From: Nannobrachium achirus
Taxonomy: Eukaryota; Chordata; Actinopteri; Myctophiformes; Myctophidae
Reading direction: 5' to 3'
Assembly: GCA_963921795.1 (NCBI GenBank)
Contig: OY997642.1
Location: 1,128,926-1,192,925 of the forward strand
DNA: 64,000 nucleotides
Below, piece by piece: positions 1 through 64,000 of this stretch (its first letter is position 1; every line of letters starts with the position of its first letter). Below the pieces are notes generated by a model, which was not told the origin of the DNA, made no database searches, and saw only the letters and a list, made by a program, of their open reading frames with translations. Made by a program: the position numbers and the translations under genes.

Positions 1-235
1 AACAATTATGTTAAGCCTCGAACCAAGCCATCCAGGATGGAGGTGAATCATGACCATACAACCTTTTTTTTCTATGAAAAGAACATTTTGAAAATCACTA
101 AACAAAGGGTAGTTATTAAATGTAGTATATCAAATAATGTAATATTAAAATATGTTTTCACATAGGATCAAAGGTTATATGATCATGATTCACCTCCATC
201 CTGGATGGCTTGGTTCGAGGCTTAACATAATTGTT
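1..235. repeat. Foldback (inverted-repeat) element at window edge
   Basis: The first ~63 bases reappear as the reverse complement at about 172-235 (shared core AGGATGGAGGTGAATCATGA), with an AT-rich spacer between. This is the shape of a MITE or foldback element. The left end may continue outside the window. No coding content is seen. Confidence 0.75.
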
Positions 236-299
236 ATAAATATTTTTGTAAAAGTCTATGGCGAAAATGAATGGGGAATATTAAGTGACCCCAGGAATC

Positions 300-560
300 C
301 ACTTCCGCTGCGATGCTCTATAGCAGTGTGTGTGTGTAGTCATATTACATCACCAGTTACATCCTAGACCTATCTGTAGCCACTTTTCCTCCGCGTTTTG
401 CCATAGCAATGTGTTTTGCCATAGCAATGTGTGTGTGTGTGTGTGTGTAGCCATATTAAATCACCAATTACATCCTAGACCTATATCCTAGTCTTTTTCC
501 TCAGCGTGTTGCCATAGCAATGTGTTTTCCTCAGCGTTTTGCCATAGCATTATACATTAT
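300..560. repeat. Imperfect direct repeats with short TG runs
   Basis: A segment with TACATCCTAGACCTAT and TTTTGCCATAGCAATGTG occurs in about two diverged copies, separated by a short (TG)n. No gene is visible here or in the flanking 236-857. Confidence 0.6.
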
Positions 561-855
561 GCAAGCACGACCACCGCTCACTTCACATTGGGTGTGATTT
601 TTTATTAAATATATGAACGTTTTCCCCTAAGATGCAGTGGATGTGACGAGGAACTCTTGACAGAATCTCTGTTTCCATTCTAGGACAGACTAAAATAACT
701 TCTACCCTTGGCGTTTATTACAGCTAGCCTCCCCAGCGCGCTGCAATGTAACGCGTTGTGAGCTTGTAGATCTGTTTCTATTTTCAAAAGATTCGCATGT
801 GTTCGAAAACATGACATGCTGCATAGTGAGTACTTTATACCTTTTGATACCCCCC

Positions 856-1010
<155 letters not shown>

Positions 1011-1422
1011 AACAGTGTGACCCACTTAGCAGGCTGCTAGAGGAGGAAACGCATGACCTTATTAGGACATACACTTCTAAACCACACAAATACTTCCTGG
1101 CTGCTACTTTTAGTTTTCTTTGCTTTTTTATGGCTTCTGTGACACAACTGGGTTGAAAAAATACCCTGTCCCACCTTGTCCCATGCACACGCACACACAC
1201 ATGCACGCACGCGCGCACGATGTGTCATTTTATAGCAGTTTCTAAAGAGCACAAAGTGTGTTTCTGAACGTGCCAAGTATTTGAGACAGAAACTATTATT
1301 ATTTACTGTTATTATTATTTAATCATTTACTGTGCACATCGAAAAGAAAACGATTAGAAAAAAAAAAAACTCTGATGTCTTTTATATTCCTGAACAGATT
1401 ATATGACAAAGGTCTCAGTGCT

Positions 1423-1790
1423 GTGTGATTATGGATCCCACTGGGAAAGATGGATAACCCTGCCCCGGACTCATTTTTGAAGCTTGTGATTGGCTGAACC
1501 GGACGTAGGGAGCGCTCCGCTGTAGTCACTTGGACCGCGCGAGGTGCAACCAAAACCCAATTATCATTGCGTTTATCGTGCGCAATAACGATTGCATTCA
1601 CCACGGCTTCGTAACTCGCGCGGCGCTCCGCCGGCCGCGCGGCCCTGGCCCGCTCTTCGCGGGCACTCCGCGAAGAGCAGCACCAAGGTTCGCTGGCCTT
1701 CGCGCCGCTTGCAATGTCGTGGACAATAACTGAAAACGAGCGCTCTATGCCGTTTCCATCCATCTTTCCCAGTGGGATCCATAATCAGGC
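1423..1790. mobile_element. Mutator-like MITE with candidate 9-bp target duplication
   Basis: Terminal inverted repeats of 28 bp (core GATTATGGATCCCACTGG at 1427-1444, reverse complement ending at 1786) enclose a ~330-bp GC-rich interior. CTCAGTGCT stands on both sides (1414-1422 and 1791-1799). A 9-bp duplication is typical of the Mutator superfamily, so that class is inferred. An interior segment (GAAGCTTGTGATTGGCTGAA) recurs near 30256-30275. Confidence 0.7.
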
Positions 1791-1799
1791 CTCAGTGCT

Positions 1800-2267
1800 T
1801 CATAAACAGTGATTGTTGATGAGCTGGTCTAACGTGGCTCAGCTCCATTCACTGACATGGATTTCATCACACTTCCGGTGTGAGTTTGTGTCCCATGGAG
1901 ACGTGTCATGGCCGTCATGGCGCATCCCCGGCATCACGTGTTTCCCTTCCTTCTATAATAGAGAGTTTAAGTTCGACAATTTCAGGATGGCAACGCCAGG
2001 CGGACTACGACTGCTATGACGTATTCACCGTAGCAGTCAGGATCGTTAAGCAAACAGCCGTCTGCGACGGACTCCCACCCCTTTTACTGAACTGTTTGGT
2101 TACCATGGCGACGTTTCTACGCAGCAGGCGTTGTAGCCACAACGTGGAAAGGTTCTAGCATTGTAGAGCGGCAGGTTTATACATCGAGCGCTGATCATTC
2201 CCGGTTACCGTTGCCGTCTGCCGTAGCCGTCATTTGCTTAAAGTCGCTAATAACTTCCCTCTTCTCA
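1800..2267. other. Intergenic or intronic, no recognised feature
   Basis: No exon, RNA gene or clear repeat recognised. Short open frames here show no family resemblance. Confidence 0.4.
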
Positions 2268-5200
2268 GGTGAAGAGCAGGGTTCTATCTCATAGAGGAGG
2301 TGTTCAGTCTAACATGATGTTCTGTTCTCAGGTGAAGAGCAGAGTTCTATCTCATAGAGGAGGTTCAGTCTAACATGGTGTTCTGTTCTCATAGAGGAGG
2401 TTCAGTCTAACATGGTGTTCTGTTCTCATAGAGGAGGTTCAGTCTAACATGATGTTCTGTTCTCATAGAGGAGGTTCAGTCTAACATGATGTTCTGTTCT
2501 CATAGAGGAGGTTCAGTCTAACATGGTGTTCTGTTCTCATAGAGGAGGTTCAGTCTAACATGATGTTCTGTTCTCATAGAGGAGGTTCAGTCTAACATGG
2601 TGTTCTGTTCTCATAGAGGAGGTTCAGTCTAACATGATGTTCTGTTCTCATAGAGGAGGTTCAGTCTAACATGGTGTTCTGTTCTCATAGAGGAGGTTCA
2701 GTCTAACATGATGTTCTGTTCTCATAGAGGAGGTTCAGTCTAACATGGTGTTCTGTTCTCATAGAGGAGGTTCAGTCTAACATGGTGTTCTGTTCTCATA
2801 GAAGAGGTTCAGTCTAACATGATGTTCTGTTCTCATAGAGGAGGTTCAGTCTAACATGGTGTTCTGTTCTCATAGAGGAGGTTCAGTCTAACATGATGTT
2901 CTGTTCTCATAGAGGAGGTTCAGTCTAACATGGTGTTCTGTTCTCATAGAGGAGGTTCAGTCTAACATGGTGTTCTGTTCTCATAGAGGAGGTTCAGTCT
3001 AACATGATGTTCTGTTCTCATAGAGGAGGTTCAGTCTAACATGGTGTTCTGTTCTCATAGAGGAGGTTCAGTCTAACATGATGTTCTGTTCTCATAGAGG
3101 AGGTTCAGTCTAACATGATGTTCTGTTCTCATAAAGGAGGTTCAGTCTAACATGATGTTCTGTTCTCATAGAGGAGGTTCAGTCTAACATGATGTTCTGT
3201 TCTCATAGAGGAGGTTCAGTCTAACATGATGTTCTGTTCTCATAGAGGAGGTTCAGTCTAACATGGTGTTCTGTTCTCATAGAGGAGGTTCAGTCTAACA
3301 TGATGTTCTGTTCTCATAGAGGAGGTTCAGTCTAACATGATGTTCTGTTCTCATAGAGGAGGTTCAGTCTAACATGGTGTTCTGTTCTCATAGAGGAGGT
3401 TCAGTCTAACATGATGTTCTGTTCTCATAGAGGAGGTTCAGTCTAACATGGTGTTCTGTTCTCATAGAAGAGGTTCAGTCTAACATGGTGTTCTGTTCTC
3501 ATAGAGGAGGTTCAGTCTAACATGGTGTTCTGTTCTCATAGAGGAGGTTCAGTCTAACATGATGTTCTGTTCTCATAGAGGAGGTTCAGTCTAACATGGT
3601 GTTCTGTTCTCATAGAGGAGGTTCAGTCTAACATGGTGTTCTGTTCTCATAGAGGAGGTTCAGTCTAACATGGTGTTCTGTTCTCATAGAGGAGGTTCAG
3701 TCTAACATGGTGTTCTGTTCTCATAGAGGAGGTTCAGTCTAACATGGTGTTCTGTTCTCATAGAGGAGGTTCAGTCTAACATGGTGTTCTGTTCTCATAG
3801 AGGAGGTTCAGTCTAACATGGTGTTCTGTTCTCATAGAGGAGGTTCAGTCTAACATGATGTTCTGTTCTCATAGAGGAGGTTCAGTCTAACATGGTGTTC
3901 TGTTCTCATAGAGGAGGTTCAGTCTAACATGATGTTCTGTTCTCATAGAGGAGGTTCAGTCTAACATGGTGTTCTGTTCTCATAGAGGAGGTTCAGTCTA
4001 ACATGGTGTTCTGTTCTCATAGAGGAGGTTCAGTCTAACATGGTGTTCTGTTCTCATAGAGGAGGTTCAGTCTAACATGGTGTTCTGTTCTCATAGAGGA
4101 GGTTCAGTCTAACATGATGTTCTGTTCTCATAGAGGAGGTTCAGTCTAACATGATGTTCTGTTCTCATAGAGGAGGTTCAGTCTAACATGGTGTTCTGTT
4201 CTCATAGAGGAGGTTCAGTCTAACATGATGTTCTGTTCTCATAGAGGAGGTTCAGTCTAACATGATGTTCTGTTCTCATAAAGGAGGTTCAGTCTAACAT
4301 GGTGTTCTGTTCTCATAGAAGAGGTTCAGTCTAACATGATGTTCTGTTCTCATAGAGGAGGTTCAGTCTAACATGGTGTTCTGTTCTCATAGAGGAGGTT
4401 CAGTCTAACATGATGTTCTGTTCTCATAGAGGAGGTTCAGTCTAACATGGTGTTCTGTTCTCATAGAGGAGGTTCAGTCTAACATGATGTTCTGTTCTCA
4501 TAGAGGAGGTTCAGTCTAACATGGTGTTCTGTTCTCATAGAGGAGGTTCAGTCTAACATGATGTTCTGTTCTCATAGAGGAGGTTCAGTCTAACATGATG
4601 TTCTGTTCTCATAGAGGAGGTTCAGTCTAACATGATGTTCTGTTCTCATAAAGGAGGTTCAGTCTAACATGGTGTTCTGTTCTCATAGAGGAGGTTCAGT
4701 CTAACATGATGTTCTGTTCTCATAGAGGAGGTTCAGTCTAACATGGTGTTCTGTTCTCATAGAGGAGGTTCAGTCCTAACATGATGTTCTGTTCTCATAG
4801 AGGAGGTTCAGTCTAACATGATGTTCTGTTCTCATAAAGGAGGTTCAGTCTAACATGATGTTCTGTTCTCATAGAGGAGGTTCAGTCTAACATGGTGTTC
4901 TGTTCTCATAGAGGAGGTTCAGTCTAACATGGTGTTCTGTTCTCATAGAGGAGGTTCAGTCTAACATGGTGTTCTGTTCTCATAGAGGAGGTTCAGTCTA
5001 ACATGATGTTCTGTTCTCATAGAGGAGGTTCAGTCTAACATGATGTTCTGTTCTCATAGAGGAGGTTCAGTCTAACATGATGTTCTGTTCTCATAGAGGA
5101 GGTTCAGTCTAACATGGTGTTCTGTTCTCATAGAGGAGGTTCAGTCTAACATGATGTTCTGTTCTCATAAAGGAGGTTCAGTCTAACATGATGTTCTGTT

Positions 5201-8200
5201 CTCATAGAGGAGGTTCAGTCTAACATGGTGTTCTGTTCTCATAGAGGAGGTTCAGTCTAACATGGTGTTCTGTTCTCATAGAGGAGGTTCAGTCTAACAT
5301 GGTGTTCTGTTCTCATAGAGGAGGTTCAGTCTAACATGATGTTCTGTTCTCATAAAGGAGGTTCAGTCTAACATGATGTTCTGTTCTCATAGAGGAGGTT
5401 CAGTCTAACATGATGTTCTGTTCTCATAGAGGAGGTTCAGTCTAACATGGTGTTCTGTTCTCATAGAGGAGGTTCAGTCTAACATGGTGTTCTGTTCTCA
5501 TAGAGGAGGTTCAGTCTAACATGATGTTCTGTTCTCATAAAGGAGGTTCAGTCTAACATGATGTTCTGTTCTCATAAAGGAGGTTCAGTCTAACATGGTG
5601 TTCTGTTCTCATAGAGGAGGTTCAGTCTAACATGATGTTCTGTTCTCATAGAGGAGGTTCAGTCTAACATGGTGTTCTGTTCTCATAGAGGAGGTTCAGT
5701 CTAACATGGTGTTCTGTTCTCATAGAGGAGGTTCAGTCTAACATGATGTTCTGTTCTCATAGAGGAGGTTCAGTCTAACATGGTGTTCTGTTCTCATAGA
5801 GGAGGTTCAGTCTAACATGATGTTCTGTTCTCATAGAGGAGGTTCAGTCTAACATGGTGTTCTGTTCTCATAGAGGAGGTTCAGTCTAACATGATGTTCT
5901 GTTCTCATAGAGGAGGTTCAGTCTAACATGGTGTTCTGTTCTCATAGAGGAGGTTCAGTCTAACATGATGTTCTGTTCTCATAGAGGAGGTTCAGTCTAA
6001 CATGATGTTCTGTTCTCATAGAGGAGGTTCAGTCTAACATGGTGTTCTGTTCTCATAGAGGAGGTTCAGTCTAACATGATGTTCTGTTCTCATAGAGGAG
6101 GTTCAGTCTAACATGATGTTCTGTTCTCATAGAGGAGGTTCAGTCTAACATGGTGTTCTGTTCTCATAGAGGAGGTTCAGTCTAACATGATGTTCTGTTC
6201 TCATAGAGGAGGTTCAGTCTAACATGATGTTCTGTTCTCATAGAGGAGGTTCAGTCTAACATGGTGTTCTGTTCTCATAGAGGAGGTTCAGTCTAACATG
6301 GTGTTCTGTTCTCATAGAGGAGGTTCAGTCTAACATGATGTTCTGTTCTCATAGAGGAGGTTCAGTCTAACATGATGTTCTGTTCTCATAGAGGAGGTTC
6401 AGTCTAACATGATGTTCTGTTCTCATAAAGGAGGTTCAGTCTAACATGATGTTCTGTTCTCATAGAGGAGGTTCAGTCTAACATGGTGTTCTGTTCTCAT
6501 AGAGGAGGTTCAGTCTAACATGATGTTCTGTTCTCATAGAGGAGGTTCAGTCTAACATGGTGTTCTGTTCTCATAGAGGAGGTTCAGTCTAACATGATGT
6601 TCTGTTCTCATAGAGGAGGTTCAGTCTAACATGGTGTTCTGTTCTCATAGAGGAGGTTCAGTCTAACATGGTGTTCTGTTCTCATAGAGGAGGTTCAGTC
6701 TAACATGATGTTCTGTTCTCATAGAGGAGGTTCAGTCTAACATGGTGTTCTGTTCTCATAGAGGAGGTTCAGTCTAACATGGTGTTCTGTTCTCATAGAG
6801 GAGGTTCAGTCTAACATGGTGTTCTGTTCTCATAGAGGAGGTTCAGTCTAACATGATGTTCTGTTCTCATAGAGGAGGTTCAGTCTAACATGGTGTTCTG
6901 TTCTCATAAAGGAGGTTCAGTCTAACATGGTGTTCTGTTCTCATAGAGGAGGTTCAGTCTAACATGGTGTTCTGTTCTCATAAAGGAGGTTCAGTCTAAC
7001 ATGATGTTCTGTTCTCATAGAGGAGGTTCAGTCTAACATGGTGTTCTGTTCTCATAGAGGAGGTTCAGTCTAACATGGTGTTCTGTTCTCATAGAGGAGG
7101 TTCAGTCTAACATGGTGTTCTGTTCTCATAGAGGAGGTTCAGTCTAACATGGTGTTCTGTTCTCATAGAGGAGGTTCAGTCTAACATGATGTTCTGTTCT
7201 CATAGAAGAGGTTCAGTCTAACATGGTGTTCTGTTCTCATAGAAGAGGTTCAGTCTAACATGATGTTCTGTTCTCATAGAGGAGGTTCAGTCTAACATGG
7301 TGTTCTGTTCTCATAGAGGAGGTTCAGTCTAACATGATGTTCTGTTCTCATAGAGGAGGTTCAGTCTAACATGGTGTTCTGTTCTCATAGAGGAGGTTCA
7401 GTCTAACATGGTGTTCTGTTCTCATAGAGGAGGTTCAGTCTAACATGATGTTCTGTTCTCATAGAGGAGGTTCAGTCTAACATGATGTTCTGTTCTCATA
7501 GAGGAGGTTCAGTCTAACATGGTGTTCTGTTCTCATAGAGGAGGTTCAGTCTAACATGATGTTCTGTTCTCATAGAGGAGGTTCAGTCTAACATGATGTT
7601 CTGTTCTCATAGAGGAGGTTCAGTCTAACATGGTGTTCTGTTCTCATAGAGGAGGTTCAGTCTAACATGATGTTCTGTTCTCATAGAGGAGGTTCAGTCT
7701 AACATGATGTTCTGTTCTCATAGAGGAGGTTCAGTCTAACATGGTGTTCTGTTCTCATAGAGGAGGTTCAGTCTAACATGGTGTTCTGTTCTCATAGAGG
7801 AGGTTCAGTCTAACATGGTGTTCTGTTCTCATAGAGGAGGTTCAGTCTAACATGGTGTTCTGTTCTCATAGAGGAGGTTCAGTCTAACATGATGTTCTGT
7901 TCTCATAGAGGAGGTTCAGTCTAACATGGTGTTCTGTTCTCATAGAGGAGGTTCAGTCTAACATGGTGTTCTGTTCTCATAGAGGAGGTTCAGTCTAACA
8001 TGGTGTTCTGTTCTCATAGAGGAGGTTCAGTCTAACATGATGTTCTGTTCTCATAGAGGTGTTCAGTCTAACATGGTGTTCTGTTCTCATAGAGGAGGTT
8101 CAGTCTAACATGGTGTTCTGTTCTCATAAAGGAGGTTCAGTCTAACATGGTGTTCTGTTCTCATAGAGGAGGTTCAGTCTAACATGATGTTCTGTTCTCA

Positions 8201-11200
8201 TAGAGGAGGTTCAGTCTAACATGGTGTTCTGTTCTCATAGAGGAGGTTCAGTCTAACATGGTGTTCTGTTCTCATAGAGGAGGTTCAGTCTAACATGATG
8301 TTCTGTTCTCATAGAGGTGTTCAGTCTAACATGGTGTTCTGTTCTCATAGAGGAGGTTCAGTCTAACATGGTGTTCTGTTCTCATAGAGGAGGTTCAGTC
8401 TAACATGGTGTTCTGTTCTCATATGAGGAGGTTCAGTCTAACATGGTGTTCTGTTCTCATAGAAGAGGTTCAGTCTAACATGGTGTTCTGTTCTCATAGA
8501 GGAGGTTCAGTCTAACATGGTGTTCTGTTCTCATAGAGGAGGTTCAGTCTAACATGGTGTTCTGTTCTCATAGAAGAGGTTCAGTCTAACATGATGTTCT
8601 GTTCTCATAGAGGAGGTTCAGTCTAACATGGTGTTCTGTTCTCATAGAGGAGGTTCAGTCTAACATGGTGTTCTGTTCTCATAGAGGAGGTTCAGTCTAA
8701 CATGATGTTCTGTTCTCATAGAGGAGGTTCAGTCTAACATGGTGTTCTGTTCTCATAGAGGAGGTTCAGTCTAACATGGTGTTCTGTTCTCATAGAGGAG
8801 GTTCAGTCTAACATGGTGTTCTGTTCTCATAGAGGAGGTTCAGTCTAACATGGTGTTCTGTTCTCATAGAAGAGGTTCAGTCTAACATGATGTTCTGTTC
8901 TCATAGAGGAGGTTCAGTCTAACATGATGTTCTGTTCTCATAGAGGAGGTTCAGTCTAACATGGTGTTCTGTTCTCATAGAGGAGGTTCAGTCTAACATG
9001 ATGTTCTGTTCTCATAGAGGAGGTTCAGTCTAACATGGTGTTCTGTTCTCATAGAGGAGGTTCAGTCTAACATGGTGTTCTGTTCTCATAGAGGAGGTTC
9101 AGTCTAACATGGTGTTCTGTTCTCATAGAGGAGGTTCAGTCTAACATGATGTTCTGTTCTCATAGAGGAGGTTCAGTCTAACATGGTGTTCTGTTCTCAT
9201 AGAAGAGGTTCAGTCTAACATGGTGTTCTGTTCTCATAGAGGAGGTTCAGTCTAACATGATGTTCTGTTCTCATAGAAGAGGTTCAGTCTAACATGGTGT
9301 TCTGTTCTCATAGAGGAGGTTCAGTCTAACATGATGTTCTGTTCTCATAGAGGAGGTTCAGTCTAACATGGTGTTCTGTTCTCATAGAGGAGGTTCAGTC
9401 TAACATGGTGTTCTGTTCTCATAGAGGAGGTTCAGTCTAACATGATGTTCTGTTCTCATAGAGGAGGTTCAGTCTAACATGGTGTTCTGTTCTCATAGAG
9501 GAGGTTCAGTCTAACATGATGTTCTGTTCTCATAGAGGAGGTTCAGTCTAACATGGTGTTCTGTTCTCATAGAGGAGGTTCAGTCTAACATGGTGTTCTG
9601 TTCTCATAGAGGAGGTTCAGTCTAACATGATGTTCTGTTCTCATAGAGGAGGTTCAGTCTAACATGGTGTTCTGTTCTCATAGAGGAGGTTCAGTCTAAC
9701 ATGATGTTCTGTTCTCATAGAGGAGGTTCAGTCTAACATGGTGTTCTGTTCTCATAGAGGAGGTTCAGTCTAACATGGTGTTCTGTTCTCATAGAGGAGG
9801 TTCAGTCTAACATGATGTTCTGTTCTCATAGAGGAGGTTCAGTCTAACATGATGTTCTGTTCTCATAGAGGAGGTTCAGTCTAACATGGTGTTCTGTTCT
9901 CATAGAGGAGGTTCAGTCTAACATGATGTTCTGTTCTCATAGAGGAGGTTCAGTCTAACATGGTGTTCTGTTCTCATAGAGGAGGTTCAGTCTAACATGA
10001 TGTTCTGTTCTCATAAAGGAGGTTCAGTCTAACATGATGTTCTGTTCTCATAGAGGAGGTTCAGTCTAACATGGTGTTCTGTTCTCATAAAGGAGGTTCA
10101 GTCTAACATGATGTTCTGTTCTCATAGAGGAGGTTCAGTCTAACATGGTGTTCTGTTCTCATAGAGGAGGTTCAGTCTAACATGATGTTCTGTTCTCATA
10201 GAGGAGGTTCAGTCTAACATGATGTTCTGTTCTCATAGAGGAGGTTCAGTCTAACATGGTGTTCTGTTCTCATAGAGGAGGTTCAGTCTAACATGGTGTT
10301 CTGTTCTCATAGAGGAGGTTCAGTCTAACATGGTGTTCTGTTCTCATAGAGGAGGTTCAGTCTAACATGGTGTTCTGTTCTCATAGAGGAGGTTCAGTCT
10401 AACATGATGTTCTGTTCTCATAGAGGAGGTTCAGTCTAACATGGTGTTCTGTTCTCATAGAGGAGGTTCAGTCTAACATGATGTTCTGTTCTCATAGAGG
10501 AGGTTCAGTCTAACATGGTGTTCTGTTCTCATAGAGGAGGTTCAGTCTAACATGATGTTCTGTTCTCATAGAGGAGGTTCAGTCTAACATGGTGTTCTGT
10601 TCTCATAGAGGAGGTTCAGTCTAACATGATGTTCTGTTCTCATAGAGGAGGTTCAGTCTAACATGGTGTTCTGTTCTCATAGAGGAGGTTCAGTCTAACA
10701 TGGTGTTCTGTTCTCATAGAGGAGGTTCAGTCTAACATGATGTTCTGTTCTCATAGAGGAGGTTCAGTCTAACATGGTGTTCTGTTCTCATAGAGGAGGT
10801 TCAGTCTAACATGGTGTTCTGTTCTCATAGAGGAGGTTCAGTCTAACATGATGTTCTGTTCTCATAGAGGAGGTTCAGTCTAACATGGTGTTCTGTTCTC
10901 ATAAAGGAGGTTCAGTCTAACATGATGTTCTGTTCTCATAGAGGAGGTTCAGTCTAACATGGTGTTCTGTTCTCATAGAGGAGGTTCAGTCTAACATGAT
11001 GTTCTGTTCTCATAGAGGAGGTTCAGTCTAACATGATGTTCTGTTCTCATAGAGGAGGTTCAGTCTAACATGGTGTTCTGTTCTCATAGAGGAGGTTCAG
11101 TCTAACATGGTGTTCTGTTCTCATAGAGGAGGTTCAGTCTAACATGGTGTTCTGTTCTCATAGAGGAGGTTCAGTCTAACATGATGTTCTGTTCTCATAG

Positions 11201-11716
11201 AGGAGGTTCAGTCTAACATGGTGTTCTGTTCTCATAGAGGAGGTTCAGTCTAACATGATGTTCTGTTCTCATAGAGGAGGTTCAGTCTAACATGATGTTC
11301 TGTTCTCATAGAGGAGGTTCAGTCTAACATGATGTTCTGTTCTCATAGAGGAGGTTCAGTCTAACATGATGTTCTGTTCTCATAGAGGAGGTTCAGTCTA
11401 ACATGGTGTTCTGTTCTCATAGAGGAGGTTCAGTCTAACATGGTGTTCTGTTCTCATAGAGGAGGTTCAGTCTAACATGGTGTTCTGTTCTCATAGAGGA
11501 GGTTCAGTCTAACATGATGTTCTGTTCTCATAGAGGAGGTTCAGTCTAACATGATGTTCTGTTCTCATAGAGGAGGTTCAGTCTAACATGGTGTTCTGTT
11601 CTCATAGAGGAGGTTCAGTCTAACATGGTGTTCTGTTCTCATAGAGGAGGTTCAGTCTAACATGGTGTTCTGTTCTCATAGAGGAGGTTCAGTCTAACAT
11701 GGTGTTCTGTTCTCAG
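2268..11716 (+). repeat. 37-bp minisatellite, ~255 copies, ending in a real splice acceptor
   Basis: About 9.4 kb of a 37-bp unit containing TTCAGTCTAACATGGTGTTC followed by TGTTCTCATAG. Variants are ATGATG versus ATGGTG, CATAAAGG versus CATAGAGG, and occasional CATAGAAG. Each unit carries a branch-point-like TCTAAC, a pyrimidine-rich stretch and a TAG, i.e. a 3' splice-site cassette. The last unit ends TTCTGTTCTCAG, which is the acceptor of the exon starting at 11717. The first units (2268-2345) carry CTCAGGTGAAGAGCAG, which resembles that exon's first bases, so the array is bounded by two copies of the exon boundary. Confidence 0.95.
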
Positions 11717-11817
11717 GTGAAGCAGTGGGAGCAGAGGGAGACATCTTGGATTACCCAGAAGGCTCAGCTGGAGCAGAGAGTGGAGGAAGAGGAGGAGAAA
11801 GCAGAGAAACTAACAAA
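11717..11817 (+). CDS. ppp1r9-like: Neurabin/spinophilin-type coiled-coil exon (partial gene)
   Basis: Reads VKQWEQRETSWITQKAQL and then an acidic run ending EKAEKLT plus two bases of a Lys codon. The acceptor is CTCAG at 11712-11716 and the donor is AAA|GTATGA. The split codon completes with G from the next exon to give K-Y-W-Q-E-A-Q, which matches the coiled-coil C-terminal half of neurabin/spinophilin (scaffolds that tether PP1 to F-actin in dendritic spines and at junctions). Upstream exons are outside the window. The acceptor is the last unit of a ~9.4-kb minisatellite, and a ~50-bp intronic tandem repeat starts 10 bp after the donor. Confidence 0.85.
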
Positions 11818-11826
11818 GTATGAAAT

Positions 11827-11937
11827 ATTTAAACTTTATAATTCTGACTCCTTCATGTTTATATTTAAACTTTATTATTCTGACTCCTTCATATTTATAT
11901 TTAAACATTATTATAATTCTGACTCACCTTCATATTT
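11827..11937. repeat. ~50-bp tandem repeat, 3 copies, just inside intron
   Basis: TATTTAAACTTTAT, ATTCTGACTCCTTCAT and TTTA repeat three times immediately after the donor at 11817. Confidence 0.85.
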
Positions 11938-12348
11938 GAGCTGAACAGATGGATATGATTGAATATAAACAAGGTGTTTGCCATCAGGATGGTTTCCATG
12001 TGAATTATGTGAATACTGACGAACGTTGAAGGGTGCACCCACATATCGGTCGTTAGCGGTCAATATCAGTATCTACCTATACTTATCTGTGATTGATGAT
12101 CATCTTTGATTGATTGATTGGTAGATTGAAGGTTGCATAGGAAAAGGTACAGTTTCATGACGGTACAGTTCTGGTACAAGGTCAACTAAAAGTATACGCT
12201 CAGGAAATATTGCATTGAATGGCAGACAGAGAAAACACAGCTCTATGCAGAGAAAATAAGAAAAACAGTCGATGCAAAAATAAATGGTATTTACAATAGA
12301 AGGATTGGCTAGGTTTGCTGTCAATCATTATTGATGATGGATATGTGT
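11938..12348. other. Intron, low-complexity AT-rich, no gene
   Basis: Contains short GATT and GATGAT repeats. No exon or recognised transposon is seen. Confidence 0.5.
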
Positions 12349-12420
12349 TGATGACATCATCAGGGTGGTGAATATTGATGATGAATATTAATGAGATGAA
12401 TGTTGATGACATCATCAGGT
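12349..12420 (+). repeat. Duplicated splice acceptor (~52-bp tandem, 2 copies)
   Basis: TGTTGATGACATCATCAG occurs at about 12349-12366 and again at 12401-12418. The second copy is the acceptor of the exon at 12419, and the first is followed by GGTGGTG rather than coding sequence. Confidence 0.8.
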
Positions 12421-12547
12421 ACTGGCAGGAAGCTCAGACCCTCTGCAGGGTGGTGAGTCAGCGATTGGCTGACGCTCAGAGCCAATCAGAGAGCCTGGAG
12501 GTGAAATACAACAAGGCCAAGAGACTGGTGAGAGAATACCAGAGCAG
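12419..12547 (+). CDS. ppp1r9-like: Neurabin-type coiled-coil exon (YWQEAQTLC...)
   Basis: 129 nt: G completing Lys, then 42 codons, then AG of a split Arg/Ser codon. The peptide begins YWQEAQTLCRVVSQRLADAQ and ends KYNKAKRLVREYQS. The pattern YWxEAQxLC...YNKAKxLxxxYQ is the conserved coiled-coil block of neurabin and spinophilin. Acceptor ATCATCAG, donor AG|GTAATTATT. A ~640-bp transposon begins 40 bp downstream. Confidence 0.92.
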
Positions 12548-12587
12548 GTAATTATTTTTATTATTATTATTATTATGCATTTGTTGC

Positions 12588-13229
12588 GACCGTCAGGTCG
12601 CAGTTACTATCAAAACCTCCACCGCCTGTCTGTCCGTCAGTCTGTCTGTCACGTCAAACTTTTGCCCTACTCATATCTCCGCCATGTGAGATTTGTGAGA
12701 TTTTTCACACACACTCCTTTTCTGCCAATCCACAACCTCCACTCTTCCAGGGACCCCCGCAGCCCCAGCCAAAAAGCTAAAAAACTACCAAATGACGCCC
12801 CAAATCGACTGCTCACCGCGTTGCTCTGCCACAGACAAAGAGATGTCTACACACATCTCATCAACATGGATCTCCTCTTTTCTCACATGACCCTCTTCTA
12901 GCGCCACCATGAGGCCGGTTCTTGCAAAACACATTTACGGACACAGATCCTACAATTTCTGCCCTAAAATCACGCAAATCGGTACACAGTATGTCTACAC
13001 TCATGTCTTCAACATGGATCTGTCCCATCTAGTGCCACCTTCAGGCCGATTTTTTAAAACACATTTTTGAACACTGCTCCTATAGTTTTTGCCCTAAAAT
13101 CACACAAATCTCTACACAGTATGTCTACACTCATCTCATCAACATGTATCTGTCCCATATAGCGCCACCATCAGGCTGACTTTTTTTAACACATTTTTGG
13201 ACCTAAAATCACGCTGCGACCTGATGGTC
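12588..13229. mobile_element. Non-autonomous DNA transposon with 16-bp terminal inverted repeats
   Basis: GACCGTCAGGTCGCAG at 12588-12603 is matched by CTGCGACCTGATGGTC at 13214-13229 (one mismatch after reverse complementing). The interior has about three diverged ~130-bp direct repeats (CCTAAAATCACGCAAATC and ACAGTATGTCTACACTCAT). No transposase is seen, and the target duplication is unclear. Confidence 0.65.
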
Positions 13230-13317
13230 TATTATCTCCCGATTAGGGATCTTACTGGTTATATTGTTGTTGATGTACTGACATATTATCTTGCTTATTA
13301 TAGTGATGTGTATTACC

Positions 13318-13765
13318 TGCTTATTTAAGTTGCTTTGGATTAACACTTATGTTGCAGTGATTTTTTCTCTTCAATGTCCCGCGATGCCATGGTCTCCATA
13401 GACTTCCATGTAATTTATAGTGCACGGATCGTGCACGCCCATGCCTAGATCATGCACCACGTGTGTGCACACTGTTCACATCTTTCAAACAAAAAAATCC
13501 GCTTGGAAATCCGTTCAGGCATTCATGAGATAGAAGCCATTATGTTTTTACATTATGTAAACTAAACATGGCGGCCATGTTTGAAAGAATGGGTTGGTAT
13601 GGGGGTTAAACATGCAATTTCGCGATCACGATCATGCCTATTACATTTCTGGAGATCCAAAAATAAAAAATGTTTTTCTTCAAAAACGGCCCAAACTTGG
13701 GAAACTCAGGGTTGGCACCAGATGTGTTAAAAGCGTCTGCTAAATGCCTAAACTGTAAATATGTA
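13318..13765 (+). repeat. Teleost SINE/LINE-type 3' tail, split by a MITE
   Basis: GCTTTGGATTAAAAGCGTCTGCTAAATGCC (written across the insertion) is the tail shared by many fish retroposons. It is split by the MITE at 13344-13726 and ends 14 bp before the acceptor of the next exon. Confidence 0.75.
13344..13726. mobile_element. TTAA-flanked MITE (piggyBac-like target), copy 1
   Basis: Bounded by TTAA at 13340-13343 and 13727-13730. Inner ends are CACTTATG and its imperfect inverse CAGATGTG. It interrupts a SINE-type tail (GCTTTGGA-TTAA ... TTAA-AAGCGTCTGCTAAATG) whose uninterrupted form lies, reversed, at about 63489-63545. Relatives: 29206-29524, 41607-42021 and, inverted, about 57040-57350. 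Confidence 0.85.
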
Positions 13766-13778
13766 CATATTAACCCAG

Positions 13779-13875
13779 GGAGGAGGAGCGGGACAGGAGA
13801 GAGGCGGAGCTTAGGACCCAGCTGGAGCAGAGAGACCAGCTGCACAGAGAGACCCTGGAGAGACTACAGGGACAG
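13779..13875 (+). CDS. ppp1r9-like: Neurabin-type coiled-coil exon (EEERDRREAELRTQ...)
   Basis: 97 nt: one base completing Arg (AG|G) then 32 codons beginning EEERDRREAELRTQLEQR and ending ETLERLQGQ, phase 0. The composition (E, R, Q, L in heptads) continues the coiled coil. Acceptor ATTAACCCAG, donor CAG|GTCAGT. The 3' part of this exon with its donor is repeated downstream four more times, so the true donor could be any of the copies. The first is chosen because it keeps frame with the next exon. Confidence 0.8.
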
Positions 13876-14158
13876 GTCAGTATCACTACACTACCCACAA
13901 TGCACTGCACAGAGACACCCTGGAGAGACTACAGGCCCAGGTCACTATCACTACACTACCCACAATGCACTGCACACAGAGACACCCTGGAGAGACTACA
14001 AACCCAGGTTAGTATCACTACACTACACTACCCACAATGCACTGCACACAGAGACACCCTGGAGAGACTACAAACCCAGGTCACTATCACTACACTACCC
14101 ACAATGCACTGCACACAGAGACACCCTGGAGAGACGGTTAGACTACACACACAGGTCA
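13840..14158 (+). repeat. 65-75-bp tandem repeat of exon end plus splice donor, 5 copies
   Basis: Exon 3' sequence (TGCACAGAGAGACCCTGGAG ... ACAG) plus GTCAGTATCACTACACTACC is repeated. AG|GT donors follow positions 13875, 13940, 14007, 14079 and 14154. Between donors are the intron-type words CCCACAATGCACTGCACA. Confidence 0.95.
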
Positions 14159-14164
14159 TTGTTA

Positions 14165-14716
14165 CTACTCACAATTAGACGATATAGTAACTGAATCGAA
14201 ACATCTATTTTAATTTGCAATCATCTACTATATCGATGCAAAAGCAAATATCGTACTGTATCGTTTTACAATGCAGTAATCGGTTGTATGGAAAAAACTA
14301 AGTATTTGTGCCTTGTATTTGGCCATTTTATGAGGGAAAATGAAAAAGGCACCCATGTTTCATTCCATTTAGCTACTCTTGGTTTATCAATAAATGTGTG
14401 TAATCTCTGTGTTCATGTCAAGGTGTGGGTTTGTCCATATGTGTTGTAATATAATGTCCATGTATTTGCTAGAGAATCACAGTGTTTACTTATTTATATC
14501 CATAATAATAGATTTCTCCCTTAACAAAACTGCACTATTGACACGTTTCACACAGATTTAATGTCTTTGCTAAATAGTTACTGTATCCATTTTAAATCAT
14601 TGAATGGAATGGTATCGTATCTCCATGAATGAACCAATATCGTCCATGTATCGTATCGTCAACCATGTATCGTGATGCGTATCGTATTGCTGTTAAATGT
14701 ATGGTTACACCCCTTG
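14165..14716 (-). mobile_element. Dispersed hAT-like repeat, copy 1
   Basis: AT-rich sequence with ATCGTATC words ending GTTACACCCC. The same family lies inverted at about 44590-45210, where both ends are visible (GTGTAACG ... CGTTACACC). No coding capacity. Confidence 0.7.
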
Positions 14717-14748
14717 GTCTCTTCTGGGTGCTGATTGGATGTCCTCAG

Positions 14749-14824
14749 ATCACACGGCTGGAGGGGAAGGAGGCGGGGCCTGAGATCAACAGCAACAGCA
14801 ACAGTAACTCTATGGAACCTTCAG
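14749..14824 (+). CDS. ppp1r9-like: Neurabin-type exon, end of coiled coil and Asn/Ser run
   Basis: 25 codons plus one base: ITRLEGKEAGPE then INSNSNSNSMEPS. Acceptor TGTCCTCAG, donor CAG|GTGGGT. The short Asn/Ser run sits where neurabin and spinophilin have an Asn-rich stretch after the coiled coil. It ends in phase 1 and joins the exon at 16334 to give ...PSAPDWSMS. A second donor copy follows 14873 and would add 49 nt, out of frame. This exon is the hinge between the spinophilin-like and SAMD14-like halves. Confidence 0.75.
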
Positions 14825-14896
14825 GTGGGTCTCATTCTGACCAACAGTAACTCTATGGAACCTTCAGTCTCAGGTGGGTCTCATTCTGACCAGCCT
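14797..14896 (+). repeat. Tandem duplication across a splice donor (2 copies)
   Basis: CAACAGTAACTCTATGGAAC, CTTCAG and GTGGGTCTCATTCTGACC occur twice; the second copy has an extra TCTCAG before the GT. Confidence 0.92.
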
Positions 14897-15220
14897 CGCG
14901 TAGCCAGGCCCAAGAGGGCGATAGCAAGAGGGTGCAAAAAACCTGTACTTCCCGTTTCTGTGTGACGTAGGTAGATACCTTTTTAGGAGGCGGAAGCATG
15001 TTTGGAGTCTATTCATTTACAATGGGAGAGCTAACGTGAACACAGAGCAAAATAATAGTTCAGAAGCTATAGTCACTGAACTAAATATTGGACCAGATCA
15101 TCACAAGCCACATAATATTAAGAAAATTGTCATATTAAAGTGGCTTTTTTCAGCGACACAACAACTGAGAAAATCAACTTTATTATTGCTCTTTAGCTGT
15201 CCCAGCAACACACTCACGGG
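14897..15220. other. Intron, probable transposon remnant
   Basis: No exon seen. TAGCCAGGCCCAAGAGGGCG and later words look like an old DNA-transposon remnant, but no terminal repeats could be paired. Confidence 0.35.
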
Positions 15221-15306
15221 ATCTATAGCACCAGTAAACAGATCTATAGCACCAGTAAACAGATCTATAGCACCAGTAAACAGATCTATAGCACCAGCAA
15301 ACAGGA
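15221..15306. repeat. 23-bp tandem repeat, ~4 copies
   Basis: GATCTATAGCACCAGTAAACA repeated. Confidence 0.9.
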
Positions 15307-15469
15307 CGTGCGCGAGATTTGCCGTCAGAGCCGGCGCCCACTTAGGAGTCTATTTGTAGGCTTTGTGTACCATGTCGCACTCTATTGGGTCCAATGAGGA
15401 TGAGCTATCTTCATTAATTACATATCTTTGGCCAGGCTTCCTCATCATGGAAGATAAAAGCCTGGTCAG

Positions 15470-15806
15470 GATATGAAGCTGTTCTAGGAGGCTTCATTAA
15501 CACGATATGAAGCTGTTCTAGGAGGCTTCATTAACACGATATGAAGCTGTTCTAGGAGGCTTCATTAACACGATATGAAGCTGTTCTAGGAGGCTTCATT
15601 AACACGATATGAAGCTGTTCTAGGAGGCTTCATTAACACGATATGAAGCTGTTCTAGGAGGCTTCATTAACACGATATGAAGCTGTTCTAGGAGGCTTCA
15701 TTAACACGATATGAAGCTGTTCTAGGAGGCTTCATTAACACGATATGAAGCTGTTCTAGGAGGCTTCATTAACACGATATGAAGCTGTTCTAGGAGGCTT
15801 CATTGC
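15470..15806. repeat. 34-bp minisatellite, ~10 copies
   Basis: The unit begins GATATGAAGCTGTTCTAGGA and continues GGCTTCATTAACAC. Within each unit ATGAAGC and GCTTCAT form a small hairpin. Confidence 0.95.
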
Positions 15807-16077
15807 TGCTTCATTGTTCATCTTCAACTCCCGGCGTGAGAATTTTCCCGGATGTTGTTGTTTTATTGACACTACGGCGTTCCCGCAAACGTATTCCCCA
15901 CTGGGGGAAAAGAAACTGTTCTACTTCTCCTGACCCTTCAGTTGCGCTCGTAATAAACTATATACAAACAAAAACATTCTGACAAAGTTACACCTGTTAA
16001 CAACAACAAATTAAATTTGTTAACAAATAAAAAATGGCATTCATAAAATCTGAATCCTGAAATGTTGATGTCTACTA

Positions 16078-16321
<244 letters not shown>

Positions 16322-16333
16322 CCTGCCCCTCAG

Positions 16334-16470
16334 CTCCAGACTGGAGCATGTCTGTTCCAGATACATCCAGGCTGGACTCCAGTGCTCACAGAGCCAGAGC
16401 TCAGCTGGCACAGAAAGCCAGGCGTCATCCTCCTTCTAGAGACAAGCTGAGAGAGAGCTTCAGAGGACAG
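16334..16470 (+). CDS. ppp1r9-like: SAMD14/neurabin-like conserved basic exon (VPDTSRLDSS...)
   Basis: 137 nt, two bases then 45 codons: PDWSMSVPDTSRLDSSAHRA, RAQLAQKARRHPPS, RDKLRESFRGQ. The pattern VPxTxRLDS..ARAQL..K.RR..PSR is shared by neurabin-1's region before the SAM domain and by the N-terminus of SAMD14. A second in-frame acceptor (CCAG at 16336-16339, starting at 16340) would drop two residues, a tandem-acceptor choice. Donor CAG|GTTACT. The exon end is repeated five more times downstream. Confidence 0.88.
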
Positions 16471-17130
16471 GTTACTAACACTACCCCTATACCCTAAACC
16501 CTACCACTACCCCTAACCCTAACACTATACCCTAAACCCTAACCCTATACCATTTAAACCTGAGTCATCCTCCTTCTAGAGACAAGCTGAGAGAGAACTT
16601 CAGAGGACAGGTTATAAACACTACCCCTATACCCTATACCCTATACCCTAAACCCTAACCCTAACCCTATACCATTTAAACCTGAGTCATCCTCCTTCTA
16701 GAGACAAGCTGAGAGAGAGCTTCAGAGGACAGGTTACTAACACTACCCCTATACCCTAAACCCTAAACCCTACCACTAACACTACCCCTATACCCTAAAC
16801 CCTAAACCCTACCACTACCACTAACACTATACCCTAAACCCTACCACTACTACTAACACTAAACCATTTAAACCTGAGTCATCCTCCTTCCAGAGACAAG
16901 CTGAGAGAGAGCTTCAGAGGACAGGTTACTAACACTACCCCTATACCCTATACCCTATACCCTAAACCCTAACCCTAACCCTATACCATTTAACCCTGAG
17001 TCATCCTCCTTCCAGAGACAAGCTGAGAGAGAGCTTCAGAGGACAGGTTACTGACACTATACCCTAAACCCTACCACTAACACTATACCCCACCAAGACA
17101 AGCTGAGAGAGAGCTTCAGAGGACAGGTTA
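16423..17130 (+). repeat. Repeat of exon end and donor (6 copies) with CCCTAA-rich spacers
   Basis: TCCTCCTTCTAGAGACAAGC, TGAGAGAGAGCTTCAGAGG and ACAG|GTTACTAACAC repeat. Donors follow 16470, 16610, 16732, 16924, 17046 and 17126. Most copies also contain a pyrimidine tract plus TAG or CAG before AGACAAG, so each looks like a 31-nt mini-exon with both splice sites. Spacers are degenerate telomere-like ACCCTAAACCCTAACCC. Confidence 0.93.
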
Positions 17131-18177
17131 CTAACACTAACACTACCACTGACCCCCCGGCTCCACTGGGCGCGTCAACGTCGTGTCACCGTCAACACTG
17201 GGAACAATCCTGCATATTTTTGAAGCGGTGAAAGCCGCTTCCAAGGAGTGGCTTTGTGTGTCCCCCATGTCCATGTATGGTCATTTCAGTCCAGAATGAA
17301 CAGGATGAAGGATTGACGAAGATTTATTCAAAAAGGCAAAATGTTGAACAGAGTAACAGCATTACAGCATCAGAGGAGCAGGCCTCCTGGCCTCTCACTG
17401 TCAGCCCTCTCAGGGCACCAGCCTCCTCTGCCTCATTTTCAGACAGTTCCTATACTCTCATTCTAACAGAGATGCTATTCTAAACATGGTCTCATAATGA
17501 CATGTACTAAAGATCAGGGCAACATACAAAATAGTTCCACACAGTACAGATTTGCTGACAGACTAGAAGTAAGCGTGGGGAAGACATAAGTATCTAACAT
17601 GAACATAAAAACATGAACTCAAACTGAGGGCAGAATATATATATACAGTATATCAAGTTCTCCTCAAAAAAAAATGACCGACAGTACAAAGGCCTTAGCC
17701 AATGAGGATCAGCGTTCTTGGTGACATCACTTTAGCCAATGAGGGAGCAGCGAGCCCACACTGTTTCGTAGGAACAGTATTTCTAGTTTATAACTAGACC
17801 AGGTCAACCTGGTTGTGCCAGACCCCCGGTCTGTCATCATCATTTATGACATCATGCCTTTTGTAGGCATGTCATCATCATGTCATCATCATATATACCC
17901 TTTATATAGAAAACCCGGACCGACAGACATTTGCTTATGTAGGCCCTACCCATTTCATGGGTCTGGCAAAAATATCTCACGAATTCTGACGTCATTTTGC
18001 AGGGGATTTTGTGACGTAATCAGCGGTGTATCTATCGACCAGTTGGTAAAACTAACTCTTGTGACCCATGGGGAACAGCGCCCCCTGGTGTAACTGATGT
18101 CACACTGCGGTGCTCTATATAGATGACGTCTGCTTCTACAGTACACATCATGACTCCGCCCCCCTCTCTCCCTATAG
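17131..18177. other. Intron with transposon fragments
   Basis: 17216-17302 (AAGCGGTGAAAGCCGCTTCC ... CAGTCCAGAATGAACAGG) recurs as the tandem block at 19196-19440. 17690-17790 (TTAGCCAATGAGG ... GAGCCCACACTGTTTC) recurs near 54215-54355. 17816-17969 is a small element with TGCCAGACCC/GGGTCTGGCA inverted ends. No exon seen. Confidence 0.55.
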
Positions 18178-18464
18178 GAGGATCTGTTCCACAACCCCCC
18201 GGAGGACGGCCAATCACTGTTCAACAACCCCCCGGAGGACAGCCAATCACTGGCCCTTCCTGTGTTGGTGGGGGCGGGGCCCATCACCATGGCAACGCCC
18301 CCTGTCTCTGTCCTAAGCTCCACCCCCCTGTGCCTAAGCTCCACCCTCCTCCCTATAAGCTCCACCCCCCTGCCCCTCCCACATATCCTCATCACCGAGG
18401 CCACGCCCTCCACCAGCGACTCCTCGACTTCCAGGAAGTCCAAGAAGAAATTTCCTGACTTCAG
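18178..18464 (+). CDS. ppp1r9-like: Ser/Pro-rich linker exon with internal coding repeats
   Basis: 287 nt, 95 codons plus AG. Begins EDLFHNPPEDGQSLFNNPPE with a 12-residue unit repeated twice (LFHNPPEDGQSL, LFNNPPEDSQSL), then a hydrophobic/Pro stretch with three copies of an AGCTCCACCC-type unit (SSTPL). Ends TSRKSKKKFPDF plus a split Ser. The basic KKKFPDFSGIRKSLSRKRK that forms across the next junction resembles the KKTRRKF..LRR segment of SAMD14. Acceptor CTCTCTCCCTATAG, donor AG|GTAATT. The linker is poorly conserved in the family, so exon extent rests on splice signals and phase. Confidence 0.75.
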
Positions 18465-18465
18465 G

Positions 18466-19187
18466 TAATTAGGATGTATTTAGATGTTTTTATAGTAAGG
18501 GGATTTTATAAGATATTTGACCAATCTGCGAAGTACATCTTTACCAATAGATTTCTTCACCAATGTGTTTCTAAAGGTGTGTAATAATATGTACTAAAAG
18601 GTTGAAATTCAACTCCCGGGGGAAACCTCTTTAAAAAACTGATTTGTGTTTGGGTCCCATTAATTTACTATACAGGAAAGATATACACAAAATAAATCTG
18701 CTTTAAGTAACATGTGAGGGGTCAAACTAGGGGTTTTTCATGATGCTGAATCCATTGCAAGCATTTGTTTTGCATGTAAAAACATTCCTTGGGCTAAAAT
18801 CAGACCCACAAAACAATAGTTTAGTGATGAATCATCACTTTTCACCGTTTTGTAGGGGCCATTTGTAGCCCAAAACAAATGCTTGCAATGGATTCAGCAT
18901 CATGAAAAACCCCTGGTTTGACCCCTCACATGCTACTTAAAGCAGATTTATTTTTTGTATTTTCTTCCTGTATAGTAAAGTTAATGGGACACAAACATGA
19001 ATATTTTTTTATGAGGTTTCCCCCGGGAGTTGAATTTCAACCTTTTAGTACATATTATTAAACACCTTTAGAAACACATTGGTGAAGAAATTTCTTGGTA
19101 GCGATTTACTTCGCAGATTTTCTTATGTTCCCCTTACTATTAGGATGTATTTAGATGTTTTTAGGATGTATTTAGATGTTTCAGATG
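18466..19187. repeat. Foldback element with ~300-bp arms inside a 23-bp tandem repeat
   Basis: Arms about 18493-18800 and 18850-19140 are inverted copies (TAGTAAGGGG ... CCCCTTACTA). The centre is the palindrome GTGATGAATCATCAC near 18824. Core words CATGATGCTGAATCCATTGC and AAGCATTTGTTTTGCA are shared with 32007-32618 and 36846-37128. TTAGGATGTATTTAGATGTT flanks both sides, so the element sits within a short tandem repeat next to the donor at 18464. Confidence 0.85.
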
Positions 19188-19195
19188 TATTTTTT

Positions 19196-19440
19196 GAAGC
19201 GGTGAAAGCCGCTTCCAAGGAGTGGCTTTGTGTGTCCCGTTCATGTCCATATATGGTCATTTCAGTCCAGAATGAACAGGTTGTATCTGTCCCGTACATG
19301 TGTGTCCCGTTCATGTCCATATATGGTCATTTCAGTCCAGAATGAACAGGTTTTATCTGTCCCGTACATGTGTGTCCCGTTCATGTCCATATATGGTCAT
19401 TCCAGTCCAGAATGAACAGGTTTTATCTGTCCCGTACGTC
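19196..19440. repeat. ~75-bp tandem repeat, 3 copies
   Basis: Unit with GTCCATATATGGTCATTTCA and GTCCAGAATGAACAGG. Single relative at 17216-17302. Confidence 0.92.
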
Positions 19441-19700
19441 CAGAATATGTGTGTCGTGTCCGTCCCGGTCTGATGATTGGATACTTTGAGGATTGGTCAA
19501 GCTTCACATGACAATTCGGCCCTCCAGATAAAATCATTCATTCATTCAGAATATAAAGAATGTATAGATCACAGAGTTCATAGCTCTAGAACACATAGAA
19601 TAAAAGTTCACCGCTTCACTTCGAACCGAGGTTTGATTTTTATAAAGCTAGTCAAACTCATAATCACGGGTAACTATCTGCTCCATCTGTCACTGGAGTC
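19441..19700. other. Intron, transposon-like, no gene
   Basis: Contains no exon; GATTGG..CTTCACATGACA is shared with about 54273-54292. Confidence 0.4.
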
Positions 19701-22700
19701 TTGTTTCAGTGTGTCATCTGATGTGTTGTTGTTTCAGTGTGTCATCTGATCTGTTGTTGTTTCAGTGTGTCATCTGATGTGTTGTTGTTTCAGTGTGTCA
19801 TCTGATGTGTTGTTGTTTCAGTGTGTCATCTGATGTGTTGTTGTTTCAGTGTGTCATCTGATGTGTTGTTGTTACAGTGTGTCATCTGATGTGTTGTTGT
19901 TTCAGTGTGTCATCTGATGTGTTGTTGTTTCAGTGTGTCATCTGATGTGTTGTTGTTTCAGTGTGTCATCTGATGTGTTGTTGTTTCAGTGTGTCATCTG
20001 ATGTGTTGTTGTTTCAGTGTATCATCTGATGTGTTGTTGTTTCAGTGTATCATCTGATGTGTTGTTGTTTCAGTGTGTCATCTGATGTGTTGTTGTTTCA
20101 GTGTGTCATCTGATGTGTTGTTGTTTCAGTGTGTCATCTGATGTGTTGTTGTTTCAGTGTATCATCTGATGTGTTGTTGTTTCAGTGTATCATCTGATGT
20201 GTTGTTGTTTCAGTGTATCATCTGATGTGTTGTTGTTTCAGTGTATCATCTGATGTGTTGTTGTTACAGTGTATCATCTGATGTGTTGTTGTTTCAGTGT
20301 ATCATCTGATGTGTTGTTGTTACAGTGTATCATCTGATGTGTTGTTGTTTCAGTGTGTCATCTGATGTGTTGTTGTTACAGTGTGTCATCTGATGTGTTG
20401 TTGTTTCAGTGTGTCATCTGATGTGTTGTTGTTTCAGTGTATCATCTGATGTGTTGTTGTTTCAGTGTGTCATCTGATGTGTTGTTGTTACAGTGTGTCA
20501 TCTGATGTGTTGTTGTTTCAGTGTGTCATCTGATGTGTTGTTGTTACAGTGTATCATCTGATGTGTTGTTGTTTCAGTGTGTCATCTGATGTGTTGTTGT
20601 TACAGTGTGTCATCTGATGTGTTGTTGTTTCAGTGTGTCATCTGATGTGTTGTTGTTACAGTGTGTCATCTGACGTGTTGTTGTTTCAGTGTGTCATCTG
20701 ATGTGTTGTTGTTTCAGTGTGTCATCTGATGTGTTGTTGTTTCAGTGTGTCATCTGATGTGTTGTTGTTACAGTGTGTCATCTGATGTGTTGTTGTTTCA
20801 GTGTGTCATCTGATGTGTTGTTGTTTCAGTGTGTCATCTGATGTGTTGTTGTTACAGTGTGTCATCTGATGTGTTGTTGTTTCAGTGTGTCATCTGATGT
20901 GTTGTTGTTTCAGTGTATCATCTGATGTGGTGTTGTTTCAGTGTGTCATCTGATGTGTTGTTGTTTCAGTGTGTCATCTGATGTGTTGTTGTTTCAGTGT
21001 ATCATCTGATGTGTTGTTGTTACAGTGTATCATCTGATGTGTTGTTGTTACAGTGTATCATCTGATGTGTTGTTGTTACAGTGTATCATCTGATGTGTTG
21101 TTGTTTCAGTGTATCATCTGATGTGTTGTTGTTTCAGTGTATCATCTGATGTGTTGTTGTTTCAGTGTATCATCTGATGTGTTGTTGTTTCAGTGTATCA
21201 TCTGATGTGTTGTTGTTTCAGTGTATCATCTGATGTGTTGTTGTTACAGTGTATCATCTGATGTGTTGTTGTTTCAGTGTATCATCTGATGTGTTGTTGT
21301 TTCAGTGTATCATCTGATGTGTTGTTGTTACAGTGTATCATCTGATGTGTTGTTGTTTCAGTGTGTCATCTGATGTGTTGTTGTTTCAGTGTATCATCTG
21401 ATGTGTTGTTGTTTCAGTGTATCATCTGATGTGTTGTTGTTTCAGTGTGTCATCTGATGTGTTGTTGTTTCAGTGTGTCATCTGATGTGTTGTTGTTTCA
21501 GTGTGTCATCTGATGTGTTGTTGTTACAGTGTATCATCTGATGTGTTGTTGTTTCAGTGTGTCATCTGATGTGTTGTTGTTACAGTGTATCATCTGATGT
21601 GTTGTTGTTTCAGTGTATCATCTGATGTGTTGTTGTTACAGTGTATCATCTGATGTGTTGTTGTTACAGTGTATCATCTGATGTGTTGTTGTTTCAGTGT
21701 GTCATCTGATGTGTTGTTGTTTCAGTGTATCATCTGATGTGTTGTTGTTACAGTGTGTCATCTGATGTGTTGTTGTTTCAGTGTGTCATCTGATGTGTTG
21801 TTGTTACAGTGTATCATCTGATGTGTTGTTGTTTCAGTGTATCATCTGATGTGTTGTTGTTTCAGTGTATCATCTGATGTGTTGTTGTTTCAGTGTGTCA
21901 TCTGATGTGTTGTTGTTACAGTGTATCATCTGATGTGTTGTTGTTTCAGTGTATCATCTGATGTGTTGTTGTTTCAGTGTGTCATCTGATGTGTTGTTGT
22001 TTCAGTGTATCATCTGATGTGTTGTTGTTTCAGTGTATCATCTGATGTGTTGTTGTTTCAGTGTGTCATCTGATGTGTTGTTGTTTCAGTGTGTCATCTG
22101 ATGTGTTGTTGTTTCAGTGTGTCATCTGATGTGTTGTTGTTTCAGTGTGTCATCTGATGTGTTGTTGTTTCAGTGTGTCATCTGATGTGTTGTTGTTTCA
22201 GTGTGTCATCTGATGTGTTGTTGTTTCAGTGTATCATCTGATGTGTTGTTGTTTCAGTGTGTCATCTGATGTGTTGTTGTTTCAGTGTATCATCTGATGT
22301 GTTGTTGTTTCAGTGTGTCATCTGATGTGTTGTTGTTTCAGTGTGTCATCTGATGTGTTGTTGTTTCAGTGTATCATCTGATGTGTTGTTGTTTCAGTGT
22401 GTCATCTGATGTGTTGTTGTTTCAGTGTGTCATCTGATGTGTTGTTGTTACAGTGTGTCATCTGATGTGTTGTTGTTACAGTGTGTCATCTGATGTGTTG
22501 TTGTTTCAGTGTGTCATCTGATGTGTTGTTGTTTCAGTGTGTCATCTGATGTGTTGTTGTTACAGTGTGTCATCTGATGTGTTGTTGTTACAGTGTGTCA
22601 TCTGATGTGTTGTTGTTTCAGTGTATCATCTGATGTGTTGTTGTTTCAGTGTGTCATCTGATGTGTTGTTGTTTCAGTGTGTCATCTGATGTGTTGTTGT

Positions 22701-25700
22701 TTCAGTGTGTCATCTGATGTGTTGTTGTTTCAGTGTGTCATCTGATGTGTTGTTGTTACAGTGTATCATCTGATGTGTTGTTGTTTCAGTGTATCATCTG
22801 ATGTGTTGTTGTTTCAGTGTGTCATCTGATGTGTTGTTGTTACAGTGTGTCATCTGATGTGTTGTTGTTACAGTGTGTCATCTGATGTGTTGTTGTTGTT
22901 GTTTCAGTGTATCATCTGATGTGTTGTTGTTTCAGTGTGTCATCTGATGTGTTGTTGTTTCAGTGTATCATCTGATGTGTTGTTGTTTCAGTGTATCATC
23001 TGATGTGTTGTTGTTTCAGTGTGTCATCTGATGTGTTGTTGTTTCAGTGTGTCATCTGATGTGTTGTTGTTTCAGTGTGTCATCTGATGTGTTGTTGTTT
23101 CAGTGTGTCATCTGATGTGTTGTTGTTTCAGTGTGTCATCTGATGTGTTGTTGTTTCAGTGTATCATCTGATGTGTTGTTGTTTCAGTGTGTCATCTGAT
23201 GTGTTGTTGTTTCAGTGTATCATCTGATGTGTTGTTGTTTCAGTGTGTCATCTGATGTGTTGTTGTTTCAGTGTGTCATCTGATGTGTTGTTGTTTCAGT
23301 GTGTCATCTGATGTGTTGTTGTTTCAGTGTGTCATCTGATGTGTTGTTGTTACAGTGTATCATCTGATGTGTTGTTGTTACAGTGTGTCATCTGATGTGT
23401 TGTTGTTACAGTGTGTCATCTGATGTGTTGTTGTTTCAGTGTGTCATCTGATGTGTTGTTGTTACAGTGTGTCATCTGATGTGTTGTTGTTACAGTGTGT
23501 CATCTGATGTGTTGTTGTTACAGTGTGTCATCTGATGTGTTGTTGTTTCAGTGTATCATCTGATGTGTTGTTGTTTCAGTGTGTCATCTGATGTGTTGTT
23601 GTTTCAGTGTGTCATCTGATGTGTTGTTGTTTCAGTGTATCATCTGATGTGTTGTTGTTTCAGTGTATCATCTGATGTGTTGTTGTTACAGTGTGTCATC
23701 TGATGTGTTGTTGTTTCAGTGTATCATCTGATGTGTTGTTGTTACAGTGTGTCATCTGATGTGTTGTTGTTTCAGTGTGTCATCTGATGTGGTGTTGTTT
23801 CAGTGTGTCATCTGATGTGTTGTTGTTTCAGTGTATCATCTGATGTGTTGTTGTTTCAGTGTATCATCTGATGTGTTGTTGTTACAGTGTGTCATCTGAT
23901 GTGTTGTTGTTTCAGTGTATCATCTGATGTGTTGTTGTTTCAGTGTATCATCTGATGTGTTGTTGTTTCAGTGTATCATCTGATGTGTTGTTGTTTCAGT
24001 GTATCATCTGATGTGTTGTTGTTACAGTGTGTCATCTGATGTGTTGTTGTTACAGTGTGTCATCTGATGTGTTGTTGTTTCAGTGTGTCATCTGATGTGT
24101 TGTTGTTTCAGTGTGTCATCTGATGTGTTGTTGTTTCAGTGTGTCATCTGATGTGTTGTTGTTTCAGTGTGTCATCTGATGTGTTGTTGTTTCAGTGTGT
24201 CATCTGATGTGGTGTTGTTTCAGTGTGTCATCTGATGTGTTGTTGTTACAGTGTGTCATCTGATGTGTTGTTGTTTCAGTGTGTCATCTGATGTGTTGTT
24301 GTTTCAGTGTGTCATCTGATGTGTTGTTGTTTCAGTGTGTCATCTGATGTGTTGTTGTTTCAGTGTGTCATCTGATGTGTTGTTGTTTCAGTGTGTCATC
24401 TGATGTGGTGTTGTTTCAGTGTGTCATCTGATGTGTTGTTGTTACAGTGTGTCATCTGATGTGTTGTTGTTTCAGTGTGTCATCTGATGTGTTGTTGTTT
24501 CAGTGTATCATCTGATGTGTTGTTGTTACAGTGTGTCATCTGATGTGTTGTTGTTACAGTGTGTCATCTGATGTGTTGTTGTTTCAGTGTGTCATCTGAT
24601 GTGTTGTTGTTTCAGTGTGTCATCTGATGTGTTGTTGTTTCAGTGTGTCATCTGATGTGTTGTTGTTACAGTGTGTCATCTGATGTGTTGTTGTTACAGT
24701 GTGTCATCTGATGTGTTGTTGTTTCAGTGTGTCATCTGATGTGTTGTTGTTACAGTGTGTCATCTGATGTGTTGTTGTTACAGTGTGTCATCTGATGTGT
24801 TGTTGTTTCAGTGTGTCATCTGATGTGTTGTTGTTACAGTGTGTCATCTGATGTGTTGTTGTTTCAGTGTGTCATCTGATGTGTTGTTGTTACAGTGTGT
24901 CATCTGATGTGTTGTTGTTACAGTGTGTCATCTGATGTGTTGTTGTTTCAGTGTGTCATCTGATGTGTTGTTGTTACAGTGTGTCATCTGATGTGTTGTT
25001 GTTTCACTGTGTCATCTGATGTGTTGTTGTTACAGTGTATCATCTGATGTGTTGTTGTTTCAGTGTATCATCTGATGTGTTGTTGTTACAGTGTGTCATC
25101 TGATGTGTTGTTGTTTCAGTGTATCATCTGATGTGTTGTTGTTTCAGTGTGTCATCTGATGTGTTGTTGTTTCAGTGTGTCATCTGATGTGTTGTTGTTT
25201 CAGTGTATCATCTGATGTGTTGTTGTTACAGTGTGTCATCTGATGTGTTGTTGTTACAGTGTGTCATCTGATGTGTTGTTGTTACAGTGTGTCATCTGAT
25301 GTGTTGTTGTTTCAGTGTGTCATCTGATGTGTTGTTGTTACAGTGTGTCATCTGATGTGTTGTTGTTACAGTGTATCATCTGATGTGTTGTTGTTTCAGT
25401 GTGTCATCTGATGTGTTGTTGTTTCAGTGTGTCATCTGATGTGGTGTTGTTTCAGTGTATCATCTGATGTATTGTTGTTTCAGTGTGTCATCTGATGTGT
25501 TGTTGTTTCAGTGTATCATCTGATGTGTTGTTGTTTCAGTGTGTCATCTGATGTGTTGTTGTTTCAGTGTGTCATCTGATGTGGTGTTGTTTCAGTGTGT
25601 CATCTGATGTGTTGTTGTTTCAGTGTATCATCTGATGTGTTGTTGTTTCAGTGTGTCATCTGATGTGTTGTTGTTTCAGTGTATCATCTGATGTGTTGTT

Positions 25701-26379
25701 GTTTCAGTGTGTCATCTGATGTGTTGTTGTTTCAGTGTGTCATCTGATGTGTTGTTGTTTCAGTGTGTCATCTGATGTGTTGTTGTTTCAGTGTGTCATC
25801 TGATGTGTTGTTGTTACAGTGTGTCATCTGATGTGTTGTTGTTACAGTGTGTCATCTGATGTGTTGTTGTTACAGTGTATCATCTGATGTGTTGTTGTTT
25901 CAGTGTATCATCTGATGTGTTGTTGTTTCAGTGTGTCATCTGATGTGTTGTTGTTTCAGTGTGTCATCTGATGTGTTGTTGTTACAGTGTATCATCTGAT
26001 GTGTTGTTGTTACAGTGTATCATCTGATGTGTTGTTGTTTCAGTGTATCATCTGATGTGTTGTTGTTTCAGTGTGTCATCTGATGTGTTGTTGTTTCAGT
26101 GTATCATCTGATGTGTTGTTGTTTCAGTGTGTCATCTGATGTGTTGTTGTTTCAGTGTATCATCTGATGTGTTGTTGTTTCAGTGTATCATCTGATGTGT
26201 TGTTGTTACAGTGTGTCATCTGATGTGTTGTTGTTACAGTGTATCATCTGATGTGTTGTTGTTTCAGTGTATCATCTGATGTGTTGTTGTTTCAGTGTGT
26301 CATCTGATGTGTTGTTGTTTCAGTGTGTCATCTGATGTGTTGTTGTTTCAGTGTGTCATCTGATGTGTTGTTGTTTCAG
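19701..26379 (+). repeat. 28-bp minisatellite, ~238 copies, each a 3' splice-site cassette
   Basis: Unit GTGTCATCTGATGTGTTGTT then GTTTCAGT. Variants are GTGTGTC versus GTGTATC and TTTCAG versus TTACAG, with rare GTGGTG. Each unit has a branch-point-like TCTGATG, a U/G-rich tract and CAG. The last unit (TTGTTGTTTCAG, ending 26379) is the actual acceptor of the exon at 26380. One copy near 22893 carries an extra GTTGTT. Confidence 0.97.
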
Positions 26380-26448
26380 CGGGATCCGCAAGTCTCTCAG
26401 CAGGAAGAGGAAGACTGACAAGAACCTGAGGAGAAAACTCATAAACAG
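26380..26448 (+). CDS. ppp1r9-like: 69-nt exon (GIRKSLSRKRKTDKN...) between two minisatellites
   Basis: One base completing Ser, 22 codons, AG of a split Arg: GIRKSLSRKRKTDKNLRRKL then IN. Strongly basic; resembles the short basic/Ser segment after KKxRRKF in SAMD14. Acceptor is the last unit of the 28-bp array. The donor, ATAAACAG|GTGTGTATG, is the first unit of the 27-bp array. Phase fits both neighbours. The last residues (KLINR) are encoded by minisatellite-unit sequence. Confidence 0.85.
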
Positions 26449-27284
26449 GTGTGTATGTCTGAAGCTCATCATCAGGTGTGTATGTCTGAAGCTCATCATC
26501 AGGTGTGTATGTCTGAAGCTCATCATCAGGTGTGTATGTCTGGAGCTCATAAACAGGTGTGTATGTCTGAAGCTCATCATCAGGTGTGTATGTCTGGAGC
26601 TCATAAACAGGTGTGTATGTCTGAAGCTCATCAACAGGTCTGTATGTCTGAAGCTCATCAACAGGTCTGTATGTCTGAAGCTCATGGACAGGTGTGTATG
26701 TCTGAAGCTCATAAACAGGTGTGTATGTCTGAAGCTCATAAACAGGTGTGTATGTCTGAAGCTCATAAACAGGTGTGTATGTCTGAAGCTCATAAACAGG
26801 TGTGTATGTCTGAAGCTCATCAACAGGTGTGTATGTCTGGAGCTCATAAACAGGTGTGTATGTCTGGAGCTCATAAACAGGTGTGTATGTCTGGAGCTCA
26901 TAAACAGGTGTGTATGTCTGAAGCTCATCATCAGGTGTGTATGTCTGAAGCTCATAAACAGGTGTGTATGTCTGAAGCTCATAAACAGGTGTGTAGGTCT
27001 GAAGCTCATCAACAGGTGTGTATGCCTGGAGCTCATAAACAGGTGTGTATGTCTGGAGCTCATAAACAGGTGTGTATGTCTGGAGCTCATAAACAGGTGT
27101 GTATGTCTGAAGCTCATAAACAGGTGTGTATGTCTGAAGCTCATCAACAGGTGTGTATGTCTGGAGCTCATAAACAGGTGTGTATGTCTGAAGCTCATCA
27201 TCAGGTGTGTATGTCTGAAGCTCATCAACAGGTGTGTATGTCTGAAGCTCATCAACAGGTCTGTATGTCTGAAGCTCATCGACC
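26438..27284 (+). repeat. 27-bp minisatellite, ~31 copies, each a 5' splice-site cassette
   Basis: Unit CTCATAAACAGGTGTGTATG then TCTGAAG. Each unit repeats CAG|GTGTGT, the donor of the preceding exon. Variants are ATCATCAG and ATCAACAG, and GGTCTG in a few. Because 27 is divisible by 3, four frames stay open for 300-357 codons. These are not genes. Confidence 0.97.
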
Positions 27285-27299
27285 GTACAGTAGATCCTC

Positions 27300-27395
27300 C
27301 CAGTATTCACCGCACGACTTGCCGTACCCAAGCCGTGCGACCGTTGGTCTGTAGGCGGAAGCTCTACCGACTGAGCTACGATTCGCTCGCAGGAG
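27300..27395 (-). repeat. tRNA-derived SINE head (A-box only)
   Basis: On the - strand CGTAGCTCAGTCGGTAGAGC matches a tRNA D-arm/A box, but no GGTTCGANTCC B box or clean cloverleaf follows. Best read as a SINE 5' fragment rather than a tRNA gene. Confidence 0.5.
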
Positions 27396-28004
27396 CCCTC
27401 AAAAGACTTCCTGTCCTGGAATGATGGAAAATAATACTTGTTTAGACGCTACCAAAGATAAAGGCTCTTGCGTCCACTAGGCTTTCCTCTACTTGGCTTT
27501 TTCCTTTTGTTTAAGAAAAAAAGGGAAAGCTGTTTTTGTTACGTCATCGGCGTGTCAGGTGACCTTCCGCGTCCCCCGTAAATAAGTGGCGATCCATAAG
27601 CTAGCGAACGGCGCCATCCAGTGGCAAAATAATGAACTGGTCAAAGTCATCACGTTGGCAGGAAATGACTTAAAACGTCACATACTGTATAGTCTCGTGT
27701 GTCCAGACTGTTGCCTCCACGATTTGCAAATGCTCCCGTCAACAGTCTGGGGCACGGAAATAGAAACGTTGAGTGCGAGTCTGCGAGATAAAGCGGATGT
27801 GACGCAACCGCTCCCTTGGTGCAGTAGCAATAACATGTTCTACTGGAAGCGTTATGTCTTCTTTCAATATTTTTTGGGACGTTATTTCGTCTTTCTCTGG
27901 TGTTATTGGTGTTACTTCCATGATGTTTTCAAATGTTTTCTTAAACTATACACTCATAACAAGAATAGGCCGCTCGAATGACTTTGTCTGAGCTAGTGTG
28001 TTTC
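27396..28004. other. Intron, probable transposon remnants
   Basis: CCAGACTGTTG near 27702 and CAACAGTCTGG near 27739 are inverted relatives. Short open frames show no family. No exon. Confidence 0.4.
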
Positions 28005-28768
28005 TGTTATGTTTCCAATGGGACTACAGTTCATTATAATGACTGTCTGTGCTAGTATGCTTCTGTTATGTTCCCAATGGGACTACAGTTCATTATAATG
28101 ACTCTGTCTGTGCTAGTGTGTTTCTGTTATGTTTCCAATGGGACTACAGTTCATTATAATGACTCTGTCTGTGCTAGTGTGTTTCTGTTATGTTCCCAAT
28201 GGGACTACAGTTCATTATAATGACTCTGGCTGTGCTAGTGTGTTTCTGTTATGTTCCCAATGGGACTACAGTTCATTATAATGACTCTGTCTGTGCTAGT
28301 GTGTTTCTGTTATGTTCCCAATGGGACTACAGTTCATTATAATAACTCTGTCTGTGCTAGTGTGTTTCTGTTATGTTTCCAATGGGACTACAGTTCATTA
28401 TAATGACTCTGTCTGTGCTAGTGTGTTTCTGTTATGTTTCCCCCAATGGGACTACAGTTCATTATAATAACTCTGTCTGTGCTAGTGTGTTTCTGTTATG
28501 TTTCCAATGGGACTACAGTTCATTATAATGACTCTGTCTGTGCTAGTGTGTTTCTGTTATGTTTCCAATGGGACTACAGTTCATTATAATGACTCTGTCT
28601 GTGCTAGTGTGCTTCTGTTATGTTCCCAATGGGACTACAGTTCATTATAATGACTCTGTCTGTGCTAGTGTGTTTCTGTTATGTTTCCAATGGGACTACA
28701 GTTCATTATAATGACTCTGTCTGTGCTAGTGTGTTTCTGTTATGTTTCCAATGGGACTACAGTTCAAA
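28005..28768 (+). repeat. 61-bp minisatellite, ~12.5 copies
   Basis: Unit GACTCTGTCTGTGCTAGTGT, GTTTCTGTTATGTTTCCAAT, GGGACTACAGTTCATTATAA. It stops 26 bp before the acceptor at 28794. The same unit forms a second array at 42934-43478. Confidence 0.96.
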
Positions 28769-28794
28769 AAAAGCTGCACTTCCTGTCCCCACAG

Positions 28795-29041
28795 GAAGTC
28801 GTGCAGCGACCTGGCGGACGAGCCCAGCGGCGTGTCGCCCACGGGGTCGCTGACCTCCGCGACCTCGGGGTCGCTGGGGTCGGTGAACTCTTGCCTCCCG
28901 TTCCCCTGGTTCGGGGGGGAGAGAGAGAGGGGCGGCGGGCGAGAGAGGGAGGCGGAGCTCCAGAGAGGCAGGGAGAGGCTGCGATCGGTGTCTTCCACCA
29001 GCCTCCCCTACATGACCACCGTGGGGCGCTCTAGAGAACAG
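28795..29041 (+). CDS. ppp1r9-like: Ser-rich / PFxWF exon of the SAMD14-like region
   Basis: One base then 82 codons: KSCSDLADEPSGVSPTGSLT, then SATSGSLGSVNSCLPFPWFG, then a Gly/Glu/Arg run and RSVSSTSLPYMTTVGRSREQ. LPFPWF followed by a Gly/Ser-rich stretch recalls the FLPFSWFTDSG element before the SAM domain in SAMD14. Acceptor CCTGTCCCCACAG, donor CAG|GTAGTT. The exon's last ~35 nt and donor are tandemly repeated in the intron. Ends phase 0. Confidence 0.82.
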
Positions 29042-29612
29042 GTAGTTTATATACATGACCACTGTGGGGCGCTCTAGAGAACAGGTAGTTTATTATATGA
29101 CCACCGTGGGGCGCTCTAGAGAACAGGTAGGACTTTATTATATGACCACTGTGGGGCGCTCTAGAGGAGTTTATTATTTCTATCAATTAAATCTCTTTGA
29201 AAGTCCGCAATGCCATGGTCTCCATGGCCTTCCATGTAATTCATAGTGCACGGATCATGCACTCCCATGCCTAGATCATGCACCACGTGTGTGCACGCTG
29301 TTCACAGCTTTCAAACAAAAAAATCCGCTTGGAAATCCGTTCAGGCATTCATGAGATATCAGCCATTATGTTTTTATATTATGTAAACAAACATGGCTGC
29401 CATGTTTGAAAGATGGGGTTGGTATGGGGGTTAAACATGCAATTTCGCGATCGCGATCATGCCTAATACTTTTTTTTTCTTCAAAAACTGCCCAAACTCT
29501 GGAAACTTGGGGGTTGGCACCAAACAGGTTATATGACCACCGTGGGGCGCTGTAGAGAACAGGTAGTTTATATACATGACCACCGTGAGGCGCTCTAGAG
29601 AACAGCTATAAG
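29005..29612 (+). repeat. ~42-bp repeat of exon end plus donor, split by a MITE
   Basis: TACATGACCACCGTGGGGCG, CTCTAGAGAACAG and GTAGTTTAT. AG|GTAG donors follow 29041, 29084 and 29126, and a further one 29562. Other copies have lost it (AACAGCTATA near 29605). A TTAA-MITE relative (29206-29524) sits between copies. Confidence 0.92.
29206..29524 (+). mobile_element. TTAA-MITE family, copy 2 (ends eroded)
   Basis: AATGCCATGGTCTCCATGG ... CATGCACCACGTGTGTGCAC ... GGGGGTTGGCACCA matches the 13344-13726 element. The flanking TTAA is no longer recognisable. Confidence 0.85.
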
Positions 29613-29921
29613 GTAATATAGTACAGTGCCCCCAAATCAAAGTGACCATAACATTCAATGCTAGTTAGTGCAACAAGTATCTCAACATCATGTCAAACAC
29701 AAGCAGAAATACAAAAAAAAAAACTACTAACAAAACCTAATAGTGCAGAGTGTCTAAAGGTCAGAGCGATAAAAACAACAAAAAAAACTAGAAAGGGTGA
29801 CGCAGCAAGACACACATCATTGTCATTAGTCCAGTTAAATTGTGGATTTGGAGATTGGTGACATCACACCTCTACTGACTGCTATTGGTGGAAATGTTTT
29901 GAAATTCATTTGGGTTTGATT

Positions 29922-30072
29922 TAGACTGTGTGTGTGTGTGTGTGTGTGCGTGTGCGTGCGTGCGTGCGTGCGTGTGTGTGCGCGCGCGTGTGTGCGTGTG
30001 TGTGCGTGTGTGTGTGTGTGTGTGTGTGCGTGTTTGTGCGTGCCTGTGTGCGTGCCTGTGTGTGTGCGTGCA
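29922..30072. repeat. (TG)n/(CGTG)n microsatellite
   Basis: TG run interrupted by GCGTGCGTGC and GCGCGC. Confidence 0.97.
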
Positions 30073-30415
30073 CAGAGTGCAGGCTCGTCGGGGGGGTGTG
30101 GTGCAGGCTGTGATCATTCTCACACTTTGACCTTTTCTTCCACTGAGGTGAGACTCTTGTCCTGTTGGTGAGTCTTCTTTCTCTCTAGGAGGTAAAAGGG
30201 ATAACCACGCCCGAACTCATTTGATTGGTCGGGCACAGTTAAGACCCGCCCGTGGAAGCTTGTGATTGGCTGAACCGGAGGTAGGGTGCGTGGAGTACTA
30301 TTCTGTCCCCCAGTCTACCTAACTTGTCGGCTCATACCACCTTCGCAGAGCTCCACACAGCGACTTGTTCGCTACCGCTCGCTCTGCGATGTCTCACGTG
30401 GATCGAGGTCACCTG
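30073..30415. other. Intron with Mutator-like MITE relative
   Basis: GAAGCTTGTGATTGGCTGAA at about 30256-30275 is shared with the 1423-1790 element. No exon. Confidence 0.5.
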
Positions 30416-30905
30416 AGCAGTGTTGTTTTCGTCGACTAAAACTATGACGAAAAATGTTTGTCGACTGTTTTTTCCACTCACAAAAACGAAATAAAAACTA
30501 AGCTGTGATGACTAAAACTAAGACTAAATACAATTTCGTCAACAAAATAAAAACTAGACTAAAACGTTAGGGAGGGACTGGTGGAGAAGAGAGTCATTTT
30601 ATGTTTGGTTGCTCTCAGGTGTTGCGTGCTGAAAATAGCAACGTTGTGAGCTTGTAGATCTGCTATTTTCAGCACACAACCAAGTGTAAAATCAGTCATT
30701 ACGATGCCATCAAGGCCTGCCAAAATACATTTCAGTTGACTAAATCAACTGTAGATTTAGTCGCCATAAAATCGTATGATATTTAGTCAATTTAGACTAT
30801 TAAAAACTAAAACGTTTCAGGTGACTAATCTAAATTAAGACTAAAACAAAATGGCATTTTATTCAAAAGACTAAAAGTAAATCAAAATTTGCTCTCAAAA
30901 ACAGC
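30416..30905. mobile_element. Dispersed repeat, GACTAAAACTAAGACTAAAT family
   Basis: CAGTGTTGTTTTCGTCGACT at the left; internal AAAACTAAGCTGTGATGACT and ACTAAAACTAAGACTAAAT. A second copy lies at about 42745-42895. Class uncertain; hAT-like ends suspected. It contains the recurring GTGAGCTTGTAGATCTGC hairpin motif. Confidence 0.6.
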
Positions 30906-30973
30906 CTCCGTCAAGCGCTCAGGGTGTGTGGTCCCTTTTTCCTCCTAGAGAACGAAAACTAGCGTCCTGTTTC

Positions 30974-31036
30974 TATCCTCTCTGTTTCTATCCTCTCTGT
31001 TTCTATCCTCTCTGTTTCTATCCTCTCTGTCTAGTC
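30974..31036. repeat. 15-bp tandem repeat, 4 copies
   Basis: GTTTCTATCCTCTCT repeated. Confidence 0.9.
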
Positions 31037-31039
31037 TGC

Positions 31040-31955
31040 ATGCCTGCCTTCTTTCAAGGGAAGTTTTAAATTATAAGTCACTGCTTACTCTGTACCATAC
31101 TCTAATATTACCATATCTGTCCTATTGTGTGGAGGTGTGGGGAAATACCTATAGCAGTAACCTTCTACCATTATCCATAATACAAAAAAGAGCAATAAGA
31201 TTTGTACATAAGGTAGGTTTTTATGACCATACAAATGAGCTGTTTCTGAGGTCTGGTACAATGAAGTTTGTTGATTTGGTGGAGTTTAAAACCGCTCAAC
31301 TAATGTTTAAGGTAAGAAATAAGATACTTCCTGGGAACATTCTGAAAATGTTCAGGGATAGAGAGGGGGGTTATGAGTTAAGGTGGGAAAGAAATTTTAA
31401 ACAAGCCTGGGCTACGACCACAAGAAAAAGTATGTGCATTTCTGTTTGTGGGGTTAAGATTTGGAATGGATTGACAGAGGAGATTAAACAAATTAACAAT
31501 ATGGTACAATTTAAAAAAAGGCTACAATTCAACATCCTGAGTAAATACAGTATTACATAGTTATTATATTCTATTATAACAGTTTTATTGTCTATTACAG
31601 TATGACATAGCTAAATGGTACATTACTATAGTATAACATAGTTAATATTATATTCAACTAACTTATTTTAATGGTATATTGCAGAGACTACATGTTATTA
31701 TAGGGATCCAAGCAGATCCCTATGACATCATGCTTTGTTTTGAGATGTTTGTTTTTTGTTTTGATTACTTTTTAAACATTATGGTAACTAAGGAGGATAC
31801 GTATTTAGGATAGGCATTTATAAACTATATAGCTTCAGCCTATTCCCTTTGATCACTCCAGTGTTTTGTTTTGTATTTTTTTCTCTCTTGTGGAGGTATG
31901 ATTTGTAAAATGTATCACACTGTGAAAGATGATCAAATAAACTAACTAACTAACT
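31040..31955 (+). mobile_element. 5'-truncated LINE (reverse transcriptase C-terminus and 3' tail)
   Basis: From about 31052 an open frame reads REVLNYKSLLTLYHTLILPY, LSYCVEVWGNTYSS and on to ...MVQFKKRLQFNILSKYSIT, stop at 31558. This is the typical C-terminal end of fish Jockey/L2-like reverse transcriptases (YCxEVWGNTY, QKRAIR, HTNELF, MFKxxNKILP). The 3' part ends AAATAAACTAACTAACTAAC, a short simple-repeat tail. Most of the RT and the endonuclease are absent, so it is dead. Confidence 0.9.
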
Positions 31956-32006
31956 GTCTCTCTCTCTCTCTTAGTCCAGTAAAAATAAGGCTGAGGTTTT
32001 TACTAA

Positions 32007-32618
32007 ATTGTATTATTTAGTTTTTCAACTGATTCCGTTAGGAAATTAGGTCTACTAGCCAGAATAAAAAAATCTACCATGATCTGCTCACTGCAAATAC
32101 CCACAGTGGCCAAATCAAGTTGGGCTACCATCGACTTTCTATACAGGAGGAAAATACCCAGAAAAAAAACCCTGCTTTAAATAGGATGTGAGGGCTGAGG
32201 GTCTAACTAGGGGTTTGTCATGATGCTGAATCCATTGCAAGCATTTGTTTTGCACAAAAAAAACATTCATTGGCCCCATAAAACGCCCACAAAACTGTGG
32301 AAAAGTGATGACTCATCACTTTTCATCACTAAACTATCATTTTCTGGGGGCATTTTTAGCCCAAGGAATGTTTTTTGTGCAAAACAAATGCGTGTAATGG
32401 ATTCAGCATCATGACAAACCACTAGTTAGACCCCTCACATCCTACTTAAAGCAGATCTTTTTTCTGGGTATTTTCCTCCTGTATAGAAAGTCGATGGGAG
32501 CCCATCTTGATTTGGCCACTGTGGGTATTTGCAGTGAGCAGATTATGATATATTTTATCCTGGCTAGTAGACCTAATTTCCTAACAGAATCATTTGAAAA
32601 ACTAAATAATACAATTTT
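32007..32618. mobile_element. Foldback element, ~290-bp arms (family copy 2)
   Basis: ATTGTATTATTTAGTTTTTC at the left is inverted at the right (GAAAAACTAAATAATACAAT). Centre GTGATGACTCATCAC near 32307. Shares the CATGATGCTGAATCCATTGC core with copies at 18466-19187 and 36846-37128. Ends ~85 bp before the SAM exon. Confidence 0.9.
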
Positions 32619-32654
32619 GTCCAACCTGAGTGTATTTTTTCCCTAGATTTACTA

Positions 32655-32680
32655 GACTCTCTCTCTCTCTCTCTCTCTCT
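32655..32680 (+). repeat. (CT)n tract upstream of SAM-exon acceptor
   Basis: A pyrimidine microsatellite 25-50 nt before the acceptor at 32703; it may serve as the polypyrimidine tract. Confidence 0.85.
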
Positions 32681-32703
32681 AACGTCTGTCTCCCATTGGT
32701 CAG

Positions 32704-32892
32704 ACACTGGACGATGACCCGCCCCCACCGCCCAACAACCACCAATGGCAGAGCCGGCCTCTCCTGGAGTGGACCAATCAGCAGGTGTGCCTGTGGCTGA
32801 TTGGCATGAGCATGGACCAATACGCTGCAGAGTTCAGTGCCCGGGGCGTGGACGGACCCCGCCTCCTTACCCTGGACAGCGACAAGCTCAAG
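32704..32892 (+). CDS. ppp1r9-like: SAM-domain exon
   Basis: 63 codons, phase 0 at both ends. TLDDDPPPPPNNHQWQSRPL is followed by a SAM core: LLEWTNQQVCLWLIGMSMDQ, YAAEFSARGVDGPRLLTLDS, DKLK. W-x3-QV-x2-WL-x5-(L/M)-x2-Y-x2-F-x8-G-x2-LL-xL is the SAM signature of neurabin-1 and SAMD14, a protein-protein interaction module. Spinophilin (PPP1R9B) of mammals lacks it. Acceptor TTGGTCAG, donor AAG|GTGAGA. It joins the next exon as DKLKALGV, exactly as in the family. Confidence 0.95.
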
Positions 32893-33041
32893 GTGAGAGC
32901 ACGTGATGTCATCGCTGTGATGTCATATGGACTGTAGCCTTGCGTGGCCACAACAATACTATTTATTTTTTGAGCGGTGCAAAGCACTCCTACATTTTTG
33001 TTTTGGTATGTCAATGTATTAACACAGATCTGATCTGTGAT

Positions 33042-33152
33042 AGGGCATTCACCAATAGTGATTTTTAGAATTCGAATTATTCGACCTCAAAGTATTCGAA
33101 TAGTCGAATATTCAAGAGGACTGGCCAAACTGTCAAATATTAACAGTTTGCC
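33042..33152. mobile_element. hAT-like GGGCATTCACC repeat, partial copy
   Basis: AGGGCATTCACCAATAGTGA ... TATTCGACCTCAAAGTATTC, the left end of the family whose full copies lie at 43754-44281 and 59443-60391. Confidence 0.8.
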
Positions 33153-34352
33153 AGCCGAAATAGAATGGTTGTTGGTAGATTAGCCGTGAAATTTCTATTA
33201 TTGTATTATGATCTGAGACATAATATTATGTTTATAAACATGAGCCCGCCGCCCCTCCTTCTTGGACGTCGCCGTTGTTTTTTCTTTTTTTCCCCCCCCA
33301 GGTCATTAGCTCACCGTGATTATCTGGATCTCCGTTGGGATAGAGTGGTAGTTTTGGCCGAGCATCGATCTCCCGTGCGTTTCGCGTGCGCGATCCGTGC
33401 GCATAATAATCCATGCATATACTCCAAGAATGACTGAACAGTCGATGTGGCCATTTTGGCTAGCTTAGCCCTTAGCACTCCAGCTATGCTAATGTTATCC
33501 TCCAGACAGTAAACGGACGGTGTCAAGGAAGCATGAAGAAGGAAAGGCCATGACGTCACCTCTGCTTCATGTCAGAGCAGCCATGAGCTATCGATGGACG
33601 AGCGGTGACTAGGGAAGGTTAGACGATCGCCGATTTTCGGATAAAAATCTTTTATTTCGGTTTTAATGACCCAGTACGGGAAAAGACGACGCGGCTGAGA
33701 CTCCTTGCTCAGATGTCCGGTATATTCCGGTTTTAATATTAACACCTTCTAAGCCAAGGGGAGCCCCTTAATGTTAAAACCGTACTATATCGCACATCCC
33801 CCCAGGGACTCTCAGCCACGTCGTACATTCCCGGACTTTGTCTTTAAAACCGGAATAAAAGCTTTTGATCCGAAAATCGGCGATCGTCTAACCTTCCCTA
33901 GTCACCACTCGTGCACTGATAGCTCATGCAGACCGTGCATGAAGCAGAGGTGACGTCAGCGCCTCTCCTTCTCCAAGGCACCTTCCACCCATCCGTTTAC
34001 TGTCTACACACTCGAGCTCCTCCTGCAGCCATGCTTGGGGCTATGCTAGCGAAACTTTTCAGTTCTGTTCTTCAGTCACACATGGACTATTTGCGGGGAC
34101 ATTTACGTGAAAGGATCGCGCACGCGAAACGCACGGGGACATCGACGATCGGCCAAAACCCCCATTCTATCCCAACGGAGATCGAGAAAATCATGGTGAG
34201 TTACTGGCCTGGGGGGGGAAAAAAAAGAAAAAACAGCGGCGCTGTTCAAGATGGAGGGGCTGCGGGGTCATGTTTATAAACATAATATTATGTCTCAGAT
34301 CACAATACAATAATAGAAATTTCACGGCTAATCTACCAACCACCATTCTATT
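33152..34352. mobile_element. Large inverted repeat (~600-bp imperfect arms)
   Basis: The left end (AGATTAGCCGTGAAATTTCT ... ATAATATTATGTTTATAAAC) returns inverted at 34270-34350. Inner arms also pair around 33610-33700 / 33830-33900 (CGATCGCCGATTTTCGGAT / ATCCGAAAATCGGCGATCG). Both arms carry related short open frames (PSVYCL...LAK...ERIAHAKRTG), probably a shared ancestral sequence rather than a working gene. Confidence 0.75.
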
Positions 34353-34449
34353 TCGGACTGCAACTTGTTAAGGGGCTCCCCGTGGTTTGGAAAGGGTTAA
34401 GTAAGCAAGAGGCGAGCATTGTGAAAATAGTATACTGGACTGCCGTGGC

Positions 34450-34740
34450 AGCACCCCAGGGTGCCCCGTCACCCCGGGGTGCCCCGCCACCCCAGGGTGC
34501 CCCGTCACCCCGGGTGCCCCGTCACCCCGGGTGCCCCGTCACCCCGGGTGCCCCGTCACCCCAGGGTGCCCCGTCACCCCAGGGTGCCCCGACACCCCGG
34601 GTGCCCCGTCACCCCAGGGTGCCCCGACACCCCAGGGTGCCCCGACACCCCGGGTGCCCCGTCACCCCAGGGTGCCCCGTCACCCCAGGGTGCCCCGACA
34701 CCCCCGGGTGCCCCGTCACCCCAGGGTGCCCCGTCACCCA
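34450..34740. repeat. 19-20-bp GC-rich minisatellite, ~15 copies
   Basis: GGTGCCCCGTCACCCCAG repeated, with GACACC variants. The Pro-rich open frames across it are not genes. Confidence 0.95.
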
Positions 34741-34785
34741 CTTTGAAAACCCCTGCTGTAGTGGACTGCCGTAGCCGTACTTTCT

Positions 34786-36690
34786 TACAGCCCCTACTAT
34801 TACCCATCAGGCCTTGGGGTGAACTCTACTATTTATTACCCATCAGGCCTTGGGGTGAACTCTACTATTTATTACCCATCAGGCCTTGGGGTGAACTCTA
34901 TTTATTACCCATCATGCCTTGGGGGTGAACTCTACTATTTATTACCCATCATGCCTTGGGGTGAACTCTACTATGTATTACCCATCAGGCCTTGGGGGTG
35001 AACTCTACTATGTATTACCCATCAGGCCTTGGGGTGAACTCTACTATTTATTACCCATCAGGCATTGGGGGTAAACTCTACTATTTATTACCCATCATGC
35101 CTTGGGGTGAACTCTACTATTTATTACCCATCATGCCTTGGGGTGAACTCTACTATTTATTACCCATCAGGCCTTGGGGGTGAACTCTACTATTTATTAC
35201 CCATCAGGCTTTGGGGTGAACTCTACTATTTATTACCCATCAGGCCTTGGGGGTGAACTCTACTATTTATTACCCATCATGCCTTGGGGTGAACTCTACT
35301 ATTTATTACCCATCATGCCTTGGGGGTGAAATCTACTATTTATTACCCATCAGGCCTTGGGGTGAACTCTACTATTTATTACCCATCAGGCATTGGGGTG
35401 AACTCTACTATTTATTACCCATCATGCCTTGGGGGTGAAATCTACTATTTATTACCCATCAGGCCTTGGGGTGAACTCTACTATTTATTACCCATCAGGC
35501 ATTGGGGTGAACTCTACTATTTATTACCCATCAGGCCTTGGGGTGAACTCTATTTATTACCCATCAGGCCTTGGGGGTGAACTCTACTATTTATTACCCA
35601 TCAGGCATTGGGGTGAACTCTACTATTTATTACCCATCAGGCCTTGGGGTGAACTCTATTTATTACCCATCAGGCCTTGGGGTGAACTCTACTATTTATT
35701 ACCCATCAGGCCTTGGGGTGAACTCTACTATTTATTACCCATCAGGCCTTGGGGGTGAACTCTACTATTTATTACCCATCATGCCTTGGGGGTGAACTCT
35801 ACTATTTATTACCCATCAGGCATTGGGGGTGAACTCTATTTATTACCCATCAGGCCTTGGGGTGAACTCTACTATTTATTACCCATCAGGCCTTGGGGTG
35901 AACTCTACTATTTATTACCCATCAGGCCTTGGGGTGAACTCTACTATTTATTACCCATCAGGCTTTGGGGTGAACTCTACTATTTATTACCCATCATGCC
36001 TTGGGGGTGAACTCTACTATTTATTACCCATCAGGCCTTGGGGTGAACTCTACTATTTATTACCCATCAGGCCTTGGGGTGAACTCTACTATTTATTACC
36101 CATCAGGCATTGGGGTGAACTCTACTATTTATTACCCATCAGGCCTTGGGGTGAACTCTATTTATTACCCATCAGGCCTTGGGGGTGAACTCTACTATTT
36201 ATTACCCATCAGGCCTTGGGGTGAACTCTACTATTTATTACCCATCATGCCTTGGGGGTGAACTCTACTATTTATTACCCATCAGGCCTTGGGGGTGAAC
36301 TCTACTATTTATTACCCATCAGACCTTGGGGTGAACTCTACTATGTATTACCCATCAGACCTTGGGGTGAACTCTACTATTTATTACCCATCAGACCTTG
36401 GGGTGAACTCTACTATGTATTACCCATCATGCCTTGGGGTGAACTCTACTATTTATTACCCATCAGGCCTTGGGGTGAACTCTACTGTTTATTACCCATC
36501 AGGCTTTGGGGGTGAACTCTACTATTTATTACCCATCAGGCCTTGGGGGTGAACTCTAATATTTATTACCCATCAGGCTTTGGGGGTGAACTCTACTATT
36601 TATTACCCATCAGGCCTTGGGGTGAACTCTACTATTTATTACCCATCATGCCTTGGGGTGAACTCTACTATTTATTACCCATCAGGCCTT
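34786..36690 (+). repeat. 36-37-bp minisatellite, ~51 copies, including a real acceptor and exon start
   Basis: Unit GAACTCTACTATTTATTACC then CATCAGGCCTTGGGGGT. Variants: CATCATGCC, GGCATTG, GGCTTTG, and a TACTA deletion in some. The last unit (ending 36690s) supplies both the CATCAG acceptor and the first codons GCC TTG GGG GTG of the next exon, so ~50 upstream copies duplicate an acceptor plus 11 exonic bases. Confidence 0.96.
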
Positions 36691-36829
36691 GGGGGTGAGC
36701 AGCCACAGGGACCGCTCTGCTCTGAAGAAGAGACTGAAGGACCTGAGGAGACGAGAGGAGAAGGAGGCAAGGGAGCGAGAGAAGGAGGCGAGGGAGCGAG
36801 AGAAGCGGGCCAAAGAGGAGGAGAAGGAG
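36686..36829 (+). CDS. ppp1r9-like: Post-SAM charged helix exon (ALGVSSHRDRSALKKRLK...)
   Basis: 48 codons, phase 0: ALGVSSHRDRSALKKRLKDL, then an E/K/R-rich run with a repeated EAREREK. It follows DKLK of the SAM exon; KxLG(M/L/V)xxSxDRxxxKxKLKxM is the conserved end of the SAM domain and start of the charged helix in neurabin-1 and SAMD14. Acceptor ACCCATCAG is within the last minisatellite unit; donor GAG|GTAAGC is strong. Confidence 0.93.
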
Positions 36830-36845
36830 GTAAGCTTTTTAATCC

Positions 36846-37128
36846 CTGTCATTTTGTTCACATTTTTGGGGGATTTTGTAAAACTATACATTTAAAGATC
36901 TGCTTTAAGTAGCCTGAGAGGGGTCAAACTAGGTTTTTTTAATGATTCTGAATCCATCCCAAGCATTTGTTTTGTATGAAAAACATTCCTTGGGCTAAAA
37001 ACGCTCAACAAAACTGTGAAAAGTGATGACTCATCACTAAACCATAGTTTTGTGTGGGCCGTTTTTAGCCCAAGGAATGGATTCAGATTGTTTTTTTCTT
37101 CAAATCCCCCAAAAATGTGAACAAACGT
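36846..37128. mobile_element. Foldback element filling the last intron (family copy 3)
   Basis: TTTTGTTCACATTTTTGGGG near 36851 is inverted at about 37105-37128 (CCCCAAAAATGTGAACAAA). Centre GTGATGACTCATCAC near 37022-37036. Shares core words with the 18.5-kb and 32.0-kb copies. The intron is 313 nt (36830-37142), so almost all of it is this element. Confidence 0.88.
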
Positions 37129-37142
37129 TCCTTGCTCTGAAG

Positions 37143-37316
37143 GCGAGGGAGCGAGACAAGAGGCCGAAGGAGGAGCAGAGGGAGGAGAAGAGCCTGCAGC
37201 GCCTCCTGTTGGTGGAGAGGGAGAGGAGGACTCTGAAGGAGGACAAGGAGGGGAAGGAGAACAGGCAGGGCCTGCTGCCCCCCCGCAAGACGGTCAGAAC
37301 CGAGTCGCTCTTATGA
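37143..37316 (+). CDS. ppp1r9-like: Terminal coding exon, charged helix and stop
   Basis: 57 codons plus TGA (37314-37316): ARERDKRPKEEQREEKSLQR, LLLVERERRTLKEDKEGKEN, RQGLLPPRKTVRTESLL. Continues the E/K/R helix seen at the C-terminus of neurabin-1 and SAMD14. Acceptor TCTGAAG at 37136-37142. The final residues fit a class I PDZ ligand (S-L-L-COOH). The stop region CTCTTATGAAG is tandemly repeated downstream. Confidence 0.88.
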   Translation, partial: ARERDKRPKEEQREEKSLQRLLLVERERRTLKEDKEGKENRQGLLPPRKTVRTESLL

Positions 37317-37437
37317 AGGACCGACCGCTCTTATGAAGTCGCTCTTATGAAGTCGCTCTTATGAAGTCTCTCTTATGAAGGACCGACCGCTCTTATGAAG
37401 TCTCTCTTATGAAGTCTCTCGCTATTATGAAGGACAA
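37303..37437 (+). repeat. Short tandem repeat of the stop-codon region, ~8 copies
   Basis: CGCTCTTATGAAG and TCTCTCTTATGAAG repeat, with GACCGAC inserts. The first copy contains the in-frame TGA. Confidence 0.93.
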
Positions 37438-37762
37438 ACCGGTTCTATCTGGGTTTACACCAGCTGGTTGGAACCGGTTCTATCTGGGTTTACACCTGCT
37501 GGTTGGAACTGGTTTTATCTGGGTTTACACCGACCGGTTGGAACCGGTTCTATCTGGGTTTACATCGACTGGTTGGAACCGGTTCTATCTGGGTTTACAC
37601 CGGCTGGTTCTATCTGGGTTTACACCAGCTGGTTGGAACCGCTTCTATCTGGGTTTACACCAGCTGGTTGGAACCGGTTTTATCTGGGTTAACACCATCT
37701 GGTTGGAACTGGTTCTATCTGGGTTTACACCGACTGGTTGGAACTGGTTCTGGTCGGTTTGA
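37437..37762 (+). repeat. ~37-bp minisatellite in 3' UTR, ~9 copies
   Basis: GGTTCTATCTGGGTTTACAC, CAGCTGGTTGGAACC repeated. Confidence 0.95.
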
Positions 37763-38520
37763 TCCAGTTTATTTTCACTATGTGATGAACTTACCAACAT
37801 TTCTCCCACCAGCACTTTTAGAAGCTTTTATTTGAACAATTAAATATAAGTTACCACTTTAAGCCCCGTTTCTAAGATAGAAATATGAACGTGACTTTTA
37901 AATCTCTGCTTCAGTGGCTTATCAAAGTTCCCGAAGGCGGGTCCCAAATGGACCCTTATAATAGGTCATAGGTGTGTAGCTCTCAGAGTGTACACATGGA
38001 ACCAGATGGTCCATTTGGTTCCATTTGTACTCTCTGTTAACGTTTGTGTTTGTTTAGTATTTAAAACAAGGATTAGAGATCATTCTTCTGTTTCAAAACC
38101 ATCTGAGAACCCCAATCTCTACCACCAGAGGTCGCTATAATCCCCCTGGGTCACAGAGTGAGAACTCTTAGCGTGGCGTCGTATAAAAACCGTTCCAAAA
38201 AGAAACCAAAAGGCCTGGACATTTTACTCATTATGGATGTGAAGATCCACCAGACGGTGGAAAAGAACGGATTCATCCAAAGAATAAGAGAATAAATCGA
38301 TGTTCTCCAAAACGCTGACGTTATCAAATGCAACTCAATGTCGTAAACGGCAGAGAGTCACGTAGCTGTTTACTTTTAGAACACGACAGCCTTATGGAAA
38401 GAAATCTGGCATTTTCCTTACTTTCTTCAAAGGTTTGATACTAATGAAGGCTCATAGGGGTCCATTTGGCTCCATTTGTACCCTCTAAAGGGTTTATGGT
38501 GGTCCTTGGAATCAAAAGGA
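37763..38520 (+). other. Probable 3' UTR, no further feature
   Basis: No exon or complete repeat seen. GGTCCATTTGG..CCATTTGTAC recurs twice. AATAAA at about 38291 could be an early poly(A) signal. Confidence 0.4.
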
Positions 38521-38824
38521 TTTAAAGGAGTAGTTCACCCCCAAAATGACTTTTTTCCTATTGATTAGTCATGCCATGGAGACTTGAGTTCAATGATATT
38601 GAAGACAAAAAATGTGATTATAGTAAATGTGCCCCCATTGATTCGGGATGGGGACCCAAATGCATGGCCCTGGATGGGGAAACCATCAGGGCAAGTTTAC
38701 TATAATCATCTTTTTGTCTTAGGATTATGCGACAAAAAACAAACAAAATATCATTGAACTCAAGTCTCCATGGCGTGACTAATCAATAGAAAACAATCTT
38801 TTTGGGGGTGAACTACTCCTTTAA
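38521..38824. mobile_element. MITE with 25-bp+ inverted ends (AAAGGAGTAGTTCACCCCC)
   Basis: TTAAAGGAGTAGTTCACCCC at the left and GGGGGTGAACTACTCCTTTA at the right. Arms extend ~130 bp (TATTGATTAGTCATGCCATG / CATGGCGTGACTAATCAATA). TTTAA flanks both ends. Confidence 0.88.
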
Positions 38825-39371
38825 GAACCACTGTGTTGCACTAAACGGAACAGAGCCTTAATCAGAATCACTGGTAAAACCTGGGAAGTAAAGGAAGTGG
38901 CTGGATTTCTTTCCAACATGGAGCCTATTGTTATATGACTCCATGTGCGATTTCTCAGTGGACCCAGGGCTCTAGGACCCAGGGGATAAGGGAGGGACGT
39001 CAGGACTCCTCGTTAAGGCACCTCGTTAAGGTACCTCGTTAAGGCATCTCGTTAAGGCATCTCGTTAAGGTGTCTCGTTAAGGCACCTCGTTAAGGCAGT
39101 GTTATTCACTGTAAGTAGGAATAAACGAGCTTCACTCTAAATAGTACATTTAAAGTGTCGGGAACAACGCTTCAGTCCGTCTTATCGCGTCCCGCAAAAC
39201 ATTGTCAACGATCACTAAGGTTTATTTGGGATGTTTTTGTGTTTGTTTGTCAATTAGGGTTAAATGAATTAAATAATCTTATAGATTTTACATTGTTAAA
39301 GTTTTTTCATATTGAATTCCACCTTCTGTCTCGCTTGTAAAAAGCTTATTTTGTACGTATTAAATGTTTTG
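38825..39371 (+). other. Probable 3' UTR with 13-bp repeat
   Basis: 39008-39098 is CTCGTTAAGGCAC repeated seven times. The remainder shows nothing recognisable. Confidence 0.5.
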
Positions 39372-39377
39372 AATAAA
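39372..39377 (+). promoter_or_regulatory. Candidate poly(A) signal of the + strand gene
   Basis: AATAAA followed by GTGTTTTAATG. Best-placed signal before the opposite-strand signal at 39450; earlier AATAAA motifs exist, so the site is inferred. Confidence 0.4.
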
Positions 39378-39449
39378 GTGTTTTAATGACCCTGCTAGTT
39401 GTAAGCGTGCACATTATTAACACAAGACACAACGTTTAAAAACAAAACA

Positions 39450-39455
39450 TTTATT
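39450..39455 (-). promoter_or_regulatory. Candidate poly(A) signal of the integrin gene
   Basis: On the - strand GAATAAATGTTTTGTTTTTA. Would give a ~2.6-kb 3' UTR after the B stop codon. Confidence 0.4.
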
Positions 39456-39777
39456 CAAGAACATGTTTTTTTTCTTTAGTTTTTACATTTCTTTGGCAGT
39501 TGTTTTTACACCGTGAAAGATTCAAGGTTGTTACAATTCAATTCAACAATTCAAAAAAAGAAAACATTTAACGAAAACACAAATCCTTTCTGAAAGTAAC
39601 CATAACCAACACAAACAACACTTTTTTTTTTCTGGACTCAATTAAACCAACAAACCCCACTTTAACTAATTGAACAAAGAATATAAAATAAAAACGAATG
39701 GAAAAAAGCAAAACTATGAGAACCTTGAAATAAAGACTATGAGAACCTTGGTTTAGACCAGTGGAAAGCTGAACCAA

Positions 39778-39899
39778 GTATTGCAAGAGAAACAAGCAGC
39801 CAGGTCTATGAAAAGAATGTAATACTGGTACCAATGAGTATTTTTGGATTAGAAGTATTACATTGTTTTCATAGACCTGCTTGTTTCTCTTGTACAATC
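39778..39899. repeat. Long hairpin, ~42-bp arms
   Basis: TTGCAAGAGAAACAAGCAG then GGTCTATGAAAAGAATGTAAT pairs with ATTACATTGTTTTCATAGACC and TGCTTGTTTCTCTTGTACAA; loop ~30 nt. Could be a MITE tip or a miRNA-like hairpin. Confidence 0.7.
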
Positions 39900-40450
39900 T
39901 GGCAACACACCAGAGCATACGAGCGGAGTGGAGCGCGAGTGGTGCGAGGAGCGGAGCAAGCCGTTTTTTAGTTGAGCGTGAAGGAGCGACTTTTATAATG
40001 GGTCTGAGCGCCGACCCTCCTCCGCTCCGAGCCGATCCTATTGGGGCCGCGCGCCGCATGTTTCCAACAAAACAGTGGCGAGTGGAAAGCTCTCCAAGTC
40101 TCCATCAAAGCCGAGGCTCACGTTACCACAGCCATTTGTGTTGGGAACACACTGGCAAAGGAGAAAGTCTTTCGGACATGGTAGCAAACTACTTTGCTAC
40201 CATGCGTGGAGTGTGGAGCGAGTGTGGAGCGAGAGATGCGAAAATCAAGTTGAGCGACGGAGCGGCAGGGAGCGGAGCGGCCCGGTGGCCGACCAGAGCG
40301 ATGAGCGAGTGGGACAAGAGCCCTCTGGAGCGCAGAGCGGCTTTTGTCATCGCTCCACTCCGCTCCTGTGCCCTGCAACACACTGATGAGCTGCAGTACA
40401 CCTTCAGTCCACTAGGAGGAGGTGAAGACACAGGAATGAAGCAGCCCTGA
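39900..40450. mobile_element. GAGCG-rich dispersed element (two related segments)
   Basis: GCGGAGTGGAGCGCGAGTG, GAGCGGAGC and later GGAGTGTGGAGCGAGTGTGG and inverse CGCTCCACTCCGCTCC indicate a transposon with GAGCG-type ends. No transposase. Continues with an (AATCCT)n run at 40485-40562. Confidence 0.5.
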
Positions 40451-40562
40451 TGGAGAGCCAGGAATAAGGTGATTTACACATCCTAATCATAATCCTAATC
40501 CTGATCCTAATCCTAGTCCTAGTCCTAGTCCTAGTCCTAATCCTAATCCTAATCCTAATCCT

Positions 40563-41602
40563 AGAGCACAGCAGGTAACACAATCCTCAGCAACAAAATA
40601 AATACATATTTCTGTAAAACATTCAGTTCTATACAACAAAATAAAAAATTAAAACACAACGAAAGAAACCCTAGAAACGTGTCGAAGTTGAAAAAAAAAT
40701 CCTTTGTATTGTATTTAATATTACAGTGGTTCTCAACATTTTCAGGCCGCGACCCCCAAAATAATCATATTTAAACTGGGGATAAACAGGATGACCAGAA
40801 GAGGGTGCTAAAGAGGCAGATCGAACACAGATATATAAAGCTAGAAACCTCTTCCTTCCCTGCAGTTCATTGGAGGCGGAGCCACGCGTAAAAAAGGATT
40901 GGTGGAAGTATGTAAGGCACTCTGCCACTCAAAGTGACTACTGGCCAATCACAGCGTGTCTTTCCCCGGGACTTACATTCAATTAAAAGGAGCTTTATTG
41001 AGGCAGGAGGAGACACACGTTTACGTTGCCTCTGGGAAAGAGGGAGTCCCGCCTCTGATTGGCTACCGAACCTCTGCTTTGGTGAGGCACGCGGAAGATT
41101 TTCGTAAAGATTGTCAATCCTTTTTTACCAACGCCCCACAGACATACCTTTCTATGTCTGACTGAAGGCACAAAACCTGGTCCAAAGCTTTGACAGAGAA
41201 ACAGACAGACAGACAGACAGTTGTGCAGGACAATCTACCACGATGCATCACTTGGTTGATATCAGCAACGTGTTTGTTTCATTCACCATCAAATCGTCTC
41301 CCAAAAGGAGAATATCTGATCGAGCATAAAGACATACTTTCTTTTTTTTTTTTTCGTTTTTGTCTGCTGCTTGAATCAGATTCACATGAATCAGATTTAC
41401 TTGAATCAGATTTACTTGAATCAGATTTACTTGGCTGTGTGACGTGTAGTGCTGAAAATAACCGATGTATCCGTTATTTTCTGTGTGCGACACGGAACTG
41501 GAGTGAAATGTATGAATCAGTCTTTGTTCTGGTTCAGGGTTAGGGTTGGAGACTAAGACTGAGGGTAGGTATTTAAGTTAACAGTGATGGTAGGTATTTA
41601 AG
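40563..41602. other. Integrin 3' UTR/downstream sequence, no gene
   Basis: 40727-40745 (CAGTGGTTCTCAACATTTT) is a hAT-type terminus. 41371-41432 is a 15-bp repeat (TTGAATCAGATTTAC). 41562-41606 duplicates GGTAGGTATTTAAGTTAACA. Nothing coding recognised. Confidence 0.45.
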
Positions 41603-41606
41603 TTAA

Positions 41607-42021
41607 CACTTATGTTGCAATGATTTTTTCTCTTCAATGTCTCGCGTTGCCATGGTTACCATAGACTTCCATGTAATTGTGCAATTGTGTAAAAAGTGCA
41701 CGCCCATGCCTAGATGATGCACCACGTGTGTAGATGCTGTTCACAGCTTTCAAACAAAAAAATCCGCTTGGAAATCCGTTCAGGCATTCATGACTTATCA
41801 GCCATTATGTTTTCTTCAGATGTAAACAAACATGGCTGCCATGTTTGAAAGAATGAGTTGGTATGGGGGTTAAACATGCAATTTCGCGATCGCGATCATG
41901 CCTAACACATTTCTGGAGGTCCAAAAAAAATTTTTGAAAAAAAAAATTGAAAAAAAAAACTTTTTTTTTTTTTTTCAAAAACGGCCCAAACTCGGGAAAC
42001 TCGGGGTTGGCACCATATGTG
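41607..42021. mobile_element. TTAA-flanked MITE, copy 3, at the integrin B stop codon
   Basis: TTAA at 41603-41606 and 42022-42025; ends CACTTATG and CATATGTG. Interior as in the 13344-13726 copy plus longer poly-A/T runs. The right TTAA overlaps the TAA stop (reverse strand) of the B tail exon. Confidence 0.87.
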
Positions 42022-42168
42022 TTAAGAGTGCAGGTGTTTGTGTTGCTGCCACCTAGTGTCCATCCAGGTCTTCTCCTGGTAATCCCAGTCCTGCTGGTTC
42101 CTCTGCTCTCGTTTGATCCTCACTGCGTTGTAACTGGGAACGTACTGGACACGCTGGAAGAAACCACA
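42022..42168 (-). CDS. itga6-like: Integrin alpha cytoplasmic tail exon B (alternative last exon)
   Basis: 48 codons plus TAA: CGFFQRVQYVPSYNAVRIKR, EQRNQQDWDYQEKTWMDTRW, QQHKHLHS. YxAVRI(K/R)xExR and the later W..xW pattern identify the B-type tail of alpha-3/alpha-6 integrins. The membrane-proximal GFFKR is GFFQR here: the Arg is kept, the Lys lost. The acceptor (TCCTCAG on the - strand) follows a ~45-nt almost pure pyrimidine tract. Splices from the TM exon (49176) when A is skipped. Confidence 0.92.
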   Translation of the reverse strand, partial: CGFFQRVQYVPSYNAVRIKREQRNQQDWDYQEKTWMDTRWQQHKHLHS

Positions 42169-42174
42169 CTGAGG

Positions 42175-42225
42175 AGAGGAGAGCAGGGGAGGAGGAGGGA
42201 GAGGGGAGGGGGGATATTATTAAGT
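42175..42225 (-). promoter_or_regulatory. Long polypyrimidine tract before exon B
   Basis: Purine-rich on +, so pyrimidine-rich in the integrin RNA (CCCCTCCCCTCTCCCTCC). A likely PTB/U2AF binding tract; exon A's acceptor has a much weaker one. Confidence 0.65.
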
Positions 42226-42933
42226 GGAACATTGTGAGAGTTCCAGTCCAGTGGGATATTTATTTATACACTTTTATTGAGCAATGTCTACATGTCTAAT
42301 AATATAAATGTGATCTGTATTGATGGGCAACAGCACTACAACCTTTAAATTAAACACAATTAAATGCGATTAGGGCACTATTCGATTAATGGTAAAAAAA
42401 AAAGTAGAATAATCGTTAAAAAGATTAGGTTAGCAGCACTCCTAGAAGTTTATATAGATACATTGAAAACAATGTCTGATTTCTCTCTAACAATGTATCA
42501 TATCCACCAATCAATAGATTGATCCCAATAGATCCATTTCATATAGACGGGTTTCTGGTCCACGTCACACTGATGGGTCGGTACCAAAATTAGCCAATAA
42601 ATGGAAACCATGCAGCGCTCCCCAAAACAACAGGTTTGGGGATTGGTGGGAATTGATTACATGATACAGTCACCTGTGCATTCAGTCTCAATGTTTGTAA
42701 ACAAGAAACCGGTCTTTAGGAAGAGCCAAGCAGTGAAGCAAGTGTTCATTTAGTTGACCTTTTTTTTCACTGACGGAAACAAAATAAAAACTAAGCTGTG
42801 ATGACTAAAACTAAGACTAAATATATTGACAATTTGGTCAACGAATAAAAACTAGACTAAAATGTCAGGGAGGGACTATAGAGCTGCAAAGTTTGACGTC
42901 ATTTACATATCCTACCAGGTTCACGTTAAATTT
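42226..42933. other. Integrin intron between A and B, repeat remnants
   Basis: 42745-42895 matches the GACTAAAACTAAGACTAAAT repeat at 30416-30905. No exon seen. Confidence 0.5.
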
Positions 42934-43478
42934 CATTATAATGACTGTCTGTGCTAGTGTGTTTCTGTTATGTTTCCAATGGGACTACAGTTCATTAGAA
43001 TGACTCTGTCTGTGCTAGTGTGTTTCTGTTATGTTTCCAATGGGACTACAGTTCATTAGAATGACTCTGTCTGTGCTAGTGTGTTTCTGTTATGTTTCCA
43101 ATGGGACTACAGTTCATTAGAATGACTGTCTGTGCTAGTGTGTTTCTGTTATGTTTCCAATGGGACTACAGTTCATTATAATGACTGTCTGTGCTAGTGT
43201 GTTTCTGTTATGTTTCCAATGGGACTACAGTTCATTATTATGACTCTGTCTGTGCTATTGTGTTTCTGTTATGTTTCCAATGGGACTACAGTTCATTATA
43301 ATGACTCTGTCTGTGCTAGTGTGTTTCTGTTATGTTTCCAATGGGACTACAGTTCATTATAATGACTCTGTCTGTGCTAGTGTGTTTCTGTTATGTTTCC
43401 AATGGGACTACAGTTCATTATAATGACTCTGTCTGTGCTAGTGTGTTTCTGTTATGTTTCCAATGGGACTACAGTTCA
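42934..43478 (+). repeat. 61-bp minisatellite, ~9 copies (second locus)
   Basis: Same unit as 28005-28768 (TTTCCAATGGGACTACAGTT). Confidence 0.96.
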
Positions 43479-43753
43479 GTGCAGCAGTGGCTACTTCCGA
43501 TACTCGCCGTTCGGGAGCTGCCGTTCCAGACTCTACATAGCATTCAGAGATTGTGGAATAGTTGTCTGGTACGCGAGACTAATGAACCGGGGGATGAGCG
43601 AGTCACGTCATGACTTTGTTGCAAGAGATCCAGTAGAACTAAAAGACTTTCATGTTTGGTTGCGCTCTGAAAATAGCAGATCAGAGATGGACAAAGCTAC
43701 GCCCATAAACTCTACAGATGCACACGCGCGCACACACACACACACACACTCCA
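43479..43753. other. Intron, unrecognised; ends in short CA run
   Basis: No family recognised; (CA)n at about 43730-43749 is split from the CA run at 44284 by the following element. Confidence 0.4.
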
Positions 43754-44281
43754 GGGCATTCACGAATAGTGATTTTTAGTATTCTAATTATTCGACCTCA
43801 AAGTATTCGAATAGTCAAATATTCAACAGGACTGGCCAAACTGTCAAATATTAAGTAAGCAAGAGGCGAACAATGTGAACATAGCAGATCTACATGCTCA
43901 CAACGCCTCGCGTTGCGAGGTGTTGTGAGCATGTAGATCTGCTATTTTCACGATATTTATCTGCGGAACCGAGTCACATTAAATGTAATACCTACAATTC
44001 CAAGTGCTTGTCAGGGTGGGGGTCCCCAGTTCAAATATGTTTATTTTGGGGGTCACAGCCTAAAAAGGTTTGAGAACCCCTGGTATAGAGCATTAACAAA
44101 TTCATCCACCAGGGGCATTGACAACTCATTCTTATGACTTCCTATCTAGCCAAGCTTTATATATATATATATATATTTTTTTTTTTTCAAGAACAAAAAA
44201 AAAAAAAAGCGAATATTCAACTTCGGTGAACGTCGAATAGTGACTTTGATATTCGAATATTCGAATATTTGGTGAATGCCC
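43754..44281. mobile_element. hAT-like element (GGGCATTCACC ends) inserted in a CA repeat
   Basis: AGGGCATTCACGAATAGTGA at the left, TTTGGTGAATGCCCT at the right, CA repeats on both sides. It contains the hairpin AGCAGATCTACATGCTCACA / inverse near 43883-43950 and a nested GAGAACCCCTGG-type end. No transposase. Confidence 0.85.

Positions 44282-44283
<2 letters not shown>

Positions 44284-44338
<55 letters not shown>
44284..44338. repeat. (CA)n microsatellite
   Basis: Pure CA run. Confidence 0.97.
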
Positions 44339-44340
<2 letters not shown>

Positions 44341-44544
44341 TCCCATGGTTCCCCATGCAGATCAGATCAGATCAGATCATCACACCACTGTTCAAGCATG
44401 GAGAGTGTGCGGCGGTCGTGCAGTCGGTCGTGCGGTCGGTCGGTCATTCAGCTCCTATAGCTACACTGCATTCAGCGTCCCGGCACCATATATGGTCATA
44501 CAGGAAGATGATGACCATAGAGAGCAGCAAGCTGAGCCCACCCA

Positions 44545-44546
<2 letters not shown>

Positions 44547-44588
<42 letters not shown>

Positions 44589-45209
44589 AGTGTAACGTAC
44601 ATTTAACAGCGATTCGATACACATCACGATACATGGTTGACAATACGATACATGGACGCTATTGATTCATTCATGGAGATACGATACGATTCCATTCAAT
44701 GATTTTTATGATTAGTATTTTATTAGTTTTCACTTTTAAAATCGATATAGTAACTATTTAGCAAAGACATTAAATCTGTGTGAAACGTGTCAATAGTGCA
44801 GGTTTTGTTGAGGGAAAATCTATTATTGTGGATATAAATAAGTAAACACTGTGATTCTCTAGCAAATACATGGACATTATATATTTCAACACATTTGGAC
44901 AAACCTGCACCTTGACATGAACACAGAGATTACACCATAGACCAAGAGTAGCTTTATGGAATGGAAAGGTAATTAAACCCCTCTTTTTCATTTTCCCTCT
45001 TAAAATTGCTAAATACAAGGCACAAATACTTTCCATACAGTTAGTTTCCATACAATCGATTTTTGCATTGCCAAACGATTTCGATACCGGTTATCAGCAT
45101 TGTAAAACGATACGATACGGTAGAATATGTTGCTTTTGCATAACGATATATAGTGATCAATCCAAATTAAAATCGATTTTTGGATTCAGTTGCTGTAACG
45201 TTACACCCT

Positions 45210-45246
<37 letters not shown>
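44547..45246. mobile_element. hAT-like repeat (GTGTAACG ends) inserted within a (GA)n microsatellite
   Basis: (GA)n at 44547-44585 and 45213-45246 flank an element with GTGTAACGT at ~44590 and inverse ACGTTACAC at ~45200-45208. The family copy at 14165-14716 is inverted relative to it. Confidence 0.8.
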
Positions 45247-45334
45247 CTAAGCCCAGTGTGTTCCCCAGGGTTCATGCTAGTCTTACAGACGGTTTTACCC
45301 TCTGTCTGTCTGTCTGTCTGTGAGTCCTATAGAT

Positions 45335-45409
45335 CTATGCCTCAGACGTCAGTCTCTCTTTGTCTGAGGGCGACGCGTCCTGTTTGTCCTTCTGGCCAAA
45401 GAACCCACA
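45335..45409 (-). CDS. itga6-like: Integrin alpha cytoplasmic tail exon A (alternative)
   Basis: 24 codons plus TAG: CGFFGQKDKQDASPSDKERL then TSEA. The ending PSDKERLTS(D/E)A is the alpha-6A tail signature. Shorter than the ~36-residue mammalian A tail (middle HYDATYHKAE-type part missing). GFFKR has become GFFGQ, losing both basic residues. Acceptor TTTCCTCAG with a modest pyrimidine tract, fitting a regulated, skippable exon. Inclusion gives isoform A; skipping gives B. Confidence 0.92.
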   Translation of the reverse strand, partial: CGFFGQKDKQDASPSDKERLTSEA

Positions 45410-45542
45410 CTGAGGAAAGAACATGGTTATGTTATGTCAACTTCAGCCAGGAGATGGCAGCATATACCCACGTATTCCTGTGGGAGCCAATATAATATAA
45501 ATATAAACCAATGTTATGTAAGCCATTTACCATGAGAGGGAG
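45410..45542. other. Integrin intron; no feature
   Basis: Nothing recognised. Confidence 0.3.
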
Positions 45543-45633
45543 TGGGTTGTTGGCTGATTTACCACTGTTTCAGGGTTGTGGCACGAGGCCACCCTGAAAC
45601 CCTGAAACAGTGGTAAATCAGCCAACAACCCAC
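45543..45633. repeat. Hairpin element, ~40-bp arms
   Basis: GTGGGTTGTTGGCTGATTTA, CCACTGTTTCAGGGT inverted at ACCCTGAAACAGTGGTAAAT. A related half-copy at 45763-45791. Confidence 0.88.
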
Positions 45634-46152
45634 GGCCCTCGAATGGTAAATTGCTTTTCTACCACTTCTACCATATAAATGAAAGAAAACACAGTTGTAA
45701 CTTGCAAGGTTATTTAGTTACAAACTGCAACACAACAGTGGGCGGGGTCCATGAGCCAACTCCAGGTTGTTGACTGATTTACCACTGTTTTAAGCCAATC
45801 AGAATCCAGTATCTGTGACTACAAAAAGTGGTAGAATATGTTTTTTATAGTTTACCTTCCACAGCAGTAATAATCTATCAGACTGAATAGTTTATATACT
45901 GTATAGAGCAGTGTTTCTCAATCTGTTTTGGCTTGAGTACCGCCTTTCCCTGATTTCTGAATCCCCCCCCCCCCCCCCCCCCCCATTTCAAGAATATAAA
46001 ATAAGAAATGGAGTGAAAGAGTTTCAAACGGTGTATCCTGAGCTTCATTATTTTCAACACTGCGGCCATAAAGTTTCAGTTAAGTTTTCATGTCAATAAT
46101 TTCAATAGATTCAAACAACTTTAAAACTCATCCCAGTTGCCTGGTGCCAGGT

Positions 46153-46493
46153 AGGACATTAACGACTTGTGATTTTTGCAAGTCGACTCGACTCAGTAAA
46201 AAGTTGAGTTGAAGTCGACTTTATTGTTTGATGACGTCATCACATCACACACGACCTCCCAATTATTTTGGGGGGTCCCCAGATGATTAACTTAATGTGA
46301 AACATTGTTTTCTCACTCAACAGTAAACAAACCAACATAAAGTTTAAGTGTATAGAGGGTATCTGCACATTTCTAAAGTGACAATTTAAGGACTTTTTAA
46401 TACCTCTAAAATGACAAATTAAACATTGGCCAAATTGTCAAATATAATAGGTCGACTTTCTCTGGTGGGAGTCGACTTTTTCGTTAATGCCCT
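46153..46493. mobile_element. Short TIR element (AGGACATTAACGA / TCGTTAATGCCCT)
   Basis: 13-bp inverted ends with one mismatch. Interior has AGTCGACTCGACTCAG / AGTCGACTTT. Flanks GGTGCCAG and GGTACCAG suggest an imperfect 8-bp duplication. Its right end merges with the minisatellite that follows. Confidence 0.7.
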
Positions 46494-48332
46494 GGTACCA
46501 GGTAATCTGAGTTAATGCCCTGGTACCAGGTAATCTGAGTTAATGCCCTGGTACCAGGTAATCTGAGTTAATGCCCTGGTACCAGGTAATCTGAGTTAAT
46601 GCCCTGGCACCAGGTAATCTGAGTTAATGCCCTGGTGGTACCAGGTAATCTGAGTTAATGCCCTGGTACCAGGTAATCTGGGTTAATGCCCTGGCACCAG
46701 GTAATCTGAGTTAATGCCCTGGTACCAGGTAATCTGAGTTAATGCCCTGGTACCAGGTAATCTGAGTTAATGCCCTGGTACCAGGTAATCTGAGTTAATG
46801 CCCTGGTACCAGGTAATCTGAGTTAATGCCCTGGTACCAGGTAATCTGAGTTAATGCTCTGGTACCAGGTAATCTGAGTTAATGCCCTGGTACCAGGTAA
46901 TCTGGGTTAATGCCCTGGTACCAGGTAATCTGAGTTAATGCCCTGGTACCAGGTAATCTGAGTTAATGCTCTGGTACCAGGTAATCTGAGTTAATGCCCT
47001 GGTACCAGGTAATCTGAGTTAATGCCCTGGTACCAGGTAATCTGAGTTAATGCCCTGGTACCAGGTAATCTGAGTTAATGCCCTGGTACCAGGTAATCTG
47101 AGTTAATGCCCTGGTACCAGGTAATCTGAGTTAATGCTCTGGTACCAGGTAATCTGAGTTAATGCTCTGGTACCAGGTAATCTGAGTTAATGCCCTGGTA
47201 CCAGGTAATCTGAGTTAATGCCCTGGTACCAGGTAATCTGGGTTAATGCCCTGGTACCAGGTAATCTGAGTTAATGCCCTGGTACCAGGTAATCTGAGTT
47301 AATGCCCTGGTACCAGGTAATCTGAGTTAATGCTCTGGTACCAGGTAATCTGAGTTAATGCCCTGGTACCAGGTAATCTGAGTTAATGCCCTGGTACCAG
47401 GTAATCTGAGTTAATGCCCTGGTACCAGGTAATCTGAGTTAATGCCCTGGTACCAGGTAATCTGAGTTAATGCCCTGGTACCAGGTAATCTGAGTTAATG
47501 CCCTGGTACCAGGTAATCTGAGTTAATGCCCTGGTACCAGGTAATCTGAGTTAATGCTCTGGTACCAGGTAATCTGAGTTAATGCTCTGGTACCAGGTAA
47601 TCTGAGTTAATGCCCTGGTACCAGGTAATCTGAGTTAATGCCCTGGTACCAGGTAATCTGGGTTAATGCCCTGGTACCAGGTAATCTGAGTTAATGCCCT
47701 GGTACCAGGTAATCTGAGTTAATGCCCTGGTACCAGGTAATCTGAGTTAATGCTCTGGTACCAGGTAATCTGAGTTAATGCCCTGGTACCAGGTAATCTG
47801 AGTTAATGCCCTGGTACCAGGTAATCTGAGTTAATGCTCTGGTACCAGGTAATCTGAGTTAATGCCCTGGTACCAGGTAATCTGAGTTAATGTCCTGGTA
47901 CCAGGTAATTTGAGTTAATGCCCTGGTACCAGGTAATCTGAGTTAATGCTCTGGTACCAGGTAATCTGAGTTAATGTCCTGGTACCAGGTAATCTGAGTT
48001 AATGCTCTGGTACCAGGTAATCTGAGTTAATGCCCTGGTACCAGGTAATCTGAGTTAATGCCCTGGTACCAGGTAATCTGAGTTAATGCTCTGGTACCAG
48101 GTAATCTGAGTTAATGCCCTGGTACCAGGTAATCTGAGTTAATGCTCTGGTACCAGGTAATCTGAGTTAATGCTCTGGTACCAGGTAATCTGAGTTAATG
48201 CCCTGGTACCAGGTAATCTGAGTTAATGCCATGGTACCAGGTAATCTGAGTTAATGCCCTGGTACCAGGTAATCTGAGTTAATGCCCTGGTACCAGGTAA
48301 TCTGAGTTAATGCCCTGGTACCAGGTAATCTG
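46484..48332. repeat. 28-bp minisatellite, ~66 copies, with a 12-bp perfect palindrome per unit
   Basis: Unit GTTAATGCCCTGGTACCAGG then TAATCTGA. CCTGGTACCAGG is self-complementary. The first half of the unit (GTTAATGCCCT) equals the right terminus of the element at 46153-46493, and the second half equals its flank. Confidence 0.97.
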
Positions 48333-48818
48333 AGGTTTCTCCACGTGTCTTCATTAAACATAACAGTAAATGTTTTGTTCCCCCTCCTAATTCAGTTGTA
48401 GTTAATTATTTAACTATGAACAATATTAGCATGATTTATACTTAAAACTTTCTTTTTGGGGGGGCATTTTCTCAAGTTCCCCCTGCCCCCCACGTACCCC
48501 TATTTGAGAAACACAGCTGTATAGTATAGTATAGTTTTTGATTTATTATTTTATTAGACAAAAATGTAGAACAGTACAAGTATAGTCAATACAATATAAA
48601 TGTAGTACATTACAAGTACAGTTAAACACCCTGACTAAAAGGAACATCCCAAATAAGACCTTTTACAGTCTTTTTTTTTACATTGGAAGCCCTCAGTATT
48701 TAATTCATGGACATAATGAATAGCATGCAAAGAAAACATTCCATAATATCACAGTTATAAAAACACTATGTGTACAGGATAGGGGAAACAAGGAGGTGGG
48801 GCTAAGGTGGGAGGGGAG

Positions 48819-48982
48819 GTTTAAAGGACAACTTTAGTTTTTTACAACAAGGGTTCATAATTATTTTAGATTGTAATTAAAGAATATAAAAGATGAGTGT
48901 TAAAATTATTTCATTTTTCTTTCTCTAATTATAATCTAAAATATGAACCCTTGTTGTAAAAAAACAAAGTTGTCCTTTAAGG
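48819..48982. mobile_element. MITE hairpin (TTTAAAGGACAACTTT ends)
   Basis: TTAAAGGACAACTTTAGTTT pairs with AAACAAAGTTGTCCTTTAA; arms ~65 bp (TACAACAAGGGTTCATA / inverse). Confidence 0.92.
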
Positions 48983-49175
48983 GCAATGGTTGTATAATCA
49001 CAATATTACACTTGGTGGTGTGTGTTATCATGAATATCAGCACTTCTGTGCCGCCAACGGAACTCTCCTTCGGGCTCGTGCCAGAAGCAACGCAGGCGTG
49101 ATGATATTCACCGTAACACACACACCCTCTGGTGTAATATTGCTTAAATATAGTTTACAGTATAGTTTAGTTTAC
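48983..49175 (-). other. Integrin intron after the TM exon
   Basis: No exon. GTTTACCTTCCACAG (exon donor region) also occurs at about 45852-45866, a separated second copy of the donor. Confidence 0.5.
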
Positions 49176-49301
49176 CTTCCACAGTAGGAAGACCAGCAGG
49201 CCCAGCAGCAGCAGTCCTAACAGGATGGCAACCAGGATGATCCACCAGGGGAGGCCTCTAGAGGCCGCTGTTCTGCGTTCTGGAAACACTGTCACTCTGA
49301 C
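49176..49301 (-). CDS. itga6-like: Integrin alpha transmembrane exon
   Basis: 42 codons, phase 0: VRVTVFPERRTAASRGLPWW, IILVAILLGLLLLGLLVFLL, WK. PWWIILVAIL and LLWK|CGFF are the alpha-6 type transmembrane helix and its join to the cytoplasmic GFF motif. It ends the light-chain ectodomain, anchors the receptor and sets the inner-membrane clasp with the beta subunit. Acceptor GTTTTACAG, donor AAG|GTAAAC. The 5' end with its acceptor is repeated within the exon-distal sequence at 49310-49585. Confidence 0.97.
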
Positions 49302-49585
49302 CTGTAAAACATGTTTATATTATTATAACCTCTAGAGGCCGCTGTTCTACGTTCTGGAAACACTGTCACTCTGACCTGGAAAACATGTTTATATTATTAT
49401 AACCTCTAGAGGGAGCTGTTCTACTGTAAAACATGTTTATATTATTATAACCTCTAGAGGGAGCTGTTCTGTAAAACATGTTTATATTATTATAACCTCT
49501 AGAGGGAGCTGTTCTGTAAAACATGTTTATATTATTATAACCTCTAGAGGGAGCTGTTCTCTCTGGGAACACTGTCACTCTGACC
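49290..49585 (-). repeat. Tandem repeat of TM-exon acceptor and 5' end, ~5 copies
   Basis: ACATGTTTATATTATTATAA, CCTCTAGAGG and GAGCTGTTCT repeat upstream (in gene sense) of the exon. Copy 2 keeps most of the exon start (GTTCTGGAAACACTGTCAC); later copies are shortened and have CTGTAAAAC, i.e. the TTTTACAG acceptor. Confidence 0.92.
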
Positions 49586-50138
49586 TGTAAAACATATTCA
49601 TATTAAATACAACTATAATTATAATATATACTGTAGCCTATGAATGATGACTCCTTATGAATAATAACTATCTATAATAGTCTAAAAACACACCAGAGTT
49701 CTTTGCCAGCAAAGTGAAGCTTCTTTGGTTGACCTTTTAACTGAAGTTATCATGGTTAGCTGAAGTTATTACTTGTGCCATCAGAGCGCGCAAGGTAGGT
49801 AATTATGTACGTATGTTAGGTAGATGGCCATGCAAGTTGTCGCCTCAATAGAGTTCTAGTTATTTATGACATGCCTGTGTCATAAATAATGTTCTATTCC
49901 AGGGCGCGGCAACCTTTTTGAAATGAAGTGTTATGTTTTTATTTTCTAGATAGTCAGTGTGCCATGTCATTGTCAACGTACATTTTAATGACACCCGTCA
50001 AACATTCTGGGACATGTTTTGATTGGCAGGACACGGTTATAACAATCATCCCTCCCCAGGCAGCGTTCAGAGTTTTAATGAATGTAGAATTATGCGTGCG
50101 GATAATCTGCTGTAAATTGGGTGACTCCGTTTAATTGA

Positions 50139-50140
<2 letters not shown>
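49586..50140. other. Integrin intron, weak repeat traces
   Basis: CCAGGGCGCGGCAACC near 49901 resembles a hAT terminus. No exon. Confidence 0.4.

Positions 50141-50203
<63 letters not shown>
50141..50203. repeat. (CT)n microsatellite
   Basis: ~62 bp pure CT. Confidence 0.97.
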
Positions 50204-50205
<2 letters not shown>

Positions 50206-50261
50206 TCTGCCAGTGTGCCAGTGATCACCCTACGCTGTACCTAAGTTTGCCTAGCCCTAGC

Positions 50262-50858
50262 CTGGCGGGGCCTGACATCATACTGCGTTCACTCACTCAT
50301 TCCTTCCCCAGTATAACAACGTCTGGCCTTCCGGGTATAGGCAGCGAGTATCCTGAATATTTTCTGATCGGGGCCAATCAGTGACTGCTGTCCGCACAAC
50401 AAATGTAGTCTTCCTGACAACAAGTGAAAAGCTTCCCCTGATTGGTCCATGTGTAGACGGTGATGTAAAATGATGCTGCCGTTTGCTGCAGCATTTTCAA
50501 AACAACAATGGCTGCCCTCGATGCAACAAGTGTAACAGTTAAAGCTGAAACGATAAAACAAACAATAAGTGCAGTTATTTCAGAGATGGAATCAATTACA
50601 ACAATTAAAAAGGAACAGGAGTATGAGCTAGCGGAGTTCATCGGCCGAAAAGACGTGTTTGTTTGCCGTTCTTCTGACTGGCTGAGAGATGTTTTGCTAC
50701 GCTGATTGGTTAGAGGAGTCTGTCTGTCAAGGCAAGTACTCCCGCCCACTTTTCAAGCTGCCAATAGGCAGACGTCATGCTGGGGAAGGAATGAGTGAGT
50801 GAACGCAGTATGACGTCAGTATGATGTCAGTATGACGTCAGGCCCCGCCAGGCTAGCC
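50262..50858. mobile_element. DNA transposon derivative with long inverted ends and helicase-like remnant
   Basis: TGGCGGGGCCTGACATCATA plus CTGCGTTCACTCACTCATTC at the left, inverse at 50768-50850. On + 50508-50705 an open frame (MAALDATSVTVKAETI ... YELAEFIGRKDVFVC) resembles the stretch before the Walker A motif of RecQ-like helicases found in fish repeats, but the Walker A itself is missing. TATGACGTCAG occurs three times at the right end. Confidence 0.6.
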
Positions 50859-50892
50859 TAGCCCTGGTCTATTCAGTTTATTATTATTAAGA

Positions 50893-51000
50893 ACATGCCT
50901 GGGTCTCATGGTTCTTCAGAACCATGTTCTTAGCCCTGGTCTATTCAGTTTAACATGCCTGTGTCTCTGCGTTCTTCAGAACCATGTTCTTAGCCTTTCC
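50893..51000 (-). repeat. Tandem duplication across a GC splice donor (2 copies)
   Basis: GGTTCTTCAGAACCATGTTC, TTAGCC and TAACATGCCTG occur twice; both copies read CAG|GCATGTT on the - strand. Confidence 0.9.
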
Positions 51001-51057
51001 CTCCACGATGATGGAAGCTTTCACTAGAACATCCAGGTAGTGGAGCTCCGAGAAGTC
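50959..51057 (-). CDS. itga6-like: Integrin alpha light-chain exon (DFSELHYLDVL...)
   Basis: 33 codons, phase 0: DFSELHYLDVLVKASIIVEG, KAKNMVLKNAETQ. Matches the alpha-6 membrane-proximal calf-2 strands (YLDIL.RA.I.V ...NIRLPNAxTQVRVTV). Acceptor TTATGTTTCCAG. The donor is CAG|GCATGTT, a GC-AG intron if the frame-preserving junction is right; no GT alternative gives ETQ|VRV. Confidence 0.92.
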
Positions 51058-51094
51058 CTGGAAACATAAAACACAAATACAAAGTTAAAATACG

Positions 51095-51752
51095 GAGATA
51101 TCATTTTTATCTTTGATTCGTCACCTTTACAACGAGGTGCAGCTTGTAAGCATCGGGCATTCATGGAATGAACAACACAGCCAAACGTGTGGGTAGTGCC
51201 GACCCAATATTTGCCAACATTTGGTCCATTATATCCCCCCTTTAATTATGCCAAATGGTATTGTGTTTGATATCATTGTTATCGTTGATTTGTCACCTTT
51301 ACAACGAGGTAAAGCAGGTAAGGATCTGGCATTCGTGGAATGAGCGCCACAGCCAAACGTGTGGGTAGCGCCCCTCCAAAAATGGTCAAAACGGCCTGGC
51401 AGGCCTGCAATACTGTTCTTTTGGTGTTCACCTTTGTTGCTTGGAGCATTGAATGATTGCACTCTCCCACAGTAATAAGGAAAAAAAACAAACAACACAT
51501 ATTGGCAATTTTTACACTTTGTTAATGTTAAGCTCAGTGTCAGGGAAGCCCAAAACGAGAGTAAATGCCAGCAGAACAGTATATTGCAGGCCATTTTGGC
51601 AAAATTTTGGTTGGCGCTACCCACACGTTTGACTGTGTAGCTCATGCCTCGAATGCCCGATGCTTACAAGCTGTACCTCGTTGTAAAGGTGACGAATCAA
51701 TGATAAAAATGATATAAAACATAATACAGTTTGGTTTCATTAAAGGGGAGAT
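51095..51752. mobile_element. Foldback element with nested inner copy
   Basis: CACCTTTACAACGAGGTGCA and GCTTGTAAGCATCGGGCATT at the left are inverted near 51640-51695. CCATTATATCCCCCCTTTA is inverted as TAAAGGGGAGATATAATGG. A second, diverged left-arm segment lies at 51280-51375. Confidence 0.85.
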
Positions 51753-51858
51753 ATAATGGACCGAAGTCAAGTTTCCTTTCTTTTTGTGCCGAGTTCCACC
51801 TTCATATATATTTAAAGTGTTATTTTATTGTGAAGGTGCTGAGCTTTTATTGTCTCAC

Positions 51859-51969
51859 CTCCAGGAAGGTGCCGTTCCAGAGGCGTGCGTGCAGCGTGAC
51901 GACTGCATCGCTGTCCAAGCCCTGCAGGGGGCAGCGTAGCTCCACACACCGAGCGCCGCTGTCACATGA
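51859..51969 (-). CDS. itga6-like: Integrin alpha light-chain exon (SCDSGARCVELRCPLQGLD...)
   Basis: 37 codons, phase 0: SCDSGARCVELRCPLQGLDS, DAVVTLHARLWNGTFLE. Closely follows alpha-6 (C..xxCVxIRCPLxGLDSxA.L.L.xRLWNxTFLE). Two or three conserved cysteines, one N-glycosylation site (NGT). Acceptor TTTATGTGCAG after a (TG)n run in RNA sense, donor GAG|GTGAGA. Confidence 0.97.
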
Positions 51970-51976
51970 CTGCACA

Positions 51977-51977
51977 T

Positions 51978-52026
<49 letters not shown>
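51977..52026. repeat. (CA)n microsatellite, (UG)n in integrin RNA, at an acceptor
   Basis: Starts 8 bp from the exon at 51969. Confidence 0.97.
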
Positions 52027-52027
<1 letters not shown>

Positions 52028-52189
52028 GCACACACAGAGTAAATACATTGCTGCTATTCTCTTATCTCAGGCACTATGTGTGTAAATACCGTATGATGCG
52101 TATTTTAGCAAACAGCTGACAGGAGCGGTTTTGCGGTCGCTAAATTACACTGTGGTAAAGAAAAAAAGAGTTGAGTTGTAAGGCAAATC

Positions 52190-52690
52190 TCTCTGTCAAT
52201 CTTCGTTCCTACTCTCACCTATGGTCATGAAGTGTGGGTCATGACGCAAAGTATAAGGTCGCGGGTGTAAGCGGACGAAATGGGTTTCCTCAGACGGGTG
52301 GCTGGTATCTCCCTTAGAGATAGGGTGAGAAGTTCAGTCACCCGAGAGAGACTTGGAGTAGAACCGCTGCTCCTTCACTTGGAAAGGAGTCAGCTTAGGT
52401 GGTTGGGGCATCTAGTACGGATGCCTCCCGAGCGCCTTCCTAGGAAGGTCCTCGATGCGCGTCCCACTGGGAGGAGACCCTGTGGCAGACCAAAGACCAG
52501 ATGGAAGGATTATATCTCCAAACTGGCCTGGGAACGCCTCGGTATACTCCCTGAGGGAGTGGAGGAAGTTGCTCAGGATAAGGAAATCTGGAGGTCTCAG
52601 TTGGAACTGTTACCCCCGCGACCCGATTCCGGATAAGCGGTTGAAATGGATGGATGGATGGATGGATGGATGGATGGATGGATGGATGAC
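52190..52690 (+). mobile_element. 5'-truncated LINE (RTE/Rex-like) with (GGAT)n tail
   Basis: LTYGHEVWVMT, a frame break (TAA near 52269), then MGFLRRVAGISLRDRVRSSV ... [20 protein letters not shown] ... to a stop at 52634-52636. These are the C-terminal words of a very common fish LINE. Ends in GGATGGATGGATGGATGG. Dead copy. Confidence 0.9.
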
Positions 52691-53410
52691 ACCATTTTGC
52701 ATACTGGCTCAAATAAACAAGGTTTGTTTAAATGCCTGGATCATTATTTTGCAATGCATTTTGTTTATGATGTTTTGTGTTTGTGAGGATGATGGTGAGT
52801 GGCATTGAGAGTGCTACAGTAGGCCTACAAATAATGGTTGCTCAGACTAATGAGCAGTATGTGTATGACATACTGTCTCATACTAATTCCTCACTGCGTG
52901 TCGGATTTTAGTCTGGAATTTTCAATTCCAAGGGGTGGTTTAAAAAAAAAATGTCAAGGTGACATGCTCTTAATTGCTCCCTTTGAACTTCAAAGGGGTT
53001 GTGAACTGCGGTAATTGATTGAGCCATACAAGTGTAATCATCAAAGACTACGACCTGTTTGATGTATGTAATTAGAGTGGAGGGGGGAATGTGTTTATAT
53101 ACACACAGACACGCCTGATCGGCTGAATTGGTTCTGAACCAGGCCACCACCCACCACGTGCCCCAAGCCTTCAGCCCTGATTGGCTAACCCTTTCTCGTG
53201 GCTGGTCGAAATGGATTCTCAATTGTGAGGGGCCAGACTTCACTACACCACCACTACCGCCAGGGGGTGGTGTTGTGCGGTCTGGTTTATTAACCAGGCT
53301 AGTGCTGGCCAGTGCCAAAATAATCAAAAGCCTGTTACCAACGGCCGCCTGGTCTCTTTTAAGCGCCCGGGGTGCACACCCATTTTGCATGATAAACACC
53401 CGGGCTGCTA
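52691..53410. other. Integrin intron, no gene
   Basis: A 241-codon frame starting at 53633 on the - strand runs from the exon through the intron to 52908. Only its first 36 codons are exonic. Nothing else recognised. Confidence 0.5.
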
Positions 53411-53502
53411 ATTCATAATATACGGTAATATACGGTAATATACGGTAATGTAGGGTAAAATACGGTAATATACGGTAATGTAGGGTAAAATACGGTATGT
53501 AA
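53411..53502. repeat. 12-14-bp tandem repeat (AATATACGGT)
   Basis: TAATATACGGTAATATACGG and GTAGGGTAAAATACGG. Confidence 0.9.
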
Positions 53503-53525
53503 TCTGTAATGTTTTTGTTTCTCAC

Positions 53526-53627
53526 CAGAGTCTGGTTCTTCCTCTTGTCAGAGAGCAGAGAGTAGGATGGCTCCCTCTGGGTCCTAGAGTCCTCCAGAGC
53601 CCGACGTCTCCTGTTGCTGTCTGCCTC
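53526..53627 (-). CDS. itga6-like: Integrin alpha exon with furin cleavage site
   Basis: 34 codons, phase 0: EADSNRRRRALEDSRTQREP, SYSLLSDKRKNQTL. RRRR|A fits the furin R-X-X-R site that cleaves alpha-3/6/7 subunits into heavy and light chains; alpha-6 has RKKR at this place. N-glycosylation sequon NQT. Acceptor GATGTGTGCAG, donor CTG|GTGAGA. Confidence 0.95.
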
Positions 53628-53716
53628 CTGCACACATCAACACAACACTGGGTCTGTAGATCTGTGATTCTATAGATATAGAGACCACCTGTCCTAGAAT
53701 CAAGAAGATCCTCGGT

Positions 53717-54030
53717 GGTCTACCAGATCTATAGATCTAGTGGTCTACCAGATCTATAGATCTAGTGGTCTACCAGATCTATAGATCTGGTAGACCACTA
53801 GATCTATAGATCTATAGATCTGGTAGACCACTAGATCTATAGATCTGGTAGACCACTAGATCTATAGATCTAGTGGTCTACCAGATCTATAGATCTGGTA
53901 GACCACTAGATCTATAGATCTAGTGGTCTACCAGATCTATAGATCTAGTGGTCTACCAGATCTATAGATCTGGTAGACCACCAGATCTATAGATCTGGTA
54001 GACCACTAGATCTATAGATCTGGTAGACCC
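53717..54030. repeat. Palindromic repeat of AGATCTATAGATCT / GTGGTCTACC
   Basis: Alternating blocks TCTAGTGGTCTACCAGATC and its inverse GATCTGGTAGACCACTAGA joined by AGATCTATAGATCT. About 12-13 blocks, many consecutive ones head-to-head. Confidence 0.93.
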
Positions 54031-54640
54031 AAACCTTTCAGCTCCAACCCAACAGAGAGACGTTTTGCACGGGACCCAAACTAGTGAAAATAGCAGATCT
54101 ACAAGCTCACAACGCAATTTTCACTACTTCATTGTGGGCTCGCCTGAAAGGCGAGAACACTATGTTATCCTCATTATTTATAGTGAGTTCCGTCACAGAC
54201 AGTACAAAGGCAGGGCCCTTAGCCAATGAGGTGCAATTGGTTCAAATCTGGGAGTGGTGTTAGCTGGAGTATTGGTTGAGCTTCACATGACAGTTAGCAC
54301 GCTGCAGAATATAGTCATGAGCGAGCCCACACTGTTTCATAGGAACAGTATTTCTAGGTTGAGTACCCTATAGTTTAATGTTAGAAATGTTGAGTATGGG
54401 TCCCCAGCATGTTTCTTGTTTTATTTTATTATTTTTGAGCGGTGCAAACCGCTCCTATATTTCACTTTCGGTTTATCTAGTTAAAACATATTAGCACGGG
54501 ACGATTCTTTCATTCTTCATCGATTGGCTAGTTGAGTAATTAAACATTAGAATCGACCAATCAGAAACCGTTCTACTCATGACGACATGTGTTAGCCAAA
54601 CAGAACAGACCAATCAAATGCTGTGTTGTTCATGTTAATT
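54031..54640. repeat. Integrin intron with dispersed repeat fragments
   Basis: 54073-54115 carries the AGCAGATCTACAAGCTCACA motif; 54195-54355 matches 17690-17790 (GAGCCCACACTGTTTCATAG). No exon. Confidence 0.6.
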
Positions 54641-55440
54641 TAGGTCTGTCTTGGCCATTACACTTGCACTTGAGACCGGTTTAAAGTTCATGAAAGGTCC
54701 AGGCGTAATGGCCAGGTTGTTTCATATGCTGGACCTCTCCTAAACCTTAAACTAACAGATTGAACACCACACAGGATTCGAAACAGCAACCACGCTACAT
54801 TACCCTTGCAGGCTATGATTACTGTTTCGAATCCTGTGTGTTGTTCAATCTGCCAGTTTAAAGTTTAGGAAAGATTTGTGCCGGTTTAAAGTTCAGGAAA
54901 GGTCCTTCCATCTTTCTGTCTGTCTGATCCCCTCTCCGTTCTGCCCTCTGTCTGTTTTATTTGAGCTCCTGGTCTGGACTGCATATTATTTTTCTCTTCT
55001 ATTCACTCTTTGACTGCCACCAAGCTGGTAATGGCCAGGCTGTTTGTCTGACCTCCTGTCTGTTCTCCCTCTGTCTCCCTCTTGCTTTATAACCCACAAG
55101 AAGCTCTATTTGTCTCTATCTGTTTTCAGACAGCAACATTTAAGAGTTTCTCCTGCATCTCGGCTACTCCAAATGGAGTTTCTGGTGACACATAAATGTG
55201 CACATTACATTGTTATTTGGTCTGGTCAAGGATACTAACAAAACTGGCTGGTATGTTGCGCATAATATACTCCTGATGGTGTAACCGACATAAAAAGTCT
55301 GACCAACCGCATATCCTGGAACTTTCTGGCGCAAATCTACGACCACCCAAGATTCAAGACAGCGACCACGCTACATTAAACCCTGTAGTCTATGATTGCT
55401 GTTTCGAATCCTGGTTGGTGTTCGTTTTGAGCCGGTGTAA
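54641..55440. mobile_element. Foldback-type repeat region (GATTCGAAACAGCAACC)
   Basis: CACAGGATTCGAAACAG pairs with CTGTTTCGAATCCTGTG around 54771-54838; a second diverged copy at 55350-55420. GGTTTAAAGTTCATGAAAGG and GGTTTAAAGTTCAGGAAAGG occur as direct repeats. No coding. Confidence 0.6.
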
Positions 55441-55865
55441 AGGTCAGGACACACGAAAACCTTATATAGTCTGAGCAGACCTCTAGACTGACATCATACA
55501 CAACACAAAGAATATTGCCATGCATGCCTATCAACACTGATTCGCGCAGGTGCCCTTGCAGGAATTAGTTTGCACCGCTCACTTCGCACGGGTGCGATTT
55601 TTATCCCATGATTTTGTAACTCATTATTTCCACCCAGTGCCAACTGCCTAAGCTGTAATCCTGGGCTCAATCCCCCTGAACTGCATGAGGATTGAGCAGG
55701 ACGCTTCTTATCACCTGACAGGGGGAGTTTCCTCGTTTGGACAGCGCGTGGAAGGAACACGTTATTAGTTATTAGATAAGCTTTTAGCCAATCAGGAAGC
55801 AGCATTCTCGGTGACGTCATCCAATGGGGAAACCCTTGAAAGACACAGAGTGACCTCATCAGCGG
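55441..55865. other. Integrin intron, no gene
   Basis: CCGCTCACTTCGCACGGGTG near 55577 resembles 574-595; otherwise unrecognised. Confidence 0.4.
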
Positions 55866-56076
55866 GTTGACCTCTGACCTCTCCAGGGTGGTACTGACCT
55901 GTGTGACCCCCAGGGGGTTGACCTCTGACCTCTCCAGGGTGGTACTGACCTGTGTGACCCCCAGGGGGTTGACCTCTGACCTCTCCAGGGTGGTACTGAC
56001 CTGTGTGACCCCCAGGGGGTTGACCTCTGACCTCTCCAGGGTGGTACTGACCTGTGTGACCCCCAGGGGGTTGACC
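55866..56076 (-). repeat. 51-bp in-frame repeat of exon end plus donor, 4 copies
   Basis: In integrin sense each unit is GTCAGTACCACCCTGGAGAG, GTCAGAGGTCAACCCCCTGG, GGGTCACACAG. CAG|GTCAGT donors follow 56052, 56001, 55950 and 55899. Each further donor would add 17 residues (VSTTLERSEVNPLGVTQ) without a stop. Confidence 0.95.
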
Positions 56077-56228
56077 TCGGCCTGGGGGGAGCAGGTCACA
56101 GAGCTCAGGTCTCCGCTGGCTGTGATCTTCATCAGGTAGAGGAGCCACTTCTCCTCCTGGGTCTCCTTGGGCCACTGGACCACCAGGGAGGCTGTTCCGT
56201 AGTTCTTGGTGGTCCCCAAGTTAATGAT
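56052..56228 (-). CDS. itga6-like: Integrin alpha calf exon (IINLGTTKNYGTASL...)
   Basis: 59 codons, phase 0: IINLGTTKNYGTASLVVQWP, KETQEEKWLLYLMKITASGD, LSSVTCSPQAEVNPLGVTQ. Matches alpha-6 (VINLG...LGTATLNIQWPKE..GKWLLYL.KVES ... CEPQKEINSLN). Acceptor GGGGGTACAG. The donor is given as the first of four identical CAG|GTCAGT sites; using a later one would lengthen the exon by 51, 102 or 153 nt in frame. Confidence 0.92.
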
Positions 56229-56313
56229 CTGTACCCCCAGAAATACACTTTTAACTGTTATTATTTAAAACATATTCTACTGGTCCCCAGCTTGATGATC
56301 CGCGTGCGTAAAT

Positions 56314-58079
56314 TAGAGTTCTCAACGGGCCTGAAAATTAGGGCCCGGCCCTAACTGGGCCCTAACCGGGCCCTAACTGGGCAGGCCCAAGGCCCTACCC
56401 GGCCCTAATAGTTAACATACATTTTAGGCCCTACCCGGCCCGAAAACGTCGGGTCGGGTCGGGTATGGTCGGGTCTATCATATAGTAATAGTAATAAAAT
56501 AATAAAAACAAATATTTTATTTTTCTCATTGAGCCCGAGGCCCTACCCGGCCTGACTAATTAGCTTACATTTTAGGCCCTCCTACCCTACCCTAAATGTC
56601 GGTCAGGTTCGGGCAGAATTTGAGAACTAGGCCTGTCCTCTAAAAATCGACGAATCAACGCGTCGTTTTAAGCCCCGGGAATCGACGCCAATTGTTTGAG
56701 TCGAGGCGAAAATATATATATTTCTTATATCATCAGTTAGCCTACTACTGCGGTGCGGTGCACCGCTGGACTGGTGTCATGTACTTCCAATTGAGAGAAG
56801 TAGCATTTGGCGAACAGTTATTTATTGTCTCGCACCAGCGTAGGGGTGAAAGTGAGACGGAACGGCCAGAACGGTTCAGAACCGCCGCTTCGTTAAAACA
56901 TTCGGAGCCGGGACGGTGTTCCGTTAAGAGGAGGAAGCACGCTGTCAAAATCCCATATACTCATTTACTGCCTATGACTAGTTTGACGAGTTATATAAGT
57001 GTGTCCACTCTGCCTATGACTAGTATGACGAGTTTGTAAAAAAAAAAAAAAAAATGTTTTTTTTTTTTTTTTTGAAAAATTATTTTTGGACCCCATCAAA
57101 TCTAGTAAGCATGATTTCAATCGCGATTTTGCATGTTCAACCCCCATACAACCCCATCTTTCAAAGAGGGCGGCCATTTTTGATTACATAACATGTAAAA
57201 CATAATGGCTATTATCTCAAGAATGCCTGAACGGATTTCCAATCGGATTTTTTTGTTTGAAAGCTGTGAACAAACTGCACAAACATGGTGCATCATCTGT
57301 GCATGGGCGTGCATGATCCGTGCACTATAAATTACATTGAAGTCTATGGAGGCTTCTGGCGGGGAGCCCTGATGGGAGCTGTTTCAAAATGGCAGTAAAT
57401 GAGTTAAATAACCTGCCACAGCACAAACGCACGTCCACAAAGTAATTAAACAATCTTCTAAAGTCAAATTAACATACACAAGTGTAGGCTACAAGTTACA
57501 TGTTCTAATTAAAGTGCTTCTGAATTGTTCCAGTGTTGTAATCCATGATGAATGATTGTGTTTCGCTGTGTTTGCGTCCATGACATGTCCACACTGCTGG
57601 CTCTAGCGGGAGCTGTGCCTCCGCCTGTTTATGATCCGTTTCTGAAATGAATCCGTTCTCGACACTGACTCATTACTCTGTCAGTGCTCTGTGTCCCGCG
57701 ACTGCGGACTGGATCCCATCGTTCATTTAAAAGAGCCGTTCAAGAGAGCGGAATCGTTCGCGAATGTCTCATCTATACTGCACGCTGCCGAGAGACGGGT
57801 CAGAGTTGAAACAGCGGAGATGTTTTATTTGTTTTAACGGTGTGTTATAACTCTATGGTTGTGCTCGCGCACAGATATCACCGAAAACACCGTGTATTCA
57901 ATTCATCTTAATATATTATTGTATTATGTTGACGTGGTTTAAAGCAACACTTTTTTTTTTCTTTTTTTTTTACACACAAAGTAGACTATAAAACGATTCG
58001 TCGACGCGTCGGAATGAACCCCTCGAGTCGAGTCGACTTCAAAAATCCTGAGTCGAGGACAGGCCTATTGAGAACTCTA
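56314..58079. mobile_element. Outer hAT-like element with perfect 8-bp target duplication
   Basis: TAGAGTTCTCAA at 56314-56325 and TTGAGAACTCTA at 58068-58079; GCGTAAAT on both sides (56306-56313 and 58080-58087). Interior of GGGCCCTAAC / CGGCCCGA words, ~320 bp before it was interrupted by the inner element. Confidence 0.88.
56628..58067. mobile_element. Inner hAT-like element, 1.44 kb, nested, with 8-bp duplication
   Basis: TAGGCCTGTCCTC at 56628 and GAGGACAGGCCTA ending 58067, flanked by TTGAGAAC (56620-56627 and 58068-58075). Subterminal ATCGACGAATCAACGCGTCG / ACGATTCGTCGACGCGTCG. Contains an inverted TTAA-MITE relative at about 57040-57350. No transposase frame. Confidence 0.9.
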
Positions 58080-58174
58080 GCGTAAATGCGCGTGCATAAA
58101 CACATAACAGTGCAGTGCCACAGATCAAATATCATTCAAACATTTAAAAGCAATGAACCGTTAACTACATTACG

Positions 58175-58306
<132 letters not shown>

Positions 58307-58354
58307 ACTCAGATTGTGGTGTGGTGTAGGGTTAGGGTTAAGGGTTAGGGGTGA

Positions 58355-58480
58355 AAGGTGAAAGGTCACTCACTCTGAACTGGTATCTGATCAAACTGTG
58401 GTGTAGTGTTAGGGTTAGGGGTGAAAGGGGTAGGGGTGAAAGGTGAAAGGTCACTCACTCTGAACTGGTATCGTATCAAA
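58355..58480 (-). repeat. Duplicated splice donor with telomere-like spacer (2 copies)
   Basis: GTCACTCACTCTGAACTGGT, ATC and ATCAAACTG occur at 58366-58398 and 58450-58482, with GTTAGGGTTAGGGGTGAAAG between. Both carry AGA|GTGAGTGA on the - strand. Confidence 0.92.
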
Positions 58481-58561
58481 CTGCCGATGTCACTCTCTGT
58501 CTTCATGGCACTCTGACCTTTGACCTTTCCTGCAAAGTACACCTGGGGGGGATGGGCGTGT
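58459..58561 (-). CDS. itga6-like: Integrin alpha exon (HAHPPQVYFAGKVKGQ...)
   Basis: One base completing Gly, then 34 codons: HAHPPQVYFAGKVKGQSAMK, TESDIGSLIRYQFR. Matches alpha-6 (VAKPSQVYFGGTVVGEQAMKSEDEVGSLIEYEFR). The acceptor at CTCTCTCTCCAG (58562+) is chosen over a CCCCCAG 18 nt inside because it restores HAHPPQ and the phase of the previous exon. Donor AGA|GTGAGT. Confidence 0.93.
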
Positions 58562-58728
58562 CTGGAGAGAGAGGACGAGAGAGAGACTATAGATAACACT
58601 ATAGATAGGACACAGTGAATGTGTGTGTGTGTGTGTGTTGCCACCCATCCCATATCAGCCGGGGCGGGGCCTGTATTCTGACCAAAAGAGGCGCGTCCCG
58701 TACGGGACGTCAATTGGTAAAGGAAAGG

Positions 58729-59026
58729 GCCCTCCACACACGGCGCGGTCACCGTCGGGGCTGCCGCTAGGATCAGCGGTGGCCGCACCGCGGTGAGACA
58801 CAAACACACTCGCTCAGTGAGTAAACGCTGCGCGGTATTTCACAAAGATGAACACAATCCATCTCTCACCGCCCGTGTACGCATGCACAAACGAGCAGGG
58901 AGATTTCACGGGACCGCGCCCGCTCTCCTCGCCGCCCCAAAACTTCGCTGCGCGGCTGAAAAAGCCGCCCGCCTCTCATTGAAAATGAATTGCTAGGAGG
59001 CGGTGACCGCGCCTCGTGTGGAGGGC
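58729..59026. mobile_element. MITE with 25-bp inverted ends (GCCCTCCACAC...)
   Basis: GCCCTCCACACACGGCGCGG and inverse CCGCGCCTCGTGTGGAGGGC. GC-rich interior, no clear target duplication. Confidence 0.85.
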
Positions 59027-59120
59027 ACCGAACGATGCACGTAAAATATATATTTTAATGTTTGTGCACCAGGCAGTGCATCCTACCTGTGTGTTTGTGT
59101 GCTGTAAACGCTCGTGTGGC

Positions 59121-59311
<191 letters not shown>

Positions 59312-59319
59312 AGTCCTAC

Positions 59320-59397
59320 CCAGTCACAGACAGCTGCAGTTCTATCAGAACTTTGGCTCTGGCTTTGATCACTGCCAGGTCCTTCTGCTCACTGGTC
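59320..59397 (-). CDS. itga6-like: Integrin alpha exon (TSEQKDLAVIKARAKVLIEL...)
   Basis: One base completing Thr, 25 codons, GG: TSEQKDLAVIKARAKVLIEL, QLSVT. Matches alpha-6 (TSNQDNLAPITAKAKVVIELLLSVSG). Acceptor CATCATAG, donor GG|GTAGGA. A second copy of the acceptor and exon start lies at about 60413-60430. Confidence 0.94.
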
Positions 59398-60465
59398 CTA
59401 TGATGAGAATAACAATAACAATGATATTCAGTAAGTATTGGGGCATTCACCAATAGTGATTTTTAGTATTCTAATTATTCGACCTCAAAGTATTCGTATA
59501 GTGGAATATAGGACTGTCCAAACTGTCAAATATTAAGTAAGCAAGAGGAGAACATTGTGAAAATAGCAGATCTACATGCTCACAACGCCTCGCGTTGCGA
59601 GGCGTTGTGAGCATGTAGATCTGCTATTTTCACAATATTCATCTGTGGAACCGAGTCACATTAAATGCAATACCTACAATTCCAAGTGCTTGTCAGGGTG
59701 GGGGTCCCCAGTTCAAATATGTTTATTTTGGGGGTCACGGCCTAAAAAGGTTTGAGAAGCCCTGGTATAGAGCATTAACAAATTCATCCACCAGGGGCAT
59801 TGACAACTCATTCTTATGACTTCCTATCTAGCCAAGCTTCATAAACTATATATTTTTTAAAGAGAAAACAATAAAGAAAATTAAATAAGTGAATATTCGA
59901 CTTTGGTGAACAACATCGAATAGTGACTTTGATATTGGAATATTCTAATATGTGTGACTGAGTGTGACACTGGGGCAGTCATTTCGGAAGCCACTACTTT
60001 AGACCACAGCTGAAATAACTTTTTTCTTTCTTCTTTTTTTTCTAAAATGTGATAAAGCCACAAAAGCATGTCATAAATATCAGGCTACATTTCACTTAAA
60101 CGCCAGAGCTTAACTCTACATGTAAATAAGACTTTTTTTAATTAATGTGAGAGATCGGGACATAATTCTGTTGGTCCTCCCAAATTTAGAACTTGAATAT
60201 CTCAAAAGTAGAATTTCAGCATGGCATCATTCTATAAGCCATATCTTCAAAATTGTTGGGTCAATCTCCACAACCAATATATCATTTTGTAGCTATGATT
60301 CCCAGCTTTCAAATGAAATGAAACAATGAAAATGAAAAAGAAATCAATGACTAGCCGTCAGCCGCGCTGGGACACATTTGGTGAATGCCCCAGTAAGTAC
60401 ATTAACTCTGTTCACTGGTCCTACAAGCATCATAATAATAACAATGATATTCAGTAAGTACATAA
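59391..60465 (-). repeat. Duplicated splice acceptor region, copies now ~1 kb apart
   Basis: CACTGGTCCTATGATGAGAA ... AACAATGATATTCAGTAAGT at 59391-59441 and CACTGGTCCTACAAGCATCA ... AACAATGATATTCAGTAAGT at 60413-60459. The second also reads TTGTAG|GACCAGTGA on the - strand. The hAT element between them separates an original ~70-bp tandem duplication. Confidence 0.85.
59443..60391. mobile_element. hAT-like element (GGGGCATTCACC ends), long copy
   Basis: GGGGCATTCACCAATAGTGA at the left, GGTGAATGCCCC at the right, AGTAAGTA on both sides (a candidate 8-bp duplication). Contains the ~42-bp-arm hairpin at 59545-59637. Confidence 0.85.
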
Positions 60466-61108
60466 ACTCCAGTACAGTATTTACACATTTACTGCCACGA
60501 CCAACATGCCACTGTGTCTCTCTGCCAGGCCCGAGGAACCCGGAGATTTAATATCGTCGTTGTCAGGTGGAAACCTCGTATCTCCAAGTTTCAAATTTGT
60601 ACGTTCTGTCGCGAAGCAAAGCCCTGCTTCATCATCATACAAGGCTGTCACACAAAAGTAGTGAAAACAGCAGATCTACAAGCAGTAGATCTGCTGTTTT
60701 CACTAGTTTTACTAGAATGCAAAACAAACGGTTTTGGACATACAAGGTTTTCATCGGACAACAACGATATGCTTTAATCGCTATGAAACAATTAAAAGTA
60801 TGATCGCCGATCCAACTTTTTTTTGTACCCGACTATCCGTTGGAACCGGATACGGATGTTCCGGGACTGGAAACAGGGCACGGGACAACCGGTCCATGTT
60901 TCTGATCCCCGAACACATTGCTTCCATGATCACCCTGGCTGATTGCTCAGTGCTGACACGTTCGTAATGGAATATGGAGGACTGTTGTTTTAGAAAGGTT
61001 TACCACCTCATGCTCGCAGAGCGTGCGCGATCCGTAGAACCGTCATGCACAATAGACACGCACGCGCCCACGTTAAAAGGTAAGGACATTCTGGCAGAAA
61101 ACGACATA
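60466..61108. other. Integrin intron, hairpin motif, no gene
   Basis: GTGAAAACAGCAGATCTACA and inverse at 60660-60707. GGAACCGGATACGG words unrecognised. Confidence 0.45.
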
Positions 61109-61116
61109 GCCTATAG

Positions 61117-61501
61117 CAGGGATACTCAAACTTCTGAACCAGTGGGCCACATTACAAAAATGTCAAGGGCCAGTTGATAAAATAACATTACTTGATAACT
61201 TCTATCTTTTATTTGCTTTATTTCCACATGACTTAAGACAAGTGCAATGTGCATTATTTCATGGCTTGGAATTCCATTTATATTCTATCAATGACACAAT
61301 TTGTAATCAAAGTAATTTGCTAACTTCGAATCTTCGATTTCAATGTCCGCTTTCAAGATGTTTTGGCCATTATCTCTGGAACGCAAGGTCCAATCCGCTC
61401 AGTTTAAATCTTGTTGGATGCGTGACTTCGAGGACATTAAGCTGGTCAAAATTGCGCCGCGGGCCGGAAGTGCCCAGCGGGCCGGAGTTTGAGTATCACT
61501 G
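61117..61501. mobile_element. hAT-like MITE with perfect 8-bp duplication
   Basis: CAGGGATACTCAAACT ... AGTTTGAGTATCACTG, flanked by GCCTATAG (61109-61116 and 61502-61509). Interior GTGGGCCACATTACAAAAAT and GCGGGCCGGA are typical of this fish hAT MITE type. Confidence 0.92.
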
Positions 61502-61562
61502 GCCTATAGGACGACTTTTTAATGGCAGTTAAAATGCTGACAGAATCAACAGTTTTCCTCAC

Positions 61563-61642
61563 GTCTGTCTCTGCAGGCTGATCTCCAGCTCAGTGGTGTT
61601 GGGGTTGATTTTGGTGGTCCCCAGGATGAGATAGAAGGTAGT
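61563..61642 (-). CDS. itga6-like: Integrin alpha exon ([20 protein letters not shown]...)
   Basis: 26 codons plus [28 protein letters not shown]. Matches alpha-6 (VTFYLVLSTTEVTFDTPDLDINLKLETT). N-glycosylation sequon NTT. Acceptor TATGTAG directly after a (TG)n run in RNA sense; donor AC|GTGAGG. Confidence 0.93.
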
Positions 61643-61648
61643 CTACAT

Positions 61649-61775
61649 ACACACACACACACACACATACACACACGCACGCACGCACGCACACACACAT
61701 GCATGCACACACACACACGCACACACATGCCCACATGCAGACACACACACGGGCACGCACGCACACACACACAAC
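61649..61775. repeat. (CA)n/(CG) microsatellite, (UG)n in integrin RNA, at an acceptor
   Basis: ACACAC runs with GCACGC and CATGCA interruptions. Confidence 0.95.
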
Positions 61776-62344
61776 CGCCAAGGTGGTTTATTTATTTTTG
61801 GAACACAGTTCTGCTAACGTTTCACTCTGGTATTGTCAGTAGAAAAAATCTTAGACATTAATTCTGACATATTAACTCTTTTACTGCTTCGGACGTTCCC
61901 GCTTGCCCCAATATTGACCCTAGCTCGTTGCCAATACGAACGCTCCTTCATTTACTTACTTTTGATGACTGTAAGCTGATGAGGGGTCGCGCCGCCGCGT
62001 ACAGTAAAAAAATCTCCCGTAACGCTGCTCTAAAATTTCCACTGCACGTAAACAATAATGGAGTCCCAAATCACTTCCTGGCTGTTTTCTGTGGATCTGA
62101 TCTAGAAAATGCATTTCTATGCTCTGAATGGACGGCAAGCCGAGCGGCCCAATTCACATTAATCTTTGCATAAGGCTGCCCTCTGCCGCCAGCTTGGCTA
62201 AAGTACACATATAATAGATCCAATGAAAAAACAATCGTTTGGAAATAATCAATAGATCTTTTTCTATAACATCGCAAAGGTAAGCTGCTTTTTGCTGGCA
62301 CCAGACACAATAAATACATAATACATCTGGTAGTAGAACTGTTA
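61776..62344. other. Integrin intron, no recognised feature
   Basis: No exon or paired repeat seen. Confidence 0.4.
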
Positions 62345-62593
62345 ACAGAGACATCATATTAACAGACACCTCATATTAACAGAGACATCATATTAACAGA
62401 CACATCATATTAAATATTAACAGACACATCATATTAACAGACACCTCATATTAACAGACACATCATATTAAATATTAACAGAGACATCATATTAACAGAC
62501 ACCTCATATTAACAGAGACATCATATTAACAGACACATCATATTAACAGACACCTCATATTAACAGAGACATCATATTAAATATTAACAGACC
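62345..62593 (-). repeat. 17-19-bp minisatellite starting at a splice donor, ~13 copies
   Basis: ACATCATATTAACAGACACC-type units. In gene sense the array begins GTCTGTTAATAT, which is the donor itself (AAG|GTCTGTTAATA), so the donor's intronic bases are part of the unit. Confidence 0.92.
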
Positions 62594-62679
62594 TTGGCGT
62601 CTCGTTTGAAGGGGTTTCCCAGTTCACACTCAGCCTGGGAGCCGTTAGGGTTGGCCGTACAACTAACTGGTTTCTCCTC
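62593..62679 (-). CDS. itga6-like: Integrin alpha exon (EEKPVSCTANPNGSQAECEL...), most 5' in window
   Basis: 29 codons, phase 0: EEKPVSCTANPNGSQAECEL, GNPFKRDAK. Nearly identical to alpha-6 (SCxANQNGSQA(D/E)CELGNPFKR). Two conserved cysteines and the NGS sequon. Acceptor GTGTTTCAG, donor AAG|GTCTGT. The ligand-binding beta-propeller exons lie beyond 64000. Confidence 0.96.
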
Positions 62680-62734
62680 CTGAAACACAACGTGTAGTAT
62701 AAGTACAGGACTACAATATGTCCTCTTAGAGTTG

Positions 62735-63107
62735 GTGTACAACTCTCCTTTTGCACAAAGTAGTGCAACGCAAGATAGAGGGCGCCAGATCCCTTTGAGT
62801 CACACCCTACCACTACTTCCTGTTCATCCACAGAGCATTGATTCTAGTTGTTTTCTCCGTTAGATTTCTTTTCACTTTTTTCAACTTTTATTACTTTGGA
62901 TGGTAAAAAGATGAGGCAGACAAATCAAATGTATTTTGACAAGTAATAAAAGTTGAAAAAAAGTGAAAAGAATGCACTTTAATCTAACGGAGAAAACAAC
63001 TAGAATCAATGCTCTGTGGATGAACAGGAAGTAGTGGTAGGGTGTGACTCAAAGGGATCTGGCGCCCTCTATCTTGCAATGCACTACTTTGTGCAAAAGG
63101 AGAATAG
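62735..63107. mobile_element. Foldback element, ~170-bp arms
   Basis: TTTGCACAAAGTAGTGCAAC ... CTAGTTGTTTTCTCCGTTAG inverted as CTAACGGAGAAAACAACTAG ... CACTACTTTGTGCAAA. Both arms read the same short peptide (MDEQEVVVGCDSKGSGALYL), a mirror artefact. Confidence 0.93.
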
Positions 63108-63233
63108 GGCTCCTAACAGGACTTCAGTGGTTAATGCATGCAGACAGCTGACTAACATGTCTTTGTGTGGACACCAGGAAGACTGGCTGATTGCTACAGC
63201 ATCAGCCAATGGGCATCCTTTTCAAACGAACAA

Positions 63234-63472
63234 ATACCGTAATTGCTGGACTATAAGCCGCACCTGAATATGAGCTGCACCAGCTATAAATTTAGAACAA
63301 AAAACAAATAAGCCCCACCCGACTATAAGCCGCAGGTGTCCTTCCTGCTTCCCGCTAGAGCGCACCTGGTGGCCGTTAGCTGTAAGAATCTCTATATAAG
63401 CCGCACCGTTGTATAAGCCGCAGGGTTCAAAACATGGGAAAAAAGCCGCGGCTTATAGTACGGCAATTACGG
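63234..63472. mobile_element. MITE (TACCGTAATTGC / GGCTTATAG ends)
   Basis: TACCGTAATTGCTGGACTAT plus AAGCCGCACC, inverse CGGCTTATAGTACGGCAATT plus ACGGGTA. TA-flanked, Tc1/mariner-type MITE inferred. Confidence 0.85.
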
Positions 63473-63485
63473 GTAAACAGCTCTT

Positions 63486-63560
63486 ACAGTTTACAGTTTA
63501 CAGTTTAGGCATTTAGCAGACGCTTTTAATCCAAAGCGACTTACAATAAGCAGATACAAC
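63486..63560 (-). repeat. SINE/LINE-type tail, intact (empty-site reference)
   Basis: On the - strand GCTTTGGATTAAAAGCGTCT then GCTAAATGCCTAAACTGTAA, the uninterrupted version of the 13.3-kb tail. Confidence 0.85.
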
Positions 63561-63721
63561 ATCGCAATAATAAACAAGATAATAGGTCAGTACATTAACA
63601 GCAATATAACAATGTAAATGGATATCTATCTAGAGAAAAACACAATATAATCAAGTTCTAAAGAAACCTAACAAACAAATGTTAACTAGCTTCATGTATG
63701 GTCATTGATTTTACTGTAGTG
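63561..63721. other. Integrin intron, retroposon remainder
   Basis: Probably the upstream part of the same retroposon; no gene. Confidence 0.4.
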
Positions 63722-64000
63722 CTAAGGGTTTAGGTGGAGTCTTACGTTGGTCTAACATACAGACAGTCTTACATTGGGGGCGGGTCTAAAAGACAGACAG
63801 GGGGAGGGGCTTACGTTGGGGGCGGGTCTAAAAGCAGGGGGTGGGTCTTATGTTGGGGCGGGTCTAAAAGCAGGGGGCGGGTCTTACATTGGGGGCGGGT
63901 CTAAAAGACAGACAGGGGGAGGGGCTTACGTTGGGGGCGGGTCTAACAGACAGACTGAGGGTGGGGCTTACGTTGGGGGCAGGTCTAAAAGCAGGGGGCG
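63722..64000 (-). repeat. GC-rich minisatellite running off the window
   Basis: CTTACGTTGGGGGCGGGTCT and AAAAGACAGACAGGGGGAGG-type units, ~7 copies. In integrin sense each reads CTGTCTTTTAG ACCCGCCCCCAAC GTAAG, i.e. acceptor-like and donor-like motifs. Confidence 0.93.

Follow-up and report, generated by a model that had tools for sequence, protein, structure and literature searches.

The human IFI6 gene (also 6-16 or G1P3) reportedly contains a minisatellite with multiple splice donor sites, a single-gene case said to have been described in Nucleic Acids Res in 1995. Minisatellite expansion in human segmental duplications, with units of about 30 bp and about four copies, is described in the available part of the study by De Grassi and Ciccarelli (2009; PMC2812944), in which some internal tandem repeats lie at exon–intron boundaries and affect splicing. 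According to the AGGT model, as outlined for ATP2A1 and a potato RdRp gene in the available part of PMC4974935, introns are gained through local tandem duplications that carry splice signals. The short introns of teleosts have a length peak near 76 bp, with rapid shuffling between minimal and larger states (PMC9438311, available part).

In the window analysed here (the whole stretch of 64,000 nucleotides from Nannobrachium achirus), 15 of the 40 splice junctions of two genes lie on or right beside a local tandem duplication, as detected either with Tandem Repeats Finder (TRF) or with a lag scan independent of it.

Gene models

The 40 junctions derive from two gene models, with 11 exons on the + strand and 10 on the − strand. 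The + strand model is the 3′ part of a neurabin-1-like gene (11717..37316), with exons at 11717-11817, 12419-12547, 13779-13875, 14749-14824, 16334-16470, 18178-18464, 26380-26448, 28795-29041, 32704-32892, 36686-36829 and 37143-37316, the last including the stop codon. These join into a single open frame of 549 codons plus stop, whose predicted product contains a SAM domain that matches the neurabin-1 SAM structure 2gle in the PDB. Its closest full-length relative is a fish neurabin-1 (P0001; 100% query coverage).

The − strand model is the 3′ part of an integrin alpha-6-like gene (42022..62679), with exons at 62679-62593, 61642-61563, 59397-59320, 58561-58459, 56228-56052, 53627-53526, 51969-51859, 51057-50959, 49301-49176 and 42168-42022 (stop). 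The single open frame comprises 369 codons plus stop; the predicted product has Integrin_A_Ig_3 and Ig_2 domains, and its closest full-length relative is integrin alpha-6 (P0042; 99% query coverage). PDB matches were obtained with the assembled exons; a search of the raw minus strand in three frames, in which stops counted as residues, yielded a single match to an integrin. An Rfam search returned no match at gathering scores.

Tandem arrays at the splice junctions

It had been predicted from inspection of the sequence that about 16 of 41 junctions lay within local tandem duplications. The models give 40 junctions, and 14 of the 16 named were recovered by TRF or lag scan: acceptors 11717, 12419 (a weak case), 26380, 36686 and 49301, and donors 13875, 14824, 16470, 26448, 29041, 62593, 58459, 56052 and 50959. 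The remaining two, 59397 and 49176, had no TRF array within 190 bp and no duplication in the lag scan, and no exon copy there rose above shuffled sequence. Donor 11817, also a weak case, was added, giving 10 of 21 junctions in the neurabin-1-like gene and 5 of 19 in the integrin gene. Because two of the two-copy cases, 14824 and 50959, escape TRF, it was supplemented by the lag scan (674 of 1113 segments retained after a low-complexity filter). With a TRF score of 50, 14 junctions were flagged, and with a score of 30, 15. One of these is donor 36829, whose flag stems from a coil repeat within the exon and which was left out of the final 15 junctions; donor 18464, flagged only at score 30, was not counted.

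At the neurabin-1-like junctions (all + strand), the acceptor of exon 11717 is preceded by about 253 copies of a 37-bp unit (2262..11715). The 5′ end of this array, which today lies some 9.4 kb away from the exon, has longer units that include the acceptor and 6 nt of the exon start, and it matches the junction at 31 of 32 nt. The two weak cases are donor 11817, where three copies of a 36-bp unit (11825..11937) begin 7 bp into the intron without an exon copy, and the acceptor of exon 12419, where the lag scan found a 19-bp second copy at lag 55 (12346..12419). The donor array of the exon ending at 13875 (13840..14135; about 67 bp, 4.3 copies) carries 31 nt of the exon end in its copies. A two-copy duplication over donor 14824 (14799..14892) copies 26 nt of exon end, and at 16470 (16424..17139) several copies of 47 nt of exon end stand among telomere-like CCCTAA repeats. 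The acceptor of exon 26380 has about 238 copies of a 28-bp unit (19701..26379), whose consensus includes TTTCAG; exon sequence was looked for in this array and none was found. On the donor side of the same exon, the array at donor 26448 (26438..27280; 27 bp, about 31 copies) matches the exon end at 13 of 14 nt. The array at donor 29041 (29009..29166; about 43 bp, 3.6 copies) repeats 33 nt of exon end, 32 of them matched, and two further copies lie at 29533-29605. At the acceptor of exon 36686 (34798..36698; about 36 bp, about 53 copies), 13 nt of the exon start are copied. The G of the AG is the most variable column of this array and is absent from 12 of the 53 copies, which argues that the copies there have not been kept as splice sites.

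At the integrin junctions (all − strand), the array at the acceptor of exon 49301 (49255..49605) has units of 45 and 74 bp and copies 47 nt of the exon start, 46 of them matched. Two donors lie under two-copy duplications: the one over the GC donor 50959 (50859..50995) copies 37 nt of its exon end, with a match in 35 of 38 columns, and the one over donor 58459 (58320..58483; 85 bp) copies 25 nt, of which 23 are matched. The donor array of the exon ending at 56052 (55864..56078; 51 bp, 4.3 copies, 99% alike) takes in 27 nt of that exon's end. The array after 62593 (62342..62592) begins at the first intron base, and its units of 17 and 58 bp hold the intron half of the donor and no exon sequence.

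Copy numbers range from 2 to about 253 and units from about 17 to about 139 bp, in agreement with the original prediction. The claim that the repeated unit contains the functional splice site stood for 10 of the 15 junctions, at which a repeat arm in the lag scan extends 3 bp or more to either side of the junction, but was too strong for all of them; three of these ten are two-copy duplications rather than minisatellites. A 61-bp unit at 27977-28766 recurs at 42932-43478, so the arrays of the window are not all unrelated in sequence.

Comparison with chance expectation

The frequency of arrays at junctions was compared with chance in several ways. Simple overlap with repeat coverage, which had been put forward as the comparison that could overturn the claim, revealed no excess and, taken by itself, went against it. 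With TRF, the probability that a random intron point lies inside an array or no more than 10 bp from one is 0.485, so that 19.4 of 40 junctions would be expected and 13 were seen; for the lag scan, 20.0 of 40 were expected in or near arrays and 15 seen. Coverage is a misleading measure here, since 35% of intron bases belong to four giant arrays, of which three themselves end at a junction. Array ends and array density were therefore used instead.

At 15 of the 40 junctions an array end is no more than 10 bp away, as against a mean of 0.69 in shuffles, and none of 20,000 shuffles reached that number (TRF alone, 13 junctions as against 0.66). In a density model, founding units were allowed to straddle junctions; the density of the 22 intron clusters away from junctions gave 1.3 expected (binomial 1e-12; integrin gene alone, P 3e-4), and that of all 37 clusters 2.1 expected (7e-10; integrin gene alone, 2e-3). 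The excess over intron interiors is about 7- to 11-fold by density and about 20-fold by shuffles. It is apparent that the excess of array ends at junctions is far beyond random placement and that both genes contribute to it, as had been claimed. A bias of arrays towards donors (10 of 19) over acceptors (5 of 21) was not significant (P 0.10), nor were arrays significantly larger at acceptors (P 0.17).

Exon sequence copied into introns

Copies of exon sequence were sought at 17 junctions, namely the 15 and the rejected 59397 and 49176. At ten of the 17, an exon copy located on the junction or no more than 5 nt from it beat all 50 single-base shuffles, and these are the same ten at which a repeat arm spans the junction. 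At 12419, a match of 11 nt lying 27 nt into the exon also beat its shuffles and was left out of the ten. Thus 10 of the 15 junctions have a spare copy of the exon end in the adjoining intron beside an intact exon, with a length of 25-47 nt in eight of the ten cases, so that there the founding duplication straddled the junction. In alignments with eight neurabin and seven integrin homologues, judged by eye, the exon end was recognisably conserved at eight of the ten, so that copying ran from exon into intron. This direction is well supported by the sequence comparison; it is less sure at 14824 and 26448, where conservation of the exon end is poor.

Origin of the junction arrays

We tentatively favour, at somewhat less than even confidence, the explanation that these are ordinary tandem duplications, hidden by splicing and in some cases grown into minisatellites, which became concentrated at junctions through formerly near-minimal introns. 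Each would have begun as a local tandem duplication with one breakpoint on either side of an exon edge, and some would later have expanded, to the up to approximately 253 copies now seen. Their persistence may be due to exon definition: with the authentic acceptor and donor paired by the spliceosome over a short exon, extra donors downstream and extra acceptors upstream would mostly be ignored. That splicing hides such duplications, as the original prediction had suggested, is probable: the spare exon-end copies adjoining intact exons support it in part. Hiding accounts for tolerance, however, and not for the excess. The excess may instead reflect the history of the introns; if these formerly came close to the minimum length in teleosts (peak about 76 bp), almost any duplication would have touched an exon edge, and later intron growth would have displaced its far side from the junction. 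The arrays would then have no function of their own and would be scars of intron lengthening.

The evidence bearing on a short-intron history is divided. Intron 13876-14748, in which 85 bp remain outside repeats, was counted in its favour, together with the published lengths of short teleost introns and the crowding of dinucleotide microsatellites at exon edges that is given below. More than 300 bp remain outside repeats in 18 of 21 intron or flank stretches, which counts against it, as does the array over the stop codon of the neurabin-1-like gene (37303..37420, + strand), which is not in an intron. Dispersed repeats should also crowd the edges of once-tiny introns, and they do not: within 20 bp they were found at 2 of 40 edges (1.17 expected; P 0.32) and within 60 bp at four (3.3 expected; P 0.42), in a test limited to families that recur within the window and whose ends are imprecise. 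The restriction of the excess to tandem as opposed to dispersed repeats would be expected if tandem duplications in this lineage arose preferentially at splice junctions. Such hotspots could stem from pausing or R-loops at splice sites, where the original prediction had proposed breakage, from recombination breaks within genes that are transcribed, or from slippage at a CAGG-like motif common to donors and acceptors. We consider the hotspot reading possible but doubtful. It fits the straddling of junctions by the founding units and the presence of CAGG at 11 of 15 array junctions as against 7 of 25 others (Fisher P 0.009; a post hoc hand count), and the teleost loss of the PRDM9 aKRAB domain is proposed, in the available part of PMC11600626, to shift hotspots of recombination and structural variance and to affect intron size. 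Against it, array and other donors score alike (9 as against 10 donors, P 0.77; intron half, P 0.20), and repeats of another kind crowd the exon edges too: for the 11 dinucleotide microsatellites, 4 of 40 edges lie within 15 bp (null 0.21; reached in 3 of 20,000), at a threshold chosen after the data were seen, and two within 10 bp (0.14 expected). That such a hotspot, linked to splicing or transcription, operates genome-wide, with thousands of exons bearing arrays of their own sites and the true site chosen among up to hundreds of near-identical ones, seems rather unlikely.

It is unlikely that the excess is only local, this being the most striking of many windows in a genome that as a whole has none. 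A single window was examined and its repeat load is extreme (47% of intron bases), but the shuffle result and the binomial values of 1e-12 to 7e-10 leave room for many windows, and each gene is positive separately, although less strongly (3e-4 to 2e-3) when the integrin gene is taken by itself. Maintenance of the arrays by selection, with repeated weak splice sites cooperating or regulating splicing, is quite improbable. Four of the 9 array donors have a pyrimidine at +3 and none of the 10 others does (not a preset test); this, together with the units at acceptors 11717 and 26380, which bear branch-point-like and AG sequences, would accord with it; the lack of a significant difference in donor scores and the missing AG at 36686 argue otherwise. 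Copies collapsed or invented by the assembler might account for the few variant columns of the giant arrays, yet many cases have only 2-6 copies, several of them diverged, the exon frames are intact, and there is no known reason for such errors to fall on exon edges; an assembly artefact is most improbable.

Significance and comparison with known systems

If the excess extends genome-wide, scars of this kind would provide a direct record of intron growth, since a straddling duplication leaves the exon intact with the scar beside it. Junction arrays could also separate short-intron history from splice-site-directed breakage as ideas on how intron edges change. In addition, they would be natural tests of splice-site choice, in which a true acceptor or donor adjoins up to about 250 similar copies.

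The AG|GT proto-splice duplication suggested in the original prediction, if taken as a source of new introns, does not appear to be the pattern seen. In the AGGT model the duplication makes a new intron (PMC4974935, available part), whereas here the copies adjoin existing junctions. The repeats of PMC2812944 belong to recent paralogues, with about half in coding exons and with novel introns formed, and an excess at junctions is not addressed in the available part of that paper. The work on teleost intron minimisation (PMC9438311, PMC11600626) is the source of the short-intron history; the available parts do not deal with tandem repeats at junctions, and the main text of PMC9438311 does not use the word 'tandem' at all. 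No report of a general excess of tandem repeats at junctions was present among the matches listed, in a search that lay mostly outside the subscription literature. Single splice-site minisatellites are already known, as in IFI6, and the likeness to that case is that the tandem unit holds the functional splice site at 10 of the 15 junctions described here. The IFI6 case, however, reportedly concerns donor sites in one gene, whereas the arrays of this window are found at 15 junctions in two genes, at acceptors as well as donors.

Gene models and repeat detection

Gene models were built from open frames and splice signals and checked by script. The two models gave 40 junctions within the window, defined by frame, splice signals and homology and named here by the position of the exon edge. 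The neurabin-1-like gene on the forward strand (11717-37316) has 11 exons in the window and ends in a stop codon, with a single frame of 549 codons. Its product contains a SAM domain, matches the solved neurabin-1 SAM domain (2gle), and also matches fish neurabin-1 proteins, the best being that of Centroberyx affinis (57% over the whole query). The integrin alpha-6-like gene on the reverse strand (62679-42022) has 10 exons in a single frame of 369 codons; its product has integrin alpha Ig-like domains, and its relatives are fish integrin alpha-6 proteins. The 5' parts of both genes were not recognised within the window. In Merluccius polli, a neurabin-1 (P0005) and an integrin alpha-6 (P0042) are each listed on a contig of 119,614 bases, an indication that the genes adjoin in that species too. 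A 33-bp tandem repeat (18184-18252) lies in frame inside the coding exon 18178-18464, and its second copy is without counterpart in eight aligned homologues.

Repeats were detected using Tandem Repeats Finder (TRF) and, independently, by a lag scan, which looked for local direct repeats with lags of 10-300 bp; 674 of its 1113 segments were retained after a low-complexity filter, giving 45 clusters. The original prediction placed 16 junctions in tandem duplications; 14 were confirmed by TRF or the lag scan, while 59397 and 49176 were not. Donor 11817 was added as a weak case, bringing the total from the two methods to 15 of 40 junctions; 12419, one of the 14, is also weak. TRF alone missed 14824 and 50959. 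Fifteen of the 37 intron clusters are located at a junction. The neurabin-1-like gene has a further tandem array (37303-37420) that spans its stop codon, which is the edge of a coding region and not a splice site. The donor at 50959, on an integrin exon, is a GC donor (CAG|GCATGT), as is its intronic duplicate. Two extra copies of the unit at donor 29041 are situated at 29533-29605, approximately 370 bp past the end of the array, with a dispersed repeat between.

Frequency of repeats at junctions

Whether the repeats at junctions exceed chance, as had been predicted, depends on the question asked. By coverage, the test originally proposed, they do not. TRF arrays comprise 47% of intron bases, and a random intron point has a probability of 0.485 of falling inside an array or no more than 10 bp away, giving 19.4 of 40 junctions expected and 13 observed; the corresponding lag scan values are 20.0 and 15. 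This test is, however, dominated by four giant arrays, which represent 35% of intron bases and three of which end at junctions.

By array ends, the excess is clear. When arrays were moved inside their own introns with lengths kept, 0.69 junctions were expected to be touched (within 10 bp), as compared with the 15 observed, a number reached in none of 20,000 shuffles; for TRF alone, 13 were observed and 0.66 expected. Only 2.3% of random intron points, equivalent to 0.9 of 40, were 10 bp or less from the end of a cluster. A density model in which founding units were permitted to straddle junctions gave 1.3 expected from the 22 non-junction intron clusters (binomial P 1e-12; 10 of 21 junctions in the neurabin-1-like gene, P 4e-10; 5 of 19 in the integrin gene, P 3e-4). 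With all 37 clusters, 2.1 were expected (P 7e-10; 3e-8 and 2e-3 for the respective genes). The window was chosen for its striking look; the whole-set P values are small enough to allow for such a choice, whereas the integrin gene taken by itself offers less of a margin.

Exon copies and their direction

Ten of the 15 junctions are crossed by a repeat arm and have, in the intron, an exon-end copy that scores above all 50 single-base shuffles. These are donors 13875, 14824, 16470, 26448, 29041, 50959, 56052 and 58459 and acceptors 36686 and 49301, with narrow margins at 26448 (23 versus 19 for the best shuffle) and 36686 (26 versus 22). The shuffles for acceptor 12419 were likewise outscored (22 versus 20), but this junction was left out of the count, its match lying 27 nt inside the exon. 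At acceptor 11717, where the array is 9.4 kb long, its distant 5' end agrees with the sequence spanning the acceptor at 31 of 32 nt, 6 nt of exon included, and is probably a remnant of a founding duplication. Exon sequence was not detected in the arrays at 26380, 62593 and 11817.

In alignments with eight neurabin and seven integrin homologues, exon ends were recognisably conserved by eye at 8 of the 10 junctions, the exceptions being 14824 and 26448. This conservation argues that copying ran from exon to intron at most of the 10, and that the exons did not arise from repeats.

Per-column variation in five large arrays, of which four lie at junctions, revealed no special protection of splice-site columns; the arrays therefore look like neutral minisatellites. 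The most variable column of the 36686 array is the G of the AG (12 of 53 copies), and the 26380 array has kept its AG, but also most other columns. Exon definition is an established principle of splice-site choice, through which the authentic site would be selected.

Possible causes of the excess

Masking by splicing would allow straddling duplications to survive; it accounts for survival, but not for the excess over intron interiors. The best explanation appears to be a history of short introns. Teleost intron lengths are described as peaking at approximately 76 bp (PMC9438311), and the excess would be explained because almost any duplication in such an intron would touch an exon edge. Consistent with this, repeats leave only 85 bp of one intron free, and four of the 11 dinucleotide microsatellites (16079-16321, 51980-52036, 59123-59306 and 61645-61773) end no more than 15 bp from an exon edge. 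Four such edges were reached in 3 of 20,000 shuffles, with a threshold picked after the data were seen; within 10 bp there are two (162 of 20,000 shuffles). However, 18 of 21 stretches have kept more than 300 bp outside repeats, the stop codon is straddled as well, and dispersed repeats have no edge excess. The contrast between these and the tandem repeats, which do, would fit a mutational process directed at splice sites. CAGG is present at 11 of 15 array junctions versus 7 of 25 others (P 0.009, post hoc), a link that is only a lead, and donor scores of array donors were no different from those of other donors.

The 313-bp intron 36830-37142 consists almost entirely of a single element whose 24-bp terminal inverted repeats are perfect (36853 to 37125). 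Only 40 bp remain outside it, too few for a minimal intron, and intron and element may therefore have arrived together. A tandem unit of approximately 61 bp is common to introns of both genes (arrays 27977-28766 and 42932-43478).

Comparison with known cases

A minisatellite with multiple splice donors has reportedly been found in IFI6, a single case. Tandem repeats at exon-intron boundaries are described for human paralogues (PMC2812944), and tandem duplication as a route of intron gain (PMC4974935). Among the papers listed by a literature search, none was seen to report a general excess of tandem repeats at junctions. In contrast to these known single cases, repeats were observed here in two genes, at 15 of their 40 junctions, and it is this density that seems to be new.
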